DNA of 64,000 nucleotides from Noviherbaspirillum pedocola (lineage in GTDB: Bacteria > Pseudomonadota > Gammaproteobacteria > Burkholderiales > Burkholderiaceae_D), in assembly GCF_016632335.1 (NCBI RefSeq), contig NZ_JAEPBG010000005.1:124001-188000 (forward strand), written 5' to 3'. Each line of letters starts with the position of its first letter. The stretch's first letter is position 1. Position numbers and translations under genes: made by a program. Below are positions 1 to 64,000 of this stretch, piece by piece. Below the pieces are notes generated by a model. That model had not been told where the DNA came from, made no database searches, and saw only the letters and a list, made by a program, of their open reading frames with translations.

Positions 1-319
1 GGAATGGCAGCGCGGCGCGCGAACGGTGGATATAGCCGACGGAAGTGACTCGGGGACGCATGACGGATTCGGAAGCGGTCGCGGAGGAAAAGGGTTCGCG
101 GACCGATGCGCACTATATCCCGTTGATCGCAACACCAGCAATGACCAAAGAATTAACATTGCTCGCCTTTCCCGGCAAACGACAGCCGAGATGCATGCCG
201 CATCGAATCGATCAACTCGCTGCCGAGCGGAAATGCGATTATCACAACAGAATGATTTCAGGCAATAATAGGCGCTCATAAGTCGATGATCGCCCTTTTA
301 GCCATTTTCTGGAGAAAGA
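1..319. other. Left-edge non-coding stretch, no gene called
   Basis: Short open frames exist on both strands, but none has a convincing ribosome binding site, recognisable protein sequence or typical codon use. Frames open at base 1 on the plus strand close within the first 50 bases, so the very end of an upstream gene could be present but cannot be identified. The last bases before 320 hold a good Shine-Dalgarno (GGAGAAAGA) for the following pagL-like gene. Confidence 0.5.
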
Positions 320-862
320 ATGAAGCGATTTGTCCTACGCAGCCTGGGAGCCGGGCTGCTGGCCGCATGCGCCGCCTTGCCGGCACATGCCATCGATGGC
401 GCCTCGGTGGAAGTTGGCACCGGCAACGCCTCGCAATTCCTGCGCGGCGGCTTGCAATGGAATTTTTCCCGGCCGCTGTATGAATCGGCCAACCTGCGGC
501 TAGGCGGCTACTGGGACCTGGACCTGGCCGAATGGCGCAGCAACCAGTACATGAACATCCCAGGCCAAACCCAGAACCTGACCGAAGTCGGCTTCACGCC
601 GATGTTCCGACTGCAAATGCCGGGCAGCAAGATTTTCCTGGATGCCGGCATCGGCGCGCACTTGCTCTCGCACCTGTACAACAACAATGGACGGCGCCTG
701 TCCACCGCCCTGGAATTCGGCACCAAGATCGGCCTGGGCTACAACATCACGCCGGCCACCGATGTGGCGCTGATGGTTTCGCACTATTCCAATGGCGCGA
801 TCAAGGAACCGAACAACGGTGTGAATTTCGCTTCACTGAAACTGATCCACCGCTTCAAGTAA
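320..862 (+). CDS. pagL: PagL-type lipid A 3-O-deacylase (acyloxyacyl hydrolase)
   Basis: This 180-residue protein has an N-terminal signal peptide ending near AHA (residue 24) and alternating beta strands expected of an outer-membrane barrel. The family removes the 3-linked acyl chain of lipid A on the outer leaflet of the outer membrane. The diagnostic segment is HYSNGAIKEPNNGVNF, with His155 and Ser157 as the expected catalytic pair, followed by the aromatic/basic C-terminus (HRFK) of a barrel protein. The start is fixed by GGAGAAAGA just upstream. It stands alone, convergent with the permease gene. Its presence suggests remodelling of LPS. Family assignment is strong; the gene symbol is by family resemblance. 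Confidence 0.88.
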   Translation: MKRFVLRSLGAGLLAACAALPAHAIDGASVEVGTGNASQFLRGGLQWNFSRPLYESANLRLGGYWDLDLAEWRSNQYMNIPGQTQNLTEVGFTPMFRLQMPGSKIFLDAGIGAHLLSHLYNNNGRRLSTALEFGTKIGLGYNITPATDVALMVSHYSNGAIKEPNNGVNFASLKLIHRFK

Positions 863-869
863 GCCTTCC

Positions 870-891
870 GGGAAGCGGGATTCCGCTTCCC
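870..891. terminator. Hairpin between convergent genes
   Basis: A perfect 9-bp stem (GGGAAGCGG / CCGCTTCCC) with a GATT loop begins 8 bases after the pagL stop codon and lies before the convergent permease stop. It is followed by a pyrimidine-rich run rather than a clean T tract, so it is a plausible but not canonical intrinsic terminator. Confidence 0.5.
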
Positions 892-933
892 TTCCCCACC
901 CATCTTTCCCTGCTCTTTCCCTGCCCTTTCCCT

Positions 934-2235
934 TCAACCTGCGCCGAGATAGGCGAGCTTGAACAGAAAGATCGCCGCGATGATCCAGACAATCAGCTTC
1001 ACTTCGCGCGCGCGTCCCGACAACAGCTTGAGCACCGCGTAGCTGATGAAGCCGAAAGCCACGCCCTGCGCGATCGAAAACGTGAACGGCATCGTGATCG
1101 CTGTGATCGCCGCCGGCACCGATTCGGTGGTGTCGCCCCAATCGACGTGCACCAGGTCCTGCAGCATCAGGCAGGCGACATAAAGCAGCGCCGGCGCGGT
1201 GGCATAGGCCGGCACCACGCCGGCAAGCGGCGCGAAGAACAAACAGGCAAGAAACAGCGCAGCCACGGCGATGGCGGTCAGCCCGGTGCGCCCGCCTGCC
1301 TGCACGCCAGCAGCGCTTTCGATGTAGGCAGTGGTGCTGGAGGTGCCGAGAAACGAGCCGGCGACGATGGCCGCGCTGTCGGCAAGCAGCGCCTTGTTCA
1401 GTCGTTCCATCTTGCCGTTCTTGAGCAGGCCAGCGCGGTTGGCCACGCCCATGAGCGTGCCGGTGGCATCGAACAGTTCAACCAGGAAGAACACCAGCAC
1501 CACGTTCAGGATGCCGAAGGACAGCATGCCCATGATGTCGAGCTTGAACAGCGTCGGCGTGATCGATGGCGGCATCGACACCAGGCCGCCGAAGGTATTG
1601 CCGCCAAAGAAAAACGAGAGGCCGGTCACCAGCAGTATGCCGATCAGGATCGCGCCGCGTACCCGCAGATGGTCCAGCGCCACGATGGCGAAAAAACCGA
1701 TCACGGCCAGTACGACCTGCGGCTTGTGCAGGTCGCCGATGGTGACCAGCGTGGCCGGATTGCCGGTGACGATGCCGGCGCTCTTCAGGGAAATCAGTCC
1801 GAGGAACAGCCCGATGCCCACCGTGATGGCCGTGCGCATCGAGGCCGGAATGCCGTTGACGATCATTTCCCGCACGCGAAACAGGCTCACCACCAGAAAC
1901 AGGCAGCCCGAGATGAACACCGCGCCCAGCGCCGCCTGCCACGGCAGCTTCATGCCGAGTACCACGGTATAGGCGAAATAGGCATTCAGTCCCATGCCCG
2001 GCGCCAGCGCCATCGGATAGTTCGCATACAGGCCCATGATCAGGGTGCCGATCGCCGCGGCCAGACAGGTAGCGACGAAGACCGCGTCCTTCGGCATGCC
2101 GGCATCGCCAAGAATGGCCGGATTGACGAACACGATGTAAGCCATGGTGAGGAAGGTCGTCAGGCCGGCGAGCAATTCGGTGCGCACGTCGGTGCCGTTT
2201 TCCTTCAGCCTGAAGGTGTTTTCGAGAAATGACAC
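934..2235 (-). CDS. NCS2-family purine permease (AzgA/AdeP-like)
   Basis: This is a polytopic inner-membrane transporter of 433 residues, the usual length for the AzgA-type branch of NCS2 nucleobase:proton symporters (adenine, guanine, hypoxanthine). It shows about a dozen hydrophobic segments and the family signature PGMGLNAYFAY in the N-terminal third. I chose the GTG at 2235 because AGGAG lies six bases upstream and the protein then begins SFLENTFRL as in homologues; a longer frame to 2316 adds 27 unlikely residues. It is monocistronic, converging on pagL. The exact purine substrate cannot be read from the sequence. The 255 bases upstream hold no further gene. Confidence 0.88.
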   Translation of the reverse strand: MSFLENTFRLKENGTDVRTELLAGLTTFLTMAYIVFVNPAILGDAGMPKDAVFVATCLAAAIGTLIMGLYANYPMALAPGMGLNAYFAYTVVLGMKLPWQAALGAVFISGCLFLVVSLFRVREMIVNGIPASMRTAITVGIGLFLGLISLKSAGIVTGNPATLVTIGDLHKPQVVLAVIGFFAIVALDHLRVRGAILIGILLVTGLSFFFGGNTFGGLVSMPPSITPTLFKLDIMGMLSFGILNVVLVFFLVELFDATGTLMGVANRAGLLKNGKMERLNKALLADSAAIVAGSFLGTSSTTAYIESAAGVQAGGRTGLTAIAVAALFLACLFFAPLAGVVPAYATAPALLYVACLMLQDLVHVDWGDTTESVPAAITAITMPFTFSIAQGVAFGFISYAVLKLLSGRAREVKLIVWIIAAIFLFKLAYLGAG

Positions 2236-2490
2236 GATGGTCTCCTGATCTGTTTGGTGCGGGCTCTGGATGCGCGGCGCCCGCTTTATCGTTACGGGGC
2301 CTTGACGATACTTCAACGGAGACCTTGCCTTATCCGGGAGCGCGAATAATCACTATAGCGAGCGGTTGATAACCGCACGTATGACGGAGAGCCACGGTAC
2401 TTAGGGACAAATCGCCCCGTGCGCGATCGAACCGCGTGAGGCAAGCGGTCCGCAACAATCGTCGTGAAGCGGCAGGCTTCGAATGACACC

Positions 2491-4359
2491 TCAAGCGGCG
2501 TTGCGCCAGTTCCTTGCGAGCAGTTCGCTCAGGCGTTCCGGGTCGATGGGCTTGGTCAGGTGCTCATCGAAGCCGGCATCCTGCGCCAGCTGACGCTCCT
2601 GGTCCGCTTCAGTCACCGCAATCAGCACGCAATGCCGCGTCGCGACGTGGCTGCGCAGGCGCCGCGCCAGCCCGTAGGCGTTGAGCTTCGGCAGCCCGAT
2701 ATCGAGGAATGCGAAATCCGGCAAAAATTCCTTGGCAGCGGCATACGCCTGTTCGTCGTCATGCGCCAGGCGTACCTGCTGCCCCATGCCGAGCAGCATG
2801 CCTTCGAGATCGGCACCGTCGTCGCCCCCCTCGGCAAGCAGGATGCGGCGGGAAGCGGGACTCGCCTCCACGGCATCGAACTGCCCTCGCCCCTGCTGCG
2901 CCATGGCCAGCGGCAGCGTCACCGCAAAGGTGCTGCCGCATCCGGAGCCGGCGCTCATCGCTTCGAGCCGGCCGTCATGCAATTCAACCAGCCTGCGCGC
3001 CAGCGACAGCCCGACGCCCAGCCCGGCATTGGCGCGTTCGAGCGAATAATCGACCTGGGTGAACATCTCGAAGACCCGCGGCAGCATGTCAGGGGAGATG
3101 CCGATGCCGTTGTCGATGATCTCCACCCGCGCATGATCGTCCTGGATGCGGGCAATAAGCCGGATGCGGCCGCCGCTGTCGGTGTACTTGGCGGCATTGT
3201 TGAGCAAATTGGAAAACACCTGCGAAAGACGCGTCGCATCCGCGTCCAGCCAGGCTGGTTCATCAAGCATCTCGACTTCAAGCGCATGCCCGCGCTGCGC
3301 AATGAAGGCTTCGGTCAGCTCGACGGCGCTCTTGAGCACCGCCTGCAATTCCACCCGGCTCTTGCGTACCACCAGCTTGCCGGTGGTAATACGCGACACA
3401 TCCAGCAGATCGTCCACGAGCCGCACCATCTGGCGCAGTTGCCGCTGCATGACTTCGCGCACCTTCTTCGTGGCTGCATTGCCGCTGTTATCCAGCTGCA
3501 TGATCTCCAGGCCATTCATCAGCGGCGCGAGCGGATTGCGCAGTTCATGCGCGAGCGTCGCCAGAAATTCATCCTTGCGCTTGTCGGCCTGCAGCAGCGC
3601 CGCCTCGGCGCTGCGGCGTTCGGCCATCTCCCGGTGCAGCCGGCGGTTCGATTCCTCCAGCGCCGCGGCGCGCTGGCCCACTTCGTTCAGCATGTCGTTG
3701 AAGGCATCGACGAGCACGCCGATTTCATCGCTGGTGGTCTTTTTCACCCGCAGGCTGAAGTCGCGCCGCTGCATCACCTCGCGCGCTACCGCGGTGACTT
3801 CCAGCACCGGCCGGATGAAACCGGCCTGCAGCCAGATCGAGATCAGCCCGGCCAGAAGCAGGCTGCCGAGCATGACCGCGCCGAGGATCAGCGCATAGTT
3901 GCGCAAGCGCTCCCACAGTTCATAGCGGGCGCGCAGGTACACGGTGAGCACCCGTTCATGATCGGTTGCCAGCACCTGCGACACGACGATATGTTCGCCC
4001 TCGATATGCACTCCCTGCGGCAAGGCCGTCGGCGGCGGCGCGCCAGCGCCGTTGCGGGAATACGAGGAAAACAGCGCATCGTCGGCACCATAGATCGCCG
4101 CGGTTTCGATTGCCGGCCGGTTGCGCAGGAGCGCCAGGTTCTCCTGCGCCGCCTTGGGATCGTTGAAGGTCACGGCAGGAGCACTATTGCGGGCGATCAG
4201 GTCGGCCTGGGTGCGCAAGTCGTCGACCCAGGCTGTTTGATAGTTGCGTATGTCGTAACCGAGGATGGCCAGCGTCGACAACAGCAAGCCGGTGAAAGTG
4301 GTGGCCAGCACCACCAGCATCAGCTTGCGCGAAATCGAATGGCGGATGGCGCGGATCAC
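2491..4359 (-). CDS. Hybrid sensor histidine kinase with C-terminal receiver
   Basis: This 622-residue membrane kinase has a transmembrane helix near residues 12-34, a periplasmic sensor of about 120 residues, a second helix near 155-180, HAMP, HisKA with phospho-accepting His271 (LAHELRNPLAP), HATPase_c with N and G boxes (NLLNNAAKY, DNGIGIS, GLGVGLSLA) and a receiver with Asp553 (FLDIGLP). The upstream YfiR-like gene overlaps its start by 4 bp (ATGA), so the two are translationally coupled. The periplasmic module resembles the CHASE8-type sensor of YfiN, the partner of YfiR, but the output is phosphotransfer instead of a GGDEF domain. No DNA-binding output is encoded beside it. Confidence 0.87.
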   Translation of the reverse strand: MIRAIRHSISRKLMLVVLATTFTGLLLSTLAILGYDIRNYQTAWVDDLRTQADLIARNSAPAVTFNDPKAAQENLALLRNRPAIETAAIYGADDALFSSYSRNGAGAPPPTALPQGVHIEGEHIVVSQVLATDHERVLTVYLRARYELWERLRNYALILGAVMLGSLLLAGLISIWLQAGFIRPVLEVTAVAREVMQRRDFSLRVKKTTSDEIGVLVDAFNDMLNEVGQRAAALEESNRRLHREMAERRSAEAALLQADKRKDEFLATLAHELRNPLAPLMNGLEIMQLDNSGNAATKKVREVMQRQLRQMVRLVDDLLDVSRITTGKLVVRKSRVELQAVLKSAVELTEAFIAQRGHALEVEMLDEPAWLDADATRLSQVFSNLLNNAAKYTDSGGRIRLIARIQDDHARVEIIDNGIGISPDMLPRVFEMFTQVDYSLERANAGLGVGLSLARRLVELHDGRLEAMSAGSGCGSTFAVTLPLAMAQQGRGQFDAVEASPASRRILLAEGGDDGADLEGMLLGMGQQVRLAHDDEQAYAAAKEFLPDFAFLDIGLPKLNAYGLARRLRSHVATRHCVLIAVTEADQERQLAQDAGFDEHLTKPIDPERLSELLARNWRNAA

Positions 4360-4967
4360 GGCACCTCCCGGCGCAGGCGCGCCACGCTGAGCATGCGCGA
4401 ACTGAATCGATAGTCGGCTCGCTTGAGCGCCGGCATTGATACTTCGAAGCGCAGCCTTGCGCCGATGTCGCGGAAATTGATGGCGCTGCCCAGAGCCAGG
4501 CCGTTGTCGCCGTCGGTAACCGTCACAGTCCAGCGCTCGCTGACGCCAGCCAGGATGGCGGCAAGCCTCTCGCTCGGCGTCGGGCCGATGTATAGCAAGT
4601 GCACGCCATCCGGCTTGTCACCCTCGTGCAGCGCGCGCACTTCCACTGGCCGCGACGCCACGGTGCGCCCGGTAGCCGACAGCAGCAGCTCGGCCAGCAC
4701 CGCCTCGTTATTGATCACGCCGATCACATACGGCTCGTCGGCGAGCGCGAAGGCCGCCGACGGCCATTCGATATATCCCAGGAAGCTCAACAGAAACGCC
4801 GCGCGGCCCGCGGCATCGCCGACCGGTGCGCTTTCGGTTTCGTCGGCGCGGCAAGCGGCGGCAAGGACCAGGGAGAGAAACAGGAAAACGGTGAGCCAGC
4901 GCACGAGACGCAAGGCGCAGCACCGGCGGGCCGGAATGGGAATGGCGCAAATCTCATCGCCAGTCAC
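4356..4967 (-). CDS. YfiR-family (DUF4154) periplasmic regulator
   Basis: About 203 residues with an N-terminal hydrophobic export signal (RWLTVFLFLSLVLAAACRA) followed by a YfiR/DUF4154 domain, recognisable from FLGYIEWP near its start, VIGVIN, GVHLLYIG and the C-terminal INFRDIGARLRFEVS motif. YfiR in Pseudomonas is a periplasmic repressor of the diguanylate cyclase YfiN. Here the coupled downstream gene is a hybrid histidine kinase, so the partner is probably that kinase. I prefer the GTG at 4967, which has GAGGA upstream; the frame is open to an ATG at 5054, but the added 29 residues are charged and would displace the signal peptide. Confidence 0.75.
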   Translation of the reverse strand: MTGDEICAIPIPARRCCALRLVRWLTVFLFLSLVLAAACRADETESAPVGDAAGRAAFLLSFLGYIEWPSAAFALADEPYVIGVINNEAVLAELLLSATGRTVASRPVEVRALHEGDKPDGVHLLYIGPTPSERLAAILAGVSERWTVTVTDGDNGLALGSAINFRDIGARLRFEVSMPALKRADYRFSSRMLSVARLRREVP

Positions 4968-5196
4968 GCTGCGTTCCTCGCGCTTTGCTGCCCGATCACG
5001 GGCATGAAACCCGCGAGCACGCATCCAGCCGCAGGATTTGCAGCGTTCCTGCATGATTGTTGCGCAGCGCGCGTTTTGCCCCCGATTCCGGCCTTCAGCA
5101 ATTCCATTTCCTCCCTATCTGCAGCGACATTGACTCAACAGGACGTTCGATTATCGCAGCGCCGTATAATTCTGTTGCCTTTCGGATCGTCTGGCA

Positions 5197-8370
<3,174 letters not shown>

Positions 8371-8383
8371 GGAAAAGCGATCG

Positions 8384-9205
8384 ATGCCCAGCTCACCGAC
8401 TTTCGATATCGAACTCACCCTGCTGCTCGAAGCGGTGTACCAGCGCTACCAGCACGACTTCCGCCACTATGCCCGCTCCTCGCTGGCGCGCCGGCTGCGC
8501 CAGGCGATGGAAGACTTCGGTTGCCGCTCGCTGTCGCATCTGCAGGAGCGGCTGCTGCACGAACCGGAAGTGTTCGCGCGGCTGCTCGGCTATTTCACGG
8601 TGCAGGTCAGCGAGATGTTCCGCGATCCGCCGTATTTCCGCGCGCTGCGCGAGCAGGTGCTGCCGGTGCTGAAAACGTATCCGTCGGTGAAAATCTGGGT
8701 CGCCGGATGCAGCAGCGGCGAAGAAGTCTGGTCGCTGGCGATCCTGCTGGCCGAGGAGGACATGCTCGATCGCGCCGTGCTGTATGCCACGGATATCAAT
8801 CCTGACGCGCTGCACGCGGCCGAGACCGGGATTTATCCGCTGGATCGCGTCGCGCAGTACAGCCAGTCCTATCGCGACGCTGGCGGCAAGCGCAGCCTGT
8901 CGGACTACTACACCGCGGGCGAGCACGGCGTGATCTTCGACCGCGCGTTGCGCCGGGGCATGGTCTTCGCCGACCACAGCCTGGCGACCGACAGCGTGTT
9001 CTCCGAAGTGCATCTCGTGTCCTGCCGCAATGTGCTGATCTATTTCGACCGCGAGTTGCAGCAGCGCGCGCTCGGCCTGTTCCTCGATGCGCTGACCCGG
9101 CGCGGCTTTCTCGGCCTGGGCAACAGGGAAACCTTGCGCTTTTCGGGATACGAGACGCGCTTTTCCGAGTTCTGTGCCGAAGAACGGATATACCAAAAAT
9201 CATGA
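8384..9205 (+). CDS. CheR-type protein-glutamate methyltransferase
   Basis: The 273-residue protein has the CheR N-terminal helical domain (about 1-75) and a SAM-binding methyltransferase domain with the motif VWVAGCSSGEE-like segment (WVAGCSSGEEVWSLA), YATDIN for the adenosine site and SCRNVLIYF near the C-terminus. CheR enzymes methylate glutamates of chemoreceptors. No receptor, CheA, CheW or CheB gene is in the window; it sits between a hybrid kinase and a receiver-kinase and overlaps the latter by 4 bp (ATGA). It may act in a signalling hub rather than in classical chemotaxis. That role is inference. Confidence 0.85.
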   Translation: MPSSPTFDIELTLLLEAVYQRYQHDFRHYARSSLARRLRQAMEDFGCRSLSHLQERLLHEPEVFARLLGYFTVQVSEMFRDPPYFRALREQVLPVLKTYPSVKIWVAGCSSGEEVWSLAILLAEEDMLDRAVLYATDINPDALHAAETGIYPLDRVAQYSQSYRDAGGKRSLSDYYTAGEHGVIFDRALRRGMVFADHSLATDSVFSEVHLVSCRNVLIYFDRELQQRALGLFLDALTRRGFLGLGNRETLRFSGYETRFSEFCAEERIYQKS

Positions 9206-10341
9206 ACACGGTCCCAAGCATGCTCCAACCGATCAGACGCAGCGATCCGACACCCGACATCAACGTGCTGGTGGTCGACGACATCGAAAAGAACCTGCTG
9301 GCCATGGAGGCGCTGCTGAGCCGCCCCGGTATGCGCATTCTGAAAGCCGCCTCCGGCGACGAAGCGCTGGAGATGCTGCTGGTCGAGGAAGTCGCGCTCA
9401 TTCTGGTGGATGTGCAGATGCCCGGCATGAGCGGTTATGAATTCGCCGAACTGGTGCGCGGCAATCCGCATACCCGCGCCATACCGCTGATCTTCATGAC
9501 GGCCGCCGTCGGCGAGCAGCAGCGCAGCTTTCGCGGCTACCAGGCCGGCGCGGTCGATTTCCTGCAGAAACCGGTCGACGGCGATGTGCTGCGCAGCAAG
9601 GTCGGTGTCTTCGCTGAATTGTTTGCGCAGAAGAAGCAGCTGTCGATGCAGCTCGAGGAATTGCGCCAGGCGCTCAAGGTCAATGAAATGTTCACCGCCG
9701 TGCTTGGGCACGACCTGCGCAATCCGCTGGCCGCGGTGATGAACGGCTCGGAACTGCTGCTGCGCATCAGCGAAGACCCGAAGGTGAACGCGGTGGCCAC
9801 CCGTATCCGCTCGTCGAGCCGGCGCATGGAGAAGATGGTGAGCCAGTTGCTCGACGTGGCGCGCATCCGCTCGGGCAAGCTCGAGCTGGATACGCGCGAT
9901 GGCAACTATGAACTCGTGGCGCAGCGCATCGCCGAGGAATTGCGCGCCGGCGGCCAGCCGGGACGCGTGGTGATAACTCTTGAAGGCAGCGCCGAAGGCC
10001 GTTTCGATACCGATCGCATCGGCCAGGTCTTTTCCAATCTGTTGGCCAATGCGCTGCAGCATGGCGAGCTTGATGCGCCGGTGCGGCTGGATATCGACGG
10101 CAGCGATCCCGAAGAAATTCGCATCACGATTTCGAATCGCGGCGTCATTCCCGCGGCGATGTTGCCGCAGATCTTCACGCCGTTTCGCAGCGGCGGCGAC
10201 AAGGGCAGCCCGGGCGGACTCGGATTGGGGCTTTATATCGTGAAGAACTTCGTCGATGCCCACGGCGGCGTGATCGCGGTGCGCTCGGACGAGCTCGAAG
10301 GCACCGTCTTTTGCATACGCATGCCGCGCAAGGCGGCATGA
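9202..10341 (+). CDS. Response regulator-histidine kinase (receiver first)
   Basis: This soluble 379-residue protein has a receiver at the N-terminus (Asp70 in ILVDVQMP, with a conserved Lys after FLQKP), a short coiled linker, HisKA with His170 (LGHDLRNPLAA) and HATPase_c with NLLANALQH and GLGLGLYIV motifs. It lacks membrane segments, so its input is probably phosphorylation of its receiver, perhaps by the large hybrid kinase two genes upstream. Translation is coupled to the CheR gene through a 4-bp overlap. The next gene is convergent, 16 bp away. Confidence 0.85.
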   Translation: MNTVPSMLQPIRRSDPTPDINVLVVDDIEKNLLAMEALLSRPGMRILKAASGDEALEMLLVEEVALILVDVQMPGMSGYEFAELVRGNPHTRAIPLIFMTAAVGEQQRSFRGYQAGAVDFLQKPVDGDVLRSKVGVFAELFAQKKQLSMQLEELRQALKVNEMFTAVLGHDLRNPLAAVMNGSELLLRISEDPKVNAVATRIRSSSRRMEKMVSQLLDVARIRSGKLELDTRDGNYELVAQRIAEELRAGGQPGRVVITLEGSAEGRFDTDRIGQVFSNLLANALQHGELDAPVRLDIDGSDPEEIRITISNRGVIPAAMLPQIFTPFRSGGDKGSPGGLGLGLYIVKNFVDAHGGVIAVRSDELEGTVFCIRMPRKAA

Positions 10342-10357
10342 AGCGGTACCAAGGTCT

Positions 10358-12136
10358 TCAGCCGGTGCGCAGCGTACCGGCGGCAAAGGCATTCAGCGCC
10401 GCGCTGATGTCCGCGAACTTCACCGGCTTGCCGCATACGCGGTCGAATCCGGCTTCATGCGCGAGTTTCACATCGGCGGGCGAACAGTAAGCCGATACCG
10501 CGACCAGCGGAACGTGTGCGAGCCGCGCATCAGCGCGCAGGCTGCGCGCAAAATCGTAGCCGTCCATATCGCCCGGCAGGCCGATGTCGCAGAAGATGAG
10601 TTGCGGCGATAAGGTACGCGCCATTTGCAGGCCCGTTTCGGCATCGGCGCTGATTTCCAGTTCGCATCCCAGGATCTGCAACATGTGCTGGAACAGCTGG
10701 GCGAAGTCACGATTGTCCTCGATGCACAGCACACGCAGCTTATCCCTGCTGCTGTCTTCAACGGCTGCTGGCGTTTTCGGCTGCGGCAGGCAGAGCATGT
10801 AGCCGGTCTGGCCATCGCCCTCGGCGAACGGCTCCAGCGATCCGCCCCCCTTCTCGGCGATGGTCCTGGCCAGTGCCAGGCCAGTCGTCGCCTGGGAAAG
10901 CCGCATCCCCGCTGGCGGCTCCAACAGCATGCGCAGCTTCAATTTATCGCCTTGCGCGGACACGGTCACGCGCAGCAGCGAGCCGGTCTTGCAGCGTGTG
11001 AGGATATGCCCGAGCAGGCATTCGAACAATTGCCGCAGGCGCGCCGGATCCGCCCACGCCATAGCCGCCTCGGCACTGGCGTCGATATCGATGCCGAGCT
11101 TTCGGTCTTCGATGCGCGCAGCCAGCTCAGCCATGGCCGCGCGCAGAGCAGCGTCCACGGCGGTTGGCGTCGCCTCCAGCGGCAGCGCACCGCTGACCAG
11201 TTCGGAAAGATCGAGCACGCCGTCCATGATGCGCGTCATTGCTCCGATCTGGCGCTGCAGTACCTGACACGCATTGCGCAGACGCTCGTCGGCGCTGGCG
11301 ACCATCTGCAGCATGTCCGAGACTGCGCTGATCGCAGCAATCGGCGTGCGCAATTCATGGTTGAACATGCGCATCAGGTCGGCGTTGATGGTCGGTGCCG
11401 GCGCATCGGTCGATGCGCTGTCGGCTTGCGGCTGCTGCGGCGATGCAGGCTGCGGCGGCGCAGCCTGCATCGCGGGTTGCGGCTCCAGCAGCAACTGCGC
11501 CAATTCGGGATCGAGATCAAGCGTGGCGCGCATGTCGGCTTCAATGGCAATTTCCGGGTGCAGACTTACCCAGAAATGGGTTTTCGCGGCATGACCGACG
11601 AGCAGAAACGTCTGCTCGCTCCATTGGCGACCGAGCACATGGTAGAGAAGGTCGCGCAAGACGCCGGACTGCTGCGTATTTCGAAGCAGCGCGCCACAGG
11701 CAACGAATATCGCCTGCTCGAGCGGCGTGTTCATGGCCGGTAGCGCTTGCTGTGCGCCGGGAGCCGCCTGCAGGCTACGGATGGCGACCTCCAGCGCGCC
11801 CTCTTCCGGCAGCGGATAGCGCAGCAATGCCATCAGGTCGTCCCGGCTTTGCGGCGGAGCCGCCGGATCACCAGCGACACGACCATGCCCGATCAGGTAA
11901 CCCGCGTGCCGCACGAGACAATAGCGCGGGATGGAGAGGCGGGACAGGTAGACGAACAGGCGCTGCTTGAACGATGCCGGAAGCGGATTGTCCAGGAACT
12001 CGGTGACGGTTTCGATCCACAGCCGGCGCCTGACTTCGGGCGCGGCGGGAGCGGACCGGAACAGATTGGGCACCAACCCCAGTCGTGATTCGATCTCTCG
12101 TTCGAACTCCGGCGTCGGTTGGAAACCGCTATGCAT
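10358..12136 (-). CDS. Hybrid histidine kinase with AhpD/CMD-like N-terminal domain
   Basis: The 592-residue soluble protein begins with about 200 residues resembling the carboxymuconolactone decarboxylase/AhpD fold (LGLVPNLFRSAPAAPE near residues 20-34, then a helix with Cys73 and His77 in YCLVRHAGYLIGHG). After a Pro/Gln/Ala linker come HisKA (His260, NHELRTPIAA), a weakly conserved HATPase_c and a receiver with Asp517 (FCDIGLPGDMDG). AhpD-like proteins use a cysteine pair and a histidine for peroxide chemistry; here only one cysteine is evident, so sensing rather than catalysis is more likely. AAGGAAG upstream supports the start. It is convergent with the receiver-kinase operon. Confidence 0.82.
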   Translation of the reverse strand: MHSGFQPTPEFEREIESRLGLVPNLFRSAPAAPEVRRRLWIETVTEFLDNPLPASFKQRLFVYLSRLSIPRYCLVRHAGYLIGHGRVAGDPAAPPQSRDDLMALLRYPLPEEGALEVAIRSLQAAPGAQQALPAMNTPLEQAIFVACGALLRNTQQSGVLRDLLYHVLGRQWSEQTFLLVGHAAKTHFWVSLHPEIAIEADMRATLDLDPELAQLLLEPQPAMQAAPPQPASPQQPQADSASTDAPAPTINADLMRMFNHELRTPIAAISAVSDMLQMVASADERLRNACQVLQRQIGAMTRIMDGVLDLSELVSGALPLEATPTAVDAALRAAMAELAARIEDRKLGIDIDASAEAAMAWADPARLRQLFECLLGHILTRCKTGSLLRVTVSAQGDKLKLRMLLEPPAGMRLSQATTGLALARTIAEKGGGSLEPFAEGDGQTGYMLCLPQPKTPAAVEDSSRDKLRVLCIEDNRDFAQLFQHMLQILGCELEISADAETGLQMARTLSPQLIFCDIGLPGDMDGYDFARSLRADARLAHVPLVAVSAYCSPADVKLAHEAGFDRVCGKPVKFADISAALNAFAAGTLRTG

Positions 12137-12325
12137 TTTTCACTTCCTTATTCGTTCCAGAATTCAACATCAATTCGGGGCTATGCCGGCAAGTCTGCGA
12201 CGGAGCGTAACACGAAATCACCTGTCAATGTGACAAGTTCTAAAGCAAAATAGCAGGGTTTGAAACGCGGTTCATACTGCGCGCGGTGCATGCACCGCGT
12301 GTCCTTTACGCAGGGGCAACGCGCT

Positions 12326-13222
12326 TCAGCTGAAGGACTCGGGCGGCTTCGGTTCCTCTGGCAGCGGAATGAATTCGGTCTCGCCAGGAACCCGATCGAA
12401 GCGCCCTTCGCGCCAGCGGTTTTTCGCTTCCTCGATCGCTTCACGCTTGCTCGCCACGAAGTTCCACCACAGAAATCGTTCGCCATCGAGCGGCATGCCG
12501 CCAAGGAGCATCAGCCGGGACGCGCTCGTCGCTGCAATGCTGACCGGCTGGCCTTCCTTCATCACCGCCATGCGCCCTGCTTCCACCTCGTTGTCATGGA
12601 TGTCCAGGCTGCCGGACACCACGTAAGCGGCGCGCTCAGGGTAGCCATCCGGCAGCACGAAGCTCGCCCCTGCCTCCATTTCCACCGCGATATAGAACAT
12701 GTCGGACAGCACCGCGACCGGCGAGCGTCGGCCGAAGGCGCTGCCGACGATCAGTCGCATCGACACGCCAGGCAGGGAGATCATGGGCAATTCGCGCGCG
12801 GGATAATGTACGAAGCCCGGCGCATGGCGTTCATGTTCCTTCGGCAAAGCCACCCAGGTCTGTATGCCGTGCATTGCCCCACCTGTCTCGCGCAAGGCAT
12901 GCGGCGTGCGCTCGGAATGCACGATGCCGCTGCCGGCGGTCATCCAGTTCACGTCGCCCGGCGCAATGGTTTGCAGGGTGCCCAGCGAATCCCGATGCTC
13001 GATCTGGCCTTCGAACAAATAGGTCACGGTCGCCAGGCCGATATGTGGATGTGGCCGCACATCGATTCCTTGCCCGGGCGCGAAGTGCGCTGGCCCCATG
13101 TGATCGAAAAACACGAAAGGACCGATATGTCGCCGCGCCGCCGCCGGCAGCAGGCGCTTCACGGAAAAGCCGCCGAGATCCTTCACATGCGGTTCGAGGG
13201 CGATGAATGGCTGCATCGACAT
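12326..13222 (-). CDS. Pirin-family cupin protein
   Basis: The 298-residue bicupin matches pirins throughout. The N-terminal cupin has the metal-ligand set His58, His60, His102 and Glu104 (HPHIGLATVTYLFEG and GIVHSERTP). Bacterial pirins are iron-binding proteins; some have quercetinase activity and others modulate metabolic enzymes, so the substrate cannot be assigned. A good AGGAG lies five bases before the ATG. It is followed upstream by tesB on the same strand (50 bp gap), and could be cotranscribed with it. Confidence 0.9.
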   Translation of the reverse strand: MSMQPFIALEPHVKDLGGFSVKRLLPAAARRHIGPFVFFDHMGPAHFAPGQGIDVRPHPHIGLATVTYLFEGQIEHRDSLGTLQTIAPGDVNWMTAGSGIVHSERTPHALRETGGAMHGIQTWVALPKEHERHAPGFVHYPARELPMISLPGVSMRLIVGSAFGRRSPVAVLSDMFYIAVEMEAGASFVLPDGYPERAAYVVSGSLDIHDNEVEAGRMAVMKEGQPVSIAATSASRLMLLGGMPLDGERFLWWNFVASKREAIEEAKNRWREGRFDRVPGETEFIPLPEEPKPPESFS

Positions 13223-13272
13223 GATGGCTCCTGAGTTGGGGATCGGGTACGGGATCAGCGCGATGGAAAGGA

Positions 13273-14139
13273 TCAGATACTACGCGGTTCGCGCATGCGA
13301 ATCAGGCCTTCCTGCGCCAGGGTCGCTACCAATTGGCCTTCACGGTCATACGCGTAACCGATACATAGCCCGCGCCCGCCGGACGCGTTCGGACTTTCCA
13401 TTTCAAAGCGCAGCCATGCATCCATCCGGAAGGGCCGATGAAACCAGATCGTGTGATCCAGGCTGGCGATCTGCAAGCCGGCGTCGCCAAGGCGTATGCC
13501 GTGCGGCTGCAGCGAGGTCGAGAGCAAGCCGTAATCGGAGACATAGGCAAACAGCGCTTCATGCAGCCGCGGATCGTCCTCCAGCGCGATCGGCGCGCGC
13601 ACCCATACCTCCTTGCGCGGTTCGGCGGCATGGCTGGTGAACAGGTCACCGCGATGCGGCACGCGAAAATCGACCGGCACCGGCATGAAGGGACGCCGGC
13701 CACTGTCGGCCCGTGCCTTCCAGTCAGGCAAGCTCGACGGCAAGTCATCGGGATCGATGGCCGCGGGTATCGTCTTCTGATGCGTCAGACCTTCTTCCGG
13801 CGCCTGAAACGATGCCGACATCACGAAGATGCGACGCCCCTCCTGCAGGGCGACCACGCGCCGGGTGGAAAAGCTGCCGCCATCGCGCACCCGCTCGACT
13901 TCATAATCGATCGGCTTGCGGAAATTTCCCGGCAGCAGGAACATCGCGTGCATCGAATGCGGGCGCCGGTCATTGACCGTTTGCGTCGCCGCGCGCAGCG
14001 ATTGCCCCAGCACCTGGCCGCCGAAAACATTCGGGCTGCCCATGAAATGGCTCTGGCCGCGGAAACGGTTATCACCGAGCGGTTCCAGATGCAGCAGCCG
14101 CACGACCTCTTCGGTGTCGTAAAGAGTTTTATCGAGCAT
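13273..14139 (-). CDS. tesB: Acyl-CoA thioesterase II
   Basis: The 288-residue protein has the double hot-dog architecture and length of TesB, which hydrolyses medium and long acyl-CoA to free acid and CoA. The expected catalytic triad is visible as Asp202 (SDYGLLSTSL), Thr230 (SLDHTIWFHR) and Gln276 (LVATLAQEGLIR). The N-terminal hot-dog carries GGQVLGQSLRAA, also typical. The Shine-Dalgarno before the ATG is weak. It shares orientation with the pirin gene and is divergent from ppnN across about 220 bp in which I see no other gene. Confidence 0.93.
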   Translation of the reverse strand: MLDKTLYDTEEVVRLLHLEPLGDNRFRGQSHFMGSPNVFGGQVLGQSLRAATQTVNDRRPHSMHAMFLLPGNFRKPIDYEVERVRDGGSFSTRRVVALQEGRRIFVMSASFQAPEEGLTHQKTIPAAIDPDDLPSSLPDWKARADSGRRPFMPVPVDFRVPHRGDLFTSHAAEPRKEVWVRAPIALEDDPRLHEALFAYVSDYGLLSTSLQPHGIRLGDAGLQIASLDHTIWFHRPFRMDAWLRFEMESPNASGGRGLCIGYAYDREGQLVATLAQEGLIRMREPRSI

Positions 14140-14357
14140 GTGTTCGAAATCGGATTGGATCGGATGAGGTCTGCGGCATCTTAGCCAGTTTCACGACTGG
14201 CGTCGAATAACGGTCAGATTGTCGGATGCCGGATTCCTTCGCGGGAGTATGATCAGCCGGACAAGGTTTGCGCACCAGTATAAGCTTGCCCGAACCTCGG
14301 TTGCGGACCATCCAGCCCGCGCCATCCGATATTGATCCTTTATGAAAGCAGGCATAC

Positions 14358-15728
14358 ATGGAATACAAAGTCGTCAATACTCAGATTTCTCCCGAAGGCC
14401 GGCTGGAAGTCCTGTCCAAGGCCGAGATCCACAAGCTGCTGGACAACAGCCATGGCGGCTTGCACCAGGTGTTCCGCAGTTGTTCGCTGGCCGTGCTCAA
14501 CTGCGGCAACTATCTTGATGACGGCAAGGAACTGCTCGAACGCTATGCGTCCTTCGATATCGACATCATCGAACGCGAGCGCGGCATCAAACTCGATATC
14601 AAGGGCGCACCCGCCAGCGCCTTTGTCGATGACCGGATCATCCGCGGCATCCATGAACATTTGTTCGCCGTGCTGCGCGACGTGCTGTTCATCGGCGATG
14701 AGATCAACGGCAATCGCAATCTCGATCTGAACTCATCGGCCGGAATCACCGACGCCGTCTTTCACATCCTGCGCAATGCCGGCATCCTGCAGCCGATCAC
14801 TCATCCGAATCTCGTGGTCTGCTGGGGCGGCCATTCGATTTCGCGTGTCGAATACGACTATTCGAAGAAGGTCGGTTATGAACTCGGCCTGCGCGGCCTG
14901 GACATCGGCACCGGCTGCGGCCCAGGCGCGATGAAGGGGCCGATGAAAGGCGCCACCATCGGTCATGCGAAACAGCGCATCACCACTGGCCGCTATATCG
15001 GCATCTCCGAACCCGGCATCATCGCGGCCGAATCGCCGAACCCGATCGTCAATGATCTGGTGATCCTGCCGGATATCGAAAAGCGCCTGGAAGCCTTCGT
15101 GCGCACCGGCCACGGCATCGTCGTCTTCCCCGGCGGCGTGGGAACGGCTGAAGAGATTCTCTACATCCTCGGCATCCTGATGCATCCGGAAAATGCCGAG
15201 CAGCCTTTCCCGCTGGTGTTCACGGGCCCGCAAAGCGCAGCCGACTATTTCGAACAGATCGATGCGTTCATCGGCCTGACGCTGGGCAAGGAAGCGCAGC
15301 GGCGCTACCGCATCATCATCGACGACCCGGTCGAAGTCGCCAAGACGATGGCGGACGGCATGCGCGAAGTCCGCGAATTCCGCAAGGCGCGCGCCGATGC
15401 CTACTACTTCAACTGGACGCTGAAGATCGACCACGAATTCCAGAAGCCATTCGCGCCCACGCACGAGAACATGCGCAATCTGAAGCTGCACAAGAACCAG
15501 CCCGCGCACCTGCTGGCAGCCGATCTGCGGCGCGCGTTCTCGGGCGTGGTCGCCGGCAATGTGAAGGAACAGGGCATACGGGCGATCGAGCGGCATGGAC
15601 ACTTCGAGATCCATGGCGACCCGATGATCATGGAGCCAATGGATGCGCTGATGAATGCCTTCGTCGAGCAACACCGGATGAAGCTGCCCGGCACGAAGTA
15701 TGTGCCCTGCTACCGCATCATCAAGTAG
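14358..15728 (+). CDS. ppnN: Nucleotide 5'-monophosphate nucleosidase PpnN (LOG family)
   Basis: The 456-residue protein is collinear with E. coli PpnN (YgdH, about 454 residues), which cleaves purine and pyrimidine nucleotide monophosphates to base plus ribose 5-phosphate and is regulated by (p)ppGpp. The central lysine-decarboxylase-like (LOG) domain has the signature PGGVGTAEEILY and upstream GLDIGTGCGPGAMKGPMKGA. The long N- and C-terminal extensions, absent from plant-type LOG proteins, are present. Its stop overlaps the convergent GST gene by 8 bp. It is probably monocistronic. Confidence 0.93.
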   Translation: MEYKVVNTQISPEGRLEVLSKAEIHKLLDNSHGGLHQVFRSCSLAVLNCGNYLDDGKELLERYASFDIDIIERERGIKLDIKGAPASAFVDDRIIRGIHEHLFAVLRDVLFIGDEINGNRNLDLNSSAGITDAVFHILRNAGILQPITHPNLVVCWGGHSISRVEYDYSKKVGYELGLRGLDIGTGCGPGAMKGPMKGATIGHAKQRITTGRYIGISEPGIIAAESPNPIVNDLVILPDIEKRLEAFVRTGHGIVVFPGGVGTAEEILYILGILMHPENAEQPFPLVFTGPQSAADYFEQIDAFIGLTLGKEAQRRYRIIIDDPVEVAKTMADGMREVREFRKARADAYYFNWTLKIDHEFQKPFAPTHENMRNLKLHKNQPAHLLAADLRRAFSGVVAGNVKEQGIRAIERHGHFEIHGDPMIMEPMDALMNAFVEQHRMKLPGTKYVPCYRIIK

Positions 15729-16440
15729 CGTCGAGCTCGGGGTAGCGCCGGAAGATGCCTTGTTCGTTGAACGGCAGACGGCGCTCCGACTTCAGATAGG
15801 CGGCGATGCGCGGGCGCTTCGCCACGCGCCGCCGCAAAGACTCAAGATGCGGCAAGGCCGGCGCCAGACGCGCCATCGCATTGGGAAACGCGTAGTGCAA
15901 TCCCTCGAGTAGTTGAAACAGCGATAGGTCCACATAGCTTGCCGTGCTGCCGATCACCCATTCCATTCCCGATGGATTGCGCGCCAGTACGTTTTCAAAA
16001 TAACGCAGGTATTTCGGTATGCGCGATGCAGTGAAATCGGCCGACCGTCGCATCGCTTCTTCCCGCTGGTCTTCGTAGTATTCGCTCACCGACACCGGGT
16101 GGTGGCTGTCATGCGTCTCGGCGACGACATCGGCCACGGTCAGTTGCAACTGATGCAGCCACAGGCGGTCGGCTTCCGCCTCCGGCGCCAGGCCAAGGCG
16201 AGGTCCAAGGAAATGCAGGATGTTCGCTGTCTGGCCTATGAGCATCTCGCCTGCTTTCAGGAACGGCGGTGCGAAAGGCGGCCGAACTAGAGACTTGTCA
16301 TCCAGCAGCGCCATCAGCGCCGATTCGCCGCCGGCTTCTCTTGCCACATCCCGATACACCGCGCCGGCATCTTCCAGCGCGAGCCGAACGAACTCGCCGC
16401 GCCCCTGTATCCCGGGCCAATAGAACAATTCATATTGCAT
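15721..16440 (-). CDS. Glutathione S-transferase family protein
   Basis: This 239-residue protein starts with a thioredoxin-fold domain of sigma-like GST type (YELFYWPGIQGRGEFVRLAL, with Tyr near position 7 as the likely glutathione-activating residue), keeps the cis-Pro/Ser region (FLGPRLGLAPE follows LIGQTANIL) and has an all-helical C-terminal domain (WVIGSTASYVDLSLFQLL). AAGGAGTTGCG before the ATG is a strong ribosome binding site. It ends 8 bp inside the convergent ppnN. Substrate is unknown. Confidence 0.87.
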   Translation of the reverse strand: MQYELFYWPGIQGRGEFVRLALEDAGAVYRDVAREAGGESALMALLDDKSLVRPPFAPPFLKAGEMLIGQTANILHFLGPRLGLAPEAEADRLWLHQLQLTVADVVAETHDSHHPVSVSEYYEDQREEAMRRSADFTASRIPKYLRYFENVLARNPSGMEWVIGSTASYVDLSLFQLLEGLHYAFPNAMARLAPALPHLESLRRRVAKRPRIAAYLKSERRLPFNEQGIFRRYPELDAT

Positions 16441-16599
16441 CGCAACTCCTTGCTGAAGCGCTGTACCACGATGATGCTAACCAGCAATGTTAGAAATTCA
16501 TAATTTTCATTGTTGAAACGTCCGCGCTGCTCGAAGGTTCTCAACCGGTCAAACCGGGCGAATAACCGCCCAGACACGAGAGAAACGGAGAGTTTTTGC

Positions 16600-18312
16600 A
16601 TGAACGCAGCAGTCAGTCCAATAGGAAGCAATCTCGTCGAAATCCTGGTGCACAGCGCCGCAGCGCAGCCGCAGCGCATAGCCTATCACTTCATGGGTGA
16701 TGAACCGGAAAACCTGAGCACACTGGATTGCGCCACGCTTTTGAAGGAATCCGCCTCTCTGGCCACGCTGATCCAGCAACAGAGGTTGCGAGGCAAGCCC
16801 GTACTCCTCGCCTGCAAATCCAACCACCTGTTTATCAGCGCCTTCTACGCTTGCCTGATGGCTGGAGCGATCGCAGTGCCGACCGCGCCACCGCGTCGCG
16901 CTTCGCTCGAACAGCGACTTCATGCCATCAGCGTGCAAGCGTGCATCGCGGGAGTGATCAGCGACAGCGATGCCGTTCTTGCCCATCCATCGCTGCGCGG
17001 TCTGGCGGTCATCGATCTGCGCCGATGCCAAGAGGCCAACTGGCCGGATGCGCATCGCTGGGAACCACCGCAACTGACGCCGGATGCGCCGGCCTGCATA
17101 CTCTACACTTCCGGCACGGTCGCCGAACCGCATGGCGTGCTGTTCGATCACGGCAGCCTGATTACCGCGGCGCTGGCCGCCGCCGTCAGTTTTCGTCATC
17201 CGGGCCCCGGCGCCGCTCTGATTACGTTGCCGCTATTCCATGATGTCGGCTTGCTGCTGGGCGTGCTTCATCCGCTGATCTGCGCAAGCAGGATTTTTCT
17301 GTCCACGCCCGCCCAATTCGTACAGAAGCCACAGCGCTGGCTCAGGCTGCTGCAACAGCATCGCATCACGATCGCCGGCGGACCGAACTTCATGTTCGAC
17401 ATCGTTATCCGAAATATCCGCCCCGAACAGCTGGCAGACGTGAGCCTATCCTGCTTACAGGCGCTGTTCTGTACCGGCGAGCCGATACGCAGCGCAACCT
17501 TGTCGATGCTGTTCGATCTGCTCGGCCCACTCGGCTTGCGTCAGGCAGCTATCGTCCCGGCCTACAGCCTCACCGAAGCCTGCGGGCTGGTAACCGGAAG
17601 CATTACTGGCGCGCCGGCGCGCACTGATGCGCCCGGCATCGCAGGCATCGTCCATCCGCTGGTCGGATGCGGCAAGCCGCAGGCCGGGCGCGAGCTGCTG
17701 ATCGTCGATCCCATCGAACGCCGTGAGCAGCCAGCCGGCGCAGTGGGCGAGATCTGGGTACGCGGCGCCGCGCTTGGCAGCGGCTATTGGAAAAACCCGC
17801 TGCTCAGCGAAGCGGTTTTTGCCGCCATGCTGGCCGACGGGCGCGGCCCCTTTCTGCGCACCGGCGATGTCGCTTATCTGAAGGAGGGACATCTGTATCA
17901 CATCGGCCGCCTGACCGACCGGATGCGGCTCCACGGCCGTGATCATTATCCGCAGGACCTGGAATTCCAGGCTGAACGCAGCCACCCAGCCATCCGACCA
18001 TCGTCGACTGCAGCCTTTACCGTTGATGCCCGTGAGCGACCGCGCCTGGTGATCGCCTGCGAGCTGCGGAAGGAGTTCTTGCGACGACGCGAGAAATGGG
18101 CGCAGATCGAAAGCTCGGTCCGGGCGGCCATACATCGGGTACATGGATTGCACGTGGACCATGTCGTGCTGCTGATGCCTGGAACACTGCCCAAGACGTC
18201 CAGCGGCAAGGTCCGGCGCAATCAATGTCGCCGCGATTATCTCGAGAACCGTCTCGCCGTCGCGCACGGCGCGCCGCAGCATACACAGGAAAACATGTCA
18301 TCCGCCGGATAA
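16600..18312 (+). CDS. Fatty acyl-AMP ligase-like AMP-binding protein
   Basis: This 570-residue ANL-superfamily adenylating enzyme resembles FAAL proteins (LVEILVHSAAAQPQRIAYHF at the N-terminus, A3-like YTSGTVAEPHG, YSLTEACGL, RTGDVAYLKEGHLY and a C-terminal PKTSSGKVRRNQC). FAALs activate fatty acids as acyl-AMP and usually load an acyl carrier protein; no carrier protein or polyketide synthase is adjacent. I place the start at 16600, which has GGAGAG upstream, rather than at the ATG 90 bases earlier. A small unknown gene follows after 105 bp. CoA-ligase activity cannot be excluded. Confidence 0.83.
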   Translation: MNAAVSPIGSNLVEILVHSAAAQPQRIAYHFMGDEPENLSTLDCATLLKESASLATLIQQQRLRGKPVLLACKSNHLFISAFYACLMAGAIAVPTAPPRRASLEQRLHAISVQACIAGVISDSDAVLAHPSLRGLAVIDLRRCQEANWPDAHRWEPPQLTPDAPACILYTSGTVAEPHGVLFDHGSLITAALAAAVSFRHPGPGAALITLPLFHDVGLLLGVLHPLICASRIFLSTPAQFVQKPQRWLRLLQQHRITIAGGPNFMFDIVIRNIRPEQLADVSLSCLQALFCTGEPIRSATLSMLFDLLGPLGLRQAAIVPAYSLTEACGLVTGSITGAPARTDAPGIAGIVHPLVGCGKPQAGRELLIVDPIERREQPAGAVGEIWVRGAALGSGYWKNPLLSEAVFAAMLADGRGPFLRTGDVAYLKEGHLYHIGRLTDRMRLHGRDHYPQDLEFQAERSHPAIRPSSTAAFTVDARERPRLVIACELRKEFLRRREKWAQIESSVRAAIHRVHGLHVDHVVLLMPGTLPKTSSGKVRRNQCRRDYLENRLAVAHGAPQHTQENMSSAG

Positions 18313-18417
18313 AACATTTAACTTTCCGCCTCGGGCAAAAGCGGCCGGCCAAAATTACAATAAGGCCGGTCTGCATGCCGCTGGAAATGCCCACGTCAAT
18401 TTTCGGAGCAACATATC

Positions 18418-18732
18418 ATGGCGACACGTCAACATCCCGACACGCATTCATATGCGCTCAGAATTGAAGGAAAAGCGTGGCTGGATGACTTGAGCATTGA
18501 ACAGGTATGGGCCGTGCTGCGTTCGGCTTACCAGAGCCTTGATCAAAACGAAGAACTGTTATTCATGATGCTCATGCCGAACGGCGAAATGCCGGCGCGA
18601 TGCCTGCCGCGCTGCATGTTTGAATCCAGCATGACCAGCCCTGCCAGATTACAGACCGTGATGCGAACACCCGCTACGCAGCATGCCGCACCTCTGTCAC
18701 TGATTTACAGCGCTGGCGAAGAAACTCATTAA
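18418..18732 (+). CDS. Small protein of unknown function
   Basis: The 104-residue protein is not recognised. It has no signal peptide or membrane helix, is Met-rich in its middle (LLFMMLMPNGEMPARCLPRCMF) with two nearby cysteines, and ends polar. CGGAG upstream of the ATG supports translation. It follows the acyl-AMP ligase in the same direction, so the two may be cotranscribed; this is the only hint about its role. Its stop is 18 bp from the convergent pseudouridine-synthase-like gene. Confidence 0.6.
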   Translation: MATRQHPDTHSYALRIEGKAWLDDLSIEQVWAVLRSAYQSLDQNEELLFMMLMPNGEMPARCLPRCMFESSMTSPARLQTVMRTPATQHAAPLSLIYSAGEETH

Positions 18733-18750
18733 GCACGCCGCCAAGTCCCT

Positions 18751-19464
18751 TCAGAACCATTCATCGCTGCGCAAATAGCGCCATTGCCCAGGCTGCAGGC
18801 CTGCGAGCGAAACGCGTCCAATGCGCATGCGCGTGATGCGCGTAGCCGGCAAACCGGCAGCGGCGCAAATCTCCATAATTGCCAGAGCCTCAACGCCCTT
18901 TATAGCAAACCGCAATCTTTTTTCGCTCTGCCGACTGATCTTCATGAGCGCATGCCGTGCAGCCGCCATGCGCTGCATCTGTGCCAGCAATTCCGGCGAA
19001 ACATCGCGAGCGACTTCCACGTGGAATTCCTGTTCGATACGTTGTCGATCGTCGATCAGGCGGCGAGAGATGCGCCAGTCCTGGCTAACCACGACCAGCC
19101 CGCCCACAGCTGACGGCAGCGGCGCCACGATCTGCTGATTGTGGAGATGCTTGCGCAGCACGCGCATGCCGGAGCCGCTGGCATCGGCGCGGTTTTGCGG
19201 CGCGAGGAATGCTGCCATCGCATCGGCGGGCGCAAGATCCGCGCCTTGCGGCTTGTGCAGAAGAAGGCTTGCCGGCGGAACGTCTTCGGCGACAGCGGCC
19301 GGATCGAGTCGCAGCCGCTGCTCCGGTGCAACGCGTGCAGCGGGTTCCTCGACAATTGCGCCATCCACGCTGATCCAGCCGCCTTCGATGTATTGCTCGG
19401 CCTGACGCCGCGAGCATCCCAGCTCCTGCGCGACGCGCTTGGCCAGCCGAATCTCGGCATTCAT
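18751..19464 (-). CDS. RsuA/RluF-like S4 protein lacking the catalytic aspartate
   Basis: About 237 residues with an N-terminal S4 RNA-binding domain (LAKRVAQELGCSRRQAEQYIEGG) and a pseudouridine-synthase-like domain ending RITRMRIGRVSLAGLQPGQWRYL, as in RsuA-family proteins. The usual active-site stretch GRLD-x-x-T-x-GLLL is replaced by PLPSAVGGLVVVSQD, so the essential Asp is missing. The start ATG at 19464 has GGAG upstream and overlaps the rsuA stop by 4 bp, so it is coupled to an intact paralogue. It could be an RNA-binding remnant or a non-catalytic rRNA-binding factor. I keep it as a gene since the frame is intact. Confidence 0.82.
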   Translation of the reverse strand: MNAEIRLAKRVAQELGCSRRQAEQYIEGGWISVDGAIVEEPAARVAPEQRLRLDPAAVAEDVPPASLLLHKPQGADLAPADAMAAFLAPQNRADASGSGMRVLRKHLHNQQIVAPLPSAVGGLVVVSQDWRISRRLIDDRQRIEQEFHVEVARDVSPELLAQMQRMAAARHALMKISRQSEKRLRFAIKGVEALAIMEICAAAGLPATRITRMRIGRVSLAGLQPGQWRYLRSDEWF

Positions 19465-20186
19465 TGGGATGTCTCCATGTTCAGCAGCGCGAGCTGCTCC
19501 GCTTCCAGATATCGCCATTCACCCGGACCCAGCGCCAGATCCGCCAGTTGCAAGCCGCCGATGGCAATACGCGTGAGCGCTGCACAATGGTTACCCGCGG
19601 CGGCAAGCATGCGCTTGACCTGATGGTATTTGCCCTGCTCGATGGCGATTTCCAGCAGATGACTGTCCCGCTGCACGCAATGCACAGCGGCAATCGGTGC
19701 TGGCTCGTCATGCAATTTCACGCCGCCACGCAATTGCGCAATCAATTCGGGTGTGACCGGATCGGCAGTCGTGGCCAGGTACAGCTTGGGAACATGACGC
19801 CGCGGTGAAGACTGGGCATGGATGAAAGCGCCGTCATCGGAAAGCAGCAGCAAGCCGGTGGTGTCGTGATCGAGCCGGCCCACCGGCTGCACATCGCGCC
19901 AGGCGAATTGTTCGGGAAACAGTGTCAACACGCCGGGGTGGTGACTGGGCTTGCGGGAACATTCGATGCCGGAAGGCTTGTTCAAGGCCACGTAAAGATG
20001 CTCGCGGTAACGCCATGGCTCATCGAACACCGTAAATTCCAGGCCTTCCACCTCGACGGCGGCGCGCCAGTCATCCATCACCTGTCCGCCTATGCTGACT
20101 TCACCGTCAGCAATCAGTTGCCGGCACCACTTCCGGCTGCCGAATCCCTGCGATTGCAGCATCCGGTCCAAGGTCAATTTGCTCAT
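19461..20186 (-). CDS. rsuA: 16S rRNA pseudouridine-516 synthase RsuA-like
   Basis: The protein of about 241 residues has an N-terminal S4 domain (LDRMLQSQGFGSRKWCRQLI) and the RsuA catalytic domain with intact GRLDHDTTGLLLLSDDG, the Asp of which is the nucleophile. YLATT, GKYHQVKRMLAAAG and ITRIAIGGLQL-like C-terminal motifs (LTRIAIGGLQLADLALG) are also present. RsuA modifies U516 of 16S rRNA. I chose ATG 20186 since the MSKLTLDRML start matches the family; an upstream ATG at 20273 adds 29 unrelated residues. It is coupled by ATGA to the degenerate paralogue downstream. Confidence 0.87.
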   Translation of the reverse strand: MSKLTLDRMLQSQGFGSRKWCRQLIADGEVSIGGQVMDDWRAAVEVEGLEFTVFDEPWRYREHLYVALNKPSGIECSRKPSHHPGVLTLFPEQFAWRDVQPVGRLDHDTTGLLLLSDDGAFIHAQSSPRRHVPKLYLATTADPVTPELIAQLRGGVKLHDEPAPIAAVHCVQRDSHLLEIAIEQGKYHQVKRMLAAAGNHCAALTRIAIGGLQLADLALGPGEWRYLEAEQLALLNMETSQ

Positions 20187-20284
20187 GGCGGCACTGTACC
20201 AGAACGCTACGCGCGAGCGCGGACGATTGCGGTTAAGCTTGCAGCCTCCTGCCAATACGAGAAGCGTCTGCAAACCAAATAACC

Positions 20285-21790
20285 ATGCACAGGCTGCTTT
20301 CTTCCATCCTGCTCGCCTTTCTGGCCTTGTGTTGCCTCACGGCTGACGCGCAAAGCCTGCGCATCGGCTCCAAGCGCTTTACCGAGTCCTACATCCTTGG
20401 CGAAATTCTGCGCATGACTGCATCTGCGCATGCGCCCGCCGAGCACCGCATGGGACTCGGCAACACCGCGATCCTGTATGAGGCATTGCGCGCCGGTGAA
20501 ATTGACCTCTACCCGGAATACCTCGGCACCATCACGCGCGAGATCCTGCACAGCGATCGGCCAGCCACGCTGGCCGATATCAACGCCCAGCTCGCGCCGC
20601 TCGGACTCGCGGCAGGTGTGCCGCTGGGCTTCTCCGATAGCTACGGACTGGCGATGCGTGAAGACCTCGCGCAACGTCTGGGCATTACGCGCATCAGTGA
20701 CCTGGCCGCCCATACGCAATTGCGCTACGGCCTGTCGCACGAATTTCTTGGTCGTACCGATGGCTGGCCCGGCCTGACGCAACGTTATCAATTGCGGCTT
20801 GCCCGGCCCGGCGCGCTGGATCACGGCCTGGCCTACGATGCACTGCAGAGCGGGCAAATCGACGTCACCGATGTCTACACCACGGATGCCCGCATCGAAG
20901 GCATGCATCTGCGCGTGCTTGATGACGATCTGCACTATTTCCCGGATTACGACGCGGTGCTGCTGTATCGCAGCGACCTGCCGCATCGCCTCCCCGCAGC
21001 CTGGCATGCACTCGAATCGCTGCGCGGTCGCATCGACCAACGCCGAATGATTGCGTTGAATGCCGCAGTGGAGTTGCACGGCGCAAGCTTCGAGGCCGCG
21101 GCGCGTGTATTCGTCGATGGCGGCACGTCGGCATCCAGTGCGCCGGCGCGCGGATTCCTCGCAACGATTTTCAACCCGGAACTCGGACGCCTTACGGCGC
21201 AGCATCTGTTCCTGGTGTGTTGCGCCGTCGTTTTTGCCACCGTCGTTGGCATACCGCTCGGCATCACGGCAGCCCACCATTCCTGGCTTCGTCAACCGGT
21301 GTTGGGTCTCAGCGGTGTCCTGCAAACGATACCGTCGCTGGCGCTGTTCGCGATGCTGATCCCACTGTTCGGCAGGATCGGCACGCTGCCCGCAGTCGTG
21401 GCACTGTCGCTGTACGCGCTATTGCCTGTGGTGCGCAACACCTGCGTCGGCATGTTGCAGGTGCCCGCGGGACTGAAGCTGGCCGCCCTTGGCCTGGGCT
21501 TGTCCGTGCGCGACCGCATGCTGCAAATCGAATTGCCCCTGGCTGCGCCGATGATCCTGGCCGGTATCAGGACCGCCGCCGTGATGAGCGTCGGCACCGC
21601 CACCATTGCCGCGTTCATAGGCGCCGGCGGGTATGGCGAACGCATCGCCATCGGCCTCGCGCTGAATGATCGGCAAGCCTTGCTGGCCGGCGCGATACCG
21701 GCTGCTGCGCTGGCATTGCTTACCGAGGCGGCATTCGCCATCGTCGAATATCTGCTGCGCAGACGCCGTCCGGGAGCCTATCCGAGCTGA
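20285..21790 (+). CDS. ABC transporter substrate-binding/permease fusion (glycine betaine/quaternary amine type)
   Basis: A 501-residue fusion. After a signal peptide (ending near TADA), residues about 24-270 form an OpuAC/ProX-like substrate-binding domain (RIGSKRFTESYILGEIL, GEIDLYPEYLGT). Residues about 290-495 form a five- or six-helix OpuCB/YehY-like permease with the EAA-type loop (GLKLAALGLGLSVRDRMLQIELPLA). Such proteins import compatible solutes or related quaternary amines. No ATPase gene is adjacent on either side, so the nucleotide-binding subunit must be encoded elsewhere or shared. The domain order (binding domain first) is the reverse of EgtU-type fusions. The substrate is not determinable from the sequence. 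Confidence 0.85.
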   Translation: MHRLLSSILLAFLALCCLTADAQSLRIGSKRFTESYILGEILRMTASAHAPAEHRMGLGNTAILYEALRAGEIDLYPEYLGTITREILHSDRPATLADINAQLAPLGLAAGVPLGFSDSYGLAMREDLAQRLGITRISDLAAHTQLRYGLSHEFLGRTDGWPGLTQRYQLRLARPGALDHGLAYDALQSGQIDVTDVYTTDARIEGMHLRVLDDDLHYFPDYDAVLLYRSDLPHRLPAAWHALESLRGRIDQRRMIALNAAVELHGASFEAAARVFVDGGTSASSAPARGFLATIFNPELGRLTAQHLFLVCCAVVFATVVGIPLGITAAHHSWLRQPVLGLSGVLQTIPSLALFAMLIPLFGRIGTLPAVVALSLYALLPVVRNTCVGMLQVPAGLKLAALGLGLSVRDRMLQIELPLAAPMILAGIRTAAVMSVGTATIAAFIGAGGYGERIAIGLALNDRQALLAGAIPAAALALLTEAAFAIVEYLLRRRRPGAYPS

Positions 21791-21872
21791 CCGAAGCATC
21801 CAGCCCGGTCAGTGCGCATATGCTTCACAGGCTGCGGCCGAGGGCGTAAACCACGGAGGCGACGCCTGCGGC

Positions 21873-22385
21873 TCATGCCATCGAAGCTTCCTGCACCTGC
21901 TCCGGCCCGCTCACCATCCGGTTCAATGCGTCCTGCAACTCTCTGGCTTTTCCGACATAAAGATTGTCTTTTTCCGCGGTCTGCAGCAAGACCTCAACAT
22001 GACGCAAGGCGTCGGCGAACTGCTTGCGCTGCGCGCGCAATGCGGCCGCATGAAACAACGCTGGCGGCAAGAGCGGATGCTGTACGAGCAAGTCATCCCA
22101 TAGCCGCAAGCCCTGCTCGAGATTGCCGCCGTCCTGGCTGACCATCGCCAACTCGATGCGCAGCTCCAGCGCATCAGGGCTGCGCTCGATGCACTGACTC
22201 AGCAGCGCGATTGCCCGCTCATGCAGCCCAAGACGCGCATAGATACGCGCCGCCAGCTCACGTGCGCCAGCCGGCGGCTCGGGCAGCTCCAGCAAGGTCT
22301 TTGCCCGCGTCAGGGCCTCCTCCAGACGCTGATGCTCGAAATGGTCACGCGCAATGGCAAGGATCTCATCGGATTCGAATTGCAT
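21873..22385 (-). CDS. TPR-repeat protein, last gene of the divergent operon
   Basis: About 170 residues made of TPR-like helical pairs (ALTRAKTLLELPEPPAGARELAARIYARLG and later repeats), with no signal peptide. ATG 22385 has GGAG upstream; a TTG four codons earlier overlaps that site. It lies 115 bp beyond the zincin-like gene on the same strand, as the fifth member of a five-gene run facing away from the flagellar-type genes. TPR proteins of this size can serve as chaperones for type III secretion components, but the sequence does not establish that role here. Confidence 0.7.
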   Translation of the reverse strand: MQFESDEILAIARDHFEHQRLEEALTRAKTLLELPEPPAGARELAARIYARLGLHERAIALLSQCIERSPDALELRIELAMVSQDGGNLEQGLRLWDDLLVQHPLLPPALFHAAALRAQRKQFADALRHVEVLLQTAEKDNLYVGKARELQDALNRMVSGPEQVQEASMA

Positions 22386-22500
22386 GGTTATCTCCAAGGA
22401 AGAAAAGCTCAGTCGTTGAAAACCATCACTACAGCGCTGCGCGAATGCCGTGGGCCATGCCGCTGCGGAAAAATCCGACCCGTGGTCACGGCAGCGCCGT

Positions 22501-23043
22501 CTACAACAGTTGCTGCTCCTTCAGGGTCCACGGCGCCCCGGAGAATACGAGTTCGCGCATGAACGCTTCCTTTGCCGCGGAAGCGGAATCCACCGGCTCG
22601 CCGCGCAGATGGCGGGCATAGCATTCCGCAAAATCTTCGCCGACCGAAGTGGCGCCATATGCGCTGGCTGGAGCGCCTCGCCTGACAGCGCGCTGCGTCC
22701 ACTGCGTCTTGACCTTGCTGCTGATGATCAGCGCGAACACATGGTGTCCAATTTCGTGGTGCAACACATGACGGAACATAGGCCATGCCGGCAAACGGTA
22801 AAAGCAAATGCAGCGCTCCCGTTGCAGATAAGCCGCTACGACAGATGGCGGACAACACCGCGCCTCTTCCGGGGAGAACTCGATGCGACGCAAACCCGCA
22901 AGATGATGGTCCGGCACCGGATCCAGCGCCATGAGCACCTCTTCAGGCGAGATGCACGCTCCGGCGAAGCCGGCAATGCTCAGATGCAGCGCGGCAGCGG
23001 CGCCGAATGCGGTAGATTGCTGCCGGCGTTGAATATGTCGCAT
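22501..23043 (-). CDS. Putative zincin metallopeptidase (HExxH) in the divergent operon
   Basis: The 180-residue protein carries HHEIGHHVF with His96-Glu97-x-x-His100, then GEDFAECYARH about 35 residues later, in which Glu136 or Glu140 could be the third zinc ligand. The spacing resembles the anthrax lethal factor/Pro-Pro endopeptidase-like group. There is a mildly hydrophobic N-terminus (AAAALHLSIAGFAGAC) but no clear Sec signal peptide. The ATG is 3 bases after the stop of the preceding 132-residue gene, so they are coupled. It may be a secreted protease, a substrate of the flagellar-type export system, or a processing enzyme; these are hypotheses. Confidence 0.65.
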   Translation of the reverse strand: MRHIQRRQQSTAFGAAAALHLSIAGFAGACISPEEVLMALDPVPDHHLAGLRRIEFSPEEARCCPPSVVAAYLQRERCICFYRLPAWPMFRHVLHHEIGHHVFALIISSKVKTQWTQRAVRRGAPASAYGATSVGEDFAECYARHLRGEPVDSASAAKEAFMRELVFSGAPWTLKEQQLL

Positions 23044-23046
23044 CGT

Positions 23047-23445
23047 TCAGGCGTCGCGGCCAAGCGGCGCGGAAAGCGACTTCAACACGTCGAGCAAAGC
23101 CGTACGCGCCCGCGGACTATCGACCAGCGCCGAGCGGACCTGTCCCAACAGATCCTGCCCTGCGGGGGTAGCCATCAAGGGCGCGCCAAACTCCCTGGTC
23201 AGCACGCATTCGATGAAGGCTTCCACCGCGCGCGTATCCGCATCTTCGCGGCGGGGATCGATGCTGGCCAAGCGTGCAGCCAATTCCACCCGCAGACCGG
23301 AATGCGCGCCGCCCGTCTTCGAATTGCCTTGGGCCCTGGACGATGTTGTGGTGTCGGCTGCTGCCACGCCGCGGGCACGTGGTCCGGCTTGGGTACGCAA
23401 ACGCCGTAGCAGCCTTCCAAGGCCAGCGCCTTCGATCCTGCTCAT
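23047..23445 (-). CDS. Unknown 132-residue protein in the TPR/zincin operon
   Basis: I do not recognise this protein. The first 45 residues are basic and low in structure (LGRLLRRLRTQAGPRARG), and the remainder is predicted helical (AVEAFIECVLTREFGAPLM and ALVDSPRARTALLDVLKSL). There is no signal peptide or membrane segment. AGAGGAAAG precedes the ATG. It lies between a TPR gene and the zincin-like gene, tightly linked to both. A partly disordered basic N-terminus with a helical C-terminus would be compatible with a secreted or chaperone-bound protein, but this is weak evidence. Confidence 0.6.
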   Translation of the reverse strand: MSRIEGAGLGRLLRRLRTQAGPRARGVAAADTTTSSRAQGNSKTGGAHSGLRVELAARLASIDPRREDADTRAVEAFIECVLTREFGAPLMATPAGQDLLGQVRSALVDSPRARTALLDVLKSLSAPLGRDA

Positions 23446-23471
23446 CCCGGGCTTTCCTCTCGCGTGCGTAA

Positions 23472-24014
23472 TTAATGGGAGGCATCATCCTGGCGATATG
23501 CCGAAAGCCAGACGTTGCCCTCGTTCTCCGCCACGCTATCGTCCGGCAGCGCGTCGATGATCTTGCGCATGTCGCCATTGAGCGGCGCATTGACATTGTT
23601 CAGCGCAATGCCCTGCTCCAAGGCGCTGCGGCAGGCGGAAAAACGATCGCGCATCAAATGTTCCAGCCCCAGCGCAAAATGATGAAAGCAGTTATTGGCA
23701 TCAAGATTGGTCAAGGGCCGCAGCGTGTCGGTCGCCGCATCGACCCGCGCGGCGCCGAGATGCAGCAAACCCAGCTGCAGGCGCGCGGTGTACATGTCAG
23801 GTCGCAAGGCCAGCGCGCGGGTCATCTCTTCGGCGGCGCGATCGTACATGCCGAGCTGCGCATGCTCAGCCGCCAGCAGATATAGCAACTCACCATCTTC
23901 AGGCGCGGCTTGCAGCGCATGCTTCAGGTACACCAGCGCCTGCTCGGGCGAATTCGCGCGACTCGCTCCCATCGCCAGAAATTTCAATTCTTCTGCATCG
24001 AGATCGGTGCTCAT
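23472..24014 (-). CDS. TPR-repeat protein, second gene of the divergent operon
   Basis: The 180-residue protein consists of about four TPR units (EQALVYLKHALQAAPEDGEL, YDRAAEEMTRALALRPDMY and further repeats) and an acidic, polar C-terminus. It lacks a signal peptide. Its ATG overlaps the stop of the upstream 394-residue TPR gene by 4 bp (ATGA). The following gene starts 26 bp downstream. Cytoplasmic adaptor or chaperone activity is the most natural reading, but no specific partner can be identified. Confidence 0.72.
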   Translation of the reverse strand: MSTDLDAEELKFLAMGASRANSPEQALVYLKHALQAAPEDGELLYLLAAEHAQLGMYDRAAEEMTRALALRPDMYTARLQLGLLHLGAARVDAATDTLRPLTNLDANNCFHHFALGLEHLMRDRFSACRSALEQGIALNNVNAPLNGDMRKIIDALPDDSVAENEGNVWLSAYRQDDASH

Positions 24015-25195
24015 CGTGTCTCCTTTTGCGATGAATGCGCGGCGGGAACAGCGGAAGAAAGCGCAGGCTTGCGCCGCGCGGCGTAGCGTCTTACGACATC
24101 GATCATGTTGCCACCGGCAGGCGCATGGAAGTTTTCCATGATCTGCCTGAGCATTTGCTGCGAGAGCTGCGGCCTGCCGCGATGTTCAATGATCAGCGTT
24201 TGCGCGAAACGGCCGGCGAAGGACTCGGGTTGCAGCCGCAGCGCGATGTCCGTCTCATGCCTGGCTTCATCCCATTGCCCACGCGAAGCAAGCAGCACCG
24301 CAAGCGTCCCGTGGGTTTCACCGAAATTACGGTCCTGGCGCATCGCCGCTTCGAGGGTTTCCTGCGCGGCGTCGAGGTCGTTCTGCATCATCTGTACCCA
24401 GGCCAGAGCATTCCATGAACCGAGATGACCTGGCAGCAGCCTGACTGTTTTCTCGAATGCCTCGCGTCCGCCGGCGATATCTCCAGCCGACAGACGGGCG
24501 AGTGCTATGCCCATCCAGGCGCGGCCACTGTCGGCATGCAGTGCAGCGACGCGCTCGAATTGCGGCAAGGCCGCTTCGGCATCTTCCATCGCCACCGCGG
24601 CCGTAGCCGATGCAAGCAAGGCATCGACATTATCCGGATCATGAGCAAGCACCTCGCGCGCCAGCGCGGCGCCCGCCTCCAAGTCATCGTTATCAATACG
24701 GATGAGACTGAGCATGCCTTGTGCGATCGGATCGGCTTCCATGGTCGCAGCAAGAGCAGCCGCCTCATCCAGCTTGCCGGCGCCATGCAGCGCGCGGATG
24801 TGCAGCAGCGCGAATTCGGGAAGTTCCGACGCATGGGGCGCGAGACGCTCGAACAGCGGCTCGGCCTCGGCATGCCTGCCGGCGAGGATGAGCGCGCGCG
24901 CATGCTGGTACAGAACCGCAGGCGCATCGACGCCTTCGTCAATCAGAGCCTGCGAGTATTCAAGGCTGGCGATCGGGTCATGCTCCATCATCAACGCCAC
25001 TGACATGCGGTAACGGCTGGGAGCATCCGTCGGCGACAAGGCCAGGGTTCTGTCAAGCAGCTCATGCGCCTCGCGCCACAGGCCGAGCTGCATTGCCTCA
25101 TGCGACGCGTCTTGCAACAACGGCAGATTGGACGGATCGTGGGCGAGATACCCAATGAGGCGGTCGAAACGACTTCGATCGAGCAAGGTTTCCAT
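24011..25195 (-). CDS. Large TPR-repeat protein, first gene of the divergent operon
   Basis: About 394 residues with roughly ten TPR/SEL-type helical repeats (for example REAHELLDRTLALSPTDAPS, ALPQFERVAALHADSGRAWM, AQETLEAAMRQDRNFGETHG) and a basic C-terminal tail. No signal peptide is seen, so a cytoplasmic scaffold is likely. I favour ATG 25195 (METLLDRS); an ATG at 25225 would add ten residues. It heads the minus-strand operon and is divergent from fliQ over about 440 bp. By position it may serve the adjacent flagellar-type apparatus, but TPR repeats alone cannot show this. Confidence 0.73.
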   Translation of the reverse strand: METLLDRSRFDRLIGYLAHDPSNLPLLQDASHEAMQLGLWREAHELLDRTLALSPTDAPSRYRMSVALMMEHDPIASLEYSQALIDEGVDAPAVLYQHARALILAGRHAEAEPLFERLAPHASELPEFALLHIRALHGAGKLDEAAALAATMEADPIAQGMLSLIRIDNDDLEAGAALAREVLAHDPDNVDALLASATAAVAMEDAEAALPQFERVAALHADSGRAWMGIALARLSAGDIAGGREAFEKTVRLLPGHLGSWNALAWVQMMQNDLDAAQETLEAAMRQDRNFGETHGTLAVLLASRGQWDEARHETDIALRLQPESFAGRFAQTLIIEHRGRPQLSQQMLRQIMENFHAPAGGNMIDVVRRYAARRKPALSSAVPAAHSSQKETR

Positions 25196-25637
25196 ACCGG
25201 CGTTCCCGATACACAGAATGTTCATCGATGGTGGATGCGGAGCAGAAGATGCGAACGCTTGAGGTCACGCGCACTGCTCCAGCGAGAAGCGCGGGCCAGC
25301 ATAGCAGAGCCTGAGCAAAGGCCAAAGAGATTCGCAACACGACAGGCGCATTTTGAACGTCGAGGCGACGTTGTAGCGCGATCAACATGGGGCAGCATGC
25401 TTGCACACGTTATTGCGCGCCGCACATCGAACGAATGCCCGAGCGCAGTCGCACACTTTCAAATCGCCGACGCGAGCTTGCACGAACCAATTCCAGCGTC
25501 GCGCCACTCAAGCGACCGTGCCAAACATGAGGAGCGCGCAATGCCCGCCAACGGGTGCCTGCAGCGAGCTCATCCAAGTCGGACAGCCAGGCAGCACCCA
25601 ATGGATACACGATGTCGATTACAGGAAGAACACACGC
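25196..25637. promoter_or_regulatory. Divergent intergenic control region between TPR operon and fliQ operon
   Basis: About 440 bases lie between the two divergent operons. No convincing gene is present: open frames here lack ribosome binding sites and family resemblance. The region must hold the promoters for both the minus-strand TPR/zincin operon and the start of the 22-kb flagellar-type run. AGGAAG at about 25623 is the Shine-Dalgarno of fliQ. Confidence 0.5.
25390..25405 (+). promoter_or_regulatory. Candidate sigma-54 -24/-12 element upstream of fliQ
   Basis: The sequence GGGCAGCATGCTTGCA has GG at 391-392 and GC at 403-404, the spacing required between the -24 and -12 elements of sigma-54 promoters (TGGCAC-N5-TTGCA). 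Three consensus positions in the -24 half differ. It lies about 230 bases before fliQ. Sigma-54 control is common in secondary flagellar systems, but a single match of this quality can occur by chance. Confidence 0.28.
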
Positions 25638-25904
25638 ATGTCGATGGACCTTGCTCTCATGCTGACCTCAAGAACGTTGTGGGCAGCGGTGCTCATCTCC
25701 GCGCCGATGCTGCTGACCGCTCTCCTGGTCGGCCTGCTGATCAGCATCTTTCAGGTCGTCACGCAGATTCAGGAAATGTCGCTGAGCTTCGTGCCGAAGC
25801 TTCTCGCCGTGGCTGGCGTGATGGTCATATCCGGCCCCTGGCTGCTGCGGCACCTCGTCGCCTTCGCAAGCTCACTGATTCTCTCCATACCTTCCTACCT
25901 GTGA
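25638..25904 (+). CDS. fliQ: Flagellar export gate protein FliQ
   Basis: The 88-residue protein has the FliQ/SctS length and two membrane helices, with the family core LLTALLVGLLISIFQVVTQIQEMSLSFVPK visible as its central segment (motif quoted in part: GLLISIFQVVTQIQE). It is a component of the FliPQR export gate in the MS-ring pore. The ATG at 25638 has AGGAAG upstream; a much longer open frame to 25401 is ignored. It opens the flagellar run and overlaps fliR by 4 bp through a GTGA junction. Confidence 0.93.
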   Translation: MSMDLALMLTSRTLWAAVLISAPMLLTALLVGLLISIFQVVTQIQEMSLSFVPKLLAVAGVMVISGPWLLRHLVAFASSLILSIPSYL

Positions 25905-26671
25905 TCTCGCTGCGCATAGACATCGCCCCGCTGATCGCTACGCTATTGCTGTCGCTGCGCATCGGTATCGCCTTGTTCATGACACCCGTGCTCGGCGGGA
26001 TCGGCGTGCCGACGATGATAAGAGTCTTTGCACTGCTCGGCCTCGCCTTCTGCATCAACCTCGGATTGCAGCCGCCGCTGCCTCCCCTTGCATCAGACCC
26101 TTCGCATCTGGCGTTTGCCATGTGCATGGAGGCGCTGTGGGGCGCGCTGCTCGGCTTTGGCATATCGACGGCCTTTGCCACGTTCCTGGTCGGCGGCAGA
26201 CTGCTCGACCTGCAGATGGGCTTTGGCGTGGCTACGCTTTTCGATCCCGCCTCGCGCGCGCAGACGCCGCTGCTCGGCCTGCTGCTGCAGATGTGCGCCA
26301 TCGCCGCCTTTCTGGCAGTCGACGGGCATCACCTGCTGCTGCGTGCGCTGGCGGCATCGCTGCAGGCCGTGCCTCTGGGCACAGTGCCACTTCGCCTGCA
26401 GCCGCAAACCGTGCTGGCGCAGTTCGGATTGATGTTCAGCCTCGGCATTGTCGTCGTTGGTCCTGCGGTATTTTGCGTATTCCTGGCCGATATCGGCATG
26501 AGCGTGCTGTCACGCGTATTGCCGCAGGCGAATATCTTCCTGCTGTCGATACCGGTTAAGGTGTTTGCCGGCCTGGCGACGCTGGCGATTTCCCTACCCT
26601 TTCTCGCACCCGCGATGAATCGCGTTTTCGCGAGCATGCTGCGCTACTGGAACGCGCTGATGGGGATCTGA
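25901..26671 (+). CDS. fliR: Flagellar export gate protein FliR
   Basis: The 256-residue polytopic protein has about six hydrophobic segments and FliR/SctT motifs (RIGIALFMTPVLGG near the start, FLVGGRLLDLQMGFGVATLFDP in the middle, and the C-terminal SIPVKVFAGLATLAISLPF). It starts at a GTG that overlaps the fliQ stop (GTGA). FliR caps the FliP5Q4R1 gate. In this cluster fliP is not next to fliQR but 19 kb away at the 3' end of the same run. Confidence 0.93.
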   Translation: MISLRIDIAPLIATLLLSLRIGIALFMTPVLGGIGVPTMIRVFALLGLAFCINLGLQPPLPPLASDPSHLAFAMCMEALWGALLGFGISTAFATFLVGGRLLDLQMGFGVATLFDPASRAQTPLLGLLLQMCAIAAFLAVDGHHLLLRALAASLQAVPLGTVPLRLQPQTVLAQFGLMFSLGIVVVGPAVFCVFLADIGMSVLSRVLPQANIFLLSIPVKVFAGLATLAISLPFLAPAMNRVFASMLRYWNALMGI

Positions 26672-26672
26672 C

Positions 26673-27764
26673 ATGGCCGAGGAAGATCAACAGCGCAGTG
26701 AAAAGGCCACGCCCTGGAAGCTCGATCAGGCGCGCAAGAAAGGCAGCGTGCCGAAGGGCATGGATCTGAACGCCTTCGCAGCGTTGAGCGTGTTGACCGT
26801 TTTCCTCTATTTCAAGGGACCGCGTCTGCTCGAGACGGGCTCGCGCCTGTTTGCCGCCGCGCTCGAAGTCGCAGCCGGAACTGGTCTCACGCGTGCAGCA
26901 GGCGCTTATGCCGTCACCTTGTTTTTCCAGGGCTTGCGCCCCTGGGCGGCAATGTTCGTCGCACTGATTGTCATCGGCATCCTCGCTTCGCTGGCGCAGA
27001 CCGGGCCGGTATTGAGCTTTCATCCGATCAAGCCAGACTTCACGCGTCTCAACCCGGCCCAGGGCATGAAGCGCTTCTTCAATGTGAAACTGCTGTTCGA
27101 CAGCCTGCGCGCGGTGCTGAAGGCGGCGCTTCTTTCGACGGTCATCTTTGTTTTTTTGCGTCACGCATTGCCGGATCTGTTGCGCCTGTCGCTCAGCGAT
27201 GTGCGCAGCTACCCGCTGCAGGCCTTACACCTGTTGCTGCGTCTGCTGTTCTATTGTCTGCTGGCTCTGTTGCCCATCGTGCTTCTCGATATCGCCCTGT
27301 CGCGCCGTGACTTCATGAAACGCATGATGATGAGCCATCGCGAAATTCTGGATGAGCACAAACAGCGCGAAGGCGACCCCCGCATCCGCCAGCGTCAGCG
27401 CGCGCTGCAGCGCGAAGCGCGGCAGCGCAGCTCCTCCCTACGCAGGGTGAAGGATGCAGACGTGCTGATCACGAACCCGACCCGCTTGGCCATCGCCCTC
27501 AAATACGATGCGCCGGGCATGCCTGCGCCGCAGGTGCTGGCCAAAGGCGCCGGTCAGCTCGCGGCGCTCATGCGCGAGATGGCGTGGCGCCATCAGGTTC
27601 CGATCGTGCAGAACCGCAAGCTGGCGGCCGCGCTGTTTCGCGGCGCGTCTATCGAGCAGCACATACCAGTGGATTGCTACGCCGATGTCGCGCGCATCCT
27701 GATCTGGCTGAGGCTGCGGCGGAAACGATCGGAATCCCCTCGGACTACAGGAGCGCAAGCATGA
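26673..27764 (+). CDS. flhB: Flagellar export switch protein FlhB, with NPTR at the cleavage site
   Basis: The 363-residue protein begins with the typical AEEDQQRSEKATPWKLDQARKKG segment, has four membrane helices and a cytoplasmic FlhB-C domain (ALKYDAPGMPAPQVLAKGAG, MAWRHQVPIVQNRKLAAALF). FlhB self-cleaves between Asn and Pro of NPTH to switch export specificity; here residues 268-271 read NPTR. Asn and Pro are kept, so cleavage may occur with changed kinetics. It starts 1 base after fliR and overlaps flhA by 4 bp. A separate FlhB-C-like gene lies downstream at 31019. Confidence 0.93.
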   Translation: MAEEDQQRSEKATPWKLDQARKKGSVPKGMDLNAFAALSVLTVFLYFKGPRLLETGSRLFAAALEVAAGTGLTRAAGAYAVTLFFQGLRPWAAMFVALIVIGILASLAQTGPVLSFHPIKPDFTRLNPAQGMKRFFNVKLLFDSLRAVLKAALLSTVIFVFLRHALPDLLRLSLSDVRSYPLQALHLLLRLLFYCLLALLPIVLLDIALSRRDFMKRMMMSHREILDEHKQREGDPRIRQRQRALQREARQRSSSLRRVKDADVLITNPTRLAIALKYDAPGMPAPQVLAKGAGQLAALMREMAWRHQVPIVQNRKLAAALFRGASIEQHIPVDCYADVARILIWLRLRRKRSESPRTTGAQA

Positions 27765-29809
27765 TGTCATCTCTACGCCAGACGCTGGGCCGTCAGGCGG
27801 ATCTGGTGCTGGTTTTTCTGACGATCGGCATTCTGATCGTGCTGTTTACGCCGATACCTTCGCGTTTGCTCGACTTCCTCATACTCACGAATTTCTCACT
27901 GGCGCTCTTGCTATTGCTGCTGACCTTCTACACCGAGTCGCCGGTGCAGTTTTCCACGTTTCCATCGCTGCTTCTGATCGCCACACTGTTCCGGCTGTCG
28001 CTGAATGTCGCGGCGACGCGCCTCATCCTCTCCAGCGCCGACGCTGGACGCGTGATCAACACCGTCGGCAGCTATGTGGTCGGCGGCAATTACGTCATTG
28101 GCCTGATCGTGTTCCTGATCCTGGTCGTGGTCCAGTACGTCGTCATCACGAACGGCGCGCAACGGGTAGCCGAAGTCGCCGCCCGCTTCACCCTCGACAG
28201 CATGCCGGGCCAGCAGATGAGTATCGACGCTGACCTGAACATGGGCTTTATCGACCAGGCTGAAGCACAGCGCCGTCGCAAGAACATCGAGAAGGAAGCA
28301 AACTTCTACGGCGCGATGGACGGCGCCAGCAAATTCGTCAAGGGCGACGCGATCGCTGGCATCGTCATATTGATCATCAACATCCTTGGCGGCCTGGCCA
28401 TCGGCGTCATGCAGGCGGGCATGAAATGGGATGAAGCGCTGCGCACCTACACCCTGCTGACCATAGGCGACGGCATTGTCACCCAGGTGCCGGCGCTGGT
28501 GATTGCGCTTGGCACCGGCATCATCGTGACCCGCTCAAGCTCCGACGACAACCTGAGCGCCGAAGTCTATCGTCAACTGTCGCTGTTTCCGCGCACCCTG
28601 GGCATCATCATGCTGGCGCTCCTGATCCTGATGTTCCTGCCCGGCCTGCCGGCGCTGCCGCTGCTCGGTCTGATGCTGCTGTTCGGCGTTGCCTGGCGTG
28701 TCGCCCGCGCGAAGAAGCCCAGCGAAGCTGCCGACGCCGCCTCTGGCACCGACGCGGGAAGCGCTCCTGCAAGCGAAGATTTGTACGAGATGCTGCCGGT
28801 GGATCCGATCGAGGTGCGCATCGGCCAGGAGCTGGTGCCGCTGCTTGGCGACGGCAATGCTGCGCTGATGGAGCGCATCGCCGCATTCCGCAAAGCCTAT
28901 GCGCTCGAAGCCGGCTTTGTGCTCCCCGCCGTGCGCATACGCGATGAAAGACGCTTGCCGCCAGCGATGTACGACATACAGATTTATGGGAACAGGGTGG
29001 CCGAAGGCGAGCTGGTGCCGGGCCGGCTGCTCGGCCTGCGTCCCGGCGGAGAGGGGCATGCGCTGCGCGGCATCGAGACGCGTGATCCCAGTTATGGCTT
29101 GCCTGCCGTATGGCTGCTCGAGGAACAGCGTACCGAAGCGCGCCAGGCGGGGTATACCCTGGTCGATCCGGTGACGGTATTCCTGACGCACCTCTCCGAA
29201 GTGCTGCGCAAGGGCGCAGCGCTGCTGCTGTCACGGGCCGAAGTCGAGCGCCTGCTCGGCAATATCCGCAAGACCAATACCAGTCTGGTCGAAGAATTGA
29301 TCCCGGCGACGCTGTCGCTGTCCGAAGTCCAGAAGGTGCTGCAGAATCTGCTGCAGGAAAAGGTATCGATACGCAATCTGGCGCTGATTCTCGAAGTCCT
29401 GGCTGACGGCGCGCGCGGCAGTCGCGATCCAGCGCAACTGACCGAGCTGGTGCGGCAGCGTCTCGGCGGCGCCATTTGCCAGAGCCTGCTTGGCAAGGGC
29501 AGCGAACTGCAGGTGCTCACGCTCGACCCGACGATAGAGCAGACCGTCGCAGCCAGCCTGCGTGGCGAAAGCGACGGCGCCCGTCTGGTGCTCGAGCCGA
29601 AGTATGCCGAGCAGATGATGCATCGCCTCGCCGGTCAGGTCGAGCGCATGGTGAAAAGCAATCTGTTGCCGGTGCTGTTGTGCGCGCCGGAGTTGCGTCG
29701 TCATCTACGTGCAATGACCGAGCGCGTGCTGCCGCAACTGTCGATCGTCTCCATGTCGGAAGTACCGCCCCATATCGCACTGCGCGCCTTCGGCATGGTG
29801 ACCTTATGA
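27761..29809 (+). CDS. flhA: Flagellar export protein FlhA
   Basis: The 682-residue protein has eight N-terminal membrane helices with the FHIPEP-region motif (FPSLLLIATLFRLSLNVAATRLIL), the charged loop DADLNMGFIDQAEAQRRR and a large cytoplasmic domain (about 330-682) that forms the nonameric ring docking export substrates and chaperones. ATG 27761 has GGAG upstream and overlaps the flhB stop. Length and motifs are normal for the family. It overlaps the following fliK-like gene by 4 bp. Confidence 0.95.
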   Translation: MMSSLRQTLGRQADLVLVFLTIGILIVLFTPIPSRLLDFLILTNFSLALLLLLLTFYTESPVQFSTFPSLLLIATLFRLSLNVAATRLILSSADAGRVINTVGSYVVGGNYVIGLIVFLILVVVQYVVITNGAQRVAEVAARFTLDSMPGQQMSIDADLNMGFIDQAEAQRRRKNIEKEANFYGAMDGASKFVKGDAIAGIVILIINILGGLAIGVMQAGMKWDEALRTYTLLTIGDGIVTQVPALVIALGTGIIVTRSSSDDNLSAEVYRQLSLFPRTLGIIMLALLILMFLPGLPALPLLGLMLLFGVAWRVARAKKPSEAADAASGTDAGSAPASEDLYEMLPVDPIEVRIGQELVPLLGDGNAALMERIAAFRKAYALEAGFVLPAVRIRDERRLPPAMYDIQIYGNRVAEGELVPGRLLGLRPGGEGHALRGIETRDPSYGLPAVWLLEEQRTEARQAGYTLVDPVTVFLTHLSEVLRKGAALLLSRAEVERLLGNIRKTNTSLVEELIPATLSLSEVQKVLQNLLQEKVSIRNLALILEVLADGARGSRDPAQLTELVRQRLGGAICQSLLGKGSELQVLTLDPTIEQTVAASLRGESDGARLVLEPKYAEQMMHRLAGQVERMVKSNLLPVLLCAPELRRHLRAMTERVLPQLSIVSMSEVPPHIALRAFGMVTL

Positions 29810-31017
29810 GCGTCGACCCCTCCAGCCTTGCCGCAGCGCTGCAGTTGCCAAGTTCCTTGCTTGGTACCGCGCCGCTGCTGCGTTTCCAGGCGGACGGCCG
29901 CACGCAGCGATCGCTCGATCTCGGCGAGGTGCTTGCGGCGCGCGTCACCCAGGCATTTCAGGGCGGCCGCTACCTGATCGACATCGGCGGTCAGGAGCGC
30001 ATCGTTGACAGCACCGTGCCGCTGCGCGTCGGCGACATGCTGCGCGCGCGCGTACTCAGGGTCGGTGAACAGGTGGTGTTGGAAAAACTGGCGGATGTTG
30101 TGGCGGGCAGGCGTGAATCCGCGCACGACCCGGCGCAGGCAACGCCGCCGCCATGGCTCGAACGTACCGACAATGACGCCGCGCTGATGCTGTTCCAACA
30201 GCATGCCGCGCTGCTTGGCGACATGGAATGGCAAAACCTCGGCGCACAAACTGCCGGTCTTGATCCGTACAACGCGGTACTGTCTGCGCTGACGCTCAAG
30301 CGTGCCGGCTTCGCGCTGAATGCAGCGCTGCTGCAGAGCCTGGGGCACGCACTTTCCGGCGCCAGCCTTGTCGCCAGCGGCCAGCAGCTGCTCAACGCAA
30401 GCCTTGTTGCCGGCGCGGCCGGTATGACCCAGGCGGCGGTACGGGAGAATGCGCAAACGCTCACGGACGCGATAGACACGCAACTGCATGCAATGTCTCA
30501 GGCCCAATTCGGCGCAACAGGAGCCGAAGCCGATTCGTCGGGCGACGGCATGGATGAAGGAGAAAGGGAGCGCTGGGCCTGGATCGCTCAACGCCTGCTG
30601 AATGCGCAGCAGCCAGGATCGCTGGCGCACCGAACCATGAGTCTGCCGCTGGCCATTAATGGTCGACTTGTCGAATTCCAGGTGGCGCTATTCGATGTTT
30701 CCGCCGACGCGGAATTGCGTCCGGAGTTGCGACAGCGCAGCCTGCGCATCGCGCTTGATCTCGATCAGGTAGGACGCATAGAAATTCTCGCGCGCGTGGT
30801 GGACCGCCGTGTTGTGCTCAATGTTCTCGCCGCCAGCGATAGCACGGCCGCGGCGATCGGTGATCAGGATAGTGCGCTCGCACGTGCCCTTGCCAACCTG
30901 GGCTGGACAGTGGATGCGGTCAGCTATGAGGTCCGGCCGTCGGCATCCGGCAATGCGCTGATACGTACCGTGATGGAACGGCTGGTCGCCGGCGACAACT
31001 TCAATCTGCTGGCCTGA
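29806..31017 (+). CDS. FliK-like hook-length control protein (first of two)
   Basis: The 403-residue protein has a C-terminal FliK/Flg_hook-like domain (about 275-395): SLPLAINGRLVEFQVALFD, LRIALDLDQVGRIEILARVV and a final ALANLGWTVDAVSYEV segment. The N-terminal part has the compact MSVDPSS...LGEVLAARVTQAFQGGRYLIDIGG region seen in FlhB-adjacent FliK homologues. It is coupled to flhA (ATGA) and followed at once by the small FlhB-C-like gene, a pairing seen in other bacteria. A second, SctP-like candidate lies after fliJ. Division of labour between them is unknown. Confidence 0.72.
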   Translation: MSVDPSSLAAALQLPSSLLGTAPLLRFQADGRTQRSLDLGEVLAARVTQAFQGGRYLIDIGGQERIVDSTVPLRVGDMLRARVLRVGEQVVLEKLADVVAGRRESAHDPAQATPPPWLERTDNDAALMLFQQHAALLGDMEWQNLGAQTAGLDPYNAVLSALTLKRAGFALNAALLQSLGHALSGASLVASGQQLLNASLVAGAAGMTQAAVRENAQTLTDAIDTQLHAMSQAQFGATGAEADSSGDGMDEGERERWAWIAQRLLNAQQPGSLAHRTMSLPLAINGRLVEFQVALFDVSADAELRPELRQRSLRIALDLDQVGRIEILARVVDRRVVLNVLAASDSTAAAIGDQDSALARALANLGWTVDAVSYEVRPSASGNALIRTVMERLVAGDNFNLLA

Positions 31018-31018
31018 T

Positions 31019-31309
31019 ATGAATACTTCACCGCTGCCCCGCGTCGTTGGTCTGGCCTACGACGCCGATAGCGCCGAGGCTTTGCCCAGCATCGTGCTCA
31101 AGGCCGCCGGCCCGATTACCGAGGAGCTGCTTGCGCAGACCTTGCGCCGTGATGGGCCACGCATCGTGCGGGATGCAACGCTGCTCGAACAGCTGTATCG
31201 GCTGCCGGTCGATGCTGCCATTGATCCATCGTTGTTCGAGCTGGTGGCTGCGTTGCTGGCGCATGTGATTGCAGTGAATGAACGCATCGGGAATGAAAGT
31301 CGATCATAA
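31019..31309 (+). CDS. FlhB C-terminal domain homologue (FlhX-like)
   Basis: The 96-residue protein matches only the post-cleavage cytoplasmic domain of FlhB: VVGLAYDADSAEALPSIVLK aligns with the ALKYDAP...VLAKGAG region, and LYRLPVDAAIDPSLFELVAA with the ALF...IPVDCYADVA region. It lacks membrane helices and the NPTH loop. FlhX-type proteins can substitute for or modulate the FlhB C-terminal fragment. The ATG is 1 base after the fliK-like stop. Given the NPTR in the full-length FlhB, this fragment may be functionally important. Confidence 0.78.
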   Translation: MNTSPLPRVVGLAYDADSAEALPSIVLKAAGPITEELLAQTLRRDGPRIVRDATLLEQLYRLPVDAAIDPSLFELVAALLAHVIAVNERIGNESRS

Positions 31310-31530
31310 GGAAACGACTGTTGGCGATCAGCTCAACGGTCGCGCGGATCGCAGGTGGAAAGCCAGCGCCAAAGCCGGCTAACAATGAACAACTGAATTA
31401 ACAAACGTGACGAAATGTTGCTGTAGCGTTTTAAATGCCACCTCGCTGTGCCGTGTTGAGATTCATCAGAGAGCCCGGCGCTAAAGCGCAAACGAACGAC
31501 ACGATTGCCACCTGTCCCATGGAGATGCGA
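31310..31530 (+). promoter_or_regulatory. Only sizeable gap inside the flagellar run, with a weak sigma-28-like site
   Basis: This 221-base gap separates the export/fliK block from the rod genes. It contains TAAA at 482-485 and CGAT at 502-505 (numbers within 31 kb), which resemble the -35 and -10 cores of a FliA promoter with spacing one base shorter than in E. coli. An internal promoter here would let flgF onward be expressed separately. The match is weak. Confidence 0.25.
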
Positions 31531-32277
31531 ATGCCTGATGGTGCTGCCATCGCCGCCGCAAGTATGTCTCTCGATTCCGAGCGCATCAGAATCATTAGCC
31601 AGAATCTCGCCAACATGGCGACCCCGGGTTACAAGCGCGCGTTACCGGTTTCCACCATCCCCCAGCACTTTGCCGAAGCCTTGAATCTCCTCGATCCGGC
31701 GATCGGCGCACCGGCAAGTGTGTCGCGCCTGCCCATAGTCGAGCACCAGATCGACTTTCACGATGCGCCAACTCGGCATACCGGAAATTCGCTGGACCTG
31801 GCCATCGAAGGCGCAGGCTTCTTCGAACTCAGCGATGCATCCGGGACCTATTACACGCGCCAGGGCAATTTCAGTATCGATGCGACTGGCTTGCTGACTG
31901 GCCCCAATGGAGAAACCGTCAGCGGCGTCGGCGGCGACATCCGCCTCGAGTCCGGCGCGGTGCGCATCGACAGGCAGGGCCGCATAGTCGACGGCAGGGA
32001 CAACCAGCTTGGGCAAATCAAGCTTGTGGGTTTCGACGACGCATCAAGGCTGCAAGCGGTCGGCAATGGCCGCTACAGGCGGGGAAGCGCGCAAATCTCA
32101 TCCGAGCCTGTCGGCGCAGCACTGCGCCAGGGAATGCTCGAAGCTTCAAACGTGAACAGCGCCTATGAGATGACGAAGCTGCTCGACTCGCTGCGCCACT
32201 TCCAGAATGGCGCTCAGGTGCTTCGCGCCTACGACCAAATGGGAGAGAAGGCGCTGACCAGGCTTGGTGAATTCTGA
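31531..32277 (+). CDS. flgF: Flagellar proximal rod protein FlgF
   Basis: The 248-residue protein has the rod/hook N-terminal motif SQNLANMATPGYKR and the C-terminal Flg_bbr motif MLEASNVNSAYEMTKLLDSL. Between them lies the FlgF/FlgG-like middle domain (GNSLDLAIEGAGFFEL, YYTRQGNFSIDATG). FlgF is an exported periplasmic rod subunit. Of several in-frame starts I choose 31531, which has GGAG six bases upstream. flgG follows after 67 bp. It could be confused with FlgG, but the neighbour is a better FlgG. Confidence 0.88.
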   Translation: MPDGAAIAAASMSLDSERIRIISQNLANMATPGYKRALPVSTIPQHFAEALNLLDPAIGAPASVSRLPIVEHQIDFHDAPTRHTGNSLDLAIEGAGFFELSDASGTYYTRQGNFSIDATGLLTGPNGETVSGVGGDIRLESGAVRIDRQGRIVDGRDNQLGQIKLVGFDDASRLQAVGNGRYRRGSAQISSEPVGAALRQGMLEASNVNSAYEMTKLLDSLRHFQNGAQVLRAYDQMGEKALTRLGEF

Positions 32278-32344
32278 GTTCCCTATGGTCGGAGCATCAC
32301 GCTGAACTCGTTACATCGACTTTCCATCTAAAGGACGTCACAAC

Positions 32345-33121
32345 ATGCCGAACTCCCTGTATATCGGTGCGGCGGGAATGGTTGCCCAGCAGCTCAGCAT
32401 CGACACCATCGCGAACAATATCGCCAACATCAACACCCCGGGTTACAAGAAGGCGCGCGTGAGCTTCAGGGATGTCTATTACGGTGGACTGGAACGCGCC
32501 GGCCTGTCGCCGCAAAGCGATGTGCAAGCCTATGCCGGCATGGGTACGGTTGCCATTCCGCTAGGCAAGGCGTTCGACCAGGGACAGTTGAAGAAGACCG
32601 ATGCCAGCAGCGACCTGGCCATCAGCGGCGATGGCTTCGTCGAGGTGGTGCTGCCCGATGGCAGTTCGGGATATGTGCGCAGTCCGGTGCTCCAGGCCAA
32701 TCGTGACGGCATGCTCGCTACCAGCGACGGTTATGTGCTGCATCAGCAGATTGCCGTGCCGAGCGAGGCGTCCGCGCTGCAGATTGACGCGACCGGCAGG
32801 GTCAGCGCCAGTCTTGCCGGCGAATCCACGGCTACCGAACTGGGGCAGATCGAACTGGTGCGCTTCATCAATCCATCGGGACTGACGCCATTGGGCGAGA
32901 ACCTCTACGGAGCCAGTGATAAGGCCGGAGATCCGCTGCGCGGCAAGCCCGGCGATGAAGGCTTCGGCACACTGCTGCAGGGATATAGCGAAGGTTCCAA
33001 CGTCCAGTTGAACGACGAGATGATCAACATGACTATAACCCAGCACATCTTCAATCTCTGCGCCAAGGTGTTCCAGGCTGGAGATGACATGGAATCCACC
33101 GTCAACAGCCTGTTCCGCTGA
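32345..33121 (+). CDS. flgG: Flagellar distal rod protein FlgG
   Basis: The 258-residue protein has the canonical FlgG N-terminus (LYIGAAGMVAQQLSIDTIAN, then NTPGYKKARVSF), the middle domain (SSDLAISGDGFVEV) and the C-terminus EGSNVQLNDEMINMTITQHIF, close to the usual 260 residues. It forms the distal rod across the periplasm. It precedes flgA by 11 bp. It is exported by the type III gate, so no signal peptide is expected. Confidence 0.92.
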   Translation: MPNSLYIGAAGMVAQQLSIDTIANNIANINTPGYKKARVSFRDVYYGGLERAGLSPQSDVQAYAGMGTVAIPLGKAFDQGQLKKTDASSDLAISGDGFVEVVLPDGSSGYVRSPVLQANRDGMLATSDGYVLHQQIAVPSEASALQIDATGRVSASLAGESTATELGQIELVRFINPSGLTPLGENLYGASDKAGDPLRGKPGDEGFGTLLQGYSEGSNVQLNDEMINMTITQHIFNLCAKVFQAGDDMESTVNSLFR

Positions 33122-33132
33122 TACGGATTGCC

Positions 33133-34107
33133 ATGCGCTCGCTCGCTTTCTCATTACTGCTGCTGTTGACGATACTGCCGCTGGCGCGCGCCGAGGCAGC
33201 GGCATCGTCCTGCACGCTGCAGTTGCATTCGCAGGCGCAAGTCCCCGCTCGAACCGTGACGCTGGATGCGATCGCGTCCATTGCATGCCCGGACGATGGC
33301 CGCCTTCGTGCATTGCAGACGCTACGTGTGGCCAGCCTGAATCAGCCTGGCCAACCGCTGCGTCTCACGCCAGCCAGGGTGCGACACGTAATCGACACCG
33401 CCTTACCCGCCCTGCGGGGGTCCTACGCGCTGAGTGGTGCCCCGACGGTAGTCGTGTCCTGGAACGCGATGCCATTCGATACCGATGCCCTGCTTGCCTG
33501 GTCCGGGAATGCTCTCGCCGACGCGCTGCGGGCACGTGAACCGCAAGCTGATCTGCACCTCGTGCCTATGGCGCGACCGACGGTGCCTGACGCGCTGCCA
33601 CGTGGCACGGTGTCTTATGCGCTGCGCCCGGTTTCTCAGCCGCTCACTTCGCGCATGCAAGCGCATGTCGACGTCCTCGTCGATGGCAGGCAGGCGGCAA
33701 CGCTCGTGGCATGGTTCCGCGTGTCGGGAAGCATCCCTGCCTGGCGCATGCGCAGTGCCGCCGCAGCCGGCACGAAGCTGCACGCGGAGTTGCTGAGTGC
33801 AGAACGCATCCCGATTGCCGACGAGCCGCTTGCCATGCTGGCTCCGGACACCGTGAGCAATTTTCGCGTGCGGACAAACAAGGAAGCGGGAAGCGTGCTG
33901 TATGCGAGCGAATTGACCCCGAAGCGGACGATAGAGCGCGGTGAACAAGTCGCGGTGCACATCGCCCTTGGCGCAGTCGCAGTCGAAGACCGGGCGGTCG
34001 CCCTGGGCGAGGGCTTGGCCGGCGGCGAAATACGTTTGCTCAATCCACGCACCCGTGAAATTTATGCGGCCACAGTCCGGCCGGACGGTACGGCCGAGGT
34101 GAAATGA
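33133..34107 (+). CDS. flgA: Flagellar P-ring chaperone FlgA
   Basis: The 324-residue protein has a Sec signal peptide (about 1-20, ending LARAEAAA) and a C-terminal SAF-type domain (IPAWRMRSAAAAGTKLHAELL, AGSVLYASELTPKRTIERGE, LGEGLAGGEIRLLNPRTREI). FlgA is a periplasmic chaperone for assembly of FlgI around the rod. It is located directly before flgH and flgI, consistent with a P/L-ring block. The length is within the longer FlgA group of betaproteobacteria. Confidence 0.87.
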   Translation: MRSLAFSLLLLLTILPLARAEAAASSCTLQLHSQAQVPARTVTLDAIASIACPDDGRLRALQTLRVASLNQPGQPLRLTPARVRHVIDTALPALRGSYALSGAPTVVVSWNAMPFDTDALLAWSGNALADALRAREPQADLHLVPMARPTVPDALPRGTVSYALRPVSQPLTSRMQAHVDVLVDGRQAATLVAWFRVSGSIPAWRMRSAAAAGTKLHAELLSAERIPIADEPLAMLAPDTVSNFRVRTNKEAGSVLYASELTPKRTIERGEQVAVHIALGAVAVEDRAVALGEGLAGGEIRLLNPRTREIYAATVRPDGTAEVK

Positions 34108-34220
34108 GAACCCTTGCCAAGAGATCCATGCACCAGCACATCAACCAGCCCCACTCCGCTCCGGCAGCATACGACGGCCATCGCGCTGCGTTGCGGATGC
34201 CGCCAGGCAGAAGGTCGTTC

Positions 34221-34811
34221 ATGCCTAGTCGTTCCAGGCTATATGCCAGCATTTTCAGCTTGGGAATGCTTTGCAGCGCGATGACCCACGCGGATAGCTT
34301 GTTCCGGGGCGAATCCGGCTTTCGCTCGCTTACCGGCGACAAACGCGCGTACCGCGTCGGCGACATGCTCACCATCCTCGTCTACGAAAATTCCAGCGCC
34401 AGCGCGAACGCCAACACCACGACGGAGAAGAACGGCAGCCTCCTGTTCAAATGGCGCTCGACCAACCGTGCCGAAAACGGCAGTCTGCAGCTCGGTGACG
34501 CCTTCGGCGGCAAGGGCCAGATCCAGCGCTCGGGCAAGATGCTTGCACAGCTTTCAGTGACGGTGCGCGAAGTGGATCCGGTATCGGGCCTGCTGACGGT
34601 TGCCGGTGATCAGCAATTGCTGGTCAATGACGAAAAGCAGGAAATCAAGCTGGTCGGCAAGGTGCGCCCGATCGACATCATGGACAACAACACGGTGCCC
34701 TCGAACCGGCTCGCCGATGCGCGCATCAGCTACATCGGCGACGGCGTGCTGAGCGAGAAGCAGCATCCGGGCATCCTGACGCGCTTGCTGAGCTGGCTGG
34801 GGATACTGTGA
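34221..34811 (+). CDS. flgH: Flagellar L-ring protein FlgH, without a clear lipobox
   Basis: The body is clearly FlgH (DSLFRGESGFRSLTGDKRAYRVGD, LTILVYENSSASANA, DNNTVPSNRLADARISYIGDG). I choose ATG 34221, which has AGAAGG upstream and starts directly in a signal peptide (SIFSLGMLCSAMTHA-DS). A frame to ATG 34104 overlaps flgA by 4 bp but adds 39 residues before the signal. FlgH is normally a lipoprotein with a Leu-x-Gly-Cys type lipobox; here the only cysteine sits in GMLCSA, which does not match, and a type I cleavage after THA is more likely. The gene overlaps flgI by 4 bp. Confidence 0.87.
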   Translation: MPSRSRLYASIFSLGMLCSAMTHADSLFRGESGFRSLTGDKRAYRVGDMLTILVYENSSASANANTTTEKNGSLLFKWRSTNRAENGSLQLGDAFGGKGQIQRSGKMLAQLSVTVREVDPVSGLLTVAGDQQLLVNDEKQEIKLVGKVRPIDIMDNNTVPSNRLADARISYIGDGVLSEKQHPGILTRLLSWLGIL

Positions 34812-35941
34812 TGCGCGCCTTCCATGCCCTGCTTGCCTGCCTGGCCACCCTGCTGTGTTCAGCCCTCTCCTGCCAGGCGGCCACCGACGCGGTTCGCATC
34901 AAGGATATCGGCCGCTTTGGCGGCTGGCGCGACAACATGCTGGTTGGTTATGGCGTAGCCACCGGCCTGGCTGGCACCGGCGATACGCTGCGCAACCGCA
35001 CTACGCGCCAGTCGATTGCCAATCTGTTGAGCCAGTTCGACATTGTCGTCGGACCGGACCAGGTGCAGAGCCGCAATGTCGCCGCGGTGATGATCACTGC
35101 GACCCTGCCGCCGTTTGCCCGTACCGGCGATAAGGTCGACGTGACCGTGACCTCGCTGGGCGATGCCCGCAGCCTCCTCGGCGGCATCCTGTTGCTCACA
35201 CCGCTCAAGGGTCCGGACGGACGCATCTATGCCTTGGCCCAGGGGCCGCTCTCCATCGGCGGATACAAGTACGACGTCAATGGCAATGTGGTTCAGAAGA
35301 ATCATCCAACGGTAGGCACGATACCCGGGGGCGCGACCGTTGAAGTCGCTGTTGGCAGCGAAGTCATGCACGCCGGCGCAATGCAATTTTTGCTCGCCGA
35401 GCCGGACTACACCACGGCAAACCGGATTGCCACGGCCATCAACGGCGCCGTCGGTCGTCCGGTCGCGGCGGCGGCCGACGCAGGCACGGTCAGCATACAG
35501 GTGCCCGAATCCGAGCAGCGCAATCTGGTCGGATTCGTCACCAGAATCGAAAGCGTGCCGGTACAGCCGGACAAGCGTGCGCGCGTCGTGATCAACGAGC
35601 GCACCGGTACCGTGATCGCCGGCGCCGATGTCACCATTTCCCGCGTTACTGTCAGCCACGGCGACCTGAGGGTTTCGGTAGTTACCGATTACCTGGTATC
35701 GCAGCCCAGCCTGCTCGGCTATGGCTATGCCGGGCCGGGAGTGCGCACTGAGGTCGTGCCGCAGACGCGCGTCAATGTCGCCGAACAAGGCGTCGAGGCA
35801 GTGCAGCTGGGAGTGGGCAGCACCGTGGCCGATCTGGTGCAGGCGCTGAACCGCATCAAGGCCAGCCCGCGCGACATGATTGCGATACTCCAGGGAATCA
35901 AGGCAGCCGGCGCGCTGCGCGCAGAACTGATCATTCAATAA
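34808..35941 (+). CDS. flgI: Flagellar P-ring protein FlgI
   Basis: The 377-residue protein has a signal peptide (ending near CQAATDA) and FlgI motifs: VRIKDIGRFGGWRDNMLVGYG, GLAGTGDT, FARTGDKVDVTVTSLGDARSL and the C-terminal VADLVQALNRIKASPRDMIAILQGIKAAGAL core. It forms the periplasmic ring around the rod. Length and motifs are normal. A small hairpin (GCCGCC/GGCGGC) and a strong AAGGAGGA follow in the 64-bp gap before flgB. Confidence 0.94.
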   Translation: MMRAFHALLACLATLLCSALSCQAATDAVRIKDIGRFGGWRDNMLVGYGVATGLAGTGDTLRNRTTRQSIANLLSQFDIVVGPDQVQSRNVAAVMITATLPPFARTGDKVDVTVTSLGDARSLLGGILLLTPLKGPDGRIYALAQGPLSIGGYKYDVNGNVVQKNHPTVGTIPGGATVEVAVGSEVMHAGAMQFLLAEPDYTTANRIATAINGAVGRPVAAAADAGTVSIQVPESEQRNLVGFVTRIESVPVQPDKRARVVINERTGTVIAGADVTISRVTVSHGDLRVSVVTDYLVSQPSLLGYGYAGPGVRTEVVPQTRVNVAEQGVEAVQLGVGSTVADLVQALNRIKASPRDMIAILQGIKAAGALRAELIIQ

Positions 35942-36005
35942 CAGCACATGCACAAGCACATGCCGCCGGCCATGGCGGCGCTTCACAAGGAGGATTAAGG
36001 CCCAA

Positions 36006-36365
36006 ATGCCAGCATTCGAACTTCTCTCTTCGCCAGCCTTGCAGGCCAGTCGTCTTGCGCTGGAAGCAGCGCAACTGCGCCAGGTGATCATCGCCGCGAA
36101 TATCGCCAATGCGAACAACACTGGCTATCTGCCGCGCCGGGTCGACTTCGAAGCACGGCTGCAGGATGCACTTGCCTCAGCCCGGGAAGGCGCTGAACTG
36201 CTTAGAGCCGCGCGGCCCATCGTAGCGGCCGAAGCTGCGCCAGTTGCACTCGATCAGCATCTCGCGGCGCAAACGGTCAATGTGGTGCAGTACCAGGCGC
36301 TGATCAAGTCAGTCAATGCGCAGCTCGATTTGCTGAACCTGGCCAGCAACGACGGAAGGAAATAG
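36006..36365 (+). CDS. flgB: Flagellar proximal rod protein FlgB
   Basis: The 119-residue protein has the rod N-terminal helix (SRLALEAAQLRQVIIAANIAN, NNTGYLPRRVDFEARL) and a C-terminal helix (VQYQALIKSVNAQLDLLNLA), the two-helix layout of FlgB. It is at the short end of the family. AAGGAGGA lies upstream of the ATG. It opens the flgB-flgC-fliE-fliF block with spacing of 2 bp to flgC. Confidence 0.87.
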   Translation: MPAFELLSSPALQASRLALEAAQLRQVIIAANIANANNTGYLPRRVDFEARLQDALASAREGAELLRAARPIVAAEAAPVALDQHLAAQTVNVVQYQALIKSVNAQLDLLNLASNDGRK

Positions 36366-36367
36366 CC

Positions 36368-36805
36368 ATGGATTATCAGGCAAGCTTTGCCATCGGCGCC
36401 GCCGGCATGGCCGTCGAGAAGATGCGCGCGGATATCGCATCCCTGAATCTCGCCAACGCCAGCACGACGCGCACCGCCGACGGACGCCTCTATCGTGCCG
36501 CGCGCCTGCTCACCACCAGCGCTCCGCTATCCGGCTTCGCGGCTTTCATGGAAGGCGACACGCTGGCGCCGCTGTTGCCGCAGGCGGTCGGTGTAACGAC
36601 GATTGATACGCCACCACGTCTACTGCATGAACCGGGGCATCCCCATGCCGACGAACGTGGATTCGTCGCCTATCCCGGCATCGACTCGCTCACCGAGACG
36701 GTGAACATCATGACTGCCACGCGCAACTACGAGGCCAATCTGCTATCGATCAGCGCCGCCAGGACCATGGCGCTCAAAACGCTGGAGATCGGAGGCAGCC
36801 GATGA
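36368..36805 (+). CDS. flgC: Flagellar proximal rod protein FlgC
   Basis: The 145-residue protein has FlgC features: N-terminal SFAIGAAGMAVEKMRADIAS with LNLANASTTRTADGRLYRAAR, a central H-P-x-A-D-x-x-G-F-V motif (GHPHADERGFVAYPGID) and the C-terminal MTATRNYEANLLSISAARTM. FlgC polymerises in the proximal rod with FlgB and FlgF. It overlaps fliE by 4 bp (ATGA). Confidence 0.9.
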   Translation: MDYQASFAIGAAGMAVEKMRADIASLNLANASTTRTADGRLYRAARLLTTSAPLSGFAAFMEGDTLAPLLPQAVGVTTIDTPPRLLHEPGHPHADERGFVAYPGIDSLTETVNIMTATRNYEANLLSISAARTMALKTLEIGGSR

Positions 36806-37107
36806 GCGCAGCCACATCCGCTATTGCGCCCGTTGTCGCCGCGATGCCCGCCCTGTCGGCGCCACAGATGGCGCCAGACGCGGGCGCACCGACCTTTGGC
36901 GCCGTGATGGCGGCCGGCATTGCCGAACTGGATCAGACACTGAAGACCGCCGAACGGCAATCAATACGACTGGCATCCGGCCAGGCAGAAAGCTTGCAAG
37001 AGGTGGTGCTCGACCAGGAAAACGCGCGCATCGCCTTCCAGTTCGCCACCCAGCTGCGCAACCGCCTGATTGAGGGTTGGCAGGAACTGCAGCGCATGCA
37101 GTTATGA
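36802..37107 (+). CDS. fliE: Flagellar hook-basal body protein FliE
   Basis: The 101-residue protein ends in the FliE signature (VVLDQENARIAFQFATQLRNR and a terminal WQELQRMQL), with a flexible Ala/Pro-rich N-terminus. FliE links the MS ring to the rod and is the first export substrate. It is coupled to flgC by ATGA. The fliF start I select is 26 bp downstream. Confidence 0.88.
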   Translation: MSAATSAIAPVVAAMPALSAPQMAPDAGAPTFGAVMAAGIAELDQTLKTAERQSIRLASGQAESLQEVVLDQENARIAFQFATQLRNRLIEGWQELQRMQL

Positions 37108-37133
37108 ATGTCGCCGCACCGAAGAGGAACACC

Positions 37134-38669
37134 ATGCTCGAACCCCTGAAACAGACGCTCAAGTCCCTCGGCAACGGCGCCCGGCTTTTGCTGCTACTCG
37201 CCGCTGCCGTGTCTCTGGCTGCAGCGCTGGCCTTCGGATGGAAGCTATTGAGTCCCGATTACCAGGTGCTGTTTTCGGACCTGGACCCTCAGGACGCCGG
37301 CGCCATCGTCGCGGAACTTGACCGCATCAAAGTGCCGCACCGGCTTGGCGACGAAGGTCGCACCATACTTGTGGACCGCGATGAGGTGTACCGCACCCGC
37401 CTGAAGCTGATGAGCAAGGGCGTCAATCTGCGCGGCACCGTCGGGTTCGAACTGTTTAATGAGTCCGATATCGGCATGACCGAGTTCGCGCAAAAGATCA
37501 ATTACCAGCGCGCGATGCAGGGTGAACTGGCCCGAACCATCATGGGCCTGGAGGAAGTGCAATCGGCGCGGGTACACCTGGCGTTGCCGGAAACCGGACT
37601 ACTGCGGCGTGGCGACGGCCAAGGCAAGGCCTCAGTCACCATTACCGCTCGGCCCGGAATGCAATTGCATGCTCCGCAAGTGTTGGGCATACAGCGTCTT
37701 GTCGCCGCCGCGGTACCGCAGGTGGAACCCGGCGCGGTGACGGTGACCGATAGCCGCGGCGTGACGCTGAGCGCTGCAAGCGACAACACGGGCGCCGAAC
37801 GTGGCGGCAGTGGTGATGCAGTGCTCGAGCTCAAGCGCCAGACCGAAGCCTATTTCATTTCCAAGGCCGCGGCAGTGCTGGACCGTGCGGTCGGCCCCGG
37901 GCGGGCAATCGTGATGGTGGATGCGATTCTGAATCCGGACATGCTGAAGGTCACCGAGGAAAAGGTGCTGGTCGTCCCAGGCGGCAGTGGCGACGGCGCG
38001 GTATTGCGCAGCAAGCAAACGACAATGGCAGACAGCCGTGCGCGAGCGCCGACGACACAGTCTTCCGAAAGCGCGACCGGCGCCGGAAGGGAGACAACGC
38101 TCAGCGAAGTCGAATTTCAACACGGCAGGCGCGTGGAGCAGATCGTTTCGGCGCCGGGAGCGATCAAGCGTTTAAGCGTGGGCGTGGTACTGCCGGCAGC
38201 GATGTCCGAGGCGCAATCACGCAAGCTGACCGAGGTTGTCTCTATGGCGGTCGGCCTGAACCCGACACGTGGTGATGCCATCGCCGCCTACAGCCTGGAA
38301 GCGCTACCGGCCAGCCACGGGGAGGCTGGGGCGGCCGCCGCGACCGGCACGGTCGCACAACTCACCCCGCCACATGCCGATGCTGCTGCAGTAACAGCGA
38401 CAAAGGCGGCCACACTGAGCGCGGCGCCTTTGGACGCTAAGCCAGTCGCTATCAAGAGTGCGGGCTTGCTGTCAGCGCTTTCCGCAAGCACCACCTGGAT
38501 GATCACGGGCACAGTTGCTGCCGCGCTGCTACTCGTTTCGCTCGGCCTGGCCATGCGGCGCGGACGCCGCGCGCAAGCGCCGGCAAGGCTCAGCGACCAG
38601 GAACGCGCACGCATGCTACGCGAGCTCAATGCCTGGCTCGCTCCCCGTCCTCCCGGAGCCCCGCGATGA
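37134..38669 (+). CDS. fliF: Flagellar MS-ring protein FliF
   Basis: About 511 residues with an N-terminal membrane helix (LLLLLAAAVSLAAALAFGW), the ring-building motif SPDYQVLFSDLDPQDAGAIV, the FliF/YscJ domains (GVNLRGTVGFELFNESDIGMTEFAQ, INYQRAMQGELARTI) and a second membrane helix near residue 450. ATG 37134 has AGAGGAA upstream; earlier ATGs at 37077 and 37104 are less convincing. The short C-terminal cytoplasmic tail, where FliG normally binds, is LSDQERARMLRELNAWLAPR. It overlaps the following unknown gene by 4 bp. Confidence 0.92.
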   Translation: MLEPLKQTLKSLGNGARLLLLLAAAVSLAAALAFGWKLLSPDYQVLFSDLDPQDAGAIVAELDRIKVPHRLGDEGRTILVDRDEVYRTRLKLMSKGVNLRGTVGFELFNESDIGMTEFAQKINYQRAMQGELARTIMGLEEVQSARVHLALPETGLLRRGDGQGKASVTITARPGMQLHAPQVLGIQRLVAAAVPQVEPGAVTVTDSRGVTLSAASDNTGAERGGSGDAVLELKRQTEAYFISKAAAVLDRAVGPGRAIVMVDAILNPDMLKVTEEKVLVVPGGSGDGAVLRSKQTTMADSRARAPTTQSSESATGAGRETTLSEVEFQHGRRVEQIVSAPGAIKRLSVGVVLPAAMSEAQSRKLTEVVSMAVGLNPTRGDAIAAYSLEALPASHGEAGAAAATGTVAQLTPPHADAAAVTATKAATLSAAPLDAKPVAIKSAGLLSALSASTTWMITGTVAAALLLVSLGLAMRRGRRAQAPARLSDQERARMLRELNAWLAPRPPGAPR

Positions 38670-39166
38670 ATCCGGCCGACAAGCGCATGCGCGAGGCGGC
38701 GCTTTCCCTCCATGCCTTGCACTGGCGCGATCGCGAATGGTTGCTGCGTCGCCTGTTACCAGGCATGCGCACCGCAATTCGTTCCTTACTCAAGGAATTG
38801 CGGGCCCTGGGTATCGCGCCCGAGGTCGGCTTAGGCGACGTCCCCTGCCCTGACGTGCCAGATACGCTCGAAGGCGCTACGGTACACACCGAGGATGCCG
38901 CGATCATCGACGCCGCTTCACCCGCCGATATCCTCAGGCTATTCACGAGTGATGCGCAGGGACGTCTGACGGCGGTCCTGATGCAGGCCCGAGCCTGGCG
39001 CTGGCGCCAGGCAGTCTGGGATGCATTGACGCCGCTGCAGAAGAAACACCTCACCGAAGCCATTGCGCAGCCTGCGCATGATCTGCCGCAAGCATGGCGG
39101 GGGGCTCTGCTGCATGCGTACGCAGCGCATCTGCGTGCACCACATACCGTAAGGCCGACTCCATGA
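38666..39166 (+). CDS. Unknown 166-residue protein in the fliG (sctK) position
   Basis: The gene overlaps both fliF and fliH by 4 bp and occupies the place where fliG sits in flagellar operons, and sctK in injectisome operons. The protein is half the length of FliG (about 330) and I see no FliG motor domain or its EXXR-type charged helix. It is helical, with a basic N-terminal segment (REWLLRRLLPGMRTAIRSLL) and a Trp-rich C-terminal half (WRWRQAVWDALTPLQKKHL). It could be a heavily reduced FliG-like adaptor linking FliF to the SpoA proteins, or a SctK analogue. Identity is unresolved. Confidence 0.65.
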   Translation: MNPADKRMREAALSLHALHWRDREWLLRRLLPGMRTAIRSLLKELRALGIAPEVGLGDVPCPDVPDTLEGATVHTEDAAIIDAASPADILRLFTSDAQGRLTAVLMQARAWRWRQAVWDALTPLQKKHLTEAIAQPAHDLPQAWRGALLHAYAAHLRAPHTVRPTP

Positions 39167-40044
39167 GCGCCGTGATCAAGGCGGCCAGGGTTGCGGCGAC
39201 CGGGATACCGCTGCGTGGACATCAGCGTCCCCAGGATCATGCGAAGCTGGCACGGAGCGGCGTCAGATCACCCGCGGCGAACACGATATCGGCCTGTGCC
39301 GAGGAAAGCTCCACGACCATGGCGCCGGCCGCGCCCTCCTCCATGCCGAGATCAAGTTCATCGACAACGGCGCACATCGGGCCGGCCAAGGCGACATCCG
39401 AGGAAACCGCGACCCAACAGGTCGGAGAATCGCCGAATCGGTTCGACGATAGACATGGCAGGCGAATCAACGATGGGCTTGCGCCCACGGTCCCGGCCAG
39501 CTATGCCGAAGGCTATTCTGATGGACACGCAGAAGGCGCGCGCGACGCTTACGGCAAAGGCCATGAGGAAGGACTGGCCGCCGGCCTGGAACAGGGACGC
39601 CGCGAAGCCGTCGATGCCGCCGATGCCCGCGAACGCCAGGCTGGATTGCTTGCCGATGCGATCGCCACGGCCAGCGCCAAATGGGAACGCGAACTCGAAG
39701 CCGGAGCGATCGAGATCGCCTTTGCCGCGGTACTGCGCATTCTTGGCCAAGCCGCGGGAAGCCGCGACGCCATCGTCGCAATTGTGCGCAAGGTCATGGA
39801 AGGAATGACCGAGCGGCGCGCCTTGTCCATCCACTTGTCGCCGTCCGATCATGCCGTGTTGAGCGCCGATACCACGGCACCGATCATGAGCGGCGTTGCG
39901 CTGGTGCCCGACGACCGAGTCGAGATCGGCGGCTGCATTATCGAAACCGATGCCGGCAGCCTCGACGCCAGGCTGGAAACCCAGCTTGCCGGCCTGCGCG
40001 ATCTGCTGCTGTCGCTGCATCGCGCCAGCGGGGAGCAGGAATGA
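39163..40044 (+). CDS. fliH: Flagellar ATPase regulator FliH
   Basis: About 293 residues. The N-terminal 110 residues are disordered and Ser/Ala/Thr-rich. The central part has the GxxxG-like repeat series typical of FliH (EGYSDGHAEGARDAYGKGHEEGLAAGLEQG), and the C-terminal domain (IEIAFAAVLRILG, IVRKVMEGM, DDRVEIGGCIIETDAGSLDARLETQL) matches FliH/SctL. FliH forms the dimeric stator of FliI. Start ATG 39163 overlaps the previous gene by ATGA. Confidence 0.87.
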   Translation: MSAVIKAARVAATGIPLRGHQRPQDHAKLARSGVRSPAANTISACAEESSTTMAPAAPSSMPRSSSSTTAHIGPAKATSEETATQQVGESPNRFDDRHGRRINDGLAPTVPASYAEGYSDGHAEGARDAYGKGHEEGLAAGLEQGRREAVDAADARERQAGLLADAIATASAKWERELEAGAIEIAFAAVLRILGQAAGSRDAIVAIVRKVMEGMTERRALSIHLSPSDHAVLSADTTAPIMSGVALVPDDRVEIGGCIIETDAGSLDARLETQLAGLRDLLLSLHRASGEQE

Positions 40045-41360
40045 ACATGCAGCGCTATGCGCAAGCGGTATCCGGCTGCGAACTGGTGCGTCGCATCGGG
40101 CGTGTGACGCGCTTTTACGGCCTGGTGCTGGAAGCTTCCGGTCCGGATGCGTTTCTTGGCGAAGTCTGCGAAGTGCATTCGCGCTCGCATGCGGCGCCGG
40201 TGTTGGCCGAGGTGGTCGGCCTGCGTGATGGCACGGTGCTGCTGATGCCTTATGGCGAGCTGCGCGGCATCGGCCTCGGTAGCGAAGTCATTGCGCGCGG
40301 ACAAAGCTTGCGCGTGCCGGCCGGCGAGGCACTGCTAGGACGCGTCATCGACGCCTTTTGCAAGCCGCTCGATGGCCGACCCGCGCCGCGTACGAGCGCC
40401 ATGATCAATCTGCACCGCGATGCCATCAATCCGCTCAATCGGCCGCCGATACGCCAGGTACTGGAATCCGGCGTGCGCGCCATCGATACGCTGCTCACCA
40501 TCGGCAAGGGTCAGCGCATCGGGATCTTCTCCGGAAGCGGCGTAGGCAAGAGCACGCTGCTGGGCATGCTGGCCCGCAATGTGCGCTCGGATGTGAATGT
40601 CATTGCATTGGTCGGCGAGCGCGGACGCGAGGTGCGCGAATTTATCGAGCAATCGCTCGGGCCGGCCGGGCTGAAACGCTCGGTGCTGGTGGTGTCGACA
40701 TCGGAGCAAGCGGCGCTAATGCGTTGCAATGCCGCTTTTGCCGCAACCGCGCTGGCCGAACACTTCCGCGCGCAGGGCGCCGACGTGGCCCTGATCATGG
40801 ACTCGGTATCACGCTTTGCGATGGCCCAGCGTGAAATCGGCCTGGCCATCGGTGAGCCGCCGACCGCGCGCGGCTACACGCCTTCGGTGTTCGCCAGCCT
40901 GCCGCGCTTGCTCGAGCGTTGCGGCACTACCGATGCGGGCTCGATTACCGCGTTTTATACGGTACTGGCCGAGGGTGACGATTTCACTGGCGATCCGATC
41001 GTCGATGCAGCGCGCTCGGTGCTGGATGGCCACATCGTGCTCTCGCGTGAACTTGCAGATCAACGCCATTTCCCGGCAATCGACATTCTGAAGAGCATCA
41101 GCCGACTGATGCCTCTCCTGAGCACGCCCGGGGAGCAGGAACTGGCGCAGCGAGCAATCCGCACGCTGAATCAACTGACCAGAAGCCGCGACCTCATTGA
41201 GATAGGCGCTTACAAGAGCGGCGCCAACGCCGAGCTCGACCGCGCATTGCAACTTGCTCCACGGCTGGAGCGCTTCCTGTGTCAAGGCATGACGGAATCG
41301 GTAGCGCGCAGCGATGCACTGCGCGAACTGTCGACCATTTTCGCGGAATCCAAATCATGA
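40041..41360 (+). CDS. fliI: Flagellum-specific ATPase FliI
   Basis: The 439-residue protein is a clear FliI/SctN ATPase: Walker A GSGVGKST (Lys170), GERGREVREFIE, Walker B region VALIMDSVSRFAMAQREIGLA and the C-terminal helical domain. It energises unfolding and delivery of export substrates with FliH and FliJ. ATG 40041 overlaps the fliH stop, and the end overlaps fliJ by 4 bp. Length and motifs are normal. Confidence 0.95.
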   Translation: MNMQRYAQAVSGCELVRRIGRVTRFYGLVLEASGPDAFLGEVCEVHSRSHAAPVLAEVVGLRDGTVLLMPYGELRGIGLGSEVIARGQSLRVPAGEALLGRVIDAFCKPLDGRPAPRTSAMINLHRDAINPLNRPPIRQVLESGVRAIDTLLTIGKGQRIGIFSGSGVGKSTLLGMLARNVRSDVNVIALVGERGREVREFIEQSLGPAGLKRSVLVVSTSEQAALMRCNAAFAATALAEHFRAQGADVALIMDSVSRFAMAQREIGLAIGEPPTARGYTPSVFASLPRLLERCGTTDAGSITAFYTVLAEGDDFTGDPIVDAARSVLDGHIVLSRELADQRHFPAIDILKSISRLMPLLSTPGEQELAQRAIRTLNQLTRSRDLIEIGAYKSGANAELDRALQLAPRLERFLCQGMTESVARSDALRELSTIFAESKS

Positions 41361-41827
41361 GCTTCCATTACCGCTATCCACTGCAGAGTCTCAAGACCTT
41401 GCGCAGCCGAGAGCTGGAAACGGCGCAGGCTGCGCTGCAGCTGGCCCTTGCCGAAGTCGATGTCACGCAACGACAGCTCGCAAGCGCAGAGGAGACGATG
41501 CGCGAGGTCGAGGCGCTTCTCCGCGAGTTGCAGCGCGACGGCATCCTGGACCTCGACCGGCATCGCCGAACGCGCGATTTCCTGTACCGAACCGGGGCAC
41601 AGGCGCAAACGCTGCGTGAAGAACTGAATGCGCTGATTGACAAGCGTATCGGCTGCAGCGAAGCCGTCCAGTGCAGCAAGACCGCCTTGCGCAGCCTGGA
41701 AAAACACGAGACGAGATTGAGTGCGCGCGCGTTCATCGAATACACCCGCTGCGACCAACGCGCATCGGATGATGGCTGGTTGACGGTCGCCATGCGCAGA
41801 AAGCGTGAAACGGAAGGCCGGGCATGA
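41357..41827 (+). CDS. fliJ: Flagellar export protein FliJ
   Basis: The 156-residue protein starts FHYRYPLQSLKTLRSRELETAQ and is almost entirely a two-helix coiled coil, as FliJ/SctO stalk proteins are. Its place between fliI and a fliK-like gene is canonical, with 4-bp overlaps on both sides. FliJ sits in the FliI hexamer pore and contacts FlhA. Sequence conservation in this family is low, so the call rests on context, size and coiled-coil pattern. Confidence 0.8.
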   Translation: MSFHYRYPLQSLKTLRSRELETAQAALQLALAEVDVTQRQLASAEETMREVEALLRELQRDGILDLDRHRRTRDFLYRTGAQAQTLREELNALIDKRIGCSEAVQCSKTALRSLEKHETRLSARAFIEYTRCDQRASDDGWLTVAMRRKRETEGRA

Positions 41828-42474
41828 AGACCCTTGCCTATGCGCCGCAGCCTGTCGTCGCCACCGTCGCGCCCGGACCCACCACTGTCGCTGGCGACGC
41901 CTTTCGGCGCCTGCTCGATCGTGAGCAAATGGCCGCACTCAATCGCTTTCGTGCAGTGCCGGTCGATACACGCATGGCGTCAGCGAAGGCCAGCAATGCG
42001 GAAAGTGACAAGCGCGCCAACTATCCAGCGGATGCGGCGCCGGAAGCGGGGAAATCAGTCGCTTATGCGACAAGCGATATCACGAGCATGCAACGCAACC
42101 GATCCCGGTACAGCCCGAGCATGCCGCCTGCCGCTGCCTTGTCGTTGCGATCGACGACTACGCTTCCCAATGGCGCGGCAACGCCAGCCACGCCGCAGCT
42201 TGACGCGGCACGCACCGCGCCGGCCACCAACGCTGCTATTGAGATTGCTGAAACCGTGTTGCGCCCAAATGTCGTCGATACCGGCTTTCCCTGGCCATTG
42301 CGCAAACTGCATTGCCAACTCGAGGAAGACGGTGTCCACGTCTGGCTGCGCGATCTCACGCAACAACCCGACGACACCGCGCTCGAAGCCAGCATCGTGA
42401 CACTACGGCGGACGCTGGAAAGCGCCGGCTACCGGCTCGCCGGCTTCACGCTGAATGGCGTCAGGCTGATATGA
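41824..42474 (+). CDS. FliK/SctP-like length-control protein (second of two)
   Basis: The 216-residue protein has a disordered, Ala/Thr/Pro-rich first 130 residues and a compact C-terminal domain: WPLRKLHCQLEEDGVHVWLRD, then LRRTLESAGYRLAGFTLNGVRL at the very end. This ending resembles injectisome SctP (HpaP/YscP) and the last part of FliK. Position after fliJ also fits sctO-sctP or fliJ-fliK. A larger FliK-like gene is already present after flhA, so the system encodes two candidates for measuring length or switching substrates. Confidence 0.65.
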   Translation: MKTLAYAPQPVVATVAPGPTTVAGDAFRRLLDREQMAALNRFRAVPVDTRMASAKASNAESDKRANYPADAAPEAGKSVAYATSDITSMQRNRSRYSPSMPPAAALSLRSTTTLPNGAATPATPQLDAARTAPATNAAIEIAETVLRPNVVDTGFPWPLRKLHCQLEEDGVHVWLRDLTQQPDDTALEASIVTLRRTLESAGYRLAGFTLNGVRLI

Positions 42475-42546
42475 GCCGCGCTGAGCCGCGTCGAGTTGAT
42501 CCAACCAAGGGATTCACCGAAACATGCAAGCACGCACGGAGGCAAT

Positions 42547-42966
42547 ATGGCAGTCGAAGCAATAGGAGGTTTGTCGGTTTCCAAGAACCAGCCGACCCAG
42601 GTCAACAGTCTTGGTCTGGATGACTTTCTGAAAATTCTGCTCACCCAGCTGACCTATCAGGATCCGCTCAAGCCGCTGGACAACCAGGAGTTCATTGCCC
42701 AGCTGGCGCAGTTCACATCACTGCAACAAACCACCGAGTTGAACCGCAACACGCAGCAGGGAGTGAGCATTCTCGCCGCGAACCAGGCGGTGAGCCTGAT
42801 AGGCAGGACCGTGCAGGTGCAGAGTCAGAACAACGACGGTAGCAGCCTCATCGGTCAGGTCACCACACTGCGTTTCAACAACGGCCAGCCGCTGGTGACG
42901 GTGCGTGGCAGCGATGGCTCCTATGCCACCGACCTGCCGCTCTCGCAAATCGTGCTGGTTCAATAA
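42547..42966 (+). CDS. flgD: Flagellar hook assembly cap FlgD (short)
   Basis: The 139-residue protein has the FlgD N-terminal signature (LDDFLKILLTQLTYQDPLKPLDNQEFIAQ as the central part; motif LLTQLTYQDPLKP) and FTSLQQTTELN. It ends soon after the first beta segment (NNGQPLVTVRGSDGSYATDL), lacking the FlgD Tudor/Fn3-like C-terminal domain of the 220-residue proteins; short FlgDs are known. GGAGG precedes the ATG at 42547. flgE follows after 12 bp. Confidence 0.88.
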   Translation: MAVEAIGGLSVSKNQPTQVNSLGLDDFLKILLTQLTYQDPLKPLDNQEFIAQLAQFTSLQQTTELNRNTQQGVSILAANQAVSLIGRTVQVQSQNNDGSSLIGQVTTLRFNNGQPLVTVRGSDGSYATDLPLSQIVLVQ

Positions 42967-42978
42967 GCGGAGGCAGGA

Positions 42979-44184
42979 ATGCTTGATGCAATCTTCATCG
43001 CCAATACCGGTCTGCAGGCTTACAGCAAGGGGCTGACGAACATCAGCTCCAATGTCAGCAATCTGAACACGGCCGGCTACAAGCGCTCGGCCCTGCAATT
43101 CCAGGACCTGCTCTATAACGAAGGCGCGCTTGCCGGCCGAACCGGCAATGGCGTACAGGCTGGCAAGCCGACTACGATCCGTGCTCAGGGCGAACTGCGG
43201 CAGAGCGGCAATCCGACCGACGCCGCCATCGATGGCGCCGGCTATTTCATGCTGCGCAGCGACGGCAAGACCCTGTATACGCGCGATGGCCAATTCGAAT
43301 TCGATGCCAAGGGCAAGCTGGTCGCGAAACAGTCGAAAACGCCGGTCATGGTGCTCGATGCGACTGGCACACTCGGCGAGCTCGACATCAGTTCCCTGCG
43401 CGCCATCGCGGGCACGCCGACGGCGACGATCAAGCTGGATGGCATTCTCTCCACCGGCGACAGCGACAAAAGTCACTCGGTCACCGATGTCAGCGTGGTG
43501 AGCAACGCCGGTGTCGTGTCGACGCTATCGATCGTATTCACCGACCAGACCGCGCCTTCGACCAGCGGTGCCGACCATACCTGGGGCTTCGAGATCCGGG
43601 ATGCCAAGAGCGCCACGGTTGCGAAAGGCACGCTGGCATTCGGCGTCGATGGCTCTCCGGAAGCGGGCTATGACAAGTTCCGCTTCACCTGGAATCCGAC
43701 CGGAGCCAGCCCGCAGGACATCATGCTCGATTTCGGCGACCCAGGCTCGTTCGCTGGTCTCACCAGCTTCAGCGCCGGCGCCACGTCGACTGCGAAACTG
43801 CAATCGGCGGACGGCAAAGCCAGCGGCACGTTCACCGCGAGCAGCTACGACACCGACGGCTCGGTGATGCTGGCCTACAGCAATGGCGAGAAGCGCAATG
43901 TCGGCCGCCTGGCGCTGTCCTGGTTCCAGGATGAATCCGGTCTCGTGGCACAGGGCGGCGGATTGTGGCGCGCGCCGGCAGATGCCGCCGCCGTCGCTGG
44001 CGCCGCGCAAAGCGCTGTCTTCGGCAAGATCGCCGGCGGCGAAATCGAAGCCTCGAATGTGGACCTGACCCAGCAATTTTCCGAATTGATCGTGGTGCAG
44101 CGCGCCTACCAGGCCTGCTCGCAGGTGCAGAGCACCGCCAACGAAATGGCGCAGCAATTGATGGACACGCGGAGGCGAGGTTGA
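42979..44184 (+). CDS. flgE: Flagellar hook protein FlgE
   Basis: The 401-residue protein has the hook/rod N-terminus (IFIANTGLQAYSKGLTNISS, NLNTAGYKRSALQFQDL), a long variable D1/D2 region (about 95-330) and the C-terminal motif GGEIEASNVDLTQQFSELIVVQRAYQACSQ. Length is normal for a hook protein. Its presence shows that the structure is expected to extend beyond the outer membrane. Neither hook-filament junction genes nor filament genes follow. It overlaps the SpoA gene through TTGA. Confidence 0.9.
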   Translation: MLDAIFIANTGLQAYSKGLTNISSNVSNLNTAGYKRSALQFQDLLYNEGALAGRTGNGVQAGKPTTIRAQGELRQSGNPTDAAIDGAGYFMLRSDGKTLYTRDGQFEFDAKGKLVAKQSKTPVMVLDATGTLGELDISSLRAIAGTPTATIKLDGILSTGDSDKSHSVTDVSVVSNAGVVSTLSIVFTDQTAPSTSGADHTWGFEIRDAKSATVAKGTLAFGVDGSPEAGYDKFRFTWNPTGASPQDIMLDFGDPGSFAGLTSFSAGATSTAKLQSADGKASGTFTASSYDTDGSVMLAYSNGEKRNVGRLALSWFQDESGLVAQGGGLWRAPADAAAVAGAAQSAVFGKIAGGEIEASNVDLTQQFSELIVVQRAYQACSQVQSTANEMAQQLMDTRRRG

Positions 44185-44969
44185 GAGCGCTGCCATGGAA
44201 GCTGTATGCATCCCACGAGCTGGATGCGATCGCAGCCAGCCTTGCGCCGCGGGTCCAGGCGTGGGGGGCGGCATGGCTGCCCGGGGTAGACATCCGACTC
44301 GCCGTCGACGACAGCCTTGTGCGGGAAAGCCCTCCGGTGCCGCCATCGCTGCTTGCAATGCTTGATGAAGAGAGTGAATCCGCAACCCTCGCGTTTCACG
44401 CCAGAGCCATACCCGCGCCCGTGCTGAACGCCGCTGCGTCGGCACTCGGCGCGCCAACCAGCGCATCGGCTGCGCTGCATGCCGAATTACGCAACACCAT
44501 GGCCAGCCTGGCCTTGCGTGATCTGCTTGCACGGCTGATGGGCCTGCCGCCCGGGTCCGAGCGCAAGCCGGCATTGTTCCGCGAAACTGCCCTTGCTGGG
44601 CCAGTCCGGGCGCGCGGCGCTGCTTCACTATGGCTGACGCTGTGGCTGGGACAGGAACCGTGGCTGATCTGGATGGCGCAACCGCCGAACGCGAAGAGTG
44701 TCACCGAGCGCAGCGAGGTGCGACCCGAGCCGCTGGCGCCCCGTCTTGAAGCGCTGCAGTCACGTCGGATCCGGCTGCGCGTGGTGGCTGGTGAAGCCAG
44801 CCTGCCGCTGTCCGAACTGATGCGCCTTGGCCATGGCGATGTCGTGCTGCTCGATCATCGTATCGATGCCGCGATGCGCTTGGAAAACGCTGCTGGGACC
44901 GCGCTAGCAGGTGGCTATCTCGGCCTGAGCGGAGACAAGCCGGTGCTGCAGCTCGACGCCGCTTCCTGA
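44181..44969 (+). CDS. Short FliM-like/SctQ-like SpoA protein
   Basis: About 262 residues, starting at a TTG with GGAGGCGAGG upstream that overlaps the flgE stop. The C-terminal 75 residues form a SpoA domain (RRIRLRVVAGEASLPLSELMRLGHGDVVLLD). The protein is shorter than FliM (about 330) and has neither the N-terminal CheY-binding helix (LSQxEIDALL) nor an evident GGxG middle-domain signature. In size and layout it resembles SctQ of injectisomes. It is followed by fliN, so together they could form a C-ring or sorting platform. Confidence is high for SpoA and lower for FliM function. Confidence 0.7.
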   Translation: MRALPWKLYASHELDAIAASLAPRVQAWGAAWLPGVDIRLAVDDSLVRESPPVPPSLLAMLDEESESATLAFHARAIPAPVLNAAASALGAPTSASAALHAELRNTMASLALRDLLARLMGLPPGSERKPALFRETALAGPVRARGAASLWLTLWLGQEPWLIWMAQPPNAKSVTERSEVRPEPLAPRLEALQSRRIRLRVVAGEASLPLSELMRLGHGDVVLLDHRIDAAMRLENAAGTALAGGYLGLSGDKPVLQLDAAS

Positions 44970-44995
44970 ATTTTCAACATTGGAATTGGAAAACC

Positions 44996-45364
44996 ATGAC
45001 TCCTATCGCTTCCCATCCTGCCCAGGACGCCGATATTCCCGCATCGGGGCAAACCGCCCATGCCGCGCCCATCGAATTGCAACCGGTAACGGAATTGCCC
45101 ACGAGCGATGGAGCCCTGCTGGCCAAGCGCCTCGACCTGATTGGCGACCTGAAAGTCAGGTTGCGCGCCATCGTTGGCGAGGGCGAGGTCTCGGTCGCGG
45201 AATTGTTCAGGCTCAAGGACGGCTCGATCGTGCCTCTCGAAGCCGATACATCGCCAGTCATCGAACTGCAACTTGACGAGCGCGTTGTCGCGCGTGGTGA
45301 GCTTGTTGTGGTCGAGGACAAGTTGGGCGTACGCATTACGGAAGTCGGCAGTGTGGGAGCCTGA
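44996..45364 (+). CDS. fliN: Flagellar C-ring protein FliN
   Basis: The 122-residue protein has a variable N-terminus and a C-terminal SpoA domain (LIGDLKVRLRAIVGEGEVSVAEL, LKDGSIVPLEADTSPVIEL, VVVEDKLGVRITEVG), the size and layout of FliN. FliN dimers with FliM form the lower C-ring. It is spaced 26 bp after the FliM-like gene and 1 bp before fliO. Confidence 0.86.
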   Translation: MTPIASHPAQDADIPASGQTAHAAPIELQPVTELPTSDGALLAKRLDLIGDLKVRLRAIVGEGEVSVAELFRLKDGSIVPLEADTSPVIELQLDERVVARGELVVVEDKLGVRITEVGSVGA

Positions 45365-45365
45365 A

Positions 45366-45797
45366 ATGCCGGGACAATCCGTTGCGCGCGTTTGCCGGCA
45401 GCGCTGGCCAGCGCGTGTTGGTGGCGCACTGGTGGCGAACACAACGATGCTGACCAAGGTACTGGCAGCCGACGAGGCGGCGGCCATTCCGTTTCGCGCT
45501 CCGGATACAGGCCTGGGACAGCAGGCCGGGCTTGCGATTGGCGTCACCCTGTTGCTGCTGGCGCTGGCCTCGGCGGCACTTCTTGTGCTCAGACGGCGCT
45601 TCGCGTTGACAAATTCGTCTGGCGATGGCGCGGCGCTGCGCAGCATTGCCAGTCTGCGCCTGCCGCCCCAGACGCGCATACATGTGATCGCCTATCGCGA
45701 CCGGGAATGGTTGCTGATTCAGGCAGGTGCCAACCTGCAATGCCTGCCCGCCACTGCGCCCCCGATGGAACACCCGCCGTCATGGGATGCCGAATGA
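45366..45797 (+). CDS. fliO: FliO-like single-pass export accessory protein
   Basis: The 143-residue protein has one membrane helix (LAIGVTLLLLALASAALLVL, about residues 55-75) followed by a small cytoplasmic domain (RSIASLRLPPQTRIHVIAYRDREWLLIQAG), as FliO proteins have. FliO helps assemble FliP rings. The call depends on this topology and on the position between fliN and fliP; primary sequence conservation is low. Its end overlaps fliP by 4 bp. Confidence 0.75.
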   Translation: MPGQSVARVCRQRWPARVGGALVANTTMLTKVLAADEAAAIPFRAPDTGLGQQAGLAIGVTLLLLALASAALLVLRRRFALTNSSGDGAALRSIASLRLPPQTRIHVIAYRDREWLLIQAGANLQCLPATAPPMEHPPSWDAE

Positions 45798-46615
45798 GCG
45801 CAACAACTCGCCAAAGCCGGAACCGCGCGAAGACGCCGCACTTGCGATGGTTTGCCGTCACGTTAGCGCTGCTCATCGGCTCTTGCTGCGCCATGCCCGT
45901 CATGGCAGCGACAGCGAAGACGACGGCAATCGCGGCGCCCGCGGCCAGCGTGCTGGAACTGCGCATACCCGCATCGCCCACCGGAGGCGATCTGGCGCTG
46001 CCGATCCGCATGCTGTTGCTGCTGACCCTGCTCAGCCTGGCGCCGGCGATCCTCATCACGATGACAGCCTTCACCCGTATCGTCGTGGTGCTATCCATGC
46101 TCAGGCATGCAATCGGCATGCAGGAGACGCCGCCGAACCAGGTGCTGGTGAGCCTGGCGCTGTTCCTGTCCATCTTTGCGATGATGCCGGTGCTTGCCCA
46201 CATCAATGACAAGGCTTTGCAGCCCTATACCAAGGGTCAGCTACGGCTGGAGCAGGCGGTGGATATCGCATCTGGCGAGATGCGCGAATTCATGGTGCGG
46301 CAGACGCGTGAGGCCGATCTGGCGCTGATGGTCGAACTCGCGCATGCGCAGCCACCGCAGCGCATCGAGGACATCAGCCTGGCGCAGCTGGTGCCCGCCT
46401 TCATGCTCGGCGAGCTGCGCAGCGCGTTCCAGATCGGCTTCATGATTTTCCTGCCCTTCGTGATGATTGACCTGGTGGTCTCGAGCGTGCTGATGTCGCT
46501 CGGCATGATGATGGTGCCACCGGTGATGATCTCGCTGCCGCTGAAGCTGTTGACCTTCGTGCTGATCGACGGCTGGAATCTGGTCGCACGCTCGCTGTTG
46601 GGAAGTTTCCATTAA
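45794..46615 (+). CDS. fliP: Flagellar export gate protein FliP
   Basis: The 273-residue protein has a cleavable signal peptide (LALLIGSCCAMPVMAATA), then FliP motifs: ILITMTAFTRIVVVLSMLRHA, ETPPNQVLVSLALFLS, FMVRQTREADLALM, FMIFLPFVMIDLVVSSVLMSLGMMM. It is the main subunit of the FliPQR gate. ATG 45794 overlaps the fliO stop. Its partners fliQ and fliR are at the opposite end of this run. Confidence 0.94.
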   Translation: MSATTRQSRNRAKTPHLRWFAVTLALLIGSCCAMPVMAATAKTTAIAAPAASVLELRIPASPTGGDLALPIRMLLLLTLLSLAPAILITMTAFTRIVVVLSMLRHAIGMQETPPNQVLVSLALFLSIFAMMPVLAHINDKALQPYTKGQLRLEQAVDIASGEMREFMVRQTREADLALMVELAHAQPPQRIEDISLAQLVPAFMLGELRSAFQIGFMIFLPFVMIDLVVSSVLMSLGMMMVPPVMISLPLKLLTFVLIDGWNLVARSLLGSFH

Positions 46616-46623
46616 ATGCCGCA

Positions 46624-47376
46624 ATGGATGCGACGCCCGCTGCCGACGAGGAGCGTGAACTCTGGTTGCGCTTCGTCGCCAGCCGCGACCAGGCTTTGCG
46701 TCTGCAGATTATCGACGCGCACCTGCCCTTTGCGCGCATGCATGCCGCCCAGATGTATTCCCGGCGTGGCGGACTACCGGCGGAGTTTGCCGATTATCTG
46801 CAAACGGCGGTACTTGGCCTGATGGAAGCCGTCGACCGCTTCGACCCCGGACGCGGCATTCCATTCCGGCACTACGCGGTCAGACGCATACGAGGCGCTG
46901 TGCTGGATGCGCTGCCATCGCTGAGCGAATTTCATACCCGGGTTCTGACGCCGGGTGGACCGCAAGACCGCTCGGCAAGCTTCGCCGATCGCGTCGAGAG
47001 TTTGATCGAGCGCGACGATGACAAGGAAAACCCGCTGTTATCGCTGGAGGAGTTGGCGGACTTCACCGTGGAACTCAGCATCGGCTTCATGCTGGACGAC
47101 GAGGAAGAAACCAAGGTATCGGCCGACGAAGTCGATCTGAGTGCCTATGAGGATGCAGAGCGCCGGGAACTCGCCAATCTCTTCGCCTGGATGGTGCCCA
47201 AGCTTGCGCCCGAGTTGGCGCGCATCGTGCGCTATCACTATTTCTTCGGCATCGACTTTCGAACCATTGCGCAAATGCTCAGCGTTACCCCGGCCAGGGT
47301 GTCGCAACTCCACAGCAAGGCGCTGAAAGCATTGCGCAAGCTTTATCAGGACGGCCGGTTTGGCATGTCCGCATGA
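46624..47376 (+). CDS. fliA: FliA-like (sigma-28 family) sigma factor
   Basis: The 250-residue protein has sigma region 2 (AEFADYLQTAVLGLMEAVDRFDP, FRHYAVRRIRGAVLDAL), a long acidic linker (about 115-175, containing ERDDDKEN and DDEEETK) and region 4 (ARIVRYHYFFGIDFRTIAQM, TPARVSQLHSKALKALR). It is the last gene of the flagellar run, 8 bp after fliP, and presumably directs late genes of this system, possibly encoded elsewhere. The Shine-Dalgarno is weak. Whether it is the cell's only FliA or a dedicated second one cannot be told here. Confidence 0.85.
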   Translation: MDATPAADEERELWLRFVASRDQALRLQIIDAHLPFARMHAAQMYSRRGGLPAEFADYLQTAVLGLMEAVDRFDPGRGIPFRHYAVRRIRGAVLDALPSLSEFHTRVLTPGGPQDRSASFADRVESLIERDDDKENPLLSLEELADFTVELSIGFMLDDEEETKVSADEVDLSAYEDAERRELANLFAWMVPKLAPELARIVRYHYFFGIDFRTIAQMLSVTPARVSQLHSKALKALRKLYQDGRFGMSA

Positions 47377-47413
47377 ATTCCATGCCGCCGAGTACGCAGC
47401 GCACGGGCCGCCT

Positions 47414-48097
47414 TTACAGCTTCCCGGCCTTCTTCAGCCGATAGGTCAGGCCGTCGGCGATATCGTTGTGATTGCCGCTCCTGGCGAAGTCAATCGCCGT
47501 CATGCCCGCGCCATTCTTCAAGGTCGCGTCGGCTCCTTCGTCGAGCAGCAGCTTGACCGTCATGATGTGACCGCCACGTGAAGCCATCATGATCGGCGTG
47601 GTGCCGTTCGGTGATTCCGCATCGATGTAAGCGAAGTGCTCCAGCAGCAGCGACACGATGTCGTTGTGGCCGTTCGCGGCCGCGTAATGCAGCGCGGTCC
47701 AGCCGGTCTGGTTGACTTCGGCGCCCTTTTCGATCAGCGCGCGGACTGCATCGAGGTTGCCGCGCCAGGCGGCGATCATCAGCGCGGTGTCGCCATTGCG
47801 CGCATGCGCTTCCAGGTTCACGCCGCCTGTATTGAGCAGCACGCGGAACACCTTCATCGAGTCTTCGCGCAGCGCCAGGATCAAGCCGGTGTCGCCGCGC
47901 TCGGCTTCGATCGTGTTCGGATCGAAGCCGCGCTTGAGCAGGTCGGCGACCTGGCGGTCGAGATCCAGCTTGACCGCCTTGAAGTAATCGTCATAGGCGC
48001 CGGCAAATGCCAGTTCGGGCAGGCAGGCCAGCGCGGCAAGCGCGGTGCCGAGGCGCAGGAAATGGCGGCGCGCGCCGCGATGGATGTCGTTGCTCAT
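47414..48097 (-). CDS. Ankyrin-repeat protein with Tat-type signal
   Basis: About 227 residues. The N-terminus RRHFLRLGTALAALACLPELAFA has twin arginines in a good Tat context and a cleavage site after AFA. The rest contains about five ankyrin repeats (NGDTALMIAAWRGNLDAVRALI, GWTALHYAAANGHNDIVSLLL, NGTTPIMMASRGGHIMTVKLL). ATG 48097 lies 1 base after the tatD stop; an upstream extension in frame overlaps tatD and is rejected. It closes the holB-tatD-type housekeeping operon. A periplasmic protein-binding role is inferred. Confidence 0.85.
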   Translation of the reverse strand: MSNDIHRGARRHFLRLGTALAALACLPELAFAGAYDDYFKAVKLDLDRQVADLLKRGFDPNTIEAERGDTGLILALREDSMKVFRVLLNTGGVNLEAHARNGDTALMIAAWRGNLDAVRALIEKGAEVNQTGWTALHYAAANGHNDIVSLLLEHFAYIDAESPNGTTPIMMASRGGHIMTVKLLLDEGADATLKNGAGMTAIDFARSGNHNDIADGLTYRLKKAGKL

Positions 48098-48098
48098 G

Positions 48099-48878
48099 TC
48101 AGCGGGCCAGGGAAAAGAGCTGGAAGAAATTTTCGGTGGTTTGCGCGGCGATGCGCTCCAGCGGTTCGCCGCGCAAGGTGGCGATGCATTCGGCGACATG
48201 CCGCACATAACCGGGCTCGTTGGTCTTGCCGCGGAATGGCACGGGCGCCAGGTACGGTGAATCGGTTTCGATCAGCATGCGCTCCAGCGGTATGGTCTTT
48301 GCCACCTGCTGCAGATCGCGCGCGCTCTTGAAGCTGACGATGCCGGAAAAAGAGATGTAGAAGCCCATGGCGATCGCGGCCTCGGCCACTTCCAGGGACT
48401 CGGTGAAACAGTGCATGACGCCAGCCGCGCCACCGGCGTCGGTGCCGGCGCCTTCTTCACGCATGATGCGCAAGGTGTCTTCGGCAGCGGCGCGGGTGTG
48501 GATGATCAGCGGTTTGCCGGTCGTGCGAGAAGCGCGGATATGGCGGCGAAAACGCTCGCGCTGCCATTCGAGGTCGCCTTCGAGACGGTAGTAGTCGAGC
48601 CCGGTTTCACCGATGGCGACGATGCGCGGATGCGCAGCCAGGCGAACCAGGTCCTCGACCGTCGGTTCGGGCGTATCCGGATAGTCCGGATGCACGCCAA
48701 CCGAAGCGTAAATATTTGGATACTGCTCGGCGAGCGCGAGCACCTGCGGAAAATCCGGCAGGTCTACCGACACGCACAGCGCGTGGCTGACCCGGTTTTC
48801 CTGCATTTTCTGAAAGATTTCCGGCAGGCGTTGCGCCAGCTCCGGGAAATTGATGTGGCAGTGGGAGTCGATAAACAT
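48099..48878 (-). CDS. TatD-family metal-dependent hydrolase (YcfH-like)
   Basis: The 259-residue TIM-barrel protein begins FIDSHCHINFPEL, with the first metal ligands, and has IGETGLDYY, IHTRAAAEDTL, GVMHCFTESLEVA and LIETDSPYLAPVPFRGKTNEP, all typical of TatD DNases. Position near holB and tmk matches E. coli ycfH context. The family has 3'-5' DNase or D-aminoacyl-hydrolase-like activities; the precise substrate is not determinable here. Confidence 0.92.
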   Translation of the reverse strand: MFIDSHCHINFPELAQRLPEIFQKMQENRVSHALCVSVDLPDFPQVLALAEQYPNIYASVGVHPDYPDTPEPTVEDLVRLAAHPRIVAIGETGLDYYRLEGDLEWQRERFRRHIRASRTTGKPLIIHTRAAAEDTLRIMREEGAGTDAGGAAGVMHCFTESLEVAEAAIAMGFYISFSGIVSFKSARDLQQVAKTIPLERMLIETDSPYLAPVPFRGKTNEPGYVRHVAECIATLRGEPLERIAAQTTENFFQLFSLAR

Positions 48879-48957
48879 AGCGCGCCATTGTACCCGGATG
48901 ACGGCAGGCGTTCCGCGACCGCAGAACGGTGCTGAGCGCGGTTCGTCGGCGGTGCGG

Positions 48958-49323
48958 CTACAGAGTATGGGTAGCGCGCGACGAACCGATGGCCGCGCCG
49001 AGGATTTCCTCGATGCGCATCTTCAGCCGCTGGCCGCTTTCATCCGCCGGGAAGTGCACGCCTATACCCTGAGTCTTGCCATTGTTGGCGCCGGCCGGCG
49101 TCACCCAGACCACCTTGCCGGCGATCGGATATTTGCTGGCATCGTCCATCAGCGACAGGATGAGGTAGATATCGTCGCCAAGGCGCGCGGTCCTGGCGGT
49201 GGGAACGAAGATGCCGCCGTTGGCCAGGAATGGCATGTAGGCGGCATACAGGGCCGCCTTTTCCTTCACGGCCAGCGACAGTACCGAGGGGCGGGCAAGC
49301 GGTGCACCGGCGGTTTCTGCCAT
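48958..49323 (-). CDS. pilZ: PilZ-domain protein
   Basis: The 121-residue single PilZ domain protein matches the type IV pilus biogenesis PilZ group (LSLAVKEKAALYAAYMPFLANGGIFVPT, GDDIYLILSLMDD, KVVWVTPAGANNGKTQGIGVHF). Members next to holB often lack the RxxxR c-di-GMP motif and act in pilus assembly with PilB/FimX. No clear RxxxR is seen here. It lies 8 bp after holB in the same operon. Confidence 0.9.
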   Translation of the reverse strand: MAETAGAPLARPSVLSLAVKEKAALYAAYMPFLANGGIFVPTARTARLGDDIYLILSLMDDASKYPIAGKVVWVTPAGANNGKTQGIGVHFPADESGQRLKMRIEEILGAAIGSSRATHTL

Positions 49324-49331
49324 GGTGGTTC

Positions 49332-50363
49332 CTATGCAAAGAGTGATGAGTAATCGAGCAGCATGTCTTCGATGAACAGCTTGGCCGACAGCGGATGCTC
49401 TGCGATCGCACGCCGTTCCGCTGCGCTTTTCTGTGCCGCCAGCAGTCGGTCGGCGCCGGCGCGGGCCGCAAGCGCCTCGAGCTGGCTGCGGTACTTTGGA
49501 TAATAACGGACGCTGCCGGAAAACTTTACAGAAAACAAGTCGTACAGCCAGCGCTGGAGCGTAGCCACCAGTTCCACCGGGGCGATTTTCTGCAGCCGGT
49601 CCGCCACGCGCAACGGCGATTCCGCTTCCGGCCGCGCCAGGTGTGCCAGCAATGCGTCGATGCCCTCGCGCGATCCACCCTGTGCCGCGTCCAGTGCGGC
49701 CAGCGGCGCACCGCCAGCCTCCGCGAGCCAGGTCGTGCCATCGTCCACGCCCTGCTCGGCAAGCCAGCGTTCGGCCGCATCGCGCGGCGGCATAGTCAGC
49801 GCAATCTGGCGGCAGCGGGAAAGAATGGTCGGCAGCAGCCGGTCAGGCCGGTGCGATACCAGCAGAAATACGGTTCCCGGCGGCGGCTCTTCCAAAGTCT
49901 TCAGCAGCGAATTGGCCGAAACCGTATTCAGCGCCTCGGCTGGATACAGCAGCACCACGCGCCGGCCGCTGCGATGCGTCGACACATTCATGAAATCGGA
50001 CAGGGCGCGTATCTGCTCAATGCGGATTTCGCGCGACGGCGTCTTGCTGGTCTTGCCGCCCTTTTCAGCCTTGTCCGCTTCGCCTTCCTCGCCAGCGTCG
50101 CCCTCCTCGAGCGCTTCCGGCCGCACCCGGCGGTAATCCGGATGCGCATACTGCGCGAACCAGCCGCAGGCGGCGCAGGCATCGCAGGGTTGACCATCCT
50201 GCAATGGCGCCTCGCACAGCAGCGCCTGCGCAAGCCGCTCGGCGAAGGCGGTCTTGCCGATGCCCTGCGGTCCGTGCAGCAGCACCGCGTGCGGCATGCG
50301 CTCACGCATTGCCGCCATGCGCGCCCAGGCGTCGGCCTGCCAGGGAAAGATTGCGCCGCTCAT
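49332..50363 (-). CDS. holB: DNA polymerase III delta' subunit
   Basis: The 343-residue clamp-loader subunit has Walker A ([10 protein letters not shown]), a zinc-binding module of four cysteines ([19 protein letters not shown]), [22 protein letters not shown] and [18 protein letters not shown]. The ATG at 50363 overlaps the tmk stop by 4 bp and gives a family-like start ([11 protein letters not shown]); a longer open frame upstream is antisense noise over tmk. A charged Glu/Lys insert near residue 95 is unusual but small. Confidence 0.93.
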
Positions 50364-50977
50364 GCCCGCGCGAACTCGCGAATGAGGCCGTCGATCAGCG
50401 CATTGACCTCGGCGACCGGCCGGATCGTCTCGATGATGCGGAAGCGCTGCGGGAATTGCTGCGCGCGGCGGTGGTATTCGTCGCGGGTCGCTGCGAAAAA
50501 GTCTGCCTTTTCCTGCTCGAAGCGGTCGAGGTTGCGCGAGCGCGCCAGCCGCTCGCGCGCCACTTCCAGCGGCACATCGAACAGCAGCGTCAGATCCGGT
50601 TGCAGATGCGGATGCACCCAGGCTTCCAGGGCTTCGAGCTTGGCGCGTTCGAGCTTGCGGCCGCCGCCCTGGTAGGCGAAGGTGGCGTCGGTGAAGCGGT
50701 CGCAGACGACCCAATCGCCGCGCGCCAGCGCCGGCTCGATCACCTGCGCCAGATGCTCGCGCCGCGAGGCGAACATCAGGAGCGCCTCGGTCTCGAGATG
50801 CATGTTTTCCGACAGCAGCAGTTCGCGCAGTTTTTCACCCAGGGGCGTACCTCCCGGCTCGCGAGTGGTGACTACCGTGTGCCCGAGGTCGTGCAGCAGC
50901 GAAGCGACGAAGGAGATATGCGTGGACTTGCCGGCGCCGTCGATGCCTTCGAAGGTAATGAATTTGCCTCGGCTCAT
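50360..50977 (-). CDS. tmk: Thymidylate kinase
   Basis: The 205-residue protein has the P-loop [11 protein letters not shown], the DRX-type motif [18 protein letters not shown] and [19 protein letters not shown], and phosphorylates dTMP to dTDP. ATG 50977 has AGGAG upstream; upstream in-frame ATGs would run into mltG. It lies between mltG (16 bp) and holB (4-bp overlap), the standard bacterial order. Confidence 0.95.
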
Positions 50978-50993
50978 GGGGCTCCTGGAATGC

Positions 50994-51974
50994 TTAGCGT
51001 TGGTATTTGTTGACCGCCCGGTTATGGTCGGACAGCGTGTTGGAGAATTCGCTGCTGCCGTCGCCGCGCGCCACGAAATACAGCGCATCGGTACGGGCCG
51101 GATTCAGCGCCGCAGCGATCGATGCCGCGCCCGGCAGCGCGATCGGCGTCGGCGGCAGGCCGGCGCGCAGGTAGGTATTGTAGGGGCTGTCGGTCTGCAG
51201 ATCGCGCTTTCGGATGTTGCCCTGATAGCGCTCGCCCATGCCGTAGATCACGCTCGGATCCGTCTGCAGCAGCATGCCTTGCCTGAGCCGGTTCACGAAC
51301 ACGCCGGCGACCAGTTCGCGGTCAGCCTTGTGACCGGTTTCCTTTTCGATCAGCGAAGCCATCGTCAGCGCCTCGTAGGGCGTGCGGTACGGCAAATCGG
51401 GCGCGCGTGCGGCCCAAGCATCCTCCAGCCGCTTCATCAGCAGCGCGTGCGCTTGCCGGTAGATCTGCAAATCGCTGGCGCCGCGGGCGAACAGATAGGT
51501 ATCGGGAAAGAACAGGCCCTCGGGCTTGCTGTAGCCGGGCGCGACCTTGGTCAGCAATTCCTCGTCGGAAAGCGCCGCAGAATCGTGCTTGAGCATCGGG
51601 TTGGCGGCGATCGCCTCGCGCATCTGGCGGAAGGTCCAGCCTTCGATGACCACCAGTGCATGCTGCGCGAACTCACCGCGTGCCAGTTGCTCGACCAGGC
51701 GCCGCGGCGTGGCGCCGGGAGCGAGCTCATAACTGCCGGCCTTGAGCCGGCCGCCCTTGCCCGAGGTGCGGGCCAGCAGTTCGAGCAGAAAAGGCTGCAC
51801 CGGCACGCCGGCCTTGGCGATCTGCTCGGTCGCGCCGCGCACGCCGCTGCCGGGAGCCACGCCGAAGGGAATCGGCTCCGCATTTTTCGGAATGATGGGC
51901 TGCATCGCCCAGAACTGGAATGCGCCGACGGCAATCGCTGCCAGCATGCATACCGCGATCAAAAACTTTTTCAC
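50994..51974 (-). CDS. mltG: Endolytic murein transglycosylase MltG
   Basis: The 326-residue protein has an N-terminal membrane anchor ([19 protein letters not shown]), a LysM-like region ([15 protein letters not shown]) and the YceG catalytic domain, with the Glu in [10 protein letters not shown] and [17 protein letters not shown]. MltG cleaves nascent glycan strands and sets their length. The start codon is GTG with AAGGA upstream. It is the first gene of the mltG-tmk-holB-pilZ-tatD series and is divergent from ygfZ. Confidence 0.94.
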
Positions 51975-52115
51975 TGCTTCCTTGCCTGTCTGTGCCGAGG
52001 TGGGTCGGACGCGGTTTTTCCGACGCCACTATAATCGGGGCTCGTTGCGGCCCACGCGTCCAATATTTCCAGAGGCCGCCATGATAATCGCTGCACCCGC
52101 TTATTTCCCAATCTC

Positions 52116-53165
52116 ATGAATGAAAATCAAGCAACCTGGCTAAGCTTTCTCGCCGAGCAAGGCGCCCGCCTGTCCGAATCGACAACGCCGGAGCCGATCG
52201 GTTTCACCGATGCCGCGCCGATCAACGCCGGATTCATCGCCCCGCTGACCCACCTCGGACTGATCGCCGCCACCGGCGAGGACGCCGCGAGCTTTCTGCA
52301 CAACCAGCTGACCAATGACATCGAGCATCTCGGGCCGGGTGAAGCGCGCCTGGCCGGCTATTGCACCGCCAAGGGCCGGCTGCTGGCGACGATGCTGACG
52401 TGGAAGAGCGGCGACACGATTTATCTGCAATTGCCGCGCGAGCTTCAGCCGGTGGTGCAGACGCGGCTGCAAATGTTCATCCTGCGCGCAAAGGCGAAAC
52501 TCGCCGACCTCAGCGACGACTTCGTCGCGCTCGGCCTGGTCGGCGCGGATGCCGAGCTGCTTGCCCCCTGGTTCCCGGTTTTGCCGAACGCGCCCTATGC
52601 CAAGGTCGATACGGATGCCGGCAGCCTGATTCGCGTCGCCGACGCCGATGGCCGGCCACGTTTTCAGTGGATTGCGCCGCTGGCGGTGGCGAAGGATGCC
52701 TGGCCAACGCTCGCGCGCCGTCTGCCGCCGGCGCCGCCGTCCGCCTGGCGCCTGACCGATATCGCCGCCGGCATGCCGACCGTGGTCAAGGCGACGCAGG
52801 AACAGTTCGTGCCGCAGATGGTGAATTTTGAAGTCGTCGGCGGCGTGAATTTCCGCAAGGGTTGCTATCCGGGCCAGGAAATCGTCGCCCGCAGCCAATA
52901 CCTGGGCAAGCTCAAGCGGCGCATGCTGCCGGCTACGATTGCGACGGTCGGGGTCGCGCCCGGCATGGAAGTGTTTGCGGCGAACGAGCCGGACCAGCCC
53001 TGCGGCCAGATTGTGAATGCCGAGACGATCGATGGCGCGACACGCTGCCTGGTCGAGCTCAAGACCGCCGCGCTCGAAAGCGGTGGCGGCTTGCACCTCG
53101 GCGCGGCGAACGGGCCGCTGCTCGACATCGGCAGCCTGCCGTATGCGCTGATCGATCCGACCTGA
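52116..53165 (+). CDS. ygfZ: Folate-binding YgfZ-family Fe-S/tRNA-modification protein
   Basis: The 349-residue protein is a GcvT-like folate-binding protein with the YgfZ signature KGCYPGQEIVARSQY near the C-terminal third, and ASFLHNQLTNDIEHL in the N-terminal part. YgfZ supports repair or assembly of some Fe-S enzymes including MiaB. It starts a three-gene plus-strand operon with the DUF4936 and NRDE genes (gap 2 bp, then 1-bp overlap), divergent from mltG. Confidence 0.93.
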   Translation: MNENQATWLSFLAEQGARLSESTTPEPIGFTDAAPINAGFIAPLTHLGLIAATGEDAASFLHNQLTNDIEHLGPGEARLAGYCTAKGRLLATMLTWKSGDTIYLQLPRELQPVVQTRLQMFILRAKAKLADLSDDFVALGLVGADAELLAPWFPVLPNAPYAKVDTDAGSLIRVADADGRPRFQWIAPLAVAKDAWPTLARRLPPAPPSAWRLTDIAAGMPTVVKATQEQFVPQMVNFEVVGGVNFRKGCYPGQEIVARSQYLGKLKRRMLPATIATVGVAPGMEVFAANEPDQPCGQIVNAETIDGATRCLVELKTAALESGGGLHLGAANGPLLDIGSLPYALIDPT

Positions 53166-53167
53166 CG

Positions 53168-53446
53168 ATGGATTTGTACGTTTATTACAAGGTGCCCGAG
53201 GCTGGCGCCGTTGCGCTGCTGCCGCTTGTCAAGCGCATGCAGCGCGAGCTCGCCGAGCGGCATGCGGTAGGCGCCGCATTGAAGCGCCGGCCTGAAACTC
53301 GCGACGGCCGGCAAACCTGGATGGAGGTCTACGCGAACGTGCCTGAGGGCTTTGCCGCCGCGCTGGCGCGAGCTGCCGAGGCGAACGGCATCGCCGCTCT
53401 GATCGATGGCGGCCGCCATACCGAAACTTTCGTGGATATCTGCTGA
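53168..53446 (+). CDS. DUF4936-family small protein
   Basis: The 92-residue protein (start DLYVYYKVPEAGAVALLPLV) matches the DUF4936 family of betaproteobacteria, which commonly follows ygfZ. It has a ferredoxin-like pattern of beta-alpha-beta units and no signal or membrane segment. The ATG is 2 bp after the ygfZ stop and its own stop overlaps the NRDE start by 1 base. Function is unknown. Confidence 0.8.
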   Translation: MDLYVYYKVPEAGAVALLPLVKRMQRELAERHAVGAALKRRPETRDGRQTWMEVYANVPEGFAAALARAAEANGIAALIDGGRHTETFVDIC

Positions 53447-54189
53447 TGTGCCTGATCGTCTTTGCCTGGAAAACCGTGCCCGGCCTGCCGCTGCTGGCCG
53501 CCGCCAACCGCGATGAGTTCTATGAACGCCCGACCCAGCCAGCCGACTGGTGGCCGGACCATCCGCAGGTCTATGCCGGGCGCGACCTGCGCGCCGGCGG
53601 TACCTGGATGGGCATTACCCGCGATGGCCGTTTCGCCGCGCTGACCAATATCCGCGCGCCGCAATACATCGGCCGGGAGGCGCCGTCGCGCGGCGCGCTG
53701 GTGTCGAACTTTCTGACCGGCAGCCAGCGCCCCGCCGATTACATTGCCGCGCTCGCTGGCGACGTCGCGCATTTCAACGGCTTCAATCTGCTGGTTGGCG
53801 ATCGCGAGGAATTGGTCTGGTACACCAACGGCCCGACCGACGACGAGCGCAACGGTAAGCCGCTCGCCCCGGGCATCTACGGCCTGTCGAATGCGATGCT
53901 AGACACACCCTGGCCGAAGGTCGTGCGCACCAAGGCGCAGCTGTGCAGCCTGGTGTGCCAGGGCGCGCCTAGCGACGCCTATTTCGAAATGCTCAGCGAC
54001 ACCACGCCCGCAGGCGATTGCCGGCTGCCGAAAACCGGCATGGCTATTGAATGGGAGCGGCTGCTGTCGCCGGCATTCATCGTTTCGCCGAACTACGGCA
54101 CCCGCTGTTCGACGCTGGTGGAATTACGCGCCGACGGCAGCGCCAAACTCACCGAGCGGCTGACCGGGCCGGAAGTCGACTGTGCCTGA
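53446..54189 (+). CDS. NRDE (TANGO2-like) family protein
   Basis: The 247-residue protein begins MCLIVFAWKTVPGLPLLAAANRDEFYERP, the Cys2-start and NRDE motif that define this family (Ntn-hydrolase-like fold). WPDHPQVYAGRDLRAGGTWMG and GIYGLSNAMLDTPWPKV are also typical. Animal TANGO2 has been linked to haem or acyl-CoA handling; the bacterial role is not settled. It ends the ygfZ operon and is followed by a GC-rich hairpin. Confidence 0.9.
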   Translation: MCLIVFAWKTVPGLPLLAAANRDEFYERPTQPADWWPDHPQVYAGRDLRAGGTWMGITRDGRFAALTNIRAPQYIGREAPSRGALVSNFLTGSQRPADYIAALAGDVAHFNGFNLLVGDREELVWYTNGPTDDERNGKPLAPGIYGLSNAMLDTPWPKVVRTKAQLCSLVCQGAPSDAYFEMLSDTTPAGDCRLPKTGMAIEWERLLSPAFIVSPNYGTRCSTLVELRADGSAKLTERLTGPEVDCA

Positions 54190-54207
54190 ATTCGGTTAGC
54201 ACTTTTC

Positions 54208-54237
54208 GGCGCGCCGGCAGCGGCTAGCCGGCGCGTC
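54208..54237 (+). terminator. GC-rich hairpin after the ygfZ operon
   Basis: An 11-base arm GGCGCGCCGGC at 54208-54218 pairs with GCCGGCGCGTC at 54227-54237, with an 8-base loop, 19 bases after the NRDE stop. A pyrimidine-rich stretch (CTTGTCTCTTCCT) follows. It probably terminates the ygfZ operon and separates it from the tmRNA gene. Confidence 0.55.
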
Positions 54238-54439
54238 AGCCTTGTCTCTTCCTATGCAGCAAGCTACTGCATCGCGATCCGGAGCTTTCAACGCGCAACA
54301 CATTGCGTGCCCTGAAGGAACCGGATTCCTGTTCTCGTCACTCAAGCCTCCGTCAAGCCCACGATTTGCAGCGGCGCGACGCTCCGTACGAAACACACAG
54401 ATCTCACGAATTGTTGTAGGCGGGATTCGGGCTGAAGGC

Positions 54440-54520
54440 GTAAGTCGTCCGTTCGAGCCCCGTGGAAAGCGAAGGCGAAAGGCGGTCTGGACGGGAGTTC
54501 GATTCTCCCCACCTCCACCA
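54440..54520 (+). ncRNA. ssrA: tmRNA acceptor piece (permuted ssrA, 3' part)
   Basis: A tRNA-like 3' end lies upstream of the tmRNA 5' end. At 54493-54509 there is a T arm (stem GGGAG/CTCCC, loop TTCGATT), then CACCTCC (54510-54516), discriminator A and CCA (54518-54520). CACCTCC pairs along all 7 positions with GGGGGTG at 54569-54575, which begins the other piece. This order means the gene is circularly permuted and probably processed into two RNAs. The 5' end of this piece is not defined by the sequence; 54440 is a guess. Confidence 0.72.
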
Positions 54521-54568
54521 GATGCCGATGGCGGGCAAGCCGGTAACACAACGCCGTCGCCATCTGCC

Positions 54569-54930
54569 GGGGGTGACCTGGTTTCGACAGGCTGAATGAG
54601 TACCCGGAGTCACAACACGTCAGGCGCCTGACGTAAATAGCGCAAACTCCATAAACGTCAACAACGTTTACGTCGAAGGCAAGGACATCGGCAGCCGTTT
54701 CGCTGGTCCCGTCAACGACGCATGTGAACGGATGACGGCCTAATAGCCGTTGTCATTCACCGAGTATCCGGCCCCTTCGCAAGAAGGCTTGGGAACAGAA
54801 AGGCCGGACCTGCACCGCGTGACTTCATCGTTAGCAAAGTGCGCAGCCGGGCGCGAAGTGGGGGAATCCGGCAGATCCCCGTAGCCGGCAACCGTAGAGG
54901 GCGCCCCCTGTAGGACTGGGGGCATTCAGC
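54569..54930 (+). ncRNA. ssrA: tmRNA coding piece (permuted ssrA, 5' part with tag frame)
   Basis: GGGGGTGACCTGGTTTCGACAGG at the start is the classic tmRNA 5' end. GCTGAATG (54591-54598) pairs with CATTCAGC (54923-54930), giving helix P2 closing the body. A CGTCAG/CTGACG hairpin precedes ATAGC-GCAAAC, the resume region with GCA at 54642. The open frame then runs 33 codons to TAATAG at 54741-54746, with the stops in the loop of a GATGACGGC/GCCGTTGTCAT hairpin, as in helix 5 of tmRNAs. The tag begins ANS and ends ERMTA. GCCCCC/GGGGGC closes the 3' region. Roles: trans-translation of stalled ribosomes with SmpB. Confidence 0.75.
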
Positions 54931-54947
54931 TTTCAATGTTTCCGTTA

Positions 54948-55032
54948 GGCCTGCTCCGTCCACGCGGCCAGCGGAGTAACTCGGCCAGCGGAGTAACTCG
55001 GCCAGCGGAGAACCGCGTGGGCGGAGCAGGCC
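54948..55032. repeat. Long inverted repeat enclosing 17-base tandem repeats
   Basis: Arms of 20 bases (54948-54967 and 55013-55032) pair perfectly apart from one G-T position. The loop contains the 17-base unit CGGCCAGCGGAGTAACT twice in full (54965-54981, 54982-54998) and once in part (from 54999). The outer sequence, read as GTAGGG-N8-GCCCACGCG, is shared with the hairpin at 63786-63861, so both may belong to one dispersed REP-like family. It could also end tmRNA transcription. Confidence 0.75.
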
Positions 55033-55088
55033 CTACCCGACGCCCTTTCCTACGTGTTCAGACACCTGATCTAGCGGGTGCGAACACA

Positions 55089-55508
55089 TCAAAACCGATA
55101 ACGCATCAGCACATGCGCTATCCCGGCCTCCATGAACACATCGCCTTCCACGGCAAATCCATGCCGTTCATAAAACGGGCGCGCATGCAGCTGCGCATGC
55201 AGCAGCACCGAGGCATCGCCGCGCGCCTTCGCCGCAGCCAATAGCGTATTCAAAATCAGGCTGCCGATGCCGTGACCGCGCGCTTCCCGCCGTACCGCCA
55301 TGCGACCGATATGCCCATCCGGCAGCAGCCGGCCCGTGCCCACAGGCCTATCGCCGTCCAGCGCCAGCGCATGAAGGCTGACCGCGTCCATCTCGTCAAG
55401 CTCCATCTCGGGCGGCACCCGCTGTTCGTCGACGAAGACTTCGAAGCGAATCGCGCCAGCCGCGTCGGACAACGCATGCCAGGAACCGGTGACGACATGC
55501 ACTGTCAT
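55089..55508 (-). CDS. GNAT-family N-acetyltransferase
   Basis: The 139-residue protein is a GNAT with the acetyl-CoA loop RREARGHGIGSLIL (R/Q-x-x-G-x-G/A pattern) and the preceding strand IGRMAVRRE. The start AIRFEVFVDEQRVPPEMELDEMD resembles the ElaA/YjcF-like group. The ATG at 55508 overlaps the stop of the upstream thioesterase gene by 4 bp, so the two are coupled. The acceptor substrate is unknown. Confidence 0.85.
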   Translation of the reverse strand: MTVHVVTGSWHALSDAAGAIRFEVFVDEQRVPPEMELDEMDAVSLHALALDGDRPVGTGRLLPDGHIGRMAVRREARGHGIGSLILNTLLAAAKARGDASVLLHAQLHARPFYERHGFAVEGDVFMEAGIAHVLMRYRF

Positions 55509-55948
55509 GCCGTCTCCGGCGCCAGCTTTTCCATCGCCATCAGCCGCTCGCGCCAATCCGGCGGCACCGGCACGCCGCGGCGCGCGGCGGCGTCGGCATA
55601 CACATAAACCAGTTCGCCCGACACCAGGTGCGCATCGCCGCGATGGATTTCCAGCAGAAAGCGCATCGAGCTGCGACCGAGCGCGGCGCAGCGCACGCCA
55701 ATCTCGAGCACATCGTCGAAACGCGCCGGCGCCTGATATTCAACTGTCGCCTTGCGCGCAAACATTTCCTGGCCAGCCGCCGCCTGCGCCAGCACATCCG
55801 GCAAACCGGTGGCGCGCCAGTATTCGGTGAAGGCGACGTCGAAATAAGTCAGGTAATGGCCGTTGAACACGATGCCCTGCATGTCCACTTCGGCCCAGCG
55901 CACCCGCAGGCTATGAAAAAAGGAAAAGTCTTCGCGCGCCATCCGCAT
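55505..55948 (-). CDS. YbgC/FadM-type acyl-CoA thioesterase (hot-dog fold)
   Basis: The 147-residue single hot-dog protein has the family motif VRWAEVDMQGIVFNGHYLTYFD, with the Asp of the active site in EVDMQG, and VEYQAPARFDDVLEIGVRC. Such enzymes hydrolyse short or medium acyl-CoA or related thioesters. It is coupled to the downstream acetyltransferase by ATGA and lies 27 bp after the L,D-transpeptidase stop on the same strand. Confidence 0.88.
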   Translation of the reverse strand: MRMAREDFSFFHSLRVRWAEVDMQGIVFNGHYLTYFDVAFTEYWRATGLPDVLAQAAAGQEMFARKATVEYQAPARFDDVLEIGVRCAALGRSSMRFLLEIHRGDAHLVSGELVYVYADAAARRGVPVPPDWRERLMAMEKLAPETA

Positions 55949-55975
55949 GTCTCCCGCTTGTCTTGTTGTCAGCGC

Positions 55976-57181
55976 TCAGGACTGCCAGGCGCTTTCCGAA
56001 ACGATTTTCCAGGACGCGCCTTCACGCGCCCAGTATTGCCGGCGCCGGGTGCTGCGCCGGAATTTGCCGATCGCCGCATCCTGGGTGAAGGTGGCCACCA
56101 TCAGGTTGTCCTGCCCCGGATACAGGAACAGGCTCATGTCGCGCACTGTCAGCTTTACCGCGCCGGGCCGCCGCAGCAGGTCCTGACCGAAGCGCGACAG
56201 CCAGGCATCGGCATCCTCGCCGTGATCTGAGCGGAAGCTCGACGAATAATTGCCGCGCAGCCTTTGCGCATCCAGGCTTTCGACATCGCCGCGCCATTTC
56301 TCGATGACCGCGGCGAACGCATCGCGCTCGGTGGCAAGCTGCTTGCGGCTGACGAACTGCATCTGCCGGCTGATCACCACCGGCGTCTTGCCTACCTCGA
56401 CCGATGCATACAGCTGGTTCAGGTCCGGATTGGTCAGCACCACGCAACCGTCCGAAGACAGGGGCGGCCGGCTGTAATTGGAAGCCGGCGTGCCATGCAG
56501 CCAGATGCCATAGCCATCGCGCCCATGCAGGCGATCCCATTCATTCGGATAACTGATCGGCAAGGCGCCGGTGCCATAGAAGTCGGGCAGGCGCGCGCCG
56601 GCCAGGCGGCTGGTGATGTAGTACACGCCCAGCGGCGTCTTGCCGTCGCCTTCCTTGCGCTTGTCCACGCCGAGCTTGCCCTGGCTGATATAGAAGTCGC
56701 GCGCGAAATGCAATTCGCCGCCGCGGTTCTCGTACACATACAGCCGCGAGCGGCTGGCATCGACCACCAGCACATTCTTCTGATCGCGCCGCAGCTGCAG
56801 CACCGCGCGCGGCACCGCATCCGGATTCGGACGCTCGTACAAGGCCTTCAGCCGCGCCGCCGCTTCCTCGCGCAAATTGTCCAGCGCATCGGGCGGCGCG
56901 CCATCGACCGCGCCGAGACGTTCGACCTTGCGGGTCTGCATCAGCAACAGATCGCCGCGGATCAGGTGGCCAAGCTGGAAGTTCGGATACGCCTTCACCA
57001 AGGCATTCGCCTTGGCCATCGCATCCTGCAGGCGGCTGGCGGCCAGGTCCTTGTACACCGCGATCAGGAGGCCGTCCGGATCCGGACGCGGCAGCGCGGC
57101 ATCGGCGGCACAAGTGGCACCGAACGATGCGGCCAGGATCAGGCAGCGCGCGACATGCGCAATACGAAAGCGTCGCGCCAT
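55976..57181 (-). CDS. L,D-transpeptidase (YkuD) with C-terminal Cds6-like domain
   Basis: About 401 residues with an N-terminal signal (MARRFRIAHVARCLILAASFG), a helical linker region and a YkuD domain with IWLHGTPASNYSRPPLSSDGCVVLTN, giving the catalytic His-x-Ser-x-Gly-Cys pattern. The last 110 residues resemble the SnoaL-like Cds6 domain. L,D-transpeptidases form 3-3 peptidoglycan cross-links or attach lipoproteins in the periplasm. The ATG at 57181 overlaps the stop of the upstream TPR protein (TGATG), so they form a coupled pair that both end in similar domains. Confidence 0.88.
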   Translation of the reverse strand: MARRFRIAHVARCLILAASFGATCAADAALPRPDPDGLLIAVYKDLAASRLQDAMAKANALVKAYPNFQLGHLIRGDLLLMQTRKVERLGAVDGAPPDALDNLREEAAARLKALYERPNPDAVPRAVLQLRRDQKNVLVVDASRSRLYVYENRGGELHFARDFYISQGKLGVDKRKEGDGKTPLGVYYITSRLAGARLPDFYGTGALPISYPNEWDRLHGRDGYGIWLHGTPASNYSRPPLSSDGCVVLTNPDLNQLYASVEVGKTPVVISRQMQFVSRKQLATERDAFAAVIEKWRGDVESLDAQRLRGNYSSSFRSDHGEDADAWLSRFGQDLLRRPGAVKLTVRDMSLFLYPGQDNLMVATFTQDAAIGKFRRSTRRRQYWAREGASWKIVSESAWQS

Positions 57182-58533
57182 CAGCCCGTGCTCTCCCGCG
57201 TAATCTGCCATTTGCCGTTGCGCTGGCGTTCCAGCGTCAGGGTCTTGCGGCTCGAGGCCGACAGGCGATCCGACACATAAACCTGGTGAAAGCGCACGGT
57301 GGCGAGCGCGCCATTGACCTCGACCTGCGGCTTCTCGACACGTACCTCGATGCGGCCCTTGCCGGTAATGCGCGCATGGCGCTCCTCGGCCCAGGCCTTG
57401 CGTGTCAAGCCCTTGCCCGGTTCGAAGTCGGACGCATAGTGCGCGAGATAGGCTGGCACATCACGCTCGCTCCAAGCGTGCGCCCAAGCGGTAACCGCAT
57501 TCATGACGGCACCGCGTTCGGCTGCGGCTTCCTGCGCGAGGCGTGCCTTCTCTGCCTTCTCCGCCCTTTCTGCCTTCTCTACCTTCTCAGACTTCTCCAC
57601 CTTCGCCACCCGGAGGGCCGGCGTCTCCGCCTTCACCGGTTCAGACTTCAAGGCAGGCTTGCCTGGCGCGGCCGGCTTTGCATCAGCCTTGGCAGGCGCG
57701 GCGACCTTGGTTTCGGGCTTGGCCGGAGCCGAAGGCTTCGGCTCGGCCCTTGGCTCAGGTTTGGTATCAGCCAGTGGACGCGTGGCGGTGTCTAGCTTCG
57801 CCAGCGGCGGCAAGGCGGATGGCTTGGCCTGCGGCGCTGGTGTGGCCGGTGCGGACTGAGCCGGGGTATGCGCCATGTCAGCCGCCTTGGTGGGCGCCGG
57901 TTTCGGTTCGGGCGAGCGGATATCGGCTTTCGCCTGCGCCGGAATCTGCACCGGCGCGGCGCGCGCATCCTGCGGCGTGGCGGAAATGGCTGGTGCGGAT
58001 GGTGCAGATGGCGCCGCGCCGCCGAGGCTTTGCATCAGCGTGAGCTTTACCTTGTCGCTGGCGCGTGGATCGACCTGCAGCGCCTTTTCATATTCCAGAC
58101 TAGCCAGACGCGCGTGGACATCGCCGAGATTCTGGAAGGCGGTCGCATAGGCCGGATTGGTACGGATCGCCTTGTCCAGGGCAGCGCTGGCTTTTTCATA
58201 CTGGCCGGCCGCGGCATACAGCACGGCGAGATTGTTATAGGGCTCGGGCAGGCGCGGATAGTCCTGGGTCAATGCGGTGAAGATGGCGATCGCTTCATTC
58301 GGCTTGGTCTCCGCCAGCATCACGCCCTTCATAAAGCGCACCTGTGCATCACGCGGCACCCGCGCCAGCCAGGCATCGGCGCGCTTGAGGGCCTCGGCCT
58401 GCTGGCCGGCGCGCATGAGCTTACTGATTTCCGCAGCCTCGTCGGCATGCGCGACCCCGGAAATGAGCGTTGCCGCGAAGACGGGCAAGAGAAACAGCCG
58501 CGTGCGGCGCAGTCGGAAACGCGTGAAGCTCAT
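57181..58533 (-). CDS. Periplasmic TPR protein with Ala/Pro/Lys linker and Cds6-like C-terminus
   Basis: The 450-residue protein has a signal peptide (ending SGVAHA-DE), four TPR repeats (about 30-165), a long low-complexity Ala/Pro/Lys/Glu stretch (about 175-335, with repeats such as KVEKAERAEKAEKA) and a C-terminal SnoaL-like Cds6 domain (AWAHAWSERDVPAYLAHYASDF). The stretched linker may span the cell wall. It is translationally coupled to the L,D-transpeptidase, so it probably recruits or regulates it. The partner idea is inference from coupling and shared domain. Confidence 0.85.
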   Translation of the reverse strand: MSFTRFRLRRTRLFLLPVFAATLISGVAHADEAAEISKLMRAGQQAEALKRADAWLARVPRDAQVRFMKGVMLAETKPNEAIAIFTALTQDYPRLPEPYNNLAVLYAAAGQYEKASAALDKAIRTNPAYATAFQNLGDVHARLASLEYEKALQVDPRASDKVKLTLMQSLGGAAPSAPSAPAISATPQDARAAPVQIPAQAKADIRSPEPKPAPTKAADMAHTPAQSAPATPAPQAKPSALPPLAKLDTATRPLADTKPEPRAEPKPSAPAKPETKVAAPAKADAKPAAPGKPALKSEPVKAETPALRVAKVEKSEKVEKAERAEKAEKARLAQEAAAERGAVMNAVTAWAHAWSERDVPAYLAHYASDFEPGKGLTRKAWAEERHARITGKGRIEVRVEKPQVEVNGALATVRFHQVYVSDRLSASSRKTLTLERQRNGKWQITRESTG

Positions 58534-58653
58534 CGGGTCGGGGGCGCGGAAAAAAGCGGTATGTTACACCGAGCCGGGCGTAACTCGGCGCTTTCACGCG
58601 CTTCGCCGCCCCCTGTGCACGCAGGCCGTGGCACGGCATGCAACACCGTGCTG

Positions 58654-59556
58654 TCAGTCCGGCAAGGCTTCCCGGATCAGCCGATTGATACGCTTTGGCT
58701 GCTCATGCACCACCCAGTGCGTACCCTCGGGTATGCGCACCACCTCCAGCGCATCGACGAAGCCATCCAGCCCGTCGAGCAGGCTCTTGGGCAGCGCGAC
58801 ATCGCTTTCGCCCCAGATCACCCGCGTCGGCACCTTGACCCGGAAGTCAGCGGGCTGCATCTGCGCCAAGAGGCGCTGTGCGCCCGGATCGGCCTCGGTG
58901 GGCGGATACAGCGGCGAGGCACGATAGTAGTTGACGCCACCGGTGAGTCCATGCGACCAGGCAGCATGGTATTTCGCCCGGGTTTCGCCGACGAACCACG
59001 GCGCCGGCGGCTGGCCCATACCGGACAGGAAGCCATCCATCATCGCGAACTCGTCCTTGGCCAGCGCCGTCTCCGAACCCGGCGAGCGCAGCCAGTTCAT
59101 GTAGGCGCTGGCCTTCTGCTGCGCCGGATCTTCGGCCAGCGCGCGCATGAACAAGTACGGATGCGGCGCATTGATGATGACGAGCTTATCCAGCAACGCC
59201 GGCCGCGCGATCGCAAAGCTCCATGCCAGCGCGCCGCCCCAGTCATGCGCAATCAGCACACAGCGCTCGTAGCCGAGATGCGCGATCAGCTGCGCAATAT
59301 CCTCGATCAGCAGCTTGGCCTTGTAGGCAGCAGGATCAGCGGGCATGTCCGACAGATTGAAGCCGCGCAGATCCGGCGCCACCGCGTAGTGGTCCGCGCC
59401 AAACTCCGCGAGCTGCTCATGCCACTCGTACCAGAACTCCGGGAAACCATGCAGGAACAGCATCAGCGGCTTGCCGCGCTCCCCGGCGCTGGCATAATGC
59501 AGCCGGGTGCCGTTCGGAAGCTGCGCGTACTGCCCTTCGGTGATATCGACAGCCAT
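58654..59556 (-). CDS. Alpha/beta hydrolase (epoxide hydrolase/haloalkane dehalogenase-like)
   Basis: The 300-residue protein has the oxyanion motif HGFPEFWYEW, nucleophile elbow AHDWGGALAW with Asp as nucleophile, the cap domain, and the catalytic His near the C-terminus (IPEGTHWVVHEQP). An Asp nucleophile is characteristic of soluble epoxide hydrolases and haloalkane dehalogenases. It is followed by an SDR, a GST and an MDR oxidoreductase in the same orientation, fitting a catabolic or detoxifying cluster. The substrate is unknown. Confidence 0.88.
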   Translation of the reverse strand: MAVDITEGQYAQLPNGTRLHYASAGERGKPLMLFLHGFPEFWYEWHEQLAEFGADHYAVAPDLRGFNLSDMPADPAAYKAKLLIEDIAQLIAHLGYERCVLIAHDWGGALAWSFAIARPALLDKLVIINAPHPYLFMRALAEDPAQQKASAYMNWLRSPGSETALAKDEFAMMDGFLSGMGQPPAPWFVGETRAKYHAAWSHGLTGGVNYYRASPLYPPTEADPGAQRLLAQMQPADFRVKVPTRVIWGESDVALPKSLLDGLDGFVDALEVVRIPEGTHWVVHEQPKRINRLIREALPD

Positions 59557-59585
59557 TGCCTTCTCCGGTGGATGGATCGTTTCGA

Positions 59586-60491
59586 TCAGCCCTGCTGCAG
59601 CTTGGCGCGCAGCATCTCGCGCACATGCGGCACCGCTTCATACGGGTCGCCCGGATTGCGTCCGGCGACGATGTCTTCCATGCGGTGCTGCACATTGCCC
59701 AGCGCCTCGGGATGCGAATAGATGTAGAAGCGGCTGTCGCGGATGGCGTCGAAGGTTTTCTCGGCGACTTCCGCTGCAGTCACCTTGCCCGAGCCGACCG
59801 CCTTGTCCGACATCGCCTGCGCGGCGCGCTGGCTGGGGGTCGGCGGCGCATCGGATTTCACATCTTCCGGCCGGTTACGATGCGAGGCCGAGATCCCGGT
59901 CGGCACGAAATACGGGCACAGCACCGAGGCACCGATCGGCGCGTCCACCAGCTTCAGATCCTGATACAGCGTCTCGGACAGCGACACCACCGCGTGCTTG
60001 GAGACGTTGTAGATGCCCATGGTCGGCGGATTCAGCAGGCCAGCCATCGATGCGGTGTTGACGATATGGCCTTCGAAGTCCGGATCGCGCCGCGCGCACT
60101 CCAGCATCAGCGGCGTGAAGATGCGCACGCCATGGATCACGCCCCACAGGTTCACGCCAAGCACCCATTCCCAGTCGGCCTGCGTGTTTTCCCACACCAG
60201 TCCGCCGGCGCCGACGCCGGCATTGTTGAACACCAGGTGCACCGCGCCGAAAGCGCGCATCGCTTCATCGGCCAGCGCCTGCACTTCCTCGCTGTGACGC
60301 ACATCGCAGCGCAGCGAGGTCACTTGCGCGCCCTGCCCTTCGAGTTCGGCGCGGGTTTCGGCCAACGCATCGGCCTGCACATCGGCCAGCACCAGGCGCA
60401 TGCCCAGGCGCGCGCCGATGCGCGCGAATTCGCGGCCGAAGCCGCTGGCCGCGCCGGTGATGACCGCAACGCGGTTTTCAAACTTGTCCAT
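59586..60491 (-). CDS. Short-chain dehydrogenase/reductase
   Basis: The 301-residue SDR has the cofactor motif TGAASGFGREF, NNAGVGAGG, the Ser/Tyr/Lys set (TASMAG, YNVSKHAV) and a C-terminal extension of about 50 residues with LRAKLQQG at the end. The loop after strand 2 (DVQADAL) has an Asp favouring NAD(H). It lies 24 bp after the GST gene, in the same operon direction. The substrate is not determinable from the sequence. Confidence 0.9.
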   Translation of the reverse strand: MDKFENRVAVITGAASGFGREFARIGARLGMRLVLADVQADALAETRAELEGQGAQVTSLRCDVRHSEEVQALADEAMRAFGAVHLVFNNAGVGAGGLVWENTQADWEWVLGVNLWGVIHGVRIFTPLMLECARRDPDFEGHIVNTASMAGLLNPPTMGIYNVSKHAVVSLSETLYQDLKLVDAPIGASVLCPYFVPTGISASHRNRPEDVKSDAPPTPSQRAAQAMSDKAVGSGKVTAAEVAEKTFDAIRDSRFYIYSHPEALGNVQHRMEDIVAGRNPGDPYEAVPHVREMLRAKLQQG

Positions 60492-60515
60492 GTTGTCTCC
60501 TCCGACCCTTCGGTC

Positions 60516-61454
60516 TTATTGATTGTCGATGCGCTTCAATGCGAAGCCGACGCGCGGGAAATGCACGATGACGCTGCCCGCACGCGCATCGCCGCGGCGC
60601 ACCGCATATTCATTCTCGGTGGCCATCACCAGTTCGCCGACGACCGGATCCAGCGCATAGTCGGTCGGCGTGATCGCTACCGTATCGCCCAGCACCACGC
60701 CATGCGCATCGACGAAACCGGCATCGTCGAACGGCGCCGGTTCTACGCCATGCGCCATCTGCAGCGCCTCGTCGGCGCTGATCTGCCGCGGCGCGCCATG
60801 CTGCATCTCGGCGATGCGCTCCATCCATGCCAGCAGGCGCGGCGTGTCGTCGAGAATGTCGGCCAGGTCCTTGGCCCGCGCGATGAACCACAGCGAGTGA
60901 TAAACCGAGAAGTCGGCAATCGAGGCCTGCGCGCCGCACAGATATGGACTACCACCGGCAAGCATGTCGTCGAGTCGACGCAGGTACTCGGCCAGCGCAA
61001 TCATCGCGTCCGGCACCGGCAGCGTCGCGAAGCTGCCGCGCATGGCAGCGCGGTCGGCGCCAAACGCCTTTGCTTCCTCCGGGCTCAGGCCAGCGAGCAG
61101 GCTCTTTGCGCCGGCCGGTTGAAACACATACGGCACGGCGGTCCAAAACAGCGTCGCATCCGCCCATTGCGCCAGGATGCGCGACATGCCGCCCACAGGC
61201 GCCGGATACAGCGACGGCTCGGGTTGCAGGCGATCGAGCACGTCGGCGATCAGCGCGGTGTCGCAATACACATCCGCGCCGATCTGCAGTACCGGAGTGC
61301 GGCGGTAGCCGCCGGTCAGCGGCATCAGGTCCGGCTTGGGCATGACGCGCGGAATATGCACCGACAGCCAGTCCAGCTTCTTGTACGCGAGGATGCGGCG
61401 CACCTTCTCGGAAAACGGCGAGCTCTCGTAGTGATGCAGGATGATGTCCGGCAT
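60516..61454 (-). CDS. Glutathione S-transferase family protein (long)
   Basis: The 312-residue protein starts with a GST thioredoxin-like domain (HHYESSPFSEKVRRILAYKKL, VPVLQI-like TPVLQIGADVYCDTALIAD) and a helical C-terminal domain (LCGAQASIADFSVYHSLWF). About 70 extra residues after the helical domain (starting GDTVAITPTDYALDPVVGEL) are unusual for simple GSTs. It lies 10 bp after the MDR oxidoreductase stop and is part of the minus-strand cluster. Activity and substrate are unknown. Confidence 0.84.
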   Translation of the reverse strand: MPDIILHHYESSPFSEKVRRILAYKKLDWLSVHIPRVMPKPDLMPLTGGYRRTPVLQIGADVYCDTALIADVLDRLQPEPSLYPAPVGGMSRILAQWADATLFWTAVPYVFQPAGAKSLLAGLSPEEAKAFGADRAAMRGSFATLPVPDAMIALAEYLRRLDDMLAGGSPYLCGAQASIADFSVYHSLWFIARAKDLADILDDTPRLLAWMERIAEMQHGAPRQISADEALQMAHGVEPAPFDDAGFVDAHGVVLGDTVAITPTDYALDPVVGELVMATENEYAVRRGDARAGSVIVHFPRVGFALKRIDNQ

Positions 61455-61463
61455 GATGCCTCC

Positions 61464-62459
61464 TCAGATCAGCTTGACCAGTTGCTTGCCGAAGTTCTTC
61501 CCCTTGAGCATGCCGATGAAGGCTTCGGGCGCGGCGGCCAGTCCCTCGGCGATCGATTCGCGGAACTTGAGCTTGCCGGCCGCGACCATCTGTCCCAGTT
61601 CCGTCAAGCCCTGCGGCCACAGTTCCGGATGCTCGGACACGATGAAGCCGCGCACCGTCAGGCGCATCGTCAACAGCGTGCGCAGGTTGTTGAGCACCAT
61701 CGGCTCGCCGTCATAGCCGGCGATGAGGCCGCACAGCGCGATGCGGCCGAACGGGTTCATGCGCGCCACGCAGGCATCGAGGATCTCGCCGCCGACATTC
61801 TCGAACACGCCATCGATGCCGTCCGGCGTAGCAGCGGCCAGGTCGGCTTTCAAATTGCCGGCCTTGTAATCGATGCAGTCGTCGAAGCCGAGCTCATTGA
61901 CCACATACGCACACTTCTCCGGCCCGCCGGCAATGCCGACCGCGCGGCAGCCGCGCGCTTTCGCCAGCTGGCCGACCACGCTGCCGACCGCGCCGCTGGC
62001 GGCCGATACCACCACCGTCTCGCCAGCCTTGGGCGCGATGATCTGCGTGAGGCCATACCAGGCGGTCATGCCCGGCATGCCGACCGAGCCGAGATAGGCC
62101 GACAGCGGAATCTGCGCGGTATCCACCTTCTTCAAACCGGCGCCGTCGGACAGGCCCATCTCGGCCCAACCGAACATGCCCACGACCTTGTCGCCAGGCT
62201 TGAACTTGGGGTTCTTCGATTCCACCACTTCGCCGGCGGTGCCGCCGACCATCACGGCATTCAAGGCCTGCGGCGCGGCATAGCTCTTGATGTCTTCCAT
62301 GCGCATGCGCATGTACGGATCGAGCGACAGGAAGTGGTTGCGCACCAGCACCTGGCCTTCGACCACGCTGGGCACCGGCACGGACTCGAGACGAAAATTG
62401 TCCGGGCTCACATGGCCCTGCGGACGGGAGGCAAGCACGATCTGCTGATAGGTATTCAT
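61464..62459 (-). CDS. Zinc-free MDR-type NADP-dependent oxidoreductase
   Basis: About 331 residues matching the leukotriene B4 12-hydroxydehydrogenase/prostaglandin reductase branch (NTYQQIVLASRPQG at the start, AASGAVGSVVGQLAKARG for the nucleotide site, CIDYKAGNL, GLIAGYDG). These reduce enones and related substrates. ATG 62459 has AAGGAG nearby upstream; an extension to 62525 is not supported. It is grouped with the GST and SDR genes. Confidence 0.9.
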   Translation of the reverse strand: MNTYQQIVLASRPQGHVSPDNFRLESVPVPSVVEGQVLVRNHFLSLDPYMRMRMEDIKSYAAPQALNAVMVGGTAGEVVESKNPKFKPGDKVVGMFGWAEMGLSDGAGLKKVDTAQIPLSAYLGSVGMPGMTAWYGLTQIIAPKAGETVVVSAASGAVGSVVGQLAKARGCRAVGIAGGPEKCAYVVNELGFDDCIDYKAGNLKADLAAATPDGIDGVFENVGGEILDACVARMNPFGRIALCGLIAGYDGEPMVLNNLRTLLTMRLTVRGFIVSEHPELWPQGLTELGQMVAAGKLKFRESIAEGLAAAPEAFIGMLKGKNFGKQLVKLI

Positions 62460-62529
62460 GACAACTCCTTTGCAAAATGGGTGCTGCATTAAAAGCCGCG
62501 GACCGCGCATGACAGCGCGACCCATGCGC

Positions 62530-62949
62530 TCATGCGCGCGGCGCGGCGCGCTTCATGAACTTGAACGTGCCCATGGACTTGGCTACCATGCGGTCGTCAT
62601 TCCAGAGCTCGCCCTCGCAAAAGCACATGCTGGTCGAGCGATGAAAGGCATGACCCTTGGCGACGATGCGCGAACCGACGCGGCCGCCCGGCTCCATGAA
62701 GCTAGTCTTCATTTCGATGGTGACGCCGCCACGCGCTTCCGCATCGAGCGAGCGGCCGGCCATGGACATCACCACGTCCAGCAGCGTCATCACCACGCCG
62801 CCATGCGCCACATGCCAGCTGTTCATGTGGCGCGGCTCCAGCGTCAGCGCTACCTGCGCGCGGCCATCGGCCATACCGAGGAATTCGACGCCGAGCTCAT
62901 GCAGGAACGGGATTTCCGTCGGAAAGGGTTTGGCGGTCGGCGTGTCCAT
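62530..62949 (-). CDS. PaaI-family hot-dog thioesterase
   Basis: The 139-residue protein has the PaaI/HGG motif region WHVAHGGVVMTLLDVVMSMAG (HGG with nearby Asp as active residues) and VTIEMKTSFMEPGGRVGSRI, typical of single hot-dog acyl-CoA thioesterases. The ATG at 62949 overlaps the stop of the upstream SDR gene (TGATG). The association with an SDR and an acyl-CoA dehydrogenase suggests fatty or aromatic acyl-CoA metabolism. Confidence 0.86.
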   Translation of the reverse strand: MDTPTAKPFPTEIPFLHELGVEFLGMADGRAQVALTLEPRHMNSWHVAHGGVVMTLLDVVMSMAGRSLDAEARGGVTIEMKTSFMEPGGRVGSRIVAKGHAFHRSTSMCFCEGELWNDDRMVAKSMGTFKFMKRAAPRA

Positions 62950-63734
62950 CAATGCACCGCCGACACGCCACCGTCCACCGCGAGGATCTGGCCGGTGATG
63001 TGCTTGCCGGCATCGGAGGCGAACAGCAGCGCCGCGCCTTTCAGATCCTCATCGTCGCCGATGCGCTGCAGCGGCGCGCGCCGCTTGAGCTTTTCCTCGC
63101 CCACTGCTTCGAGCGTGCCGCGCGTCATCTTCGACGGGAAGAAGCCCGGCGCGAGCGCATTGACCGTGATGCCGTGGCGGCCCCATTCGCCGGCCAGCGT
63201 GCGGGTGAAGTTGACGACCGCGCCCTTGGAGGTGTTGTAGGCAATGGTCTGCATCGATTCCGGGCCGTTGCCGGACAGGCCGGCGATCGAGGCGACATTG
63301 ACGATGCGTCCATAACCGCGCGGGATCATCGATGCCTTGGCCACTGCCTGCGACAGCAGAAAGATGCTGCGAATGTTCAGGTTCATCACCTTGTCCCAGG
63401 CTTCGACCGGATAGTCTTCGGCCGGCGCGCCCCAGGTGGCGCCGGCATTGTTGACCAGGATGTCGATGTGACCGAGGCGGCGCATCGCTTCCTCGACCAG
63501 CGGCGCGACCGCTTCCTGTTTCGACAGATCGGCGGCAATGGCCGAGGCTTCGATGCCGCGCGACTTCAGGTGCGCGACGGCTTCATCGAGATCGCTCTGC
63601 TTGCGCGAGGACAAAACGATTTTCGCGCCCTGCTCGCCGAGCGCTTCGGCGATCTGCAGGCCAAGGCCGCGCGAGCCGCCGGTGACCAGGGCCGTCTTGC
63701 CGGCCAGGTCGAAGAGTTGTTGGGTGGTACGCAT
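62949..63734 (-). CDS. Short-chain dehydrogenase/reductase (FabG-like)
   Basis: The 261-residue SDR has TGGSRGLGLQIA, NNAGATWG, the SIAG and YNTSKGAV active-site motifs and a C-terminal ILAVDGGVSAVH. It resembles 3-oxoacyl or gluconate dehydrogenase type SDRs. AAGGAGACA lies upstream of the ATG. It is coupled to the thioesterase, and an acyl-CoA dehydrogenase gene lies upstream beyond a REP-like hairpin. The exact substrate is unknown. Confidence 0.9.
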   Translation of the reverse strand: MRTTQQLFDLAGKTALVTGGSRGLGLQIAEALGEQGAKIVLSSRKQSDLDEAVAHLKSRGIEASAIAADLSKQEAVAPLVEEAMRRLGHIDILVNNAGATWGAPAEDYPVEAWDKVMNLNIRSIFLLSQAVAKASMIPRGYGRIVNVASIAGLSGNGPESMQTIAYNTSKGAVVNFTRTLAGEWGRHGITVNALAPGFFPSKMTRGTLEAVGEEKLKRRAPLQRIGDDEDLKGAALLFASDAGKHITGQILAVDGGVSAVH

Positions 63735-63785
63735 TGTGTCTCCTTGAATGCTGTATTGATCGCAGCCTTTAGGCCGTCATGGCGT

Positions 63786-63861
63786 TGCGTAGGGTGGGCG
63801 CAGCCCACGCGTTGCCCGAGCGTTGCGCATGCAGACGCGTGGGCTGCGCCCACCCTACGCA
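63786..63861. repeat. REP-like perfect inverted repeat
   Basis: A perfect 27-base inverted repeat (63786-63812 with 63835-63861) surrounds a 22-base loop. The arm includes GTAGGGTGGGCGCAGCCCA, with GCCCACGCG at its inner end. The same GTAGGG-N8-GCCCACGCG pattern occurs in the hairpin after the tmRNA gene. This is typical of REP-like elements in proteobacteria, and it may also act as a transcription barrier between the acyl-CoA dehydrogenase and the SDR gene. Confidence 0.82.
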
Positions 63862-63897
63862 CTTGATTAGCGGATGCCGCGCTTCATCACCGCGTTT

Positions 63898-64000
63898 TCA
63901 GAACCACGCATCCTGCATGTCCAGCGTCGTGGTATCCACGGTCTCCAGCAGATCGAGCTGCTGATGCACCTTCGGCAGTTCCCAGCGGAAGAAGTACTTC
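63898..64000 (-). CDS. Acyl-CoA dehydrogenase C-terminus (partial, runs off the right edge)
   Basis: The last 33 codons of a minus-strand gene are visible: KYFFRWELPKVHQQLDLLE, then ETVDTTTLDMQDAWF and a stop. The ending DMQDAWF preceded by YFFRWELP is characteristic of long bacterial acyl-CoA dehydrogenases whose tail includes this motif. The gene is truncated by the window. It precedes the SDR and thioesterase genes, consistent with a beta-oxidation type cluster. Confidence 0.7.
   Translation of the reverse strand, partial: KYFFRWELPKVHQQLDLLETVDTTTLDMQDAWF

Follow-up and report, generated by a model that had tools for sequence, protein, structure and literature searches.

A conserved flagellum-derived gene cluster with a FliG derivative that lacks the torque domain, predicted to encode a non-rotating export machine

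A cluster of flagellum-like genes in Noviherbaspirillum pedocola encodes, with a probability of about 0.7, a dedicated non-rotating export machine of flagellar origin, which would bear a hook but no filament. As parts for spinning and for a filament are lacking, its product is probably a fixed channel for protein export and not a propeller. The conversion of a flagellum into a secretion device by motor loss has been argued from injectisomes, which are far changed, from Myxococcales relatives and from Buchnera. The cluster is conserved, with its export parts and outer tube retained and the FliG torque domain gone, and it makes the question of motor loss testable in a named isolate. It also calls for caution, as annotation by the mere presence of flagellar genes can label a non-flagellated bacterium as flagellated.

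Results

The window, i.e., the whole stretch of 64,000 nucleotides that was analysed, carries flagellum-like genes at positions 25638–47376, all on the plus strand. Every part that an earlier note on this DNA had listed for the run, namely the export gate, ATPase complex, MS ring, rod, P and L rings, hook, hook cap, and a sigma factor, was identified there with Pfam and NCBIfam, while fliQ and fliO were first spotted as reading frames. The cluster has the flagellar genes for gate, ATPase, MS ring, rod, and hook, and with them the export core that is common to injectisomes (Pfam). The plus-strand run is real, but the conserved unit reaches further left than 25638, into TPR genes and a small gene on the minus strand at 21873–25225. 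The features are as follows (E values are those of Pfam matches unless stated otherwise).

21873–22397, minus: TPR protein, 174 aa; at most 19/32 loci
23047–23445, minus: u132, 132 aa, no known family, no Pfam or NCBIfam match; 25/32 loci, window included
23472–24014, minus: acidic TPR protein, 180 aa; 23/32 loci
24011–25225, minus: TPR protein, 404 aa, conserved neighbour; 27/32 loci
25638–25904, plus: fliQ, 88 aa, reading frame; 77% and 70% identical to fliQ of loci L018 and L020
25904–26671, plus: fliR, start inferred (ORF from 25064); Bac_export_1, 8.8e-51
26673–27764, plus: flhB, 1.9e-98; NPTR, not NPTH, at the self-cleavage motif
27761–29809, plus: flhA, start inferred (ORF from 27584); FHIPEP, 1.9e-244
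29806–31017, plus: fliK-like hook-length protein; Flg_hook, 4.5e-7, at cut-off
31019–31309, plus: flhX, paralogue of the FlhB C-terminal domain; NCBIfam flhB_rel, 4.6e-7, below cut-off
31435–32277, plus: flgF; rod/hook domains, name from position
32345–33121, plus: flgG, distal rod; rod/hook domains, best match main FlgG (38%)
33133–34107, plus: flgA; ChapFlgA, 1.3e-9
34104–34811, plus: flgH, L ring; 2.5e-44
34808–35941, plus: flgI, P ring; 7.3e-124
36006–36365, plus: flgB; Flg_bb_rod, 4.4e-6, name from position
36368–36805, plus: flgC; Flg_bbr_C, 1.6e-7, name from position
36802–37107, plus: fliE; 6.7e-19
37077–38669, plus: fliF, MS ring; YscJ_FliF, 2.3e-57
38666–39166, plus: geneX, 166 aa, FliG derivative by profile comparison and by position between fliF and fliH
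39094–40044, plus: fliH (ORF); 1.8e-13
39681–41360, plus: fliI ATPase (ORF; real start further in); ATP-synt_ab, 2.1e-85, and T3SS_ATPase_C, 2.4e-19
41279–41827, plus: probable fliJ, by position 3' of fliI; NCBIfam FliJ, 0.0028, far below cut-off
41824–42474, plus: 216-aa protein, no known family; a 4-row model matches 28/32 loci
42496–42966, plus: flgD, hook cap; 2.7e-19
42979–44184, plus: flgE, hook; rod/hook domains
43965–44969, plus: FliM-like C-ring protein (ORF; start probably near the flgE stop, 44184); FliMN_C, 9.9e-8
44996–45364, plus: fliN; FliMN_C, 1.2e-16
45447–45797, plus: fliO, by position 5' of fliP; FliO, 5.4e-4, 20.4 bits (cut-off 22)
45794–46615, plus: fliP, export gate; 7.3e-77
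46624–47376, plus: FliA/WhiG-like sigma factor; Sigma70_r2, 6.9e-13; NCBIfam FliA_WhiG, 2.4e-24, below cut-off

Neither a secretin nor a needle protein was found among the Pfam matches of the proteins scanned in this cluster. The idea that the 216-aa gene is a second fliK was not supported by hhalign (4 rows only).

We detected geneX in 57 genomes, all of one class. The geneX-bearing loci that we read (35 loci from 35 genomes: 32 plus 3 class-level ones, some read in part, and those of G718, G766, G463, and G620 over 20 kb only) span several families and orders, and all 35 agree in gene content and in its grouping into blocks; the gene run is conserved, and chance is therefore ruled out. Genes flgE and flgD were present in 32/32 loci, as were flgB, flgC, and fliE. 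The FlhA proteins of the cluster form a clade of their own (21 rows, SH-aLRT 100), so that both conservation in relatives and phylogenetic separation of FlhA, which the earlier note had proposed to check, were borne out. The presence of the cluster is patchy (43/392 family genomes), and in its own genus it occurs in G000 and G055, and is absent from G015 and G078.

As the note had stated, no flgJ, flgL, fliC, fliD, fliS, motA, or motB was found at 25638–47376. In searches confined to the loci (E 1e-3; a FliG model of 13 rows, and other models of one sequence each), FliG, FlgL, FlgJ, FliC, FliD, MotA, MotB, and FliS were found in 0/35. The one-sequence FlgK model seemed to match 13/32 loci and those of G1076 and G1040, but all 15 matches were FlgE or FlgG ORFs of these relatives, to which the model cross-matches. 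A protein with the FliG_C domain was absent from the whole genome in 6 of the 57 cluster carriers.

The note's claim that fliG is missing holds only in part. While the FliG model matched nothing in the loci, the place of fliG between fliF and fliH is taken by geneX (38666–39166), which is, judged by profile comparison, a FliG derivative with the N-terminal and middle domains and without the C-terminal torque domain. When the geneX family (34 rows) was compared with the FliG alignment (13 rows) by hhalign, P was 9.8e-6; in a comparison with 90 controls, the match scored 44.4 bits and the controls at most 20.4 bits. Compared with separate regions of FliG, geneX gave P of 2.1e-6 for the N-terminal and middle domains together, 3.2e-5 for the middle domain, 0.022 for the N-terminal domain, and 0.025 for the C-terminal domain; since the N-terminal domain by itself gave no signal, the assignment of the N-terminal part of geneX rests on collinearity. 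The 34 geneX sequences are 166–256 aa long, and dN/dS was 0.04–0.46 in 6/6 pairs. In a search of 369 genomes of the class, the geneX profile gave 10 weak matches, in ORFs of 333–366 aa, and the 6 that were retrieved were all true FliG proteins, aligned over the N-terminal and middle domains.

The relationship was much fainter with single sequences and with a structure model. The geneX protein of the window by itself had no Pfam match. Among 26 single members compared with Pfam at E up to 1, matches were to FliG_N in 4, FliG_M in 2, FliG_C in 2, and MgtE_N in 6, with best E values of 0.0026–0.021 (0.0056 for FliG_C); the lowest E value, 1.5e-4 in one member, belonged to an unrelated family. In a PDB profile search, FliG ranked first and second of 3 matches, with E values of only 0.35 and 0.38. 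The AlphaFold model of geneX (4 rows) had a pLDDT of 76.8, and Foldseek found no match to it at E 0.001 or better; its 33 matches included 3 named FliG and 4 C-ring chains of FliG size, the best FliG-type one being 3hjl (rank 2, E 1.6, prob 0.38). These faint signals would suit an adaptor unrelated to FliG that took over the fliG place, e.g., one like SctK of injectisomes. We consider such an origin distinctly unlikely, as the profile match to the FliG N-terminal and middle domains lies clearly above all 90 controls, the proteins that the class-wide search reached next were true FliGs in each of the checked cases, and geneX gave nothing better than E 0.07 against two 20-kb stretches around the injectisome genes of its own genome.

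The C-terminal tail of FliF is short and contains a conserved LSxxERxxxLxxxRxWL-like motif, whose W is present in 34/36 relatives (by eye); it is possibly a docking site for geneX. The FliM-like gene, which encodes a SpoA domain, corresponds to a FliM core, i.e., part of the FliM middle region plus SpoA: 17 relatives of it compared with 40 FliM sequences by hhalign gave P of 5.7e-12 over FliM residues 107–322, and no counterpart of the first ~105 residues of FliM was matched. As truncated derivatives of FliG and FliM are retained, together with FliN, the description of the cluster as being without a rotor was too strong. At the self-cleavage motif of FlhB, 31 sequences (window included) included 8 with NPTR, 1 with NPTW, and 4 in which no motif was found; these departures from NPTH count against the export-machine reading. 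The pair of fliK-like gene and flhX is found in 3/32 loci (the window, G102, and G415) and in that of G1040 among the 3 class-level loci, and is absent from 31/35.

The TPR genes, u132, and the FliA-like sigma factor gene are conserved neighbours of the cluster; because TPR profiles cross-match, the count for the 174-aa TPR protein is an upper bound. Beyond u132, no family that is neither flagellar nor TPR was common to at least 8 of 21 neighbourhoods. Families found in 4–7 of the 21 had members scattered in position. In NCBIfam, the 404-aa TPR protein matched LcrH_SycD (2.4e-7) and SctY (4.5e-8), both below cut-off and outscored by generic TPR families; a function of the TPR proteins as LcrH/SycD-type chaperones is a possibility. 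The isoelectric points of 25 u132 proteins range from 5.2 to 12.0, so that the idea of u132 as basic cargo of the acidic TPR proteins does not hold as a rule.

The whole-genome search that the earlier note had suggested did reveal a further flagellar set and orphan genes. The same genome has an ordinary flagellum with whole FliG (contigs C80 and C43) and an injectisome-type system (C1). The main flagellum includes FliG with FliG_C, a MotA-type protein, and an FlgL-type Flagellin_N protein; its FliM, FliL, FlgJ, FlgK, MotB, FlhF, and FlhG were named from position and look. Elsewhere in the genome there are an orphan fliG (C56), whose product shares 80% identity with the main FliG, and two fliC-fliD loci. 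A divergent second FliG, which occurs in 22 genomes of four other genera (g6, g12, g18, and g40), was rejected as a partner of the cluster, as it adjoins a fliF, fliI, fliD, and motA of its own in 9/9 retrieved cases. A tenth such stretch, on a contig of 6 kb (G060:C58), carries fliG, fliH, fliI, fliL, and fliM.

Discussion

By sequence, the cluster encodes a full gate (FliOPQR and FlhAB), FliHI with a probable FliJ, the MS ring, rod, P and L rings, hook, and cap; its cytoplasmic ring parts are the torque-less FliG, FliN, and a FliM core that lacks the N-terminal region. In the machine that we propose, the truncated FliG would dock onto the short conserved tail of FliF and hold the FliM core and FliN in a sorting platform that does not move. 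Export of rod and hook subunits would build an envelope-crossing, hook-tipped tube, and the gate may then pass on further proteins, the putative substrates. In this process the acidic TPR proteins may serve as chaperones, u132 may regulate or be exported itself, and the sigma factor may time expression. Of the earlier suggestion of a non-motile secretion apparatus, the non-motile part fits, while secretion of anything beyond the machine's own rod and hook is a prediction.

The earlier note had also offered a split secondary flagellum, to which FliG, flagellin, junction, and stator proteins would be supplied in trans. The orphan fliG and the two fliC-fliD loci are in its favour, as are the 8 places with MotA/ExbB-type genes in this genome, one in the main flagellar cluster and 7 others. 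FliG is encoded elsewhere in 51 of the 57 carriers, so parts could be shared with a real flagellum in those cells. However, three genomes, G039, G768, and G1040 (drafts, 98%, 89%, and 97% complete, one of them from an isolate, Lacisediminimonas profundi), have a single FlhA, that of this cluster, and no FliG_C, which argues strongly against a split flagellum. In addition, the carriers G039, G034, and G088 yielded no Flagellin_N protein. The orphan FliG closely resembles the main one, geneX fills the place of the FliG N-terminal and middle domains and would compete with whole FliG, and the FlhA of the cluster is distant from that of the main flagellum both in the tree and in identity (42%). The split flagellum is thus unsupported, and we regard it as improbable.

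A passive envelope-crossing appendage deserves more weight, although we think it unlikely. Such a device would export only rod, cap, and hook, with the hook itself as the product (an adhesin, spacer, or sensory probe) and with no effectors. No effector-like gene is widely common around the loci, FlgE and FlgD are present throughout the 32 loci, and the Lysobacter system is said in PMC9927559 to release the cap protein FlgD. On the other hand, a role has to be found for the TPR genes and u132, and the fliK-like gene and flhX of the window, G102, G415, and G1040 suggest that a substrate switch was kept there; a switch would be pointless without late substrates, which speaks against a passive appendage, though most loci lack the pair. 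To a decaying flagellar relic we give next to no credence: the lack of motility genes and the patchy occurrence, even within the genus, are in its favour, but such decay is already contradicted by the same content in 35/35 loci of several families and orders, by the dN/dS values of geneX, and by the stable lengths of fliF (464–530 aa, 36 relatives) and flgE products (388–419 aa, 33 relatives). Taken together, these results favour the dedicated export machine. At slightly better than even odds, it is a third, independent type III machine. Such a lineage would have left the flagellum through loss of the FliG torque domain and the FliM N-terminal end and retained the complete tube of rod, rings, and hook; in several families and orders it would have persisted as a secretion system that ends in a hook, does not rotate, and exists alongside ordinary flagella and injectisomes.

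In a literature search by title and abstract, with subscription papers mostly outside its coverage, we found no description of this cluster or of a FliG without the torque domain. The hat-shaped structure treated in PMC9380563 is a different matter. The cluster and the main flagellum have homologues in common for export, the MS ring, rod, rings, and hook, but the cluster, unlike the main flagellum, has no FliG_C, MotA-type, or Flagellin_N proteins. Like injectisomes and their early form in Myxococcales, as presented in PMC3459982, it would be a non-motile export machine derived from the flagellum. That form is said there to lack FlgBCDEK, FliEG, FlgH, and MotAB, whereas the cluster keeps FlgBCDE, FliE, FlgH, and a FliG derivative. 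Genes flgB, flgC, and fliE are used in the same source as flagellum-specific, and unlike injectisomes the cluster has all three of these rod genes in every one of the 32 loci. The injectisome-type system of its own genome is separate from it.

The basal body of Buchnera keeps an ordinary FliG. As in the cluster, the flagellar set of Buchnera is cut back, in its case to the basal body, for which a role in secretion was put forward (as cited in PMC3459982); however, it results from reduction in an endosymbiont, whereas the cluster is a separate lineage in several families. The closest tested precedent for export by such a reduced set is the flagellar type III system of the non-flagellated Lysobacter enzymogenes, which secretes heterologous flagellin, with secretion abolished by knock-out of flhB or fliI (PMC7277350). 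Like the cluster, strain OH11 is described in PMC9927559 as keeping gate and ATPase genes without fliC, fliD, flgK, flgL, fliG, motA, and motB. An operon arrangement is reportedly lacking in that strain, and losses of flgB, fliE, and fliM were reported too, by BLAST (PMC7277350 and PMC9927559). In contrast, the compact cluster described here, from whose genes export is predicted, keeps the rod, rings, hook, and truncated FliG and FliM, and unlike in non-flagellated Lysobacter, it resides mostly in genomes that encode whole FliG as well.

Gene Content and Conservation of the Cluster

The gene assignments of the earlier note agreed with Pfam, with placement as described. Two genes of the cluster were found as reading frames, and a gene on the opposite strand, u132, accompanies the TPR genes of the system:

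25638-25904, +, fliQ, found as a reading frame
45447-45797, +, fliO, found as a reading frame
23047-23445, -, u132, small protein of no known family, kept together with the TPR genes in 25/32 loci

FlhB (26673-27764) carries the self-cleavage motif NPTR; among 31 FlhB proteins, with that of the window, the motif was NPTH in 18, NPTR in 8 and NPTW in 1, and none was found in 4. Downstream of flhA lie a FliK-like gene and a paralogue of the FlhB C-terminus (FlhX), which occur together in 3/32 loci and in genome G1040; an FlhX hit in G997 was FlhB itself and was rejected. Several related ORFs lie to the left of the cluster (2491-12136) and belong to one family, which has 13 members in 7/21 neighbourhoods.

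All loci compared had been picked by a hit to geneX, a gene of 166 aa flanked by fliF and fliH. Its four-row profile A1 matched 43/392 genomes of the family, in 15/44 genera. Stretches of up to 40 kb were read in 20 of the 42 further carriers within the family, in 11 new genomes of the order (13 hits in 399) and in 3 of the class; only 20 kb were read in G718, G766, G463 and G620, and the geneX hits of the last three were weak (E 1.4e-5 to 3e-4). With family profiles, flhA, flgF, flgG, flgI, flgB, flgC, fliE, fliF, geneX, fliI, flgD, flgE, spoA (FliM-like), fliN, fliO and fliP were found in 32/32 loci, the window included, as was fliH, whose count is an upper bound since G106, G312, G226 and G718 were scored on an ORF outside the usual place. 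The other genes were flhB and flgA (31 each), flgH (30), fliR and sigma (29 each), fliQ (28), tpr404 (27), fliJ (26), u132 (25) and t180 (23), the numbered tpr genes encoding TPR proteins of 404 and 180 aa. Three of the four stretches missing fliQ end there; in the fourth, G218, neither fliQ nor fliR was found, though the stretch is uncut at that place. The flgI of G312 (L161-L162) aligned in two pieces, perhaps owing to a frameshift or an assembly error.

Gene order within blocks was nearly constant, with the fliQ-fliR-flhB-flhA block ahead of the other genes in most loci and behind them in 6/32, and with the TPR/u132 genes at differing ends and on either strand. A profile search detected FliG, FlgL, FlgJ, FliC, FliD, MotA, MotB, FliS, FliL, FlhF and FlhG in 0/32 loci, each model except that of FliG being a single sequence. 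FlgK was rejected in 13 loci, as 13/13 hits were FlgE or FlgG ORFs. The three class-level loci had the same core and no FliG, FlgL, FlgJ, FliC, FliD, MotA, MotB or FliS.

The nearest named relatives of the window FliP were Noviherbaspirillum suwonense (81%) and Lacisediminimonas profundi (79%), followed by MAGs of Herminiimonas (72%) and Rhodocyclales (67%); the remaining 63/67 FliP loci, from many phyla, were at most 60% identical. In an FlhA tree of 63 rows, built by a quick method after removal of 14 close-kin loci and 6 duplicates or fragments, the 21 window-type proteins formed a clade of their own (SH-aLRT 100, stem 0.73), separate from the single row of the main flagellum and the 7 rows of lateral flagella, with a deeper placement that lacks resolution.

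Probable FliG Derivative and Reduced Cytoplasmic Ring

The earlier note saw no fliG in the cluster. This has to be corrected, as geneX, in the fliG place, matches the N-terminal and middle (N+M) domains of FliG by profile. The window geneX had no Pfam match. However, hhalign gave P 9.8e-6 for the geneX family (34 sequences) against FliG (13 sequences), the two being collinear over FliG residues 4-182. In 92 comparisons (30 protein families of the same loci, one being geneX, 60 column-shuffled FliG alignments, reversed FliG and FliG), FliG scored 44.4 and the best of 90 controls 20.4. The P values were 2.1e-6 for N+M, 3.2e-5 for M alone, 0.022 for N alone, 0.025 for the C-terminal torque domain alone and 2.1e-4 for M+C, of which only the M part aligned; thus, the M domain gives most of the signal, and the C domain none. 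Profile A2 (26 members) hit 14 of 369 genomes of the class: the window, 3 further strong matches and 10 weak ones, the weak ones within ORFs of 333-366 aa; the 6 weak matches that were fetched were all true FliG, matched over N+M. Against this, single members seldom match FliG in Pfam, where FliG_C and MgtE_N appear besides FliG_N and FliG_M, and a PDB sequence search was topped by FliG, yet just at E 0.35 and 0.38. The predicted structure is all-helical (pLDDT 76.8) and resembles FliG weakly. The gene is under purifying selection (dN/dS 0.04-0.46, 6/6 pairs).

The SpoA family matched FliM over residues 107-322 (P 5.7e-12), with no match to the first ~105 residues, which contain the CheY-binding motif. 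The C-terminus of FliF is a short tail whose common motif was recognised by eye in 34/36 listed tails (those of G027 and G766 miss its W); ordinary FliF has its FliG-binding helix at this position. Together, these matches point to a reduced FliF-FliG(N+M)-FliM core-FliN platform, which the machine appears to keep without the torque domain and without input through the CheY motif. The apparatus "without rotor" is therefore borne out for the torque domain, but not for FliG(N+M), the FliM core and FliN, which are apparently kept.

Flagellar Genes Elsewhere and the Split-Flagellum Alternative

The source draft genome (7.24 Mb, 80 contigs; the window is C45:124001-188000) has 3 places with FlhA, 2 with FliG_C (the Pfam torque domain), 4 with Flagellin_N, 3 of FliF type and 8 of MotA/ExbB type, which sort into a flagellum, an injectisome-type system, two fliC-fliD loci, an orphan fliG and the window system. 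A second flagellar set is thus present, its genes divided between contig C80 and the 16.7-kb contig C43; FliG, FliF, FlhA, MotA and an FlgL-type protein were named by family match, the others by gene order, by how the sequence looked and by BLAST against the proteins of the window. Ankyrin-repeat proteins are encoded near its motB (L006:11989-15325) and directly after the window cluster (47414-48208). The injectisome-type system (C1:255825-281000; L009, L010) has SctV-, SctJ- and SctRSTU-like genes.

A split secondary flagellum was one of the two readings in the earlier note. Flagellar genes outside the clusters do exist, namely fliC-fliD loci on C1 and C56, with flagellins 51% identical to each other, and an intact orphan fliG (C56:171389; L087:5744-6739). 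The 20 kb surrounding this fliG showed no recognisable flagellar gene, but its product shares 80% identity with the main FliG. Moreover, FliG_C was absent from 6/57 geneX carriers.

Carriers of geneX without FliG_C (Flagellin_N was searched in 14 genomes, among them the upper four of this list)
G034: 98% complete, 380 contigs; FlhA 0; no Flagellin_N
G039: 98% complete; FlhA 1; no Flagellin_N
G062: 99% complete; FlhA 2; one weak-type Flagellin_N hit
G088: 83% complete; FlhA 2; no Flagellin_N
G768: 89% complete; FlhA 1
G1040: 97% complete; FlhA 1

The G034 assembly is broken at the system, as even the window-type FlhA is missing. In G062, the Flagellin_N hit is close to the end of a contig that also bears a main-type FlhA, which makes a partly assembled flagellum probable. 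In G039, G768 and G1040, a single FlhA and no FliG_C exclude a split flagellum, as far as draft genomes allow. Separately, four genera (g6, g12, g18, g40; L175-L180, L182-L184) encode a second, divergent flagellum that has a FliG of its own, giving some genomes three flagellum-type systems.

Possible Function and Precedents

The gene set would build an export gate, a tube spanning both membranes and a capped hook. As encoded, the system lacks a torque domain and any known filament, and, judged from its genes, a secretion or appendage role remains. A reduced flagellar set is able to export, as non-flagellated Lysobacter enzymogenes secreted a heterologous flagellin, and flhB or fliI knock-outs lost this ability (PMC7277350). 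PMC9927559 states, citing that work, that FlgD is secreted too; a text search of the main text of PMC7277350 gave no mention of FlgD. Abby and Rocha proposed several exaptations of flagellar type III secretion systems and pointed to flagella-like loci in species that are not regarded as flagellated (PMC3459982); the window system would be a concrete, conserved case of such an exapted system or flagella-like locus.
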